DNA of 64,000 bases, from assembly GCF_018873765.1 (NCBI RefSeq), contig NC_057925.1, forward strand, positions 60,214,970 to 60,278,969, in the 5' to 3' direction. Every line of letters begins with the position of its first letter. Within the stretch, counting starts at the first letter, position 1. Under the pieces are notes generated by a model that saw only the letters and a list, made by a program, of their open reading frames with translations, was not told the origin of the DNA and made no database searches. Below are positions 1 to 64,000 of this stretch, in pieces. The stretch comes from Telopea speciosissima (taxonomy: Eukaryota; Streptophyta; Magnoliopsida; Proteales; Proteaceae). Both the position numbers and the translations under genes were made by a program.

Positions 1-118
1 TTGCCAGGTGTCAACCTCTCAAACCCGAACTGCACCCCACTCCGCGATCAAGGAATTAGAGAGGATTTTAATTAACTTACACCAATCAATCGAGATCAGA
101 TCATGCCCTTGTACAAGT

Positions 119-356
119 ACCGTCCAAGGCCACTCACATGGATTAATCCACTCCTCCAATGGGACCCACAGTAGATTCCATATGACTGGCCCTAGAGGGC
201 CTTGGACGATGAATTTTTATCTTCTCAAGAACGGTGCACTGCCTAGTACACCTCACTTGAGAATCCAACCGTACACTCAAACATTTGAGAAGATAAAAAG
301 ACGCCACTGCCTCGACGGTGCACTGCACTTGAGAGGATAAAAATCCCTTGGACGGT
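119..356. mobile_element. MITE-like foldback element in the lipoxygenase promoter region
   Basis: The ends are perfect 11-bp inverted repeats, accgtccaagg at 119-129 and ccttggacggt at 346-356. Weaker internal inverted similarity surrounds the A/T-rich motif near 213-226 and 331-345. It lies about 200 bp upstream of the lipoxygenase TATA-like box. No transposase is encoded and no clear target duplication was found, so the superfamily is undecided. Confidence 0.5.
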
Positions 357-550
357 CTCAACTAACCTTCTCCCCCGCCGACGCTAGCTTCTTCTCTAGT
401 CTCTAGTTTTTGTGATTACTTCCATCACTTTCAGAATGCTCTCTACAGAATTAAATCTTCTTGTGAAATTTTATACTTGTCTTGCTTATTTAAACGTTGT
501 GATATAACTTTGTAATCCAATTCCAACCACCATTAATAAAGTTCTCTCCC

Positions 551-558
551 TATAAATT
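551..558 (+). promoter_or_regulatory. Candidate TATA box of the lipoxygenase gene
   Basis: The motif tataaatt lies 138 bp upstream of the chosen ATG (689). It is followed by a (CTT)n run at 563-589 and a (GA)n run at 613-638, which are common in plant 5' leaders. If it is the TATA box, transcription would start near 580-590. The assignment rests on motif and distance only. Confidence 0.45.
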
Positions 559-688
559 CTTTCTTCTTCTTCTTCTTCTTCTTCTTCTTATAGCTGTGTG
601 TGTCACAGTTACAGAGAGAGAGAGAGAGAGAGAGAGACCCTCTTTGGCTCACTCAGTTAAAGTAAGTCAAGAAACGCTGGAGAGATCG

Positions 689-3600
689 ATGTTTGAGACT
701 CATCTGCGCCCATTATCTGATACTAATGGACCAGTACTCTTGAGCTTACCAAAGGTTATAGTCTCCAGCCATGGGACTTATAAAGTAGTGTTTCCCATCA
801 GAACAGTGCCGGCGACTCAGTTTCCAAAACTGAAGAGTAGTTGTTGCCATTATCGTCGTCGTCGCCGATCATCAGTCTCCGGTGGTGGCATTAGAGCAAT
901 GGCTAATAATGCAGCAGAAGCAGAGAATTCTATCACCATTACTGCCGTTGTCACAACTAAGGTTCCATTAAGCCTCAGTAATGTTGAGGATATTCTTGGG
1001 AGAACCTTTCATTTGGAGCTCGCAAGCGCTCAACTTGATCCAAGTAAGTAGTAGTAGTAGTAGTAGTATTATATATAGTAGCAATTCTCATTTATGGGTA
1101 CCTCTATAGTTTTATTATGGAAATAATGTAGCAAAACCATTTTTCCCAGCAAAAATGGTTGTTTGATTTAAGCCACCATGAGGGCTGGTACTGTTTTTCT
1201 TTTAATCCAAACCAAGGTTTAAAAACTCAGGAATCCGTCATGGAATCCACCGGAACCTTAGAAAATGGAATAGGGAGGAAGAAGTAAAGAATTTCAACCG
1301 TGATTTCTTTTTATTATTTTTTTTAAGGGAGAGGGTTGGGCATACCGCTAGCTTTCCTCGAGATAGCGGCTGTGCCCTATAACATGGGAGAGAGGGCACA
1401 ACACCGGAACCCTAGAAAATGGAATAGGGAGGAAGAAGTTAAGATTTCAAGAGTGAATTTTTTTAGGGAGAGGGTTGGGCATGCCGCTAGAGCCAGCGGT
1501 TGTGACCTATACGGTGGGAGAGAGATAGACTCAAACTGGGTACAATGTCGGTGTGTCCATCTTTACCTTTTTTTAATAAGTTTTTATTTAAAATACTTGT
1601 AGATATTGCTATAAAAGGTAAGTTTCATTGATCATCTGATATTTTAATGATTAAAAGAAGAGAAAAATGGCCAAAAAATGAAGATTTGCATCCATAGTCG
1701 ATTCAAAATAGGGTTTTAGAAATTTGGCATAATCGAAATCAAGGTTGTCCGATTCTTTGAACTATGATCCAAATAATTAGATAGATTGGATGCCCTCTTA
1801 AAAGACATATGTGGTCATTTTTGTGAAATTAGCAAAAGATTCTATTTTTATGAGGACAAAAAAAGAAATCAATAATGAAGGAGGAATCCCTTCATCAGTG
1901 TCATTGGTCCAATAGTCTAATCTAATTGGATTACCGAAGGGTGTATTGGATCATGAACAACAAGGGTAGGAGTTAACGGATCCGGCTTCTCTCTAACACA
2001 CATTGTGCGGCTGAGAAGCCCCGATCCACACGTCAGCACACATCTTGACATGTTGACGTGTGGATCGGGGACTCGCCAACCAATCAACGTGTGTTGCACA
2101 CCGGATCGCACGGGAGAGGAGCCCAATCCCACAGGGTCACATCATCAATCTTGAAAGGTTACTTTCACTGAAAATTCTCTTTTTTTATCTTTTTTTTTTT
2201 TTTTTTTTCTTTCATCCAACCAAAAGCAAATCTATTTTTCTTTCCTCATTAAAAATGAAAATGCTAACTTTACAAGTATGTTAAGATCACAATCCAATCA
2301 CATCTTAGGAAAGTATACTATTTTTAACTCATCATATCTAAATGGATTTCCATACCTACAAATCTTGTTGTCATCATGGTCTATTTTTATATTGAGAAAA
2401 GTATTCGAACTCAGAAGATTTTTCCATTAACTCCATCAAATAAGGGGCAAGGGGTGTTTATATCATTTTAGATGGACATTATGCCAATCTGATCACAATT
2501 CAATCACATCTTAGGAAAGTACTTATTTTTCACTCATCCTATCTAAAAGGGGTTTCCATACCTACAAATCTTATTGTTATCATGGTCCATTTTTATATAT
2601 AGGAAAAGTATTCGAACACGGGAGATTCTCCCATCAACTCCATCAAATAAGAGGCAAAGGATATTTACATCATTTTAGATGGCATTTATGCTAATCTGAC
2701 TGCATTTGATGTTGGTCGTGTATATGTACATTTATGCTTGAAAATTTTTGCTTTTTTTAATTTACAGTTAATATTGATCCAATGCAGTCAGATCTGTAAT
2801 ACCATCATATCAGTATCGGTCATGACCAATACTAATACTTATAACCTTGGTTGTCATAGGATAATTAAGACTATGAGTAACCTGTGAAATTGTTCATGTG
2901 AGGTTAGCAAAACACATTTTAAGAGGCATTTACAATAGAGGAACTATGAGTCCTGTAAGTTTGTTTCTATATCTAGGGAAACCAATATTGTGACAGATTC
3001 CCTAGTCAGGAAGGTCTTGTTGCCGTGAGCTCTGCTCCTGTTTTTCAATGAATTTTTTCTTACCAAAAAAAAAAAAACACAATAGAGGAACTACAAAAAG
3101 GAGATGCAAGTATATGAGGGTGGCAAACCTTTATAAGTGCTCATCAAGTGTCAATTTAAATTTGGGTCTTCCTTCTCCCAAAACCACAGAAAATCGTCTG
3201 GCAGTACTAAAGGGAAGGAGGGGATGGGATCATTTTGAATATGAATCACATATTTTTTTTTTAAATTAATGGGTGGTACGATGAATTTAGGTGCAGACAT
3301 AAACTATGATACGAGGCATGTTGCTATTTTGGCTCACACGAACTGAACATGGGACTTGGGACACCTAATAAATAATGTCCACAAGAACTAGTTCACTATT
3401 CGGATAGTATTTTGGAGCTATGGTAGATCTTTTGCCCCATTGGGATGTACCTTTTTTTTTTTTTTTGGTAAGGGGGATGTACGCTAAACACAAGGATCGG
3501 GTTTCCCTCTACCCATGGTGGATGGTATCCCATTCACCGTAGGAGCAGGAGAGGATGGGAATTGAAAGGGTATTATTAGGAGAGGTTTGTAAACCCTACG

Positions 3601-5651
3601 ATGGTAGGTGAAACGTCCTCTATGGGTGAAGAGAAACTTAGTCCTAAAACAAAAGAAAAGAATTTATATGGTGGAAAAGGAAGAGAATCGATGAAGACCT
3701 GATTGATATTTATATATATATATATATATATTTTTGAACGTAGAGGTAGAGGACATTTTATATAAGGAGAAGAGAGATAGAGAGACAGATGATGCTAGTG
3801 TACCCTTCTACCGTCCACTCTTATCCTATTTCACTTAAAAAAATATCCGAAGGAATTCTATGACCTCACAAAAGTTCCTATCATCCAATAAAAAGGAAAT
3901 TGTCTTTCCTTCTTCTTTCATACTTAATTCCTTTACTTTGTTATATTGCTGATAATAGATACTTTTGCAAATTTATTGGAATTATTTGAATGACACTTTT
4001 ATAAATTAATCTTGAACATGTAACCTTCTTTTGATTGCTCAGTTCTTTAAGTTAAATGTAAAAAGGGATTTTTAAAATAATTTAAGTGTCATTTTAAAAA
4101 ACTATTTTCAAATATATGTGTGAAACAATAGGGTTTTTACCCTCATTGAAGAAGAAGTGTTTTATACTAGGAGGGTAAAAAAATAAAATTACAAACACCG
4201 ACTGATCTAGCTAGGGTTATTATTAATCTCTTTCCTAATTGTTGGAGGTCCGAAATACGGACCTTTATCTATTCCACTTCCCCAAGTTTCTGTAATAGAG
4301 GAGGGTAAAAATGACTACCCTACCCCTGCCCGAACACACTACCCTGGTGGGGTCCTTCCCCCCTCTCTTCTATTAGAGGAACTTGGAGAAATGGAGCAGA
4401 TAAAAACACCCGAAATACCTCCACTATTCCTTGGCACCCATCTAAACCAATGATGGCCATCGGTATGTGAAAGAATTCCTCCTTCACCGTGGCTTGAGAA
4501 AATATATTATTATATAAGAGGTCATGACATATTCATGTTTTGTTCCTTGTTACATACTTGTATGGAGGCTGAAAATTCACTATTAATTTGTGGTTTTTTT
4601 TTTTTTTTTTTTTTTTTCGAAAAAAAGAGACGGGAATGGAGAAAGATACCATAAAAGGATACGCACGTTGTGTTAGCCAAAAAGAGGGAAATGCAAACTA
4701 TGAGGGCAAGTTGGTGGTTCCTGCAAATTTTGGCGAAGTGGGTGCAGTGCTTGTGGAGAATGAACACCCCACGGAGCTCTTCATCAAGACCATTGTCCTC
4801 AATGGATCTCTCACTGGTACTCTCAACATCACCTGCAACTCTTGGGTCCATTCTAAGTCAGAGAACCCACAAAAGAGGGTCTTCTTCACCAACAAGGTCT
4901 CTCTCTGTCTCTCTCTCTCACTCAAAAATGGGTACAATTTGAAGTAATAATAAGAACACATTATCATAGACATAGTCCATTAAACTCATGTCATGTTTGG
5001 TACTAGTCCTACTTGCCATCACAAACACCAAGTGGCCTGAGGGGGCTGAGAGAGAAGGAGCTTGAGAACCTTCGTGGCGATGGAAAGGGAGAACGAAAGG
5101 CGTTCGAGAGGATCTATGATTACGACAAGTATAATGACCTTGGAGACCCAGACAGCAGTGATGAACTAGCAAGACCAGTCCTAGGTGGTGAGGAACACCC
5201 TTATCCAAGGCGTTGTAGAACAGGCCGTGATCCTTGCGACAAAGGTAAGATATTGATCACCATCACCACCATTTCTGCTTCCCTATCATGTACACATTCT
5301 TTAAATTTGAATGTTGTAGATCCATTGTCGGAGAAAAGAAGCCTCAGCATATACGTACCAAGGGACGAGGAATTCTCTGATGTCAAGACACTAACATTCT
5401 ATTGTGAGACAATAAGTGCTGCATTGGATGCTTTGCTCCCTCAGATCAGAGCTACTCTCACAGACAGCAATCTTGGATTTCCTTCCTTCCTCGCCATTGA
5501 TTCCCTCTTCATTCAAGGGATGGAGTTACCCCAAGTTGAAAATCAAGGGTTATTGAAGAAACTATCTTCTGGGCTTGCCAAGGCTATAAAACATGGAGAT
5601 ACGATCCTGCGCTTTAAGATCCCTAAACTGTATGAAAGTAAGAACTAAGAA

Positions 5652-5689
<38 letters not shown>

Positions 5690-7783
5690 AGCGATCATTT
5701 ACCTTGCAGGAGACCACTTTTCTTGGTTAAGAGAGGAGGAATTTGCTCGTCAAACACTTGCTGGTGTCAACCCCTATAGCATTCAGCTAGTCACAGTATG
5801 ATAAATGAATATCACCTACATATGACATGAGAGTTTAAGAGATACATAAACATCAAAGATCAAAGCTTGTCATCTTACGATTAATAACACAATTTTGCAG
5901 GAATGGCCATTGAAGAGTGAGCTCGATCCTAAGATCTATGGCCCACTGGAGTCGGCAATTACGACTGCAATTGTTGAGCAAGGAATTGGACATCAAATGA
6001 CCATCAATGAGGTAGCACAAATGCAATAGAATAGGAGATTGGTTTAGCATCTACTAATTTCTAATTTATGTTTGCAGGCCATAAATGGAAAGAAACTGTT
6101 CATGTTAGATTATCATGATTTGCTATTACCTTGTGTGAAGAAAGTAAGAGATATAGAAGGCACGACACTATATGGGTCTCGCACACTATTCTTTCTCAAC
6201 CCTGATGGCACACTAAAACCCCTTGCTATCGAGCTCACTCGACCACCCATAGATGACAAGCCACAGTGGAAACAAGTGTTTTTACCTAGTACTGATACCA
6301 TTGATAGTTGGTTATGGAGACTAGCCAAATCTCATGTGTGTGCTCATGAATCAGGTTATCATGAGCTTGTCAGCCACTGGTAAAACCTTCAATGCCCAAC
6401 AAAGGTTTATCCTTTGGGACTTTAATTTGGCATTGTGGAATTAATCTAGCAAACTTTGATGTTGCTCTATTTCTTTTATGTAGGCTGAGGACTCATTGTT
6501 GTACAGAGCCATACATAATTGCAGCTAATCGGCAACTAAGTGCAATGCATCCAATCTACAGATTTTTGCATCCTCATTTTCGATACACAATGAAGATCAA
6601 TTCTCTTGCTCGGTTGGCCCTCATCAATGGAAATGGGATAATTGAGAGTTCCTTCTCACTACGCAAGTATTCAATGGAGCTTAGTTCTGTTGCTTATGAC
6701 AAATTCTGGCGTTTTGACATGGAGGGTCTACCAGCAGACCTCATTAGGAGGTAATGCATTTATGGTATAAAATGTTGATATCAAGGTAAATATAGTAATA
6801 GGACACTACAGTGAAATTTTTAAGTATAACATCGTAGTGTCGTAACTAAGTCATGAATTCTATGGATTATTGATATAGATTCCAAACGCACAATTAAGAG
6901 CTCTAATGGGCAATATCAGAAACAGAGAAACTGTTTCAAGTAGAGCTACAATGGAATCCTTAAAGTCACTCAGCAACTTCTCAAGTAAGGTTCTAATCAA
7001 TGTCATATTTCAATTGCTAACAGGGGAATGGCAGTCAAGGACCAAACAGCTGAGCATGGTGTGAAGCTGACCATCAAGGACTACCCCTTTGCAGATGATG
7101 GCCTCCTCATTTGGACAGCCACAAAGCAATGGGTGAGTGACTATGTCAACCACTATTACCCGGATGCTAGCCTAGTTGAATCTGATCAAGAGCTGCAAGC
7201 ATGGTGGACTGAGGTCAGAACCCAAGGCCATGGAGACAAGAAGGATGAACCATGGTGGCCAGTCCTCGAAACACAAGAAAATCTTATTGAAATCTTGACA
7301 ACCATTATCTGGGTTGCCTCATGCCACCATTCTGCTGTAAACTTTGGTCAGTATGCATATGGTGGTTACTTTCCAAACCGACCCACAATTGCTAGAACCA
7401 ACATGCCCACTGAAGACCCTTCAGAACAAGACCTCAAGAAATTCATGGAGAAACCCACATTAGCACTCTTGCAGTCCTTCCCTTCACAGATTCAAGCAAC
7501 AACTGTGATGACTGTTTTGGATGTGTTGTCAACACACTCGATTGATGAAGAGTATCTTGGAGGAAAGATAGAGGCAACATGGGCCGATAATCCAGTTACC
7601 AAGGATGCATTTGAGAAGTTCAATGAAAGATTGAAGGAGATTGAAGCAATTATTGATGCCAGAAACACAGATTTGAAGCTGAAGAATAGAACTGGAGCTG
7701 GCATTGTACCATATCAGCTCCTGAAACCATTCTCTGACTCTGGATTGACGGGGATGGGAATTCCTAACAGTATCTCTATTTAG
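689..7783 (+). CDS. Plastid-type 13-lipoxygenase (linoleate 13S-lipoxygenase, LOX2 class)
   Basis: Nine exons are inferred: 689-1043, 4628-4896, 5007-5244, 5320-5637, 5710-5795, 5901-6011, 6078-6379, 6484-6750 and 7024-7783, giving 901 residues, normal for type-2 LOX. The enzyme adds O2 to C13 of linoleic or linolenic acid, the entry step to jasmonates and green-leaf volatiles. The first 50 or so residues are Ser/Arg-rich and resemble a chloroplast transit peptide. A PLAT/beta-barrel domain (about 85-205) precedes the catalytic domain. The iron ligands are all present: His554 and His559 (motif [10 protein letters not shown]), His751 and Asn755 (HSAVN), and C-terminal Ile901. The start at 689 was preferred over an in-frame ATG at 596, which would put the GA repeat into the protein. 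Intron 1 (3.6 kb) is full of repeats. A 3' part of this gene is duplicated at 21874. The 13-specificity is inferred from family resemblance. Confidence 0.93.
1250..1540. repeat. Imperfect tandem duplication in LOX intron 1
   Basis: Two units of about 155 bp start at about 1250 and 1405. Both contain the sequence around ccggaacc(t/c)tagaaaatgg and end near a 'gggagagggttgggcat' stretch. It is non-coding; origin unknown. Confidence 0.6.
1979..2129. mobile_element. Foldback (MITE-like) hairpin in LOX intron 1
   Basis: The inner arms are 17 bp and perfectly complementary (2019-2035 with 2054-2070). Outer arms near 1979-1993 and 2115-2129 pair with a few mismatches. No coding capacity is present. 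It is most likely a non-autonomous DNA element; the superfamily is unknown. Confidence 0.6.
2285..2697. repeat. Two-copy tandem repeat, period 206 bp, in LOX intron 1
   Basis: Unit 1 begins at 2285 and unit 2 at 2491; both open with gatcacaat and match over most of their length with scattered substitutions. No open frame is shared. A local tandem duplication is the simplest explanation. Confidence 0.7.
4247..4415. mobile_element. Foldback element, family shared with 50455-50600
   Basis: The flanks near 4258-4310 and 4355-4408 form imperfect inverted repeats. The core ccctgcccgaacac (near 4324-4337) recurs in reverse complement near 50517-50530 with similar flanks. Two copies in introns of unrelated genes indicate a dispersed small repeat family. 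Confidence 0.5.
5651..5688. repeat. (TC)n microsatellite in LOX intron 4
   Basis: An almost pure CT-dinucleotide run lies just before the exon 5 acceptor. The corresponding tract in the duplicate copy (near 22231-22246) is much shorter, so it has changed length since the duplication. Confidence 0.8.
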
Positions 7784-9002
7784 AAGTGAAACATGATCGT
7801 TTTCAAATAATTATTGTTGTGTTATGGACACATCTTATTACCTTATCTAAATAATGAAATTCAATGGCTGCAATAGTTAGTGATGATTGTTAAATCATGC
7901 TACACCATAGCCAATAGAATACAATCCAAATATTTTCTACTGCCCATCTATCTTTCTTAAATTATCATTTGCAATGATAAATAAAGCTGCAGCAATGGGA
8001 AATGAACAATCTCTTTTATTGCTTTTGCTTAACTCTACATTTCAGCTTAAAATTATCCATACACCAAGCTATAATAAGCACAATCCACTACAAAACTACC
8101 AAAAGAGACAAAAGGTCAAAATACCAGAATGGTCATCAACATATGTAGTTACTTGTACAACCAAAATGAGCATCAGTTACAAAGTGTAGTAGAACAAGGT
8201 GCCTTTTCTTTACCCACCCAGTATACCAGAAGGTCCAGAGTAATTTTCTGGGGAAATTCTAAATATCAGCATGAAATGCCACCATGCCTTTTCTATTTCT
8301 TTTGGAGTGAGTTGGTTTGACAAAGCCAATTTCAGAACCAGTTTGCATCAACTTAATGCATGATGAATAGTCTGACACCAATATCATATCAGATGAAATG
8401 CAAGGTGGTTCTGAAGCTGGCACCGTATACAAATAACTACAATGTATGATCACATGAAATCAATCAAAGTCTCTTTTTCCCCCTTTTCTTAACTCCCATG
8501 TGGGTTGGTTGCATAATTTCAAAACCTGATTTGATCAAAACTTCAGAAGAAAGAAACATAACCATGACGAGGCCAACTTATAATATAACACCAATTTATG
8601 ATCATTTATACATATATGTACAAGTAGCAATTCATGATACATGTATGCTCAAAAAGAATGAAACAGGAACAAATACATCCCTGGCAAAACTATCCTGAAA
8701 AGAATAAAGAAATGATTTTTGCTCTTTCATGGTATTACTATCATATACAGGGCACCTATACCATGACTCGCGCATGCATACGTAGACAGAGGTGGCAATG
8801 TGTATGCACGTATGGATACATACTTGCAGATGATATACCTCCAAAATTGCCTCTCTAAAATGACTGCTCAGGAGCCATGGTGCCCTCAAGAATGAAAGTT
8901 TTCAGGTCTCAAAAGGTACGACTCATTCAAGGGTGACGTACCAAGTTTTCCAAGGAGAAAACTGTTGCAATCCAATCCTATGGGAATCCTTTCTTAGTTG
9001 AA
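7784..9002. other. Convergent intergenic region between LOX and O-FucT (left copy)
   Basis: This holds the presumed 3' untranslated parts of LOX and of the O-FucT remnant. AATAATGAAAT-type A/T-rich stretches near 7850 could serve polyadenylation. No open frame is supported. The right copy is 24328-25526. Confidence 0.6.
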
Positions 9003-10206
9003 TGATGTTGTGGATCTTGGGTTAGAATCATTGCACATGCACTCTGTTACAGGATACTTTGTCACATCCCTCCTGGCCTTGCTTGTTCTGATTTCTGGCT
9101 GCCCCAGAGAATCATGGTGAAGATCCTTATAATCCTATTGAACTCAGATTCCAGTAGAGAAGCATTTAAGAAGTAAGGAAGCATCTGTCTTTTGTTCGGG
9201 GTTGTATACCTCTTGTGCCCTGCATAGGCCCTATGCCCCTGTTTCAACAACAGTTGTATAGTCGTTAGCAATGCAAAGTTGCAGAAAAAGATGCCAATCT
9301 ACGTAGCCTTTCAGTAGCATCTACCAGTCATTACAAAAAGTAAGCATTCAATATTATTTAGTAATACTTGCTCATATTCGGGTGAATTAAAACTTGGAAA
9401 GCTATGATGTAAATGAGAATGCATTATAACTCAGACTCAATGCCTTGGTCAATTCGGCATTAATTTTGGTCAAGAGTTCCTTCATTTCTTTATGTATTAA
9501 GCTACTCAATGAAGCAAGACTACAACTAGAAAAACTGGATCCAATGCCCAAATTAGTAACGGTGCTAGCAACATAATACCTGGATAGCATGCCCCATATT
9601 CCCACCATGAGATGGCATGAAGAGATCACTGTTCTCAGAAACTACATAATCAATTGCAGCAAGAAGGGAGGCTCTGTTTGCAAAAGGCTCCAATTCTCCA
9701 GGCAAAGCAAGGTCATTCTTGTTATAGAAATGAGGAAATTCTCTGATTAAAGGTAGTAAAGCTTCTCTTCCCCCCAGTGGAAGGCCTCCTGCCCAATATA
9801 TCGTAGCATTTGTTGGAGCTTCAAGTGCTTTAAGCAGCCTAAACATGAAACAAGAGGATCTTCAGGTTGAAAGAAACAATGCAAATATTATAACTTCAAA
9901 AGTAAAGGTTTTCAAACCCTACCTGGTAACCTCCAAGGCATTCAGAGGGCAAAGCCCTGCAAGCTTGCAATCATGGTAAGTCATGTTCGATCTTGCTGTA
10001 AGGAGCTCTGGCCTTAATTTTCTCTCATTGCGAATTATCTCATCATACTCATGGCTCAACCCAGGAAGACACCCAGTTCCCACCCAAACATCTTTCTCCA
10101 TGTGTAGATGAAGAGCAAGGTATGGTCCCTTACTCTGCATTCTGTCTGCTAGCTTGTTACCAAGATCTGGAATAGGAGGGGCAAACCTCAATGCATGAAA
10201 TGCCAC
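9003..10206 (-). pseudogene. Truncated O-fucosyltransferase family gene (3' half only)
   Basis: This corresponds to exons 4-6 of the intact gene at 25527-28359: about 10206-9923, 9838-9580 and 9235-9003. Exons 1-3 (N-terminal anchor and first catalytic half) are absent because the duplication ends at 10387. A one-base loss near 9126-9128 shifts the last exon relative to the intact copy. The conserved HLR motif of the intact copy reads HLH here. The late motif SHGGNMGHAIQ is kept. It is most likely a non-functional duplicate; transcription cannot be excluded. Confidence 0.88.
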
Positions 10207-10387
10207 CTAAAACAATACAATAAACAAATAAGAGAATGCAACATAAACCAAAGAAAGAAACAACAACTCACCATAAAATGGTAAATACATCTAGTTGGGT
10301 ACTCAATTGATTCATATCAGAATTTAGTTATTTGACATCAAAAATTTGGGCAAAACCTCTTCCTTTCCATCATAAAAAATGGGAAGG

Positions 10388-10639
10388 AAAATGCTAAGCT
10401 TCTAAATGTTATTCCACTAATCATTTGAAAATAAGCTTCCAAAAGCAAAATGGTACAAAACACTCTACAAATCAGGAAATCATTCAAAGCAACTGCATAT
10501 CGGGTGGAAAAAAAATTGGCATACCATGTAGCTTACTAGCTGGTGTGTCATATGCTTCCAGAAAATTTAGGTCGTACATTGCATGAAAAATACCATTGAA
10601 TCAGTAACATACTGCATCTAGTGCTTGCAGGATCCATCT
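10388..10639. other. Junction between the left duplication copy and inserted spacer DNA
   Basis: Similarity to the O-FucT locus stops at 10387. The following 250 bp match nothing else in the window that I can see and contain no supported gene. Confidence 0.5.
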
Positions 10640-12655
10640 CCCTCACACAACACACACAACTCACATCTGTTTCTGCAGAATTCAGCAACTCTGGAATAAC
10701 TGAAAAACCAGTATCTCTGAGACTGAAATGAACCTCGAAACGAGTCATTGGTGTTCCCGGCTCAGTGCTGGGTGGTTCGGTAAATCCCTCTAGATCCGGT
10801 GTTGGCAGTATTTCAGTTCCAGCTGACATTTCTGATATGGGCCCTGGCCCTAAACTACTGGCATGGATGGGAGTGAATCCGTCTCTTTTTGATGGAGAAG
10901 GCATCAATCCAGGTGAAGAAGGCATCAACTCAGGAATAAAACTGAGACCAACATGGCCTTCCTCAAATCGAAGGTGTTCAATTTCCATCTCATGGTCAGG
11001 TATGGGAGCAGGAGACTGTGCACCCCTCAACTCAGCAAGAGCATCCTCTGTGGGAATTGAACCAACTCTGGAAGAAATGAAATCCTTCTTATCTATGTTT
11101 TGAAGATTTGTACACAAACCTGCAGAAAGATACATGTCCAGATTCTCATAAAATCAGTTCCACAGACTGGAATTGGTGAAGTACCAAGATTCAGCCGGCA
11201 AAGTGGAAATCACTCGCCAGAAATTGATGGTTCAAGGAAGACATGCTCCATCCTTAACCTGTTGTAGAACCTCCAAACATCCAAATTTGTGCAAGGAAGT
11301 TTCTTACAATGGTGCACTAGACGACTGGGGTCTCTGAGACTCTCCCTCATGAACCTATAAAACCCAAATTAATAACATGAAATTCCATAACCAAAGATGA
11401 GTATAAGAGTAAGCAAGAACTTTACACCAAGGAAAAAAATAACAATAACAATAGCACTTACTTATTCGACAACACTACAGACTGATCAAACACCTGTTTT
11501 CTCTTCCGTGCTCTAGCTTTTGTTTCTCAATAGGCAGTGTTGATTGAATCACCAGCCCAGGTGACATATGACCAGCATCATGAGAAACCATTATCATGGA
11601 AAGGCCGAATAGAATTTTCTCTTTTAAGCCAGTAAAATAGAACAAACATAGATATATTGTAATGATGCCCAAGGTGAACCCACCTAGTGAAAAATGTGCA
11701 TCAAAACCTTCAAGAGCCTCTTCTGAAGCAACAGAGGTTGGTAGTTCTGGTTGTAACTGAAATGGTTCAGATTATCCTCCAGAAACTACCATATCCTCCA
11801 CAATTGGAGAAAGAGCCTTTTCCCCACTCATATTCTGGTTGAATTTGCTTGTTTTGTTCAAAAGCACCATTACTGAGGTTTGGCAACTCTGGAAAGTCTT
11901 CTGATCTAGAGTTATGAACAGCATCATGGATAATTTCAATTTCAGGAAGGCCTTGGGAGTTAGGCATTTCAGCATCTTTCTGACTGGATGCTTCTGCTTG
12001 ACCTCTTGGACCAGGATCAGAAACACCCACACCATTGTCTGCTGGAGCTGAATAGGGGGCACTACATAAAAAGATATCACGTTATTTCTGCCTTGCTTTT
12101 TTTTAATTCCTCAAAATTCAAAAGTGCAAGCATATCACAAGATATAAAAGAAGCATACTCTTCTTCCATTGGAATAATTCCGGAATCTCTGCAAGAGGAG
12201 AAATATTCATTCTAATATCCTATAAAGAGCAAAAGTCCCTGTCAAGTGTTGAACAGTGCTTGGGATTTAAAATATTAGAAACAACACATATCAATGACAC
12301 AAAATTTCAATAGACTTTGGACCTCATCAATGAAGAAGGCAATATAAGGATCTCCTTCAGCAGGGATTTGATCTGTGGACAATATAAAACCAAACATTTA
12401 CTCGTACATATGTGCAATTAAAATAAATTTTCAGAAAGAAAACAAAAAACATTAAAAAACAAAAAAAAATAATCTCAAATGCAAGCATCAATCCAAGACC
12501 AAAACCTGTCAATGTAATCTCTTCACGGCTCTTGAGATGATTATCTGGTGATCTGAGAAGCGAAATACAATTCAACCAATAAGTTGGAACAGAACATAAG
12601 ATACACATAGGACGGCAAGACCCGAAATACCTTACCTGTCAAGAGAAAACTCAGC
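10640..12655 (-). pseudogene. Decayed internal fragment of a cohesin kleisin gene (RAD21/SYN family)
   Basis: Pieces on the minus strand, in order, match the middle of plant RAD21-type kleisins: an exon ending SLDR near 12632; SPDNHLKSREEITLT near 12500-12560; a short exon DQIPAEGDPYIAFFIDE near 12320-12370; a Ser/Pro/Glu-rich part near 11770-12060; EKQK and ARKRKQVFDQSVVLSNK near 11460-11560; a LDVWR region near 11210-11350; and an acidic Pro-rich part with DALAEL near 10690-11110. The N-terminal SMC3-binding domain and the C-terminal winged helix are missing. At least one frame shift separates the EKQK and RKRKQ pieces. The parent would be a cohesin ring subunit. This piece looks dead and sits in the spacer between the two duplication copies. 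Confidence 0.75.
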
Positions 12656-12660
12656 ATCCA

Positions 12661-13385
12661 TGTGAACTGATTATAGTGGAGAAATTCAATGTTGAATCTC
12701 ACCCATCTGAGGACTAAAACTTAGCTTTCCTATACTTGATTATGTATGGACATCATAGTCTCTATATATATGACTCTTCACCCTCTCCTCTCCTATATTA
12801 AGGATTCACAAACTAAAAAATTACATCCAACCTGACCCAAAAGTTTCAGCACTCTTCTGAAAACCAATCTATCAACATCCTTGAACTCCATTAAGAGAGT
12901 TGAAACATTAGATTTCTTCATTCTTCTGACCTTAAAACACCAATTAGAATCTCTGAATCATAGAAATTAGAGCATAAATGCAAAATGAATACAGAATTGG
13001 TTGCATTGGACCAACATCTATGTGAACTGATTATAGTGGACAAATTCAATACTGAATCTCACCCATCTGAGGACTAAAATTTAGTTTTCCTATACTTGAT
13101 TATGTATGGACATCAGAGTCTCTATATATATGATCCTTCACCCTCTCCTCTCCTATATTAAGGAGTCACACAAACTAAAAAAATACATCAATCTGACCCA
13201 AAGGTTAGAGTTCAGCACTCTCCCGAAAGCCAATCTATCAATATGCTTGAACTCCTTAAGAGAGTAAAGGTCCAATCCATAAAGAGAGTTGAAACAGTAG
13301 ATTCCTTCATTTTCTTACCTCAAAACACCAATCAGAATCTCTGAATCACAGAAATTTGAGCATAAATGCAAAATGAATGAAAATG
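12661..13385. repeat. Two-copy tandem repeat, period about 360 bp
   Basis: Units of about 340-365 bp begin at 12661 and 13021, both with tgtgaactgattatagtgg, and stay alignable through gcataaatgcaaaatgaat. The second has small insertions. It is adjacent to, and may include intron sequence of, the kleisin fragment. Confidence 0.8.
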
Positions 13386-14183
13386 TACATCAAAAAAAAG
13401 AAAAAAAAAAACTGGGAAACTTCTCCACAAGAAACCTAAACATAATGCCGAGAAACTAAGATCCAAGAAACAAACAACTAGACAACCTATTACAGAACAA
13501 GAAGTCAACTCCTCCACAAGCTTCTTTTAAACCTTCTCTAACAATTTAATACAGCACATGACAATTATTGCGACTTCATTAAAAATTGATAGATTGCCAC
13601 TAATTCGAAAACTCGTTTCAAGTCTACCATTTCAGTTAGACAAAAATTTAAATGAAGTCGCAATGAAGCTTTGGCAAGATTTGGTCATTTCGATCATGTC
13701 TACATTGTAGGTAAAAATGCACTGTTTCAACGAAATTTCATTCAAATTTTAATTCATTGTGAGCTAAACCAGACCACGTCCTCTCAATCCAATAGTCGGA
13801 ATTACCACATCATCTGTCCAATGGCTCAAAATGGTAGACCATTTAAGCACAATAGTAGAGATTAAACTCAAAGTACTACTTGATATTTTATTCACTAAAC
13901 ACAAAAAACATCAACCCCTTTTAACAACTCTAAATTCAACAACATATAAAATCATGAGGAATAATAGAAATCTAAGTGCCACTGTCTTTGTATAAATTTC
14001 AAAAACAAAGAGTTTAATCACCGAGCTACAGTCATTCTTTTCTAACTATACTTGTGAATGTCCAATATGACAAATTCTCATCAGTAAGGATAGATCAAGT
14101 AAATAACAAGCTCCTAATTCCATCAAATAGTAAGTAAATAACATGCACTTACTTTCATCTTAAACATAAATATTAAACAACAA
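13386..14183. other. A/T-rich spacer with one small inverted repeat
   Basis: Arms near 13566-13583 and 13646-13663 (attgcgacttcatt and its complement) form a hairpin with a loop of about 60 bp. No gene is supported; short ORFs here have no recognisable domain. Confidence 0.5.
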
Positions 14184-14642
14184 CTAAAATAATAAACCTA
14201 TGAAGTGCGCAAGTCTACCGCGCCTTTCCACAACAGTTCCGTGGCGTTGGAGTCTGTAGAAATCAAGAAGTGCATTGACTTGAGCTCCAGTCAAGTGGTA
14301 CAGCACATCATTCTTTATCGCAGGCGCCCACAACGGAAATTGTCCATACATGTTCTGCAGCCAGTGAACAATTGAGTTCCAGTTAGCTTGAGAGTTCAGA
14401 ACTCTCGCATAACTGTTATAGTCCAAGGCAGTCATCCCCACAAGAACCATGTCAAGAAGCACTTGAATATTGTTATAGTTATTCTGCATAGCAACATTTT
14501 GGGCATTAACTGCCTCATGAAGTGCGTTCAATTGCTGTAATAGTTGCGCATTGTTCGGAAGACAAACAAACACACCAATCTGTTGTTGCATAAACGGCCA
14601 ATGTTGTATGATAGCTTGTACAATAGCGTTCATACTGTCCAT
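14184..14642 (-). CDS. Unrecognised 152-residue ORF, helical, with a SAP-like C-terminal segment
   Basis: The ORF runs from ATG at 14642 to a stop at 14184. The protein is rich in Gln, Asn, Leu and Ala and looks all-helical. Its last 35 residues (TGAQVNALLDFYRLQRHG then ERRGRLAHFIG) have the spacing of a SAP DNA-binding motif: helix, short loop with a basic residue, second helix. Upstream in frame is a Pro/Asn/Gly-rich stretch of about a dozen codons reaching back to a stop. No intron, promoter or family is recognised. It could be an orphan gene, a domesticated or decaying mobile-element protein, or part of a larger broken gene. It lies in the spacer between the duplication copies. Confidence 0.35.
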   Translation of the reverse strand: MDSMNAIVQAIIQHWPFMQQQIGVFVCLPNNAQLLQQLNALHEAVNAQNVAMQNNYNNIQVLLDMVLVGMTALDYNSYARVLNSQANWNSIVHWLQNMYGQFPLWAPAIKNDVLYHLTGAQVNALLDFYRLQRHGTVVERRGRLAHFIGLLF

Positions 14643-15234
14643 GAACCCGTTTGGGTCTGCGTTTGGTGGTGGGTTTGCTGGTCCGCCTCCCTATAGTGGC
14701 ATTTGGTTCCCTTGGTGTGCCATAGCCTGTAGAATAGGTTATATTAGTATATGAAAGGAAAAAAAAATTAAGCAGCAAGAGGGAGAAAACAACCTCAAAC
14801 TTGCATAGCTGGAGATGCGAGAGAAGGGAAATGAAGTTTCACGAAACAAAATCCTACAACCCGCAGAGTAGTCGAGAGAGGGGAAATGCAGTTTCACGAG
14901 ACAAGTAGTAGAGAGGAGGTAAATGAAGTCTCAACGGTCAAAATCAACAACCCTCCATTCTAACCAAATGAACCGCAGAATAGTTACAGAAGCCGAGAGC
15001 AGAATAGTTAGAAATGCCGGGAAGAGAGAGATTAAGTATCACGGTTAAAATTTACAACCTGCTATTTTAACCAAATATGAAAATTCTTGGGATGGTTCAA
15101 ATTTCAAAATCCCACCCAAAAACACATGATCCTTGTGCTTTGTTCTAATTGGTCAATTTTATCACATAAGAAATCATGATATTTTATCACACATTCGCCA
15201 TTTATATTTATGAAAGACCAAACAAAATCAGTTG
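14643..15234. other. Spacer between the 152-codon ORF and the copia element
   Basis: Repeated short blocks such as 'gagagggaaatg(a/c)agtttcacga' occur at 14820-14925. No gene or RNA feature is supported. Confidence 0.5.
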
Positions 15235-15239
15235 GTATT

Positions 15240-15894
15240 TGTTGAGTCGGTGATGCATATCACTGTATTTTTTATTTTGTTTTTATTTTTTTGTTTGTTT
15301 TGTGCGGGCCCCATCTCTTTGTCTCACATAGCTTTTATGTGAGGAGTTGAAAAGAGAAAAGAGAAGGCATGTGAAAGGTCTTGGATGGTTAAAAAGAAAA
15401 AGGGTGAGGAGAAATAGGTGGAAGTGGAAAGGTCTTTTGAGAAGTTTTTTGGTGGAAGACAGAAACAAGAACGTGCTTTGTGTGGCTCTCTTCTTCTTCT
15501 ACTGTGTTTTTTTTCTGTCCAAGTTTGGTGTTGGAAGGATTTTTCCAACGGTTCTCTTGTGAGAAGGTTTGCAATCAAGGTTGTGATTGTGGGAAGATTG
15601 GTGATTGGGTTTTGAAGGTGGGTTCTTCACAGTGTGTTGAGGTAACCCTGTAACAACCCAAATCTTGTACTATTTTGATTCTAAATAGTAGATTCTTTCT
15701 GCCCTTCCTGTGGATGTAGCCCATAGTGGTGAACCACGTAATTCCTTGTGTTTTTGGTTTTGCTTTTGCATTTGTGCTTGTGGTTCTCTATTTATTTTTC
15801 TATCTTATTTGCATAAGATTTTGGTTTCTTTTTCGTGTATTTGAGGGTGGTTGATTTTATTAGTCGATCCATGGAGGGTCTCTTGATCGCTAGA
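15240..15894 (+). repeat. 5' LTR of the copia element
   Basis: This 655-bp LTR begins tgttgagtcgg and ends tcgctaga. It abuts the gtatt target duplication on its left and lies two bases from the primer-binding site on its right. Confidence 0.95.
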
Positions 15895-15920
15895 ACTGGT
15901 ATCAGAGCTTGTGATTATTT

Positions 15921-18900
15921 ATGCAAATAATTTTTAGAAAAATGACCAACCATATTTTTAAGGTGGAGCCTTTTGATGGAAAGGCAAACTTTGAGTTGTG
16001 GAAAATGAAGATGAAGGACTTATTGATCCAAAATGGTTGTCACAAGGCATTATTGGAAAAAGAAAATAAATCGGATCCCATGACAGATGATGCTTGGGAA
16101 GACATGGATCTCAAAGCCATGTCCACTATCAGGTTGAGCTTGTCTAATGAAGTTTTATTCAATATTGCACTTGAGACAACGGCTGCGGGTTTGTGGTCAA
16201 AGTTGAAAAGTATTTATCAAACCAAGTCTCTCACGAATCGGATTTTTTTGAAAAGAAAATTATTCTCTTTGAGAATGAAAGATGGTGCAAATGTTTCCAA
16301 TCATTTAAATGAGTTCAACAATATTCTTTGTCAATTGGAAAGTGTTGAAGAGAAGATGAAAGATGAAGACAAGGCAGTTATTTTACTTTGCACTCTACCG
16401 GAATCCTATGATCATTTGGTGACAACCCTAAATTGTAGTAAAGGGGATTCTTTGAACTATGATTCAGTTTGCAGTACATTACTTGCTGAAGAACTCCGAA
16501 AAAAGGCTTCTTTGGGGAGTTCTATGGATAAAGGATCGGAAGTTCACATGACTAGGGGTAGAGGTAAAGACCGTTATGACTCTTCAAAAAGATTTTCGAG
16601 AAGCAAATCAAGACCCCGGTCTAAATCCAAGGGGCATGATGGTAAGAATGGTTGTTGGTATTGTGGTGAGAGTGGACATTTTAAAAAGAATTGTCCAAAG
16701 AAAAAGAAATCATTTTTTGAAAAAGGTTCCAATTCTGGAAATGAAAAAGCTAAGGATAAGATTGGTGAAAATCTTAAGGAGGCAAATCAAGTGGAGGTTA
16801 CCACATCTAGTGTTATTGAGGATGAGGTGTTGATGGTGGGTTGTAACCCGGAATTTCATCAAAATTGGGTTCTTGACATCGGTGCTACTCATCATATGTG
16901 CCCACATATATCTTGGTTTAGCACATATGAGCCGTGTGAAGGAAATTCGGTGAAAATGGGAAATAAGTCAACTAGTAGAACATTTGGTGTTGGCTCGGTA
17001 CGTTTGAGGATGTTTGATGGGATGATCCGAACACTTGAAAATGTTCGACATGTTACAGATATGTCAAAAAGTTTAATTTCTTTGCCTACTTTGGAGTTGG
17101 AAGGTTGTAAATTTTCAGGTGGAGATGGAGTCCTTAAATTTTCTAAAGGGGCTTTTGTGATTATGAAGGGAGTCCGGGTTGGGTTGTTGTATAAGTTATT
17201 GGGAAAAACCGTGGTTGATGATATTACAAACATGGCAATTGGCAAAGGTGATGTTGCTCATAGGTTGTGGCATCGGAGACTTGGTCATATGAGTGAGAAG
17301 GGCATGGAGATATTGATGAAGAAGAAACTTATCTCAATGCTAAATTTTTCGGAAAAGGAATTTTGTGAGCATTGTGTCTATGGTAAAAAACATAGACGAA
17401 CTTTCAAGGCCGGAAAACATACAAGCAAAGATATACTTGAGTACATTCACTCGGATGTTTGGGGGCCATCACCGGTTACATCTTTTAGTGGTGCCAAGTA
17501 CTTTGTTACGTTCATTGATGACTTCTCAAGGAAAGTATGGGTGATAATGCTTAAGTCGAAAGGTGATGTATTTATGGCATTCAAGAATTTTAAGGCCGAG
17601 GTGGAGAAGACAACCGGAAAATGCATCAAGGTATTAAGGACAGACAACGGAAGGGAATATACCTCTAATAATGAATTTGATAAATTTTGCAAGGATGAAG
17701 GAATTGTTCGACATTTCACCGTAGTATGTACTCCTCAACAAAATGGGGTGGTGGAATGCATGAATAGAACATTGATGGAAAGAGCTCGGGCTATGTTGAG
17801 CAATGCAAACTTAGAGCAAGAGTTGTGGGCGGAAGCCGTATCAACGGCATGCTATCTTGTAAATAGGTCTCCTTCAATGACTTTGGGTGGTAAGACACCA
17901 AATGAGGTATGGTTCGGAACTCCTTGTGATTATTCAGATTTGAAAGTATTTGATTGTGATGCTTATGCTTTGATTCCTAGTTGTCATAAAACTAAACTTG
18001 ATCCAAAATCCAAAAAATGCATTTTTGTAGGATCTGGAAAAAATGTAAAGGGGTATCGGTTGTGGGATCCTAATGCCCACAAGATCATCATAAGTCGTGA
18101 TGTGCATTTTGATGAATCCTCTATGTTGATGAAAGGATTGGAAAAGAAGATTGTCAATTAAAAGTCTCTTGTCGAAGATACCCAAGAAATTCATATTCAA
18201 CCTTCAAACTCTTCTTCAAATGAGGGTGCTCATAATGAAGATGTTCTTATGGATTTTGGTGATCAAGGTGTACAATCGGGAGTTCAAGATAAAGCACCGG
18301 TTGATGTTGAAGAAGTTGTGCAACCTATTGTAAGAAGGTCTTCAAGAGAAATTCGCTTACTGGAACGGTTCAAGGATTATGTTGATCCAAATACTCTTAA
18401 TGCATTGATTGCATTGGATGAAGAACCAAGCTCCTTTGTAGATGCCATTAATGGAGGTGATGCAAAGAATTGGAAAGATGCTATGGAAGAGGAAATGCAA
18501 GCTCTTAAAAAGAACAAGACATGGGATTTGGTAGAGTTACCAAAAGGTAGAAAGGCAATTGGTTGTAAATGGGTCTACAAGCTCAAGAAAGGGGTAGATG
18601 GCATTGCGAAAAGGTATAGGGCAAGGCTTGTTGCTCAAGGTTTTGCACAAAAGGAAGGGATTGATTTCTTTGAAATATTTGCTCCGGTTGTAAAGTTGGT
18701 AACTATCCGATTAGTGCTTGGACTTGTTGCCATGCATGATTTAGAGCTTGAGCAAATGAATGTGAAGACGGCCTTCTTACATGGTGATCTTCTTGAAGAA
18801 GTGTTTATGAGGCAGCCGGAGGGCTTTATAAAAAAAGACAAGGGAAAGCTTGTGTGCAAGTTGAAGAAGTCCTTATATGGACTAAAGCAAGCTTCAAGAC

Positions 18901-19997
18901 AATGGTATAGGACAGTCGACTTTTTTATTTTGGGTCCTGGTTATCAAAGGAGTGAGTATGACCATTGCATGTACATGAAATTCTTAGATGATGGTGTTTT
19001 TTTAATTTTCGTTTTATATGTGGATGATATGCTTTTGGTATCCAAGGATAAAACTAAAATTGAAGAGCTCAAGGGATGTTTGAGCAAGAGGTTTGAAATG
19101 AAGGATTTTGGACCAGCCAAGCAAATTCTTGGACTTGAGATTCAAAGAGATAGAAGGAATGGAATTTTGTCACTTTCACAAAAGACATTTGTGGAAAGGG
19201 TTCTTGACAAGTTTGGTATGAGTAAAGCAAAGGCGGTTAGAACTCCATTGGCATTACATTTCAAGTTCTCTTCCGAAGATTGTCCAAAAATGGAAGAGGA
19301 GAAGGAGCGCATGGCTAAGTTTCCTTATGCAAGTGTTGTTGGAAGTTTGATGTTTTGGATGGTGTGTACTAGACCGGATATTGCTCATCCGGTTGGTGTG
19401 TTAAGTAGATTCATGGCTAATCCCGGAAAGGTGCATTGGGAGGCGGCAAAGTGGGTGCTTCAGTACTTGAGAGGCACAAGTGATTACTCTATTACTTTTA
19501 GTAAAGCATTGGTACCAATTCAAGGTTTTGTGGATGCAAGTTATGCCGATGATCGTGATAGAGGAAGATCTACTACAGGTTATGTTTTCAGATTTGGTAA
19601 TGGACCAATAAGTTGGATGTCTAAGCTTCAAGCAACGGTAGCATTATCAACTACCGAGGCCGAATACATGGCTGCAACGGAAGCTTGCAAGGAAGCGGTT
19701 TGGCTTCAAGGTTTAATGGGTGAGATTGGTATTGAGTCAAAACCCATGGATTTATTTTGTGATAACATGAGTGCTATTCATTTAGCTAAAAATCCCGTTC
19801 ATCACAAGAGGACAAAACATATACTTGTTCAATACCACTACATTCGAGATGTCATTGAAGATGGAAGGATCCAATTGTTGAAAGTAGGAACCAAGGAGAA
19901 TGTAGCGGGTATGCTTACCAAAACAGTTCAAGGAGAGAAGTTGGATTGGAGTTTATCCTCTCTTGGGTTCAAGAAGGAAGGCTTGACAGGTCGGTGA
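15921..19997 (+). mobile_element. Copia internal coding region (gag-pol)
   Basis: Gag of the UBN2/copia type lies at about 15930-16560. A CCHC zinc knuckle (CWYCGESGHFKKNC) lies at 16654-16695. A protease-like segment is near 16865. The pre-integrase HRLWHRRLGH motif is near 17260. The integrase core is at about 17440-17950, reverse transcriptase at about 18510-19240 with the YVDDM motif near 19017, and RNase H at about 19520-19940. It is treated as a fossil with about one break in the coding region. Confidence 0.93.
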
Positions 19998-20017
19998 TTA
20001 TGCATCAAGGTGGAGAT

Positions 20018-20672
20018 TGTTGAGTCGGTGATGCATATCACCGTATTTTTTATTTTGTTTTTATTTTTTTGTTTGTTTTGTGTGGGCCTCATCTCTTTGT
20101 CTCACATGGCTTTTATGTGAGGAATTGAAAAGAGAAAAGAGAAGGCATGTGAAAGGTCTTGGATGGTTAAAAAGAAAAAAGGGGAGGAGAAATAGGTGGA
20201 AGTGGAAAGGTCTTTTGAGAAGGTTTTTTGTGGAAGACAGAAACAAGAACGTGCTTTGTATGGCTCTCTTCTTCTTCTACGGTGTTGTTTTTCTGTCCAA
20301 GTTTGGTGTTGGAAGGATTTTTCCAACGGTTCTCTTGTGGGAAGGTTTGCAATCAAGGTTGTGATTGTGGGAAGATTGGTGATTGGGTTTTGAAGGTGGG
20401 TTCTTCACAGTGTATTGAGGTAACCTTGTAACAACCCAAATCTTGTACTATTTTGATTCTAAATAGTGGATTCTTTCTGCCCTTCCCGTGGATGTAGCCC
20501 ATAATGGTGAACCACGTAATTCCTTGTGTTTTTTATTTTGCCTTTGCATTTGTGCTTGTGATTCTTTATTTATTTTTCTATCTTATTTACACAAGATCTT
20601 GGTTTCTTTTTCGTGTATTTGAGGGTGGTTGATTTTATCAGTCGATCCTTGGAGGGTCTCTTAATCGCTAGA
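20018..20672 (+). repeat. 3' LTR of the copia element
   Basis: This is the 655-bp partner of the 5' LTR, same length and same ends, followed by the gtatt target duplication. Confidence 0.95.
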
Positions 20673-20677
20673 GTATT

Positions 20678-21873
20678 TGGTAACGACGAGATATTAGCAT
20701 CCAATCTGTAATTAACTAGCAATATTCAGTTTAAGCCCTACTTTTTTTAATAATTCAATTAAAGGTCCGACAAATTATATTATTATTTTGTACATACAGC
20801 TTTGCCTCAGCGCCTCTGCCGTTGATCCCATAGATCTCCAATTAAAATATGTAATCATACCCCTCTTTATAATCTTATCATTTAGATTCTTAAATGGTTT
20901 CCCCAAAAACCCAAAAAAAAAAAGATTCTTACATGGTTTCCTCTATTATAAGAGATCCCCCATAAAATAAGAAAAGCGGCGGCCCTCTCCAAAATCCAAA
21001 TAAAAACAAAAAAAAATGTATTATGAAATATTCTTCTTCTCTTTTCAAGTGTTTTATGAAATTTAGTTCATAAATTTTTCATATGATGGAGAGAATGGAT
21101 CACCTACACGTAGATGAACATACACCTCTGAGCCAATGACATGTTTATTTTATTTTCATAAATGCCCATCTTCCCCTTATAAATGACAAAAATAAGACAA
21201 GTAATTACCTCTCACATGTACATGCACCTATACGTGCAGAGGAACCAATCTATATGATGGAACGGTTTTTATTAAAGATAAATCTGTTCAAAAATGAATT
21301 TTGTATTAAAATTAGATGGCAAAAGCATCTATTACAACCATGGTTCCTAATCCTGGGATCAATCTCAAGATCGATCAGGACTAATACCAATCTGGATCAA
21401 TCAGAATTGGCTTGGATCGGTCAAAAAGACCAAAACTCGATTTTTACTGAATCGTTTCCTGCATCGGCCACTATCATTTAAAATAATATTAAAAAATTAA
21501 CAAAATTGAAAAAAAATAGAAAAAAAGAAAATCTCAAAAATGACCATAAATATCGACCTATTCATATGAATGAGCACTAAGTCCAGCAATAACAACTTAG
21601 ATCTATTCATATGAATGAGCACAAAGTCAAGCCATAACAACTGGTTCGATCGATTTCGTGACAAGCTCAGGCCACATCAAACCCATGGATGCAACACCAA
21701 CACCACTCTTTGTTGGAGTATATTCATCAAACCCGGATCATTTTGGAATAAATAAATTTAATTTTATCATTGCATGAATTTCATTTACGGGCTTCGTATT
21801 CGAGAAAGCACTATCTATATTCATCTAAAAACTAAATGGACACGAATTCGGATATTACAATTTTCGATTAGAT
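20678..21873. other. Spacer between the copia element and the right duplication copy
   Basis: A/T-rich and without a supported gene. A direct repeat containing tattcatatgaatgagcac occurs near 21558 and 21604. A degenerate 'gatc(g/a)atca' region near 21350-21430 resembles diffuse repeats elsewhere in the window. Confidence 0.5.
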
Positions 21874-21906
21874 AATGTACACATTCTTTAAATTTGAATG
21901 TTGCAG

Positions 21907-24327
21907 ATCCATTGCCGGAGAAAAGAAGCCTCAGCATATATGTACCAAGGGATGAGGAATTCTCTGATGTCAAGACACTAACATTCTATTGTGAGACAAT
22001 AAGTGCTGCATTGGATGCTTTGCTCCCTCAGATCAGAGCTACTCTCACAGACAGCAATCTTGGATTCCCTTCCTTCCTCGCCATTGATTCCCTCTTCATT
22101 CAAGGGATGGAGTTACCCCAAGTTGAAAATCAAGGGTTCTTCAGGACTTGCCAAGGCTATAAAACATGGAGATACGATCCTGCGCTTTAAGATCCCTGAA
22201 CTGTATGAAAGTAAGAACTAAGAACGAACCTCTCTCTCTCTCTCTAAGAGATCATTTACCTTTGCAGGAGACCACTTTTCTTGGTTAAGAGAGGAGGAAT
22301 TTGCTCGTCAAACACTTGCTGGTGTCAACCCCTATAGCTTTCAGCTAGTCACAGTATGATAAATGAAAATCACCTACATAAGACATGAGAGTTTAAGAGA
22401 TACATAAACATCAAAGATATCTTACGATTAATAACACAATTTTGCAGGAATGGCCATTGAAGAGTGAGCTCGATCCTAAGATCTATGGCCCACTGGAGTC
22501 GGCAATTACGACTGCAATTGTTGATCAAGGAATTGGACATCAAATGACCATCAATGAGGTAGCACAACTGCAATAGAATAGGAGATTGGGTTTAGCATCT
22601 ACTAATTTCTAACTTATGTTTGCAGGCCATAAATGGGAAGAAATTGTTCATGTTAGATTATCATGATTTGCTATTACCTTACGTAAAGAAAGTAAGAGAT
22701 ATAGAAGGCACAACGCTATATGGGTCTCGCACACTATTCTTTCTCAACCCTGATGGCACACTAAAACCCCTTGCTATTGAGCTCACTCGACCACCCATAG
22801 ATGACAAGCCACAGTGCAAACAAGTGTTCTTACCTAGTACTGATACCATTGATGTTTGATTATGGAGACTAGCAAAATCTCATGTGTGTGCCCATGAATC
22901 AGGTTATCATGAGCTTGTCAGCCACTGGTAAAACCTTCAATGCCCAACAAAGGTTTATCCTTTGGGACTTTAATTTGGCATTATGGAATTAATCTAGCAA
23001 ACTTTGATGTTGCTCTGTTTCTTTTATGTAGGCTGAGGACTCATTGTTGTGCAGAGCCATACATAATTGCAGCTAATCTGCAACTAAGTGCAATGCATCC
23101 AATCTACAGATTGTTGCATCCTCATTTTCGATACACAATGAAGATCAATTCCCTTGCTCGGCTGGCCCTCATCAAAGGAAATGGGATAATTGAGAGTTCC
23201 TTCTCACTATGCAAGTATTCAATGGAGCTTAGTTCTGTTGCCTATGACAAATTCTGGCGTTTTGACATGGAGGGTCTACCAGCAGACCTCATCAGGAGGT
23301 AATGCATTTATGGTATAAAATGTTGACAAAGTAAATATAGTAATAGGTCACTACAGTGAAATTTTTAAGTATAACATCGTAGTGTCGTAACTAAGTCATG
23401 AATTCTATGGATCATTGATACAGATTCCAAACGCAAAATTAAGAGCTCTAATGGGAGATATCAGAAATACAAAAACTGTTTCAAGTAGAGCTACAATGGA
23501 ATCCTTAAAGTCACTCAGCAACTTCTCAAGAAGGTTCTAAACAGTGTCATATTTCAATTGCTAACAGGGTAATGGCAGTCAAGGACCCAACAGCTGAGCA
23601 TGGTGTGAAGCTGGCCATCAAGAACTACCCCTTTGCAGATGATGGTCTCCTCATTTGGACAGCCACAAAGCAATGGGTTAGTGACTATGTCAACCACTAT
23701 TACCCAGATCCTTGCCTAGTTGAATCTGATCAAGAGCTGCAGGCGTGGTGGACTTAGGTTAGAACCCAAGGCCATGGAGACAAGAAGGATGAACCATGGT
23801 GGCCAGTCCTTAAAACACAAGAAAATCTTACTGAAATCTTGACAACCATTATCTGGGTTGCCTCATGCCAGCATTCTGCTGTAAACTTTGGTCAGTATGC
23901 ATATGGTGGTTACTTTCCAAACCGACCCACAATTGCTAGAACCAACATGCCCACTGAAGACCCTTCAGAACAAGACCTCAAGAAATTCATAGAGAACCCT
24001 GGATTAGCACTCCTGCAATCCTTCCCTTCACAGATTCAGGCTACAACTGTTATGACTGTCTTGGATGTGTAGTCAACACACTCGATTGATGAAGAGTATC
24101 TTGGAAGAAAGATAGAGGCATCACGGGCTGATAGTCCAGCTACCAAGGATGCATTTGAGAAGTTCAATGAAAGAATGAAGGAGATTGAAGCAGTTATCGA
24201 TGCCAGAAACACAGATTTGAAGCTGAAGAATAGAACTGGAGCTGGCATTGTCCATATCAGCTCCTGAAACCATTCTCTGATTCTGGATTGACCGGGATGG
24301 GAATACCTAACAGTATCTCTATTTAGA
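21907..24327 (+). pseudogene. Truncated lipoxygenase pseudogene (exons 4-9 only)
   Basis: It is collinear with exons 4-9 of the intact LOX at 689-7783 but lacks the transit peptide, PLAT domain and exons 1-3. Clear disabling changes relative to the intact copy: a deletion in exon 4 near 22137-22143; a stop-creating change near 22855-22860 in exon 7; a TAG at 23755-23757 in place of a Glu codon; a TAG near 24070; and a two-base loss near 24250. The iron-ligand motif HSAVN is still recognisable. It is a host-gene duplicate that decayed after the segmental duplication. Confidence 0.93.
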
Positions 24328-25526
24328 AGTGAAACATGATCGTTTTCAAATGCATCTTTATTACTTTATCTGAATAATGAAATTCAGATGGCTGCAAACG
24401 TTAGTGATGATTGTTAAATCATGCTACACCATAGCCAATGGAATACAATCCAAATATTTTCTACTGCCCATCTATCTTCCTTAAATTATCAGTTGCTATG
24501 ATTAATAAAGCTGCAGCAATGGGAAATGAACAATCTCTTTTATTACTTTTGCTTAACTGTACATTTCAGCTTAAAATTATCCATACACCAAGCTATAATA
24601 AGCACAATCCACTAGAAAACTACCAAAAGAGACAAAAGGTCAAAATACCAGAATGGTCATCAACATATGTAGTTACTTGTACAACCTGAATGAGCATCAG
24701 TTACAAAATGTAGTAGAACAAGGTGCCTTTTCTTTACCCACCCAGTATACCAGAAAGTCCAGACTAATTTTCTGGGGAAATTCTAAATATCACCATGAAA
24801 TGCCACCATGCCTTTTCTATTTCTTTTGGAGTGAGTTAGTTTGACAAAGCCAATTTCAAAACCAGTTTCCATCAACTTAATACATGATGAATAGTCTGAC
24901 ACCAATATCATATCAGATGAAATGCAAGGTGGTTCTGAAGATGGCACCGTATACAAATAACTACAATGTATGATCACATGAAATCAATCAAAGCCTCTTT
25001 TCCCCCTTTTCTTAACTCCCATGTGGGTTGGTTGCATAATTTCAAAACCTGATTTGATCAGAACTTCAGAAGAAAGAAACATAACCATGAAGAGGCCAAC
25101 TTATACTATAACACCAATTCATGATCATTTATACATATATGTACAAGTAGCAATTCATGATACATGTATGCTTAAAAAGAATGAAACAGGAACAAATAAA
25201 TCCCTGGCAAAACTATCCTGAAAAGAATAAAGAAATGATTTTTGCTCTTTCATGGTATTACTATCATATACAGGGCACCTATACCATGACTCATGCATGC
25301 CTACATAGACAGAGGTGGCAATGAGTATGCACGTATGGACACATACTTGCAGAAGATATACCTCCAAAATTGCCTCTCTAAAATGACTGCTCAGGAGCCA
25401 TGGTGCCCTCAAGAATGAAGTTTTCAGGTCTCAAAAGGTACGACTCATTTAAGGGCGGCGTACCCAAGTTTTCCAATGGAGAAAACTGTTGCAATCCAAT
25501 CCCGTGGGAATCCTTTCATAGTTGAA
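24328..25526. other. Convergent intergenic region between LOX pseudogene and O-FucT (right copy)
   Basis: This is the duplicate of 7784-9002. It includes the likely 3' untranslated region of the intact O-FucT gene. No separate gene is supported. Confidence 0.6.
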
Positions 25527-28359
25527 TCATGTTGTGGATCTTGGATTAGAATCATTGCACATGCACTCTGTTACAGGATACTTTGTCACATCCCTCCCGG
25601 CCTTGCTTGTTCTGATCTCCGGCTGCCCCAGAGAATCATGGTGAAGATCCCTTATAATCCTATTAAACTCAGATTCCGGTAGAGAAGAATTTAAGAAGTA
25701 AGGAAGCATCTGTCTTTTGTTCGGGGTTATATACTTCTTGTGCCCTGCATAGGCCCTATGGCCCTGTTTCAACAACAGTTGTATAGTCGTTAGCAATGCA
25801 AAGTTGCAGAAAAAGGTGCCAATCTACGTAGCCTTTCAGTAGCATCTACCAGTCATTACAAAAAGCAAGCATTCAATATTATTTAGTAATACTTGCTCAT
25901 ATTCTAGTGGAAATTGAAACTTGGAAAACTAAGAAGTAAAAGAGAATGCATGTTAACTCAGACTCGATACCCAGGTCAATTAGGCAAATTGATTTTGGTC
26001 AAGAGTTGTTTGATTTCATTATGTACTAAGCTCCTCTACGCAGCAAGACTACAACTAGCAAAACTGGATCCAATGCCCAAACTAGTAACAGTGCTAGCAA
26101 CATAATACCTGTATAGCATGCCCCATATTCCCACCATGAGATGGCATGAAGACATCACTGTTCTCAGAAACTATATAATCAATAGCAGCTAGAAGAGAGG
26201 CTCTGTTTGCAAATGGCTCCAATTCTCCAGGCAAAGCAAGGTCATTCTTGTTATAGAAATGAGGAAATTCTCTGATTAAAGGTAGTAAAGCTTCTCTTCC
26301 CCCCAATGGAAGGCCTCCTGCCCAATATATCGTTGCATTTCTTGGAGCTTCAAGTGCTTTAAGCAGCCTAAACATGAAACAAGAGGATCTTCAGGTTGAA
26401 AGAAACAATGCAAATATTATAACTTCAAAAGTAAAGGTTTTCAAACCCTACCTGGTAACTTCCAAGGCATTCAGAGGGCAAAGCCCTGCAAGCTTGCGAT
26501 CATGGTAAGTCATGTTCGATCTTGCTGTAAGGAGCTCTGGCCTTAATTTTCTCTCATTGCGAATTATCTCATCATACTCACGGCTCAACCCAGGAAGACA
26601 CCCAGTCCTCACCCAAACATCTTTCTCCATGCGTAGATGAAGAGCAAGGTATGGTCCCTCACTCCGCATTCTGTCTGCTAGCTTGTTACCAAGCTCTAGA
26701 ATAGGAGGGGCAAACCTCAATGCATGAAATGCCACCTAAAACAATACAATAATCAAATAAGAGAATGCACAATAAACCAGAGAAAGAAACAACAACTCAC
26801 GATAAAATGGTAAATACATCTAGTTGGGTGCTCAATTGATTCATATCAGACTTTAGTTACTTGACATCAAAATTTTGGGCAAAACCTCTTCCTTTCCATC
26901 ATAAGAAATGGGAAGGGAAGGGGCAAAAAGATTGAAGAAATGAGTTGCATCAAACCTTACCTTGCACCGGAGCTTCTGAAGATCAGAGGGAAGATCCTTT
27001 GAGAGCCTAGAATCCAAACCCCGCAAGAGCAACACGTTGTCCCTGTTAAGCTGCAAAAGATGAGGGTTTTCAGATACTAAAAAGAGTTTTTCAGTTTATG
27101 GGAATTTTAAACTCCTCTCGGAATGGTTATTGTGAAAATTTGAAACTGCCAACAGTTACAGAATCAGGGAACTCGGAGGATATAATCACTAATGATCCAA
27201 ATCAATTAGTCCCAAATATTAAAACTGATAACGGAAGCTTAAAAGGGAACTACAAATTAAAAAAAAAAAATTTTAAAATGTAGTTAGCTTAACGTTATCC
27301 CCTCCCCTCCTTTGTTTGAGAATTAGTAAAAATAAGAGGGTGTTCAAATGATTCTTCTTCTGAAACTAATTGTGTCTCTTACCCGCTTGAGGTAGCGTTG
27401 GCGAATCCAACGCGGGGAGACATGAAGAGGGGTCCGCTTCTCCTCCACTGGCCTCGACATCAGATGCGTCGATGGCAACGATGAAACTATCCGTACATCA
27501 TGGGCAAGAACTCTTTTGAAGTGATCCAGATCGAAAATATCAGAAAATTCGCTGCACCCACCAAAAATTTCAAGAGAAAATTCAATTAATTTGTCCAGTT
27601 AGTGTGAAAAAGACTGAAATCAGCATCACCCACCGACATTAAAAGTATTGAACCAAAAATAGAAGCTTTAAAGTTCTAATTTTTCTTTTCCATTTTTGTT
27701 CTTGTTTCGTTCAATTAATCTTTTGCAGTGTATCACTGAGTCTTTTACCTTTCATCTCCCCAAATAACGTTCACTTGCAAGATAGGAACAACCAAAGCAG
27801 CTCCAAGAATACGAGAAATAACAACTGCATCAACGATCTGGTTCCTCTGCTGGTTCATCCCACCAGAAACCACAACCATTAGATATTTGGTTCGATCCTT
27901 CAGAATCTCAGAGGTGGACCGTCGATACTCTGTGCTGAAATACAAGCAGGGACGATAACCCAACCCGTCCGGTTGCTTCCAGAACTCCGCTTCCTCACCT
28001 TCCTCACTTTCCTCCCCATCTCTAGATTCAAAGGACAATGGCATAACAGAGTTTCCCTTCACAGTCGACGCCTGAGTTTGACCATCCAATGAACATGGCC
28101 TCGGCCAAAAAGGAAGTAAAGGATCGAAGTTGAATCCCACCTCCAACATTCCAAGCAAAGCAAAGAGAAAGAGCAAGAAAGCCCAGAACTTTGGGTTCCT
28201 TGAGTTGTTGCTGAAGAAATTGCTTGCATTCTTCTTTGAAGACTTCTTGGTCGGCGAAAGGAGTAGAGAGTGAAGAGAAGAAGCTGAAAGAGAGCTGACA
28301 ATTTGAGATGGTACAGAAATGTAAGAGAGCTTGTGTGATTGGTTCTTCGACTTGGCCAT
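25527..28359 (-). CDS. O-fucosyltransferase family protein (plant GT106-type, PF10250)
   Basis: Six exons are inferred: 28359-27749, 27551-27383, 27050-26961, 26735-26452, 26367-26109 and 25763-25527, giving 549 residues. A basic cytosolic tail and one hydrophobic anchor (about residues 58-74, FWAFLLFLFALLGML) predict a type II Golgi membrane protein. Family landmarks are GGMNQQRNQIVDAVVISRILGA-like N-terminal text, HFKRVLAHDVRIV, the HLRMEKD motif with its conserved Arg, SHGGNMGHAIQ and the C-terminal GRDVTKYPVTECMC. Members transfer sugars in the secretory pathway; the acceptor of this one is unknown. Its last three exons lie in the duplicated block and its first three outside it. The first exon uses the only upstream ATG that gives the family N-terminus. 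Confidence 0.92.
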
Positions 28360-29781
28360 GAGAGAAAGAGAGAGACCTCAACAAGGGAACTGAATCAGAG
28401 AGAACTTAAAAACTAAAAAGAGAGTGAGAACAGAGAACGTTGCAGGCGGCGGGAATGCGAAGGAGAAAGACTGATCAATGCGCAGGTTCCGCGTTATGGC
28501 GAGATAATGGATGCGATTACTATAGACGGTCTTCGAATTAAAATAAGGGAAAAAGGTTAAACGTTGCTGCTCTTATTGTTAAATATATTTTCTTCTCATA
28601 ATCGAATCCCCTATTTAACTATATTTTCAACAAAGCCCCTGTTACACTTTTTCCCGTAATAAATGTAACTTTCACATGGTCACATATAATAGGAACTTGG
28701 GGGAACCACTCATCGAATGAATGGCCAGGGAATACCTCAAAAGAGTAAGGGTAGCTTCGTCATCTTACAGAGAAATGATGGGTGATTGATGGAACTTATT
28801 CCCATACCAAATTGGATACGTGTCGGGAATCGGGATACACGTTACAGCCCAGCTGTCACAGCGAATGGGCCAAAGCTGTGAGAGAGAGAAAAAGAAGAAC
28901 TTGAAGCCAGAACCATGTGACCTCTGCCAGTCTGCCACCACTACACTTCTCTTTTCAGCTGACACGTGGATACATAGCCCCCATCTCCCAATAATCTTTA
29001 CCTTGTTCCTTTCAGTTGCCAGTTGGCTTCCGCTTCGTATATGCCGGACCTAATGTGGCTCACCTTTCATCTTTCTCCACGTGTACTAAACCTTCCTGCC
29101 ACGCATGATTTTAATGCACGGTATCGGATCGAATATCGGTCATTTTCAAAATCGATATGATATTGTATTAGTATCATCCAGGATCGGCCATATCAAACAA
29201 TTTTACCCCTGGATTTCCTTAAAAAATGGGCTTTCTTGAGTTAGTTTACCATTTGTTCGTACTATTCCACTGATACGATATCTGTCAGGTATCGATATCA
29301 ATTACCTTCAAAATCATACAATATCAGGTGATTCGATACTGATACCTCAAACCATGCTGTCATGTATACTCTGCCAGAGAAGAAATTACTTGAATCTTTT
29401 AATCCAGTAATTGAACCATTTTGAGGGTTGAGTAAGTAATGAACGAAATTTAAAATATTTTTTAACTAACTTTGTTTTGTGCAAGAAAGATCTATAAAAT
29501 TGTTGTGGTCAAAGCTTTTGCTTTCTAAATTGTTCACACACCGTTGTAATTGTTTTCTTCTCTGTCATTATGCCTATTGAAGTATAACGTTTCGCTACTT
29601 AATCATCTACAATTATGTGATAATAGCAACCACTATTCTTATTACTTAGGAATTATTGTTTTTAATTGTTCATTTTTGTGTGTTTTCTATTAATTTAAAT
29701 ACGATCGTAATGTTAATTAAAAAAAAAATGTTATCACTCAAATAAGATCGAGTACTTATAACTTAATAATTAAGAATTAAG
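28360..29781. other. O-FucT upstream region and intergenic DNA
   Basis: The O-FucT promoter should lie just right of 28360; no clear TATA box was found. Degenerate 'atatcgg/ccgatat' sequence at 29117-29350 resembles diffuse repeats at 31830-31890 and 33165-33250. No gene is supported. Confidence 0.5.
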
Positions 29782-29797
29782 TTAGTGAAATTCAACC

Positions 29798-31299
29798 ACA
29801 CAGTTAAATTATGGTATGATAGGTGGCTTCACAATCATAGTATCGAGGATCTTCTTCATCCCCTACATATTCCTCGAAACCTTTTTGCTACAGTGGCTGA
29901 TTTATGGGATCAAGGAAACTGGGAGTTGCCGGCGGTCCAAGACCCTCTCATCCAAAGCATCTTCAATGCCATTCTTGGAAGTGGAATCACCTGTCACAAC
30001 GGGCATGATCTGAGATTTTGGGCGCATTCTACTACAGGAACATTCTCGGTCAAGTCAGCTTGGAATACTCTGCGCATCAAGGTGGTTGCTCCTACATGGG
30101 CATCGAGTGTATGGAACCAAGGACTACATCCACGCTCTGTAGTGTTTGGTTGGAGACTCGCACATGGAGCGCTACCTATAGACCACATGGTGTGCCGCAA
30201 ATCAGTCCCGTTCGTTTCCAGATGTGAACTTTGCCATTCGAACTGCGAATCGATAAATCATTTATTCCTAGACTGTGCCTTCTCACGGCAAGTTTGGGTT
30301 GGGGTACTATATGCTTTTAATCATAACTGGAGGGGGTTCCCTTCTATTGAATTATTTTTTTCTTGGTGGCGTAGAAAGGCTAAAGTGCTAAAGTTGTACC
30401 TCTCTCGAAGGTATGGGGTCCCCTTCTAATTATCTGTTGCCAAAGTATTTGGGGGGAGCGCAATAATCGTAGATATGACAATCGAAGCAGAACCCCTGCC
30501 GCAGTGGTTAAATTATGTTTTAAGGATGTTGGGGACTACACAAGGGTGAAAGGGCTTCAGGTGAAATCTGTCTAGGATTTAACTCTTGCTCGATTGATGA
30601 AGGTTAGAATAGCAATACCACCGCCTAAAAGAATAATAGAAGTTAAGTGGAAACAACCATAGCAGGGCTGGTTGAAATTGAATATTGATGGCTCTTCTCT
30701 GGGTAATCCAAGAGCAACAGGTGATGGAGGGATTTTTCGAGATCATTTGGGAACAGTAATAAGATGCTTTTCAGAATACCAGGGAGTGGGTTCAAACCAT
30801 GTGGCTAAGCTGGAGGCGTTCTTTGCTGGAATAAGGCATGCTAGGGAGATTGGAGTAGGAAAACTATGGATTGAGTGCGACTCGGAGGCGGTGGTCACAG
30901 CCATTCTCACTTGCAAGATTCCGTGGAATCTCATGCACAAGTGGAGGAACACCTCCAATTTTATGAGATCTATTCAGTGGCGTATCACACATTGCTTTAG
31001 AGAAGCAAATTCGACTGCAGATGCCCTAGCTAATCATGCGGTGAAAAGGAAGATTAATTTATGTTGGTCTACCCCTCCTAACTTCTTAAAGCGGACGATC
31101 TACTGGGAAGCGCTAGATCGGCCTTTCTATAGATCTACATAATTTGTTGTTATGGTCTAACGTTTTCTAAGGTCTGGACCGAAGGAAACAAGTTAGAATT
31201 GTTTGTTGTTTTTAAGGTTGTAATCATTTGACCATTGTAATTTTATTTTCCTTTAATTCTATCAATACAAATTACTGATCTTTAGCCCAAAAAAAAAAT
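29798..31299 (+). mobile_element. 5'-truncated LINE (non-LTR retrotransposon) with RNase H
   Basis: A 1.5-kb tail of an L1-type plant LINE. It encodes the end of ORF2: a zf-RVT region (CELCHSNCESINHLFLDC, about 30220-30280), then an RNase H domain at about 30672-31110 with the D-E-D-D set visible (NIDGSS, LEAFF, IECDS, STADAL). The reverse transcriptase and endonuclease are missing. At least one frame break (stop near 30427-30429) separates the two parts. It ends in an A-run (31289-31298) and is flanked by a 16-bp target duplication, ttagtgaaa(t/c)tcaacc, at 29782-29797 and 31300-31315 with one mismatch. This is a typical target-primed insertion that stopped early. Confidence 0.92.
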
Positions 31300-34200
31300 T
31301 TAGTGAAACTCAACCTATTAACAATGATTAAATCAAATTAGGTGCAACCCAATATATTTGATCATAGAGATCGAAACTAACACTATAAACAATGCTTGCT
31401 AAATCCTTTGCACAATATCGATTGGATGGACAATCCTTGAGGTATCCATTAGCATATATCTTCATGTTTCAACTTAGTAATAATTTACTATATAATCCTA
31501 ATAAAAATACTTTCTTATGCTATTAATTGAACCAGGGGAGAGGGTTTTCATAGCAAGTGATGTAGAGGATTACATCAATGAAGTGTGAGGGAATGGTTTC
31601 CTACATAAGAAGGCAGCAAAGTCATTTTATATAAAGAAGAGAGATATAGAGAGAGGAGGTGATAACATATCCTCTTGGTTCAGACGTCAAACACATTTCC
31701 AGGTACTTATTAGTATCAAATCGCCTATTTTGATTGATCAGTTGTGTCTAAACAAGAGATGGCAAAATGGTCCCAAAAAAGAACCCTATCGATATTTTGA
31801 GTCGGCAAAATAACTCAATTCAGCTCAATATGATTGATTTTGTGTCGATATCGATTGCGATCGATACCAATTCCAATATCAATACCAATGCCATACACTA
31901 AAGGATTTGGATCTTCTCCAACTACTTGGGTGTCCAATTTCTTTCCAACAACCCATCCACCAACTGGGAGGCATTAAATACACATCCCAACACTTAATCA
32001 ACATTGAAATTTTAGCAAACACTGTTTGAACCTGTCTTCAAGAAAATGTGTTTTAAGTTTAAGATTCTTCATGAGAAAAATTATTCAGGAATCGACCGAT
32101 ACGGATCCGTACAATTGGATCAGATCGATCTCAGCCCATACCGATTTCATCCGACCAAAATCAATCGATCCGATCCGATCCGATCCAATCTGATCGGATA
32201 CCTCAAACCATGATTCAAAGATGAAAAGGTTACCAAGAATGAAAGTACCAATTGCCAGCCACTCATTTAGCAATTACAGCTTCTTCTCTTGGGATATATG
32301 TTAGAGCTTCAAGGGTGTAGTCTGGCCATGATGACTTGGTGGTATTCTAGTTGCTGTGGTCCACTGGTCCATTTCCCTATCCTATATACTTTACGATCCT
32401 AATTTAAGTGGGCTTAGTGGCTTAGCTTATTAGTTTAAGCAAATTGTCGGGCACTAAGATGTTATTACTGTCTCTTTTTCTTTTTTTTTTAAATCTGTGG
32501 GACCCACTTTATTTTGATGAAAAGAAAAGTCAACTTGATGTCTTCATCTTGCCGCTCAGGATTGGTATCTTCTCAGCCCCAAACATTTGATTAAAACATT
32601 GATTGGGCCCATAGGCCGGGAATTATCTGTGACCCAGGCCAACCGGGCAGCTATTAAATTTGTCCGAAGAAGTAGCGTCTACAATACGCCATTCTCCGCG
32701 TCGCACAGAGCTGGCAATGACCACGAAACTCGTAAATGTCCAGCTATTACTGACCTCTTTGACCAATCAGAAAGCTTCATAGTGGTTCGAAACTCGAAGT
32801 TCAAAAGTTACAAAAAGTTTTTTTTTCTCATATCCCCAAGAGTTTCGTAAATTTCAAGAAACCACCCTTTATTTAGTAAAACTACTACGCTTAAACTTGC
32901 CCAGTGACTTTGAATGACGGTAATAACGCGCCCTTGGGCTCGGAATGCGGTTCAATCTCGGGTTCGGGGCAGGTTTTGTTTGACCAAGTCTCATACAAGG
33001 CTTTCACTTCAATGAAAATTTATTACGAAAAAAAACATCCCTTTCCACCCCCCGCACGAGAAACATGCATGGAATCACTAAAAAGATTTCATAGAGTTTT
33101 GCTAACTTCGAATATATTATCACATCGATTTCAGGCATTAAACACATGGGTTAACATGGATTAACGCATCGGTATTGGGGATCGGCTGTATCGGTTGATT
33201 TGTATTAGTATTAGTCATGAGTCCATGACTAATACCGTCAGTCCGATACATAGAGGTAGTGACTGATATATGGGCATGCTATTCAAGGGGGACAGGATGG
33301 TCATTTCACCCATCTCCATGTTTCTGGGTGCAACTTGCGCCATCGGCACATAAAACATTCTACCTAATCTAATATGTGATAGGATTGTGATGTTTTTTTT
33401 TTTTTTGGGATAATGAATAAGATTGTGATGTCATAAAACCTTTTCAAGCCTTCTCATATAACGAGTCATGGGACTCATATTTACTTTCTCGATCTTTAGA
33501 CAACATATGTGTTCTTTTTATTAAATGAATCCATCTCCCACCTTCTCATTGGTGTAGTTTCTTATTTAAGTGCCTTATAAATTTTACAAAGTTAATTAGG
33601 GCAAATTCCTCCAAAAAGAGGAAGGACATGGTTTCATTTTTCAAATATCAAACCCTAACTTGTTAAGGTCTTGACTATTAAATATTATGAAATGCGAGCT
33701 GTATATAGTACTATTTTAACCCATCTCATGTACTCATCTTTACTACTATGTCAAAGAGAGTTAAAACAAAACTAGGAATATTGTTTTGCTTTCACCACAA
33801 AGTTTGGAATGTGTACTGTTGCCGTTAGAATCTGATTTGCCACGTAAGTGGAGAGACCTACACGGCTACACACCACAGATAAATGTATTGCAATAGAGAA
33901 GATCTGAGCTAGCTCTAATGTGAATGCTCTGATGCTAAAGTGAGTAATCCAAATAACAAAACAGTAAAGAGAAGGAAATTGAGTGAGTAGTTAGGTGAAA
34001 GTGATAAATGGGAATAGGTGCCCTATTATATATCTTGTATAGTAGTACGCTTATATATATAGGATGTATGGCGGTAAGATTGGATATCATGTCAACGACA
34101 TAAAGTAAATATCCCCAATGGAAGGTCATTTGTCACAACGGCAGTTATATGACCGAAAAACTTATGCTTAGATGGATGACAACAATATACAATTTAATCT

Positions 34201-34479
34201 TTCATTTTGTTCGGACCTCAAGCCACGTGTTGAACATCCATAGTTGAGTTGTTTTTATGCATAACAATTACAACTAATATGTGGCTAATTGCTCATCAAA
34301 AACATGTGGCTAATTAAAGTGGATTCTAAATTTCATTGAAAAGTAGGCATTGTTTCGCTATTGAATGTGTTAAATTTGAATTAAATTTCGAAGGGCCTAG
34401 TTTCTCTCCACCCAAGGTGAGAGAGAATCTCTTCGTTTACCTCATCTAACCGACTAATTGGATTGGGAAGTGATGTAGA

Positions 34480-35310
34480 AAAGTCACTTACAGGGCTTAT
34501 TATAGTAGAAATAAACCTTGGGATGAGTTATGCATGTATTGGGCATTTGATTCTATGTGTTTATTTTGTAATTGGTCAATTTAATATCCTAAAATGTGGG
34601 TAGAAAGTACGAATACGAGATTTACTTCAATAATTTAGTTAGAGTCATATGCTGAGTTTTGTTTTCTTTATTATTTCACTTTTCTAGTCAATTTAGAATA
34701 CCTTATTAGTTAAAGGTTAAATTAGATCTTTTATTTTTAGTGTTTAAGTCTATTTTTGAGTGTTTTTTTTTATAAATTTGTAAGGGAGGCCAACATTGTA
34801 CACAAATTTGATTAATGAAATTTGTGAAAATCTTAAAACAAGATAGGGGAGAGGTCTAGGGCTAGACGCCCATTCCCTTCCCCCATCCTCTTCCATTGGC
34901 TCTCGACTCCAAACCTAATTATGTTCAATTCAACCTCAAGAGACTAACAAGATTGCTGTAATTTCTTTTATTAGATTCTTTCATCGATTCTTGAAGATTA
35001 TCAATTGCTGCCAAGGTGTATTCTCATTAGTTGAACCATCAAGAGCATTCCTCACATCAATCCAGGAGACTAGGGTTTTCCAAACCCAAGTGCTGCTCGA
35101 TCTCAGTTTCTCTCTCTTATTCTGATCGGTTTCTTCTATTGGGAAATTCAACTTCAATTACAGTTTCAACAAGTTATTAATTTATGAATTATATCTCTTG
35201 TGGTTATCAAATTGAGATCTCATCATTCTCCTTCAACAAAGTTGAGATCATTGTTCTCTTTCTTGTTCTCTGGAGGTGTTCTTTTAGATCCTGCATGAGG
35301 ATATATTACA
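34480..35310. other. Possible solitary LTR or other retroelement remnant
   Basis: The composition resembles plant LTRs: a long A/T-rich first half, then 'gtaagggaggccaacattgtacacaaatttgattaatgaaa'-like text near 34781-34820 and a C/T-rich end near 35100-35290. No matching second LTR, defined ends or target duplication was found, so this is tentative. Confidence 0.25.
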
Positions 35311-36413
35311 CCTATTCTGGTTCTAGTCTTACATTAGAAAGGGTATTTTAGTTTGTAAACAATAGGATGTGGTAATTAATGATGAGCCTAAATTACAATC
35401 ATAACATCACAGCATCATTGGTGAAGGGATCACCGATGCGAGAAGATTTAATCCAACTTGAAAAATAGACTATAATCCAAATTCGATTTGCATTTGTATC
35501 CATATCCGATCAAGGGATTTTACAATTTTTTTTTTTCTTTGGGGGGAGGGGGGGATAATGAAAGATTTTACATCTCAACTTGATTGTACATGGTATATTT
35601 TCATATCCTGCATTGAATTGAGATGTAGTGACAAAGCCATGCATTATATGGAGCAGGTAAGATCCTAGATCCGATTTGTACAGCTTGGTAACCGGGTAAA
35701 AGTATGAAGGTCCGTATCTTATTTGGAAGTGGATCTGGATCATTGAGATATGGAGCTTTGACATCCATCATTCCATCCAGTCAAATGTGGATGCTAGAGA
35801 AATTAAACTAACCCGAATACCCGGTCCGGCACTGCAATCCTGATTCCAGCATTCAATCAAACCCAGGAAAGAATGAAAGATCTCTTTATAAGGGACCCCG
35901 ACGTGTGGTGGGTCCTACTTACATAATAAGTAGGTTTAATATGTGGATGGAACTTTAGAAGTACGAATTGCATTATTGGAACTTTAGAAGTACTTTATTT
36001 TTTTATAAAAGCTTAATAGTTCTTCAATTATAATGCTTATTATTATAGTTTTTTTTTTTTCATTTTAAACCGGATCTGGAAGCTATGAGATAACTATGAT
36101 TTCAATATATGGGATGATTGATCATCTCCCACGATTTTAAATTGGATAACTCTTACATCGGCTTCAAGGACAAGAATCTTGAATAATGGTAGCTGTTTTG
36201 TGGGGATTACGATCGTCTCCAAAGAGTCTAGCGCTAAGGGTGCTGTCAGGGGGCATCCGATGGTTGAGCTGTGCCGCACACATCTTGGCGTATATCTAGG
36301 GATATGTGTGGCACAGCCCAATGACTGGCAGTATTCTGGGCGTGCTGGGTTCCTTGGAGACGAGCTAAATTTGTTTTGTGGGAGCATGGAGAATAAAAAA
36401 AGAAAGGGGCGTT

Positions 36414-36531
36414 GTTCTCTGTGCCGCAGTGCAGGCTACGCCCAGGCACATGGGGGTAGGCGTAATGGCCATGCCCCCCTGCACAGGCTGCCCATGTGCC
36501 TGGGCACAGCCTGCGCTGTGGTATAGAAAAC
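36414..36531. mobile_element. Foldback element, copy A of the ttctctgtgcc family
   Basis: It begins ttctctgtgccgcag, and its G/C-rich arms (ggcacatggg and cccatgtgcc) are complementary. The same arrangement occurs at 56992-57111. A separate hairpin with arms gctgtgccgcacacat and atgtgtggcacagc lies just left at about 36268-36316. Confidence 0.6.
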
Positions 36532-37273
36532 ATTCTCCCAAAAAGAAACTAAATAAAATGTAAGGAGAGAATTCCCATGATGCTAGTGTGGGGAAGAATA
36601 AAAGTAGGAATTATCAAAGGGTGCAAGTTTGACCTAGCAAACTTGGGCTGCCCAGAGCCCAATAGGGCCTAGGCTGGGAATTCAGCACGCGGGCTGGGCC
36701 AACGCTTAGATTATGACTTAAAAAGTAAAAACAGATTAAATCGATTTACATAACTAGAAAACATACATAGAATGTTAGAACTAATCGGATTTTTAATTGA
36801 ATCAAAACCAACGGTTTATCAGTTCAAAATCGAACTGAATTATTTAATAAACAATTTTTAATCTTTTTAAATCAAAATTGAATTATTATTAAATGATTTA
36901 TTGATTCCAATTTAAACGGTTTGATTCGATTTAGATAAACAGTTTTGGCTTTGCAATTGATAACCTTAATCAAAGCTGGGTCACCAGCCCACAGGCCCAC
37001 AGTGCTGTTGTCACATTCCAAATTTCACAAAACGGGCCCAATGGCCACTGTTCGTTCACGAAATAATACGCGTCTTAAGCAGTTATTCTATACCCCTATG
37101 CGTATGTTAGACCTTTGGCCCGTTAAAACCGGAAAACGTGCGCCATTTCTTCTTCCTTCGTTTATGATGGTGGTTAAGTTCTCTGAACTCTGAACTGCAC
37201 ACACCTGGACTACCGTTTTCTGTAATCTGAAACATAGAGACGTCGGAATTCCGAAGAGAAAAAGAGCCGGAGA

Positions 37274-40200
37274 ATGCAGAGCCAGGATGAAATACGAAAT
37301 CTTCCAATAGATATTGCTTTTGCTCGTCTCGGAGGTATCATTCAACTCGAACCCTAGTTTTCTTTTTACACTTTTCAATTGAGGAATGGCATTTTTTAGA
37401 TTTTATTGATTTTTATTTTTAATGTAATTTTATCGTATTGAAGAATGGTTGGCCGATCGAAAGAGAATTCCTGCCGATTGGCGAAAACGACTTGCTACGG
37501 TAAGAGCTCGGATTTCGTCGGCTTTTAAATCTTTACCGAAGGATATTGATCCCTATTTCCAGACTCTTGATCCAGAAGGTGAGTCTAGAATTGAATCTTT
37601 CTATGAGCTTCCTTTGGTTTGTTCATTTGTGGAAGTTTGATCAAGGAATGATGCATTTGTTATTTTTTGTCATCATTAGCTAGTGTAGTTTGTTTATCGA
37701 ATATATGAAATTGATTTCGTTGAGATGAAAGGTGGGTGCAAAACAAAAGAGATCAGGATTCATTGAATTAGATTGGGAATGGTTGCTTATTTGTTTGTGA
37801 TGCATTAATACTTATACAACATACCTGTGGCAATGTACATTTGGAGTTATCAATATATTAGATTAGAAACAAGCATTTACACTTAAAATTCCAATTAAGT
37901 CTATAATGCAGGACAATTCCCAATAAAACTCTTTGTAAACATTACACTATTACAGTATTAATTACTTGGTACGGATTTCATCCATATTTTTTTATTGGAA
38001 TGCAGTTTCATTACCAGTAGATGCTATCTAGGATTAAAATTGCTACTTTCCCCATTCTCTTCAAACAGGTCTTGTTGCATTGTCACATGAAATACATAAT
38101 GTAACATATGTATTGCTTGTTAGTAGTTCTGTTCGGCTGAAAATGAGGAGAATTCACTTTATGAATTTGTTTGATTCTGATTTCTAGAGAATATGGGCAA
38201 GGTTTTAAATAGCCTTCCGTATCCGCCCATATATATATAATCAATTGAATGAACATGTCTCGTCATACTTTGTTCTCCTTTTTATACATGATTTATTTTA
38301 TATATTACTTATTTATAGTGTTTTATGCTTCAAAACTGTATTTTGCATATTGCCTAGCCATTTCCATATGTTTATTGATCATTTCCATACGTAACTTGCA
38401 TCTCTCCAATATGATACGTCTCTTAAAATCACCCTTTCGATATGATACCCGATGCCAACACTTTAAACCTTGAATATAGGATATGTTTGTAATGAAATTT
38501 GCTTTGTTTTTCATTTTAGAGAGCCTACATGATGCTGGTGTTTGGACTCTAGAAACAATAAACCGTTTTGAATGATAATGGAGGCAAATATTTTCCCAAA
38601 TACACAATCTGAAATATAAAGAGCATATATGTTTTTTTCAACAGACGTTAGATATCATCACCTTAAGTAAATAAACACCTTTCATTTAATTCAACTACGT
38701 GCAGTGCTGCACGTGCCTTCCATTCAGAAAGTGTTACAAAAGGGTTGATCAATATCTTTGCTACTTTCCATTGCCAAATTTACAGTTATTATTGACATGA
38801 ATACCTCTATGGACTTCTACGGTGGGACTTTAATGACTTCGTTTTCCTTGTTTATATTCTCTGTGTTTGTTCATTGTCTGTAAAATCCTATATGATGTTT
38901 TGACTGTTATTACGACAAAACTATGCCAATAAACTTTCTGATGTATATAGAATTACACAACAGTTGCTCAAAACGTTTGGTAGAATTGCCTTCATGGAAG
39001 AAAAAAAAAATTTTGATTGTCAAATGGTTATGAGTATTGATCGATAGGTGATTCTTTTTTATCATTATTGTCATTCTCTGATGGCATGCTTACTGGTTTC
39101 AGTTATTGGGTATATGGAGGCAAAACAAATATGTGACACTCTGCTGAAGTCTACTCCAGAAAGCCGGAATTTTTTTGGCCGGCTATCAGGTTCTGCTGTA
39201 AGACCTATTAAGTTGATCATGCTGCACTCTACCGTCCCAATATTAGCTCCTTTCCCACATCCCCCCCCCCCCTTCCATCATCTCTTCCTTCTCCTTTTGA
39301 ATTTGATTCCCTTGTTTATCAATCTTCTGATAGGGTGATTGGGAAGCCATCGTCCGAGCTTTTGAGAAGGATCACATTTATCTGGGTGAAGCTGCTCAGA
39401 TTATGGTACAGAATATTAACTATGAAATGTAAGTCCATTTTTTGAAGAATTGCATGCATGGTTCCGGTGCATGATGTAGGGTATCGAGGATATATGTTAT
39501 CACATTGATTATTGATCAGTACACTGGATATTTTGAAGTCCATATAAAAAAAAGCAAGTGCAGAAGATTCAGCAACAACTTGCAGAACTAGAGCGCAAGG
39601 AAGCCGATATAAAAAGGAGTGCTGCTTTATCAGCAGCTAAATATGCAGAAGCCTGTCAAGAGCTTGGATTGCAGGTTGTGATGTTTAGGCTTTACATGAG
39701 GGAAACTTTTAATCAGGAACCATCTTGAGCTATAAGTATCCTTGTCTCACTCTGCAGGGCAAAAATGTGAGGTTGGAACTTCTGGAGACTGCGAAATCAC
39801 TTCCAATTACATTCAGTAAGTTTTTGGAAGTCATAAATGGTGATGCTGTCTCACAGGCCATGGAATATTACTCAAATTTTGTCAGAGATTCTCACACAGA
39901 AAAGGAGGTAAAGATTGACAGTGGCCTAAGTTTTGAGTTTGTAAGGGAGGTTACTTGATGACTATGGTAGCTATCACACTGCCAAATAATAGTTCATTTT
40001 TTTGGAAGGGTCCTCCTAGGCTTCACTATGCATAGTGATGTGTAATGCTTCACTAACTACCATGTGGCTTCACCCATGTACTACCATATGGTATATTGTG
40101 AAGTGTAGTTTTTCTGTTTTTGAAATGAAAATTAGGTTGATATGGACGTGAATAAATAAATTCTGTTTATCCCTGTGACTGCAGAGAACTCCAGGTGTTG

Positions 40201-43097
40201 TGCTACCAAATTTGAGGGACATTCATGAAAACCCCCTATCTCTGACAATATCTGTAGGGCCTGAGGTCGTTGATTCTGTGAAAGATAATTCAAACTTGAA
40301 CCCATCTTCTCTTGCCAGTGAAGAGCATGTACCAGTAGTGGATCTTGGAACAGATAATATTGATTGGGACATTTCTGTTGACAGCTCTCAGATTGATTGG
40401 GACATTAAGATGGAAGAAGAAACGGATGAAACTAGCAACGGATTGGGTCCATATGAGATGATAAATGCCAGTGATGCCTTACAGGATTCATTATCAAGTA
40501 ACAATGTGGGATCTGATCAGCCTTTGTTAAGTAAAGTGGAAGACGACCTTGTCCCAGAGATTTCTGTGTCAGAGATATCTTGGGATATTAGTGTTGAAAA
40601 CCCTCAAGTTGATGTGCTTGAAGATTCTGTTTTTCCAGACTCAGGCCTGGTAACTCACACGTCAGTTCTGGATGCATCAGTGCAAACCCGAGAAAGTACA
40701 GAAGAAAGAAGCCAGCTTCTGGAGACTGAGTACAGAAATAAGATTCTTGATGATCTGTTTGAGGTATTTGATTGTTCTGTTGTAGTCCTTTCTTTTTCTA
40801 TGTACTGGTGTCAGTCACTGCCTAAAAGGGACTAATATGCCTCTTATTTGAGAATAAGATTCCAGTGTGATACTAAGTAGTTGAAGACAATCATGATACT
40901 TTATGGAACAATTTGATGATTTACCATGCATTGCATCTCAAAGCTCTATATACTCTCATGTTCCTATGATCAGGTTCTTGGCCTAATTCTGTATTATTAT
41001 CCATGGATGGGAACACATTTTGAATTGATGTTAGAATTTTGTTTACAGATTAAAGCATTTCTAAATCAACGAGTCATGGAGCTGAGTGATGAAGAGACTT
41101 CATCTTTACAGCATCAAGTTCAAGCAGTTGCACCTTTTGTACTGCAACAATACACTTCTGATACCATCAAGAAAATGCTTTCAGAGATTTCCTTGGCAAT
41201 TGCGATGCTTACAGACAGAAAAACACGGGATTTGATCATGATTCTCAACTCCAAAAGGTATGGTTTAGACAGACTTAGCTTTTTACCTACTTATTCCTGT
41301 TTATATGGTTTCTAGAATGATCTGAAGTTCCTTTTGCTATTTTCTCATCAAACTTCAATGTTTTTAGTCTTTTAAACTGGGATTTGCTTAAATTTTACAT
41401 AGTTTCTACTTTACATTATGATACAGTGAAGGTGGAGTATCCCTTGCTTGATTTGATGAGTTACTTTCTAATATGTCCAACTGTATTAGGATAAAAACTA
41501 ATCCAACTTTATTAGACGATACAACTTAACCAGTAATCTTATGTCAAAGAACATCCTTAAATGACATTGTAAATGTTTTGTTACATCAACCTTCTTCACT
41601 ATTCTTTTGTCAAGCCCCCCCCCCCCCTCCCTTTTTCTTCATGAAATTCGTTTTCCTTGATCTTATCTTGTTCCTCATCATCTATCTGTATCTTGTGGTT
41701 GTTGTATTCCTTGAATTGCTACACAGAAGCCTATTTTCTCTTTTGGCCAAGAGTTATACGAAAACTATGCTAGTGGTAGATAGGCTATTAAAAAATGTAC
41801 AAATCAGTTCCACGAGCGAAAGTTAAAATCCTCCCCAATGATCTCTGTACCAACCCTTCCAAATTCCTTTTCAGGAGAGAAAACCCAATATACCAAAATC
41901 ATTGTTTCAAAAATCAGAATCGATCAGTCGAATTGGCTCGACATGGCCAATTCTTGGTGCAAAACCCTGAATCACTGGGTTTGCAGATCTGAGGGTCGAT
42001 TCTAGGGTTTTTAGGACCGATTCGATCCCCGATTCCGTGTTTTGAATCCTTGACCAAAATGGAATGAATATTGAGAAATTATGAGAGTCTCTTTTTCTTT
42101 GTCTGGAAATTCTGCTTTTTTAATTACTGTATTATTTTTTTGGGGTCTCTCTTGGTGTATCTATTTTGCTTTACAAAATATTGTTCACCTGTTTTGGTGC
42201 TGTTTCTAGCTCAAGTTTCCTACTTGAATTTCAGATTCCTAGACAGACTAGTGAGCACATTGGAGGATAAGAAGCACCATGAAGTGAAATTGAAAGAGAG
42301 CTTGAAGGATTTGTCAGCAAGACGCATGGAGCTGCACAATGCATTATCTTCTTCATGGCCAAAGCAAGTGAGTTTTATGTCTTTTATTATTGACTTCTTT
42401 ATGAAATGCTCTTTCTGGAAACTACGACTTGAGGGCTAAAAGCTTAAAAAATGTTATCCCATTCTAAAAAGAAAAAGACAAAAGAACGATGAGAAACCTC
42501 AAGGGTTGAGCACTCAGATCATTCATAAGCACAATAGTATGCATAAATGTGGGCACATTTCAGGCATGTAATCAGGTCTGGACATTTAGTTTTTCACTCT
42601 TTTCTTTCTATGGCATAATTCCCATGAATCAGTCCTTGCCAGGTATATATAATATATAAGAAGTCTTGCTCATCATATTGGTGATGGGACCTGACCCATT
42701 GAATAAGCATATATGCATAAGCTAGAATCCAATAGGAAAAGTGAACAAGAATATTCATATGCAATTTTGGTACTTTGGACCAGTCATTTTTGTTGTTTAA
42801 TGTTTTCTGGTTGATTCTTTTCCTGTCATTCTGTTCATTTTCCCTCACCTTGTTTATTTATTAATTTACTTGAAAACCCGCTCAATGTAGTGGGCAAGCA
42901 TGATGACAACATTTCAAAATGCTCTCTCTCAGTAGAAATGTTGAGAATGTGATCCCATGTTGCAGGAAGCAGCACTTGCAAAAACCAGGGAGCTGAAGAA
43001 ACTGTGTGAGAGTACAATCTCATCCATGTTTGATGGGAGGCCTGTCAATATTATTGGAGAGATTAATGCCTTGTTAAGTAGTGGTATTAGCACATGA
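37274..43097 (+). CDS. CDK5RAP3-like protein (C53), ER-phagy and UFMylation factor
   Basis: Ten exons are inferred: 37274-37334, 37444-37578, 39103-39197, 39334-39428, 39539-39674, 39758-39907, 40185-40763, 41049-41257, 42235-42367 and 42966-43097, giving 574 residues. The N-terminus ([20 protein letters not shown]) and the whole length match plant CDK5RAP3/C53. In plants and animals C53 works with UFL1 and DDRGK1 at the ER and recruits ATG8 during ribosome-stall-induced ER-phagy. Residues 260-370 are acidic and disordered-looking and carry three shuffled ATG8-interacting motifs: IDWDI at 283-287, IDWDI at 294-298 and ISWDI at 355-359. The flanking parts look helical/coiled-coil. The ATG at 37274 gives the conserved family start. 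A homopolymer-rich intron 2 spans 37579-39102. Confidence 0.95.
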
Positions 43098-43800
43098 ATT
43101 TGCTGTTTCACCACAGCAACTGATTGGAATTGAAAAGTTTTGTGATCTAATATTTTCAGATTGTACTAGCAGACTGTAGACATTACCGACATTTTAAAAG
43201 GAAAACTTTTTACTTACAAGATTTATTTAAGTAGTAACTATAAGTTCTGTTGCTAGTTTCTGGAGTTCTCTTTGGCCCCAAAAGTTTTGTTCTGGGGGTT
43301 CAATTCAAGCTATTTACTTTTTCTTCCCAGACTTCATAAGTGTTCGGATCTCTCCCATTTTATTTTGTTTTTATCACACACAAGGTGGCCGTGAGCGGCA
43401 ATATAATCCATTCCAACTCATGTACTATTTGATATCTCCTTCCCCCCCCCCCCCCTCTCCAATTCCTGCCTGTGGTTTTATCCATCAAGGGTTTATAATC
43501 CAAGTTTTTTTGGTAATGGAGAAAGAGTTGTGTTGAGGTCTTGGGTCCCAAGATCTAGATTTTGGACACATAAGTGAACTGTCCCAAATTACAGATTGCT
43601 TAAGCCAAAGCTCAGCCAGTATCAAACGAACGCGGGGGCAACTTTTGCAACTCATCTGAAGCTCATTTAACTAAAGCCCCAAAAATAGCTGTAAAGAAGA
43701 AGTGGATTCCATGTAAAATAAATAGATGTATACATTTATAGTGAACATTTACATTAAGAGTCTAATTTGGTATTACATAGGAGCCCTAATGTTCTCCCTT
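43098..43800. other. Convergent intergenic region between the C53 and GH1 genes
   Basis: It holds the 3' ends of both genes and a poly-C run at 43443-43455. No further gene is supported. Confidence 0.6.
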
Positions 43801-51358
<7,558 letters not shown>

Positions 51359-51359
51359 T

Positions 51360-54300
51360 TTGATTTTGATTATTAAAAAAAAACAGAGTTTTTGGACTTA
51401 TAAGCTTCTCTATTCTATATAAAAATAATTTTCATTGTGAACAGTTTGGATAGGTTCACATAGACACAACGTGTTTAATCAGTTAAGCAGGTGGAAGTGG
51501 AACCTTCTTCCCCTATGCCCTCCTTCTCAAGTCTTTTGTTTTTATGGTAAACCTCCTTCTCAAGTATTGCCTTTAAAATAGAAAGTAGTGTAAAAGGAGT
51601 TATCAAAAAGAAGAAATCTTAGATAATTAAGAATATATAAGGTACTCAAATTAGAAAATGACACACTTGATTAGTCTAAGAAGATAGCTAGCGAGATCAT
51701 GAACTCCCCCCACCAACCCCACCCCCCCCACCCTTAAGCTTTATATAAAAGGAACAAAAGGAATATAAAAAAGGGAGCATTTTCTGACGTCAGATTGGAA
51801 TCAAATTCAATCTAACACCCAGAAGTAGTTTCTATTGCACATAGATGATGAGCTGATGATAGGCTTATGGTTTTGAGGGGAAACTTGTTTGGAAGTTTTC
51901 TTTACAGGGTTTGGGTGATTTATGATTTTTTTGAATTCTACTGTACTACTGTTGTTTCCTTCCTCTTTTTAATGAATGATGTTTCCTCTTCCAAGAACAA
52001 TTCTTAATTACAGGCTTTTTTTTCCTTTTCCTTCTTTTTCCATCTCTGCAAATAAATTCAATCCCTGCATAATTACCACTGTAAATGGAGCTAGGTAGGT
52101 CTTTTAAAAAATTATATAGCTAATCAATTATATTTGAATCACTCTTTTTGATTGATACTATAGGCTTTTGATTGTAACTATGTGGATAGGATTTCTACCA
52201 AAAAATTAAAGAACACAATGTGGATGGGATTTCTTTATTGTTTTGGAGTAAGTAAGCATGTTTTGGGTTGTGGTTAGGCAGGTTATATCCCCTCCTATGT
52301 ACTTTTTTGATTGACTTTAATAAAATTCTAGGGGCTGTCCCAGGGACATCCCAGATATTATTCGGGTTAAAAGGAGACTTAGCCACCCAACCATACATTT
52401 TTGGTCCATACCCGTCCTGCCCCAGTGCTTCCTCACACAAGCAGCGCGCAATTACCGCCCTACCCACTGCCTGAGTGCCCTACCCGAATGAGGTATGGCG
52501 GTCATTGCGCGACTGCCTATGTGAGGAAACACGATGGCAGGATGGGCAGCACGCAATAGAGGATGATAGTTTCAATTACAAACTACACCATGCGATATTT
52601 ATTGCCTTTGTGTAATAAAAATTGACTTCATAAATATTGGATATTTTCACCTGTATTTTCCCATTTCATATTTTTGTCCAATTTTTCTAACAGTGCATTT
52701 CAGTAACCAAAACTATCACATTGAAATGATTGAATAAGTAGATCATTCTCCCATTTATGTTTTTTTATAGAAATTAACTTATTTCCTCTAAAAATATAAA
52801 TGAAATATAAATATAATTTATATTTTTAGAGGAAATAAGTTTTTTGGGAAGAAAAAAAAATTAAAATTTCACTTTTTAACCAAATGGGGCCTAACTGAAT
52901 CCTTGAGTTGGGTTTCTTATGCTGAACAAACTCCTTAGATTTTGGAACATTTTTTTATCCACTACTTTAATCTTTTTTTATTTTGAGTATCAATTAAGGG
53001 TAAAGGGAATTCTTAGTGAGCATGCAAGAAGAAATTAAGTCAATATTTGATGGAGAAAACGGTGCCGACATAACCCTAAAAAGCATCTTTTTCAATGTTG
53101 ACGACATGATTCATGTGGATCACCTAATTCCAACCTAATTAATAATTTTGAAAATTCAAATATTCAAACACTTTCAACAGTTATCCACCACTCTAGAAGT
53201 TACATAGATCTGCTTGGAATGAAGCAACCAGCTTAACTGTTAGTTCATAAAGATAAGTACTCTTATCCATTAAGAAAGAATCGATTAGGCTTTCAGCAAC
53301 ACCAACAACAAAAAAAACACACACTATTAGCTTACTTTTACGCTTTCAGCTAAACAGTATTAAGGAAAAAGTCATCTCTTTTCAATTTTTTAAAGGCAAA
53401 CCTTTTTTCACGCAATTAGAGGGGTAGAGAGAGAGAGAGAGAGAGAGAGATGATCCAAATGAAGGGACAAATGCTCTGCTGATGTCTTCTTCGGATTCCT
53501 GCTGACAAAACTGTGAGAATTGGTACCAGTCATGTCCGGGCCCCTTTGCCCTTTAAAGTCCATCTCCCATGTGAGGCTCAGGGTGAGTGTGATGCCGGGT
53601 CAATATTGATTGCTATCGAGAAGCATTTATCTGGGTGGCATGATTACTGGCATCTCCGCCTTTCATGGGGATGGAGATGTCATCCCTCTCTGTTTGGGCG
53701 CAGGGTGCGGACTTCAAGAACATTAGGAACAAAATAGAATTATTCCAATCTAAAAGCTTAAACTAGTTGATAGAGAAACCAAGTGATACATAAAGTCACT
53801 CAAGCTCCTATAATCAGTCAATGTGGGTTTGTTCCCAATATTCCTTCTTATGTAAGGGTATCAATCGGTTCGATTTTGATTTGATTCAAGATACATCATG
53901 TGGAAAGCGAAACTGAATATGAAAAGTTAGTACACCATCACTCCAATAAAACTTTGAAACATGCATATGAAATATGAGAGAGCAAGCAACTTTCAGCAAA
54001 TGCCGGTTTTTACTCTCAGTAGCATCATTCTACCAGGGAGTATATGTACAACTAGTTTGATGTATCATAGCATTATCATTGAACACTGTTCGATTGTTGG
54101 CTTATCCGGACCCATTATCATTGAACACTGTTCGATTTGTTCCTTTGATTCCTTGCAATCTTCCATTCTTGTTCTGTTCTTCGCAAGGAAACCAATGTCG
54201 TAGAGACTCAAGTGGAATATCCAGATTCTTGAACAACATCTACTGTGTGAGTTATATTCTCAGTTTCTAGATGATCTCATATGCAAACTTCTCTGATTCA

Positions 54301-54532
54301 ATCAAATCAGATTCAACTTGCACGGATAGAAGACAAGAGAAATTATATAAAATCGAATTTTCCTTTCCCCACCCCCTTTTCCCTGAAGCACTGCAGTCTT
54401 AAGGATGAGAACTTTACAATACACACATTTAACCATATGTGGAAAAACAATTTGATGATTCTGTATTAGATTCAACTTCATAGGGGAGAAAAAGAGAAAA
54501 TAATAAAGTGTCATCCAACGTCAAATTAGGGT
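51360..54532. other. GH1 upstream region and intergenic DNA before the receptor gene
   Basis: A TATA-like tttttatatag (minus strand, near 51414-51424) lies about 55 bp upstream of the GH1 ATG. The rest holds a foldback element at 52411-52546 and a (GA)n run near 53425-53450. The ORF-sized reading frames here have no recognisable domain. Confidence 0.45.
52411..52546. mobile_element. Foldback element with 32-bp arms
   Basis: Arms 52428-52459 and 52497-52528 are complementary with few mismatches (cttcctcacacaagc with gcctatgtgaggaa; gcgcaattaccgcc with ggcggtcattgcgc). Pairing continues outward as gtcctgcccc and ggcagga. Confidence 0.65.
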
Positions 54533-57500
54533 TCAAATGAAAGCATGGCTTATAAAGGGAGAGCTTCCGAAGCGGGTGTCAGTAGACAGGAAAGATCTCT
54601 CTGAAGCTTCAACATGGCTTGTCAAGGGAGAGCTTCTAAAGCGGGTGTCAGTAGACCGGAAAGATCTCTCTGAAGCTTCAACCTCATTACCATCAGCTAA
54701 ACTTATTTCCCCTGTGCTCATCGATTGATCCAAGGAGACCAAAGAATCCACAATTTCAGACATTGGTGGTCGGAATTCTGGGTCAGGCTGTTGTGTCAAG
54801 TCATATGCACAGACATACATATTTAAATGTTACAAATCCAAATAATTAACATCTAACATCTATCAGATTCAACCACACTATCTCAACTATGAATGTTCTT
54901 TTAAGAAATGACCTTACCCGAATACATAGGGAGATAATATCAGCAAGTCGAGAGAGATCCCTGGAAGAGAACGCTCTTTTAATTGTTGGATCAACCATCT
55001 CTTCCAAAGAATTGTTATCATGTAGGTGCAATGAAGCCCATTTGACTAGACATTGCTCCTCATTTGACCTGGAACTATAACAAAGATGGGGAAAGGCCCA
55101 TTATCACAGGAAGTATATAAAATAAATAAGTACATAAACCACAAAAAAGATGAGCATGCATCACACCTGTTAAAAGGCTTCCTTCCTGTTAAAAGCTCCA
55201 AAAGCAAGACTCCAAAAGCATAGATGTCACTTTTCCTGTTATCCACTCTGGGTTGACCATGTTCTGGTGCAACATAAACAGTACAACTGATCGCCATTTC
55301 AGAAGCCTATTCAAAACATTGACAAAATTGTTAGGTTCACCCTCTGCCTGAAATCTAATCAACTTGATCACGAATGTATTTGTTGGATTGAAAAACTATC
55401 TACCTTAAGTTTAACAGTATTGCAAGTGAGAGGCCTCAGAATAGCCAGTCCACAGTCACAGAGATGAGGCATAAGGTCATCATCAAGCAAAATGTTGGCA
55501 GCCTTCAAATTGCAATGAGGACAAGGAGGGAAGCATGATGTATGTAAATAGCTGAACCCAAAAATAAAAATAAAACCATTACAATCTAGAAAATGGTAAG
55601 TTAAAGAATGCTACTTCCCCTCCTTCATGGCAAAGAGAATCGACATGACCACTGAAAATACTTTTTCCTGGCTGGCAAGTAAGATTTTGACAACCCACAA
55701 AACCAAAAAAATATTGTATACCTACATGTATAGATTTCAAAGGATAGAATTCTTACTCCAATGCCTGAGCTATACCAAGGGAAATCCTGACACGGAGGCT
55801 CCAAGAAAGAGGCATGTAGGTGTCAGAGTGTAGGACATTATCTAGTGACAAGTTTCTGACGTACTCATAGACAAGAAGGTGTTGTCCATGCTCCACACAA
55901 TAGCCCAGAAGCCTTATAATGTTTGGGTGCCTTAGACGGGCCGCCTTCCAAATTACATCAAGGAATTGTTCTTCTTCATGGAGAGACAGTGGCACTGTCT
56001 TGATGCTCTTCACAGCCAAAATCTGTGGAAAAACCAGCAATCCGTAACACTCATTCATGGTTCAAGCTATGAATATTCTCCTAAATTTTAACAATAGAAT
56101 TGTAAGTTCAGGCATCAAAATCATACTTGGCCATCAGGGAATTTAGCTTTATAAACAGAACCCAGTGAGCCTTCCCCAAGAATGTTCTCTTCATGGAAGC
56201 TATTAGTAGCGGATTGAATCTCTGCCATGGTGTAACGTTTTGCGATTGGCAGGTTTCTGGTATTTCCGGAGAAACTTATTCTACCCACACCTTCAGTTCT
56301 GTTATGGTGAACAGAGAGTATGCGCCATGAATTAATCATAGGAGGAGATCCACTACCCGAATTCTGTGAATTCACTTCCGGGGCATCAGAAGCACGATGT
56401 ACTGCAAAAATGCCAAAATAAGGCAACTAATAAATCATTATAGTATAATGTAACAAATAAATAAATGATTGACTTGAATCATTTTTCTGGGCCTTTCAAT
56501 TAGTTTAATGTTTAGAATCTATATGGCAAGAGTGTAACTATCTTATACCCTCTCATTGTGCCAAAAAGGTTCTGAATACTGATGTCCAGAAAATGAAACT
56601 TACACACCACTAAATAACATAAAATTGGAAGAAGAAAATTCAAAAGATAAGAACAAACAGAGAAAATAATAATAATTCAAATAATTGATTATTATTTTTG
56701 TTTTTATTTATGACAATCAGTCTGAAACCTCAAAATTTCTGTAATAACAGAGACTTTTGACACATTTGATCATCCACAAGAATAATTTCTTTCTGTAAAT
56801 TTTAACAAGCATTATAAAACTAGTGCCGAATCGGTGGACTGCTCGCCTCCTGCTTCTTCTCTGTTTTCTGCACGCTAGGCTTGAACCCTATTATGGTTAA
56901 AGAGGAAGTCCCCGCCCATACTTCACTTTTCAACTCATAAATTGTTTCCATGAAGGTAGTCTATATGAGATATATAAAATGAGGGCTGATGTTCTCTGTG
57001 CCACAGCGCAGCCTGCACCCAGACACATGGGCCTGCCATTCAGGGGGGCAGGGCGGTCATTTCTCCCACCCCCATGTGCCAGGGCACAGCCTGCACCCCC
57101 GGCACAGAGAATATTTGGCCATAAAATGATTCACCAAGGACATTTACCTGCTGTTGTACTTAATGGAAGAGTGTGCAATGAGCTATCATCTCTCTTTAAG
57201 TTTTCAAGCTTGCACGAACGGGATCGGTTGATGTGAACGGCAACGATGAGAGCTGCACAAGTTGCCAGCAGAGTCCCTCCACCAACCATACAAGCAATTC
57301 CTCCAAGACCAAATCTTTTATGCTTATGTCTGTCTCCTCTAACATGAGGATAGTTCTCAGTGGCAGTTGATTGAGTTGTCGGGGGACCGTTGATATTCTG
57401 GTCAGTAGACAAATTGTCCCAAGGGAAAATCCATGGAGGATAGTTAGCTCCATTATGGAACATATTTTCCGCAATCCTGACAAGAAGTAAAGAAATAAGT

Positions 57501-60476
57501 AATAATTGGATGCTTTGGTCTTGTAGTAAATGAACATAAATACAACAAACCAGAATTTACAAAATCTTACCACAGGTTTGGTATAAGTTGAAATTCCTTT
57601 GGTATAACACCACTAAAGTGGTTATTTTGGATATTACTGAAATCCAATAGAGTCAAATCAGAACTGATATGATGATAATTTAATAGATGTTCTAAGATGC
57701 ACTAAGAGTTATCGCAATTGAACCTACAGGTCAGAAAGTGGAAGATTGGCCAGGAAGATAACAGATCCTGAGAAATTGTTGTTCTGTAAGAACCTGTGAA
57801 CCAGCCATGACGTTAATGCAATAAAACATTAAAGACATACATACAACACATCCTGAACAAAAGTAATGTATGCCTCTCCATGTATCACTTACAGCTTCGT
57901 AAGATTTGTCAAATCTCCAAATGAACTAGGGAGATCCCCAGTGAAATTATTGTATGATAGATCCCTGAAATGAAAAACTCAAAGAATCACTATTAAATCA
58001 ATAAGCATCATTAAAATCATTGGTTTACTATGTTCAGCAACCCCGCACCCAAATTTATTTTTTTTAAATGCCATAGCAACGAAAAAGCCAGTGCATATAA
58101 ATTAAATTCCCAAATAGTTCCAAATTTTTTACATTGAGATGCCAAATCACATGACCAATGCTACATAAATATTTTGGCCAAAGAAGTTTCTATATGTTAA
58201 ATTTTATATCTTAATGTTCTCAGTCCATGTATTAGTAATTTTCTTACATCAAATCACCCACTTTACATTACAGAAAACCTAGAGTAAATATGGCAAGCAA
58301 TGTAAAGATATTTTTTACCAACAAAACTCCAACAGCACCCAAATACAGTTTTGATAAGGATCACAGCCGGGCCAACATCAATTTCATCTACGAACCAAAG
58401 TTAAAGATATGATATACCGGCAAGGAAAATTGAGTAGCACATTGGTATATCAAAGTAGACACCGATCCAAATGCCTTAGTTCATTCCTACTTCATTTACA
58501 AGTCAAGTTAGTGCTATAATGGTTTGATAAAAAATAAAAAAAATAAACAGATCATCCCAGTGCACTATGCTCCTACTACTGCAAGATCTCGGAGGGGCAG
58601 ATGTATGCAGCCTTACCCCCACTTCGTGAAGAGGCTGTTGCCATAATGGCTTGATGATACAGTTTTTTTTTTTTTTCTGATTTTTTTTTTTTTTTTTAAT
58701 CTCCACATACTTATCAAAGTAGTAGTCCAAATGAAACCATACATTTGTCTGACACTCTGCAGATCAGTAAATACATTTCCTATTGGGCCACTTAAGGAAT
58801 TATGGCTGAGATTCCTGCATTCACAGAGAGAGCATAAAAGAATTACAAAAAATTAAAATGAAAACAGACGACCAAACAGTCATTATAAAAATTAAAAAGA
58901 AAACCAGATGACATAACACTCAGAAACCAAAATCTGTAAATGGAGTCACTGGACAAGTGACTTACAGATGACGCAAACGTTTCATAGAATTTAGGGAGTA
59001 AGGTATAGACTGGCTGAAATTGTTGCACGCCAAATTGCTGCATTAACAAAAGCAGGAGAATTCATTTTGACTAAAATTAGTAAATGGATGAGTAATAATA
59101 GTTTTAATCAAATAAGGAATACAACCAATGAAAAAGGTATCTTACAAATATGTTGCATTGGGAGGTATGGAGGAGGGGATTTCTCCCTGAATATTGTTTC
59201 CACTGACATCCCTAAATAAGAAATCCCAGAGAATAAAGGCAACTGAATTAGTTTCAAGTAAACAATTTCTACTATTGACACTCGTCCACAAATGTAACAG
59301 GCAAATTTCGCCAACATATGAATAAGTTTGAAGTAAATGATTTTTATTATTAATACACTTCCACTAATACAATAGACAAATTTGGGCACGATGACTCGGA
59401 AAATACTTACAATTCCTGCAAACTTAGAAGATTGGAGAGCTGGTCCCCGAGATTCCCACCAAGCCGCAACCCATGAAGATGACTGCTTGTAAAGGACAGA
59501 TAACAGCTTAGTTCTGAAAAACTCGCAAATCAACTGAATGGTAAACATAGTCGAGGTAAATTACATGAATATTACGGATGAACCAGAGCATGAGATTCCT
59601 ATCCATGATTCTTCACAAGGGTCTCCACCATCCCGTTTCCAACCCTTCAGCTGTGCTGGGTAATTCAGGGCCCTGTACAAGTCCTTAAGAGCTGCAGCTG
59701 CAGAAGCAGGAAAGAAGAGTTAAGCTTCAGAATTTGATTATGCAGAACCCAATTCAATCACTAACCTCCGCTAGACTGCTTACTATCTATTTGTTTTTGC
59801 CAAACATGAGTGTTTGGAAAACGTTGAAAAGCCGAATGTCTGAACCCAACATAGTTGGTTAGGCCTCACCGCCTTAGGGTCTGTTTTCGAAATTGAAATG
59901 GTAGCCATTGCGGAGACTGAGAGAAATCAGAGTATCAGACTAAGCTCCCGAGTTTGGTTTTCTGTCAATAGCTTCAACATCTAGGTCGTCAAAGAGGGAC
60001 CGGACCAACAGTCAACAATCCTTTTCTGTGATCACCATTCACAAGATAGACGAAGCACCTAGACCCGGCTAGGATTGTTAGCTTGCTTTCGTACGTTTAG
60101 AAAAGGAACCGGGTGGTTAAACATATCGGCCGACTCGTATCATATATCGGACATAACGATACGAAATCAAAAGATACAGAGAGGAGCTTTTCCCTCTAGA
60201 ATTATCCAAAATTACGAATGCAAATCTGAAAACAGATCTCTGGAAGAGGAGTAGGATTAAGAACAGGCTAGTGAGAGGATGAAAAACACAATCTAATGGC
60301 GAGAAAATCAAATTCAGAAATTTGCAAGAAAGTAAAATAACGTCAAATAAAGAAGACGAGAAGATTAAAAAGAAACATATACCGTCCACTGGATCCGTTT
60401 TTGCAGAAATCGGTGAAAGCAGAAGCGTCGAGAGTAGATAGGCACTGAGAGTAAACCATAGATTCAGTCTTGCCAT
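54533..60476 (-). CDS. STRUBBELIG-receptor-family LRR receptor-like pseudokinase
   Basis: Sixteen exons are inferred: 60476-60383, 59697-59565, 59485-59411, 59211-59146, 59037-58966, 58814-58743, 57964-57893, 57793-57728, 57636-57571, 57476-57148, 56401-56127, 56022-55757, 55551-55404, 55306-55167, 55074-54918 and 54787-54533, giving 761 residues. Order: signal peptide (1 to about 25), N-terminal LRR cap with [14 protein letters not shown], about seven LRRs mostly one per 66-75-bp exon, a Pro/Thr-rich stalk with PPWIFPW, one membrane span (about 296-318), then a kinase-like domain (about 410-685). The Gly-loop [11 protein letters not shown] and AVKS lysine are present, but the HRD position reads HCN and DFG reads DCG, as expected for this atypical family. 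SUB/SRF receptors act in cell morphogenesis, cell-wall and immune signalling. A 69-bp unit is duplicated in the last exon. A 5'-UTR intron is likely between about 60526 and 60834. Confidence 0.94.
54545..54682 (-). repeat. In-frame 69-bp tandem duplication in the receptor C-terminus
   Basis: Units start at 54545 and 54614 on the plus strand. Each codes 23 residues of the form VEASERSF...STDTRF...SSP...SH. They differ at only a few sites, and the duplication keeps the frame to the stop at 54533-54535. Confidence 0.9.
56992..57111. mobile_element. Foldback element, copy B of the ttctctgtgcc family (receptor intron 10)
   Basis: Perfect 11-bp inverted ends, ttctctgtgcc (56992-57002) and ggcacagagaa (57101-57111), with further complementary G/C-rich arms inside. 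It is related to 36414-36531. Confidence 0.7.
58557..58641 (-). mobile_element. Au-like SINE fragment (receptor intron 6)
   Basis: Read on the minus strand it gives 'ggcaacagcctcttcacgaagtgggggtaaggctgc', then 'gcagtagtaggagcatagtgcactggg', the 3' half of the Au SINE pattern. The tRNA-like head is not clear. Confidence 0.6.
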
Positions 60477-60904
60477 TTCTGCGAGAATTAGAAATCACGA
60501 ATAGCAAATGTATGACTCGTTTACCTGCAAAAACATAGTATAGCAGATTGTTAGAACAGGATCCAATTACTGAAGGAATCAAAAAGAGATATGGAAAGCA
60601 AAAGAAGATCACGAGAAACAGTCCCCAAGAATTACATCAATTTCTGATTGTAACAACGTCATCTACAGATTAATTTGAAACTAATAGAAAGAAATTTCAA
60701 AGAATGCAGATTTCACAGACAAGTTAATGGAGAAACAGAATTGGAGAACTCCTAACTGCAATCATGGCTGAGCTAGAACATCAAGAAAGAGAAGAAAAAA
60801 ATAACTCTAGAAAAAGAACATAAAAGCTTACTTGCAATTCCGGCAAAGATAGAGTGAAAAGATTCAAGAATTGCAAGAAATTGGAAGGTTTTGGAAATCA
60901 CGGG

Positions 60905-60940
60905 CGGGAGAGAGAGAGAGAGAGAGAGCGAGCGAGAGAT
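60905..60940. repeat. (GA)n microsatellite in the receptor 5' leader
   Basis: A GA-dinucleotide run passing into gagcgagcgagag. It is upstream of the inferred 5'-UTR intron donor near 60835 (minus strand), so it is probably transcribed. Confidence 0.6.
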
Positions 60941-60961
60941 GGAATTGGTTTCAGCTTCAAC

Positions 60962-63343
60962 AGGTCAGTTCGTACTTCATAGAGTGAGACTCGTAAGAAG
61001 GTTACAGCAGGGCGGGAAAGTGTAAGCCACGTCAGCTACGACCGTTTTAGTTTCCAAGTTTCTAACAACCTATTCTATTAAGCACGTGAGGTGAACGTGA
61101 CTGTTCACAAGAATGCATCTTCCGTAGCCTCAAGGGTGTCAAATGGTCCGGTTCGATTCACCCGAATAATTTTTAGAACCTCAAACCAAAATTGTATCGG
61201 TTTGATTTGATTCGTATTCGGTTTCATATATTTGATCTAAGTCGGTTTTTGTACTGTTTAATTTGGTTCGGATTCAATTTAGTTTAATTCGGTTTCATTC
61301 GTTTGATTCAATTCAAATCGATGGTTTTAGCTCTAATTAAAAACCGAACTGAATTCCATTTTTCAAAATCAAAACCAAAACAATTTTTTGGTTCAGCGTT
61401 AAATAGTCATTTCCATATCCGGCTTTAATTTGACACCCATATCTAGGGATGTCAAAACTGAAAATCGGATCGACTGAACAAAACAAAATCAATCAGACCA
61501 CATCAAAATTTTTTCGGTTCAGTGTTAATTTGGGTTTGTTTTTAGAAACTGCTGAAATATCACAATTGATTAAAAAAATAAACAAATAAAATTCCAATAC
61601 TTTTTACACTTTCTTTTTATATATGAAAAATCAAGACCAGGTTGATAATCGAACGATTAAAAAACCATTAAAAGAAATCGATAACAAACCAAAACTGACC
61701 AGACCAATATCAGTTCGATTTGGCTTTTATAGACCAAACTCGTTTTCAACCCAATCAAACCGAACCAATGTATAAAAAAATCGATCAAACCGACTGTATG
61801 ATTCCCCTTGCCAGCCATTTCAGAACATATTACTTTCCGATGTACTAAATGCCCTTACCTAAGCATTTGAATTGATCTACAATCTTTTTAACGAAAACTC
61901 CATTTTCAATTTTTCGCAAATTTTTAAAAACCGAACCTTTCGTTTTAAAATGAAAAAATTTTAAACCAAGCCAGACCAGACCGGCAGTCGAACTAGATAA
62001 ATTGGAACCACCCATTTTTTTCAATTTAATCCACGTGTAGAACTATATTATTTGGAAACTAGGATATAAGAACTGTTCTATGGGAGATTTACCAAACGCT
62101 GCCTCAATGTCTTCACCATGCTCCGATAGTTCATTTTGTGAGGGAAAATGATGTACATCGACAACAGTCCCCTCCCCTTACAGAGGGTGAGACTCAGTGC
62201 AACAGTAAGGTTGCTCTATTGCAACCTGGTGATCACCAATTCAAACAAGGAAACAGCCTCTCCACAAAAAGTGGAGGTAAGGCTATGTATATATGCCCCT
62301 CCTCAGACCTTGTGGGAGCCATGTGCATTGGGTACCGACTTTACAAATTATCAAAATTACACTCTTTTCACACTCTCTCCTCCATGGCATTCTCTGACCT
62401 GACCATATGGGCCTCCTGTATATGAATTGTGATGCACTCCCTACCAATACACGCGAGCGCCCTGCTCTGCACATTACAAAACATATTCTGTTATTGAATC
62501 AACTCTTCTAAGCATAGCATCAGTTGTGTTTTGTCCAGTGCCACTGGCACATGAATTGGGTGGTCTCAACTATATGACAACACTTTTTTTTTAGGGGGGG
62601 GGGGGGGGGAACTGGGGAGGGGGAAGGTGACAGCTAGGAGACTCGAACTCAAGACCTCCTGGCGCTAGGCCGCAGCTGTTGTTAACTACATGACAACACT
62701 TGTTACCAAAAAAAATACTTATATGACAACACTGCAAGTTTGCTTCAATCATTCACTCTACTCAGGAGTCAAACATTAAGCAGCTGGTGTGGGAATAAAC
62801 ACCCTAGGGGCTCAATTACAACACAGATCAGCATTTGAGTACGTTCTACCAATGAATGAATATTTTTGCAAACCCACTGGATTTGGTTCATAAGAGCACC
62901 TTTTGATGGCTTTCTCCATCTCATGGTGGTGGATGATTTATCTGCTATGATCTACTAAGAGCAAGTTTTGACAGTGGGACATTCCAAAAAACCATAAAGG
63001 ATGACCATGGTAGTAGTACTGTGAAAAGTTAAAACAGCAACCCACAAGATTTGAGTGTTCCACAATTTAAGTTAATACTGGGAATACCATCCAATATAAA
63101 GTCTAAATGATATTGTTTCAAACCACCATAGCCTCCGACATCATCGTTAGTTCAGTAATAAAAAGACAAGGGTCCTCTTTCCCGATACTACAAACACAGC
63201 CACTAGATTTAAACTCAGAATATTCACTAGTGAATTTTAAGAGTCAGTAGTAGCACAAAATAGAAATATCACATTCCATGCAAACCTGGAGAATGGTCAG
63301 AAGTAATCCAAAAATTCTAAGCATAGTGTCTGCTGCAGAATCT
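60962..63343. other. Intergenic region between the receptor gene and the SPL gene
   Basis: The receptor promoter is expected just right of 60962. Degenerate 'ggttcggttcgattt' sequence fills 61140-61440 and, as its complement, 61445-61800. Beyond this lie an Au-like SINE and a poly-G tract (62595-62609) followed by tRNA-like B-box text near 62645-62665. No protein gene is supported. Confidence 0.55.
62200..62341 (+). mobile_element. Au-like SINE, copy 3
   Basis: It carries 'gtaaggttgctctattgcaacctggtgatcacc', 'ggaaacagcctctccacaaaaagtggaggtaaggc', then 'gtgggagccatgtgcattgggtacc'. Same layout as the copies at 45968 and 46121, but without a long T-run. Confidence 0.7.
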
Positions 63344-63997
63344 CTAGAGGGACCAGTGCATCTGGTTATTGGAAGAGCCACATCCTCTGGTGCTTCCTAG
63401 ACCAAAGTATTGACGGTTCCCCTGTGGAGCTAACTCAGGCTCATCAGAGAACTGACTATTCACAGATTGTGAGAGTTGTCCCATGCCCAGATCACGTGGC
63501 ATTTGTTGTGAACGACTATTACTGGCTGCATTGCCCTTGAAACTCCAAGTGTTTCTTGTTAAATTACTTGCTATAGCACCATGTGGTGCCATTGATTGAA
63601 CCACTGGAGCTCCTTCCGCATCTTTAAAGTTGTCCACTTCAAGACCGGATGCTTGGTTTCTGGAGCCCCACGGCTGAGTTGACAGAAGAGAGAGAGCACA
63701 GCTGGAGTCAGAGACTCTTGCAAAGCATTCATCTGGAGGAATTCCAGCATTGGTGAAGGCTGTTCCACCTGCTGAAACTTGCATATACGTGTGGGACATA
63801 TGAGAGAAGGCATTAGCTGGTCGACTTTCTGAGTTCCCTTGCCATTGATGGGGAAATAACTTCCCCATACCCATGGGCTGGTTGCCAGATACCCGATCAC
63901 CATCTCTTGCCGTCGTCCATACTTCCCTCGTAGGTAGCCTTGAGTGCGTTGTAAAATCCATGAGAAAGCCTCCAACTCTACCGCTGGCTTCTGTCAA
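63344..63997 (-). CDS. SQUAMOSA promoter-binding-like (SPL) transcription factor, last exon (partial)
   Basis: This is the C-terminal part, about 217 residues, of an SPL protein; it runs off the right edge of the window, so the SBP zinc-finger domain is not seen. The hallmark is the segment CFARVSDSSCALSLLSTQPWGSRN: the codons for ALSLLS form the miR156/157 target site. The remainder is Ser/Gln/Asn-rich and disordered-looking, as usual for SPL C-termini. SPL factors drive juvenile-to-adult and flowering transitions and shape branching. Which subclade this belongs to cannot be settled without the SBP domain. The true exon start may differ, as it lies at or beyond the window end. Confidence 0.88.
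   Translation of the reverse strand: MTEASGRVGGFLMDFTTHSRLPTREVWTTARDGDRVSGNQPMGMGKLFPHQWQGNSESRPANAFSHMSHTYMQVSAGGTAFTNAGIPPDECFARVSDSSCALSLLSTQPWGSRNQASGLEVDNFKDAEGAPVVQSMAPHGAIASNLTRNTWSFKGNAASNSRSQQMPRDLGMGQLSQSVNSQFSDEPELAPQGNRQYFGLGSTRGCGSSNNQMHWSL
63680..63699 (-). promoter_or_regulatory. miR156/miR157 target site in SPL mRNA
   Basis: The plus strand reads tgacagaagagagagagcac, which equals the mature miR156 sequence except for one position (a for t at base 14). The transcript therefore carries the standard SPL target with one mismatch in the usual place. It lies in the coding part for ALSLLS. Confidence 0.93.
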
Positions 63998-64000
63998 TTA

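Follow-up and report, generated by a model that had tools for sequence, protein, structure and literature searches.

The analysed stretch, referred to here as the window, is 64,000 nucleotides of Telopea speciosissima DNA (C10:60214970-60278969, window position 1 being C10:60214970). Bare coordinates are window positions, and those prefixed C10 refer to the genome, which was searched as 822.9 Mb in 1287 contigs. Two convergent genes, one for a lipoxygenase (LOX) and one for an O-fucosyltransferase (O-FucT), are each present twice. One copy of each is whole and the other lacks exons 1-3 and is called headless below. The features are as follows.

689..7783, plus strand: whole LOX gene; 9 exons, 901 amino acids, PF00305 and PLAT domains
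5288..10387, plus strand: left block copy, comprising LOX exons 4-9, an intergenic stretch and O-FucT exons 4-6; from self-BLAST and base-by-base reading of the ends
9003..10206, minus strand: headless O-FucT, reduced to exons 4-6; 1-bp deletion in the final exon and a lost stop codon
10388..10394, no strand: left-junction nucleotides, about 7 nt, matching either side poorly (filler or a diverged block end)
10395..21876, no strand: ectopic insert between the blocks; 6044 bp once the retrotransposon and one target copy are subtracted
10395..12663, minus strand: RAD21/REC8-like gene fragment in the insert; a fuller gene lies at C10:60.10 Mb
12934..15166, minus strand: unit related by sequence match to a tandem array (units of about 2.47 kb) at C10:43.74 Mb
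15240..20672, plus strand: Ty1-copia element inside the insert; LTRs 15240-15894 and 20018-20672, target duplication GTATT
21875..26916, plus strand: right block copy; from self-BLAST and base-by-base reading of the ends
21907..24326, plus strand: headless LOX, reduced to exons 4-9; a 14-bp and a 1-bp deletion and three stops
25527..28359, minus strand: whole O-FucT gene; 6 exons, 549 amino acids, PF10250

The nine exons of the left LOX are joined by GT-AG splice sites and no disabling change was seen in them. To judge by its transit-peptide-like N terminus, this protein may be of the 13-LOX type. Neither of the two outgroup LOX copies that span the site has the 14-bp deletion of the right LOX, and none of the three outgroup copies has the 1-bp deletion, so both deletions arose in the right LOX. 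The O-FucT genes present the mirror image. The right copy has all six exons, an O-FucT domain and no disabling change that could be seen, and the left copy lost one nucleotide near 9123-9127, the exact position depending on the alignment. Exon reading of all four genes thus bears out the first-pass annotation, which had assigned a whole LOX and a headless O-FucT to the left and the reverse to the right, and had confined the disabling changes to the headless copies. Each headless gene carries more than one such change and none was seen in either whole one.

Comparison of the window with itself by BLAST gives a single long direct repeat, 5285-10390 against 21872-26919, with 94.3% identity over 5117 columns. 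Read base by base, the outermost nucleotides common to both blocks are 5288 and 21875 on the left, where the shared sequence begins with ATGTACACATTC, and 10387 and 26916 on the right, where it runs to GGAAGG. The blocks have the same orientation and their ends are single and matching. The coordinates proposed earlier, 5288-10387 and 21874-26916, are correct to within one base, and the base-by-base alignment that had been suggested as a check yields one matching pair of breakpoints and no differing ends. The block start falls within LOX intron 3 (5245-5319) and the block end within O-FucT intron 3 (26736-26960), as had also been claimed. With both ends of the unit inside genes, and with these genes convergent, either gene is left with one whole and one headless copy. 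Global alignment of the blocks gives 219 differences at 5038 aligned sites (4.35% substitutions) and 17 indels. The Kimura distance is 0.045+-0.003 overall and 0.048+-0.005 outside exons. The blocks do not abut directly: 11487 bp of non-block DNA separates them, or about 6 kb when the copia element is left out.

The substitutions that separate the blocks were assigned to one copy or the other with the help of outgroups. For LOX the outgroup was the gene at C10:60183527-60186640 (minus strand; 605 codons), and for O-FucT the gene at C10:6.23 Mb, with 259 codons counted. The LOX counts exclude indel codons and those sites (2, 4, 4 and 1 in the four runs) where the outgroup matched neither copy; for O-FucT, one site that was ambiguous, one codon with an indel and one stop loss were left uncounted. 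Under neutrality about 2.6 nonsynonymous changes are expected per synonymous one, as derived from every possible single change with a transition weight of 2.8. The whole left LOX has 9 nonsynonymous and 23 synonymous changes (p=2e-7 against neutrality), whereas the headless right LOX has 23 and 14, plus 3 stops (p=0.20), and the two differ from each other at p=0.007. In O-FucT the pattern changes sides, with 3:7 in the whole right copy (p=0.007) and 13:6 plus the stop loss in the headless left copy (p=0.80); the contrast within this gene alone has p=0.064. Pooled, the whole copies (12:30) depart from neutrality with p=5e-9, for the headless ones (36:20) neutrality is not rejected (p=0.18), and the two classes differ with p=0.0005. 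Other LOX outgroups give similar left and right counts, namely 10:21 and 21:13 (594 codons), 9:13 and 20:14 (434 codons), and, where two outgroups were required to agree, 7:20 and 19:12 (594 codons), with 3 right-hand stops in addition each time. Constraint therefore tracks wholeness and not position in a block, flipping both by gene and by block, because in both genes the whole copy departs from neutrality and the headless copy does not. Taken together, the headless copies have an omega of 0.69 (0.39-1.25), which allows, though it does not require, a constrained spell before they were beheaded.

The DNA between the blocks is ectopic. Its relative is found at C10:43995217-44001490 (C10:44.0 Mb below), in inverted orientation: 10395-13010, 14040-15241, 20673-21574 and 21563-21876 match this locus in order on the opposite strand. 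The relative lacks window positions 13011-14039, carries about 1.4 kb that is absent from the insert, and has the empty site of the copia element. C10:44.0 Mb extends beyond both ends of the insert, and past the end on the RAD21 side it keeps a similarity of about 90% to the fuller gene found at C10:60.10 Mb, so the window holds a piece cut out of a cohesin-type gene fragment, together with the array-related unit. In pieces of the fuller gene, the Rad21/Rec8 N-terminal domain (5e-34) and a portion of the C-terminal domain (2e-8) are recognised. Among the matches listed, C10:44.0 Mb is the only one to both sides of the insert. Short parts of the insert recur widely, with at least 42 matches for one (best 40 of 999 candidates scored) and at least 57 for a second (best 40 of 109 candidates scored). 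Several genome matches share the left boundary of the insert, which gave the impression of a mobile-element end there. This is not the case, because past that boundary the homology between C10:44.0 Mb and the gene at C10:60.10 Mb goes on, and the apparent end is the window's own junction.

The insert reaches both block ends within 7 nt, and the only homology at the joins is a 2-bp microhomology on the right, where the last two bases of the insert (AT) are common to the right block. The copia element, in which gag is followed by integrase and then RVT_2 as in other copia elements, sits inside the insert and is distant from both joins. Its LTRs differ by 0.046+-0.009 and the blocks by 0.045+-0.003, a ratio of 1.02 (0.64-1.44). 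Provided that the element inserted at this site, the insert would already have been present when the duplication was young; the element could, in principle, have arrived already inside the insert.

The insert does not differ evenly from C10:44.0 Mb along its length. The distance is 0.030+-0.004 in the RAD21 fragment, about 3 standard errors below the block distance, 0.075 at 12641-13010, 0.158 at 14040-15238, 0.087 at 20678-21571 and 0.051 at 21572-21874. The insert thus has no clean date, and C10:44.0 Mb is not obviously its direct donor. If it were, the low value would speak against a joint origin of insert and duplication; the high values, for their part, count against a direct donor role. 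Some of the unevenness may stem from exchange between repeated units.

A region at C10:6.22-6.23 Mb, on the same chromosome and 54 Mb from the blocks, is paralogous to the locus. It contains one whole O-FucT (C10:6229172-6233387, 551 amino acids, no internal stops), adjoined by a match to the LOX tail (137 columns, 6228789-6228924). A second LOX and a RAD21-like match are found upstream, arranged as they are at C10:60.10-60.14 Mb. Judged from this gene order, the region looks like an ancient duplicate in which O-FucT stands single and whole beside a LOX 3' end. A single-copy O-FucT is thus seen in a paralogous region of the same genome and not in a related species. DNA to the right of the blocks (38500-43500) found no match in this region among the best 40 of 132 candidates scored, so the paralogy rests on the order of the RAD21-like, LOX and O-FucT genes and not on the whole neighbourhood.

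The first-pass annotation had explained the locus as a simple direct tandem duplication with both breakpoints inside genes. The direct duplication and the gene-internal ends stand, but the junction holds about 6 kb of ectopic DNA and a retrotransposon, and the arrangement is therefore not a simple tandem duplication. The further statement of that annotation, that copy number changed while gene dosage did not, is conjectural, and the presence of another LOX copy with open exons 2-9 in the upstream cluster bears on it. We think it probable that break repair or template switching both duplicated the 5.1 kb and patched in the ectopic fragment. A chromosome break or a stalled fork at the convergent LOX and O-FucT pair would have been repaired in a way that gave a second copy, in direct orientation, of the 5.1 kb between LOX intron 3 and O-FucT intron 3. 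Some 6 kb from another site on the same chromosome would have been placed between the two copies, its ends joined with hardly any homology or none. On its outer side each gene would have remained intact, and it would have acquired a headless partner that is separated from its promoter and faces away from the junction. The whole genes would then have been kept by purifying selection while the headless ones decayed, and the copia element would have landed in the patch afterwards. We infer that duplication and patch belong to one event because this is the simplest account of an insert that meets the block ends within 7 nt and is joined with no more than 2 bp of homology, and of a duplicated unit around which no repeat was found at E<=1e-10.

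The same blocks would also result if a larger unit with both whole genes had been duplicated in tandem, and a deletion with an ectopic patch had later beheaded the left O-FucT and the right LOX by removing their 5' halves and everything between. A parallel exists in maize, where p2/p1 is explained by the loss of about 10 kb between neighbouring p genes, with 50 bp of filler (PMC2686159). The LOX cluster upstream of the window has itself undergone repeated duplication and breakage. Exons 2-9 are open in at least one other copy there, a copy at 60180284-60182915 is without some parts, and one is split by 14 kb, with its 5' exons at 60193824-60195544 and its 3' exons at 60209656-60211181. The omega of the headless copies would permit an early constrained phase. 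Nevertheless, this two-step history requires an additional event, self-BLAST of the window (E<=1e-10) found no remnants of the missing gene halves in the insert, and the headless copies fit neutrality since the split; we regard it as rather unlikely. A bare-junction tandem duplication that later received the ectopic DNA by an independent insertion is less likely still. It would agree with the RAD21 part being closer to C10:44.0 Mb (0.030) than the blocks are to each other, but the remaining parts of the insert differ from that locus by 0.051 to 0.158, and the LTR distance of the copia element inside the insert equals the block distance. Moreover, the insertion would have had to strike the junction itself within a pair of 5.1-kb blocks, and since the insert touches both block ends within 7 nt, this could only have happened by chance.

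Unequal exchange is expected in gene clusters, and the LOX genes are clustered. Yet crossing over between repeats flanking the unit is hardly credible as the origin of the blocks, because the junction has just 2 bp of microhomology and a short filler. A repeat common to both outer ends and the junction was not found by self-BLAST of the window at E<=1e-10, a threshold that shorter or older repeats could escape, and this explanation was rejected for want of a driving repeat at the outer ends. It is equally hard to believe that the assembly placed two haplotypes end to end. The blocks differ by 4.35% substitutions, are under opposite selection, have differing flanks and are separated by an insert with its own nested retrotransposon, and the heterozygosity of T. 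speciosissima is given as 0.76% (PMC13080361).

The processes involved are already known, and the locus is a clear new example of them, an unusually legible case of an ordinary accident. A full-text literature search that combined lipoxygenase, O-fucosyltransferase, tandem duplication and pseudogene found no report. Tandem duplications in Drosophila yakuba also have breakpoints inside genes, which leave fragments or chimeras beside the parent genes (PMC5460883). Unlike those cases, here two convergent genes are both hit, both extra copies are headless, and kilobases of ectopic DNA lie at the junction. In plants, repair of breaks can fill low-homology joins with sequence copied from elsewhere, as reports on maize (PMC2686159) and wheat (PMC7156093, PMC3445842) describe, and gene-bearing filler is mentioned in one of them (PMC3445842). 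The present junction resembles these fillers, but the maize sizes quoted there are 1 to 131 bp (PMC2686159), compared to about 6 kb here, flanked on either side by one of the 5.1-kb blocks. To judge by this insert, direct duplications of several kilobases in plants may hold ectopic DNA on the same scale where the copies meet, a point of relevance to their origin.

In rice, insertions that form tandem duplications were reportedly attributed by Vaughn and Bennetzen in 2014 to 'patch-mediated' repair of staggered breaks, at a much shorter scale. Inserted or duplicated DNA is common to those cases and this one, and the scale here is far larger. Duplications made by alternative transposition of the maize Ac element are said to have transposon ends at the junction, unlike the present locus, where the copia element is inside the insert and away from both joins. 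The likeness to the Ac cases is that a plant direct duplication arises by a route other than unequal crossing over; two reports deal with the tandem direct duplications made by Ac (PMC3744419, PMC4270019).

The locus serves as its own control. For either of its two genes, one block has the whole copy and the other block the headless one, of equal age and at the same place, so that selection on whole and headless copies can be compared with little else differing, and the flip is as predicted. Neither this control nor the junction insert overturns existing knowledge.

The RAD21-like exon that ends at 10665 in phase 0 lies upstream of exon 4 of the headless O-FucT, also phase 0. A chimeric RAD21-like/O-FucT protein, although compatible in phase, was rejected as a candidate: the headless O-FucT carries a frameshift, and the changes in it are compatible with neutrality. 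It is a tentative possibility, which we hold to be doubtful, that one germ-line template switch duplicated the 5.1 kb, copied about 6 kb in inverted orientation from 16 Mb away, and made an in-frame RAD21-like/O-FucT transcript possible at birth. If so, a single event would amount to an insertion with flanking duplication on the kilobase scale.

In the insert, a RAD21-like exon on the minus strand ends at window position 10665, where it has a GT donor and its phase is 0. Exon 4 of the headless O-FucT copy, which lies downstream on the same strand, starts at 10206, also in phase 0. Because the two phases agree and the donor is present, an in-frame RAD21-like/O-FucT chimera would be possible on paper. 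Units related to window 12934-15166 are repeated elsewhere on the same contig (C10), and a fragment of O-FucT at C10:43737872-43737988, which matches window 10120-10237 at 84%, is located 1.1 kb from one end of their array:

C10:43739118-43752794, array of roughly five tandem units, 2.47 kb each (loci L034-L035)

Further LOX sequences are found upstream of the window and on two other chromosomes, C8 and C6:

C10:60193824-60211181, LOX copy seemingly in two parts, upstream of the window
C8:65786952-65787987, LOX exon 8 stretch (locus L037)
C6:4037193-4038207, LOX exon 8 stretch (locus L038)

The upstream copy seems to be split in two. Exon 1 and a portion of exon 2 (C10:60193824-60195544) are separated by 14 kb from the bulk of exon 7 and exons 8-9 (C10:60209656-60211181), and no match to exons 3-6 turned up within C10:60193824-60211181. 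The exon 8 stretches of L037 and L038 are 82-83% matches to window 6419-6907, and the two loci have a further ~0.5 kb in common outside these stretches, a pattern suggestive of exon capture by a mobile element.

Three other features were found within the window:

29785-31142, plus strand, retrotransposon remnant, as judged from domain matches
49931-50105, imperfect palindrome, 76% over 180 columns against its own reverse complement
52776-52841, imperfect palindrome, 91% over 66 columns, compared likewise

The remnant is what is left of the end of a non-LTR-type retrotransposon: it matches zf-RVT at 29785-30426 and RVT_3/RNase H-like at 30672-31139.
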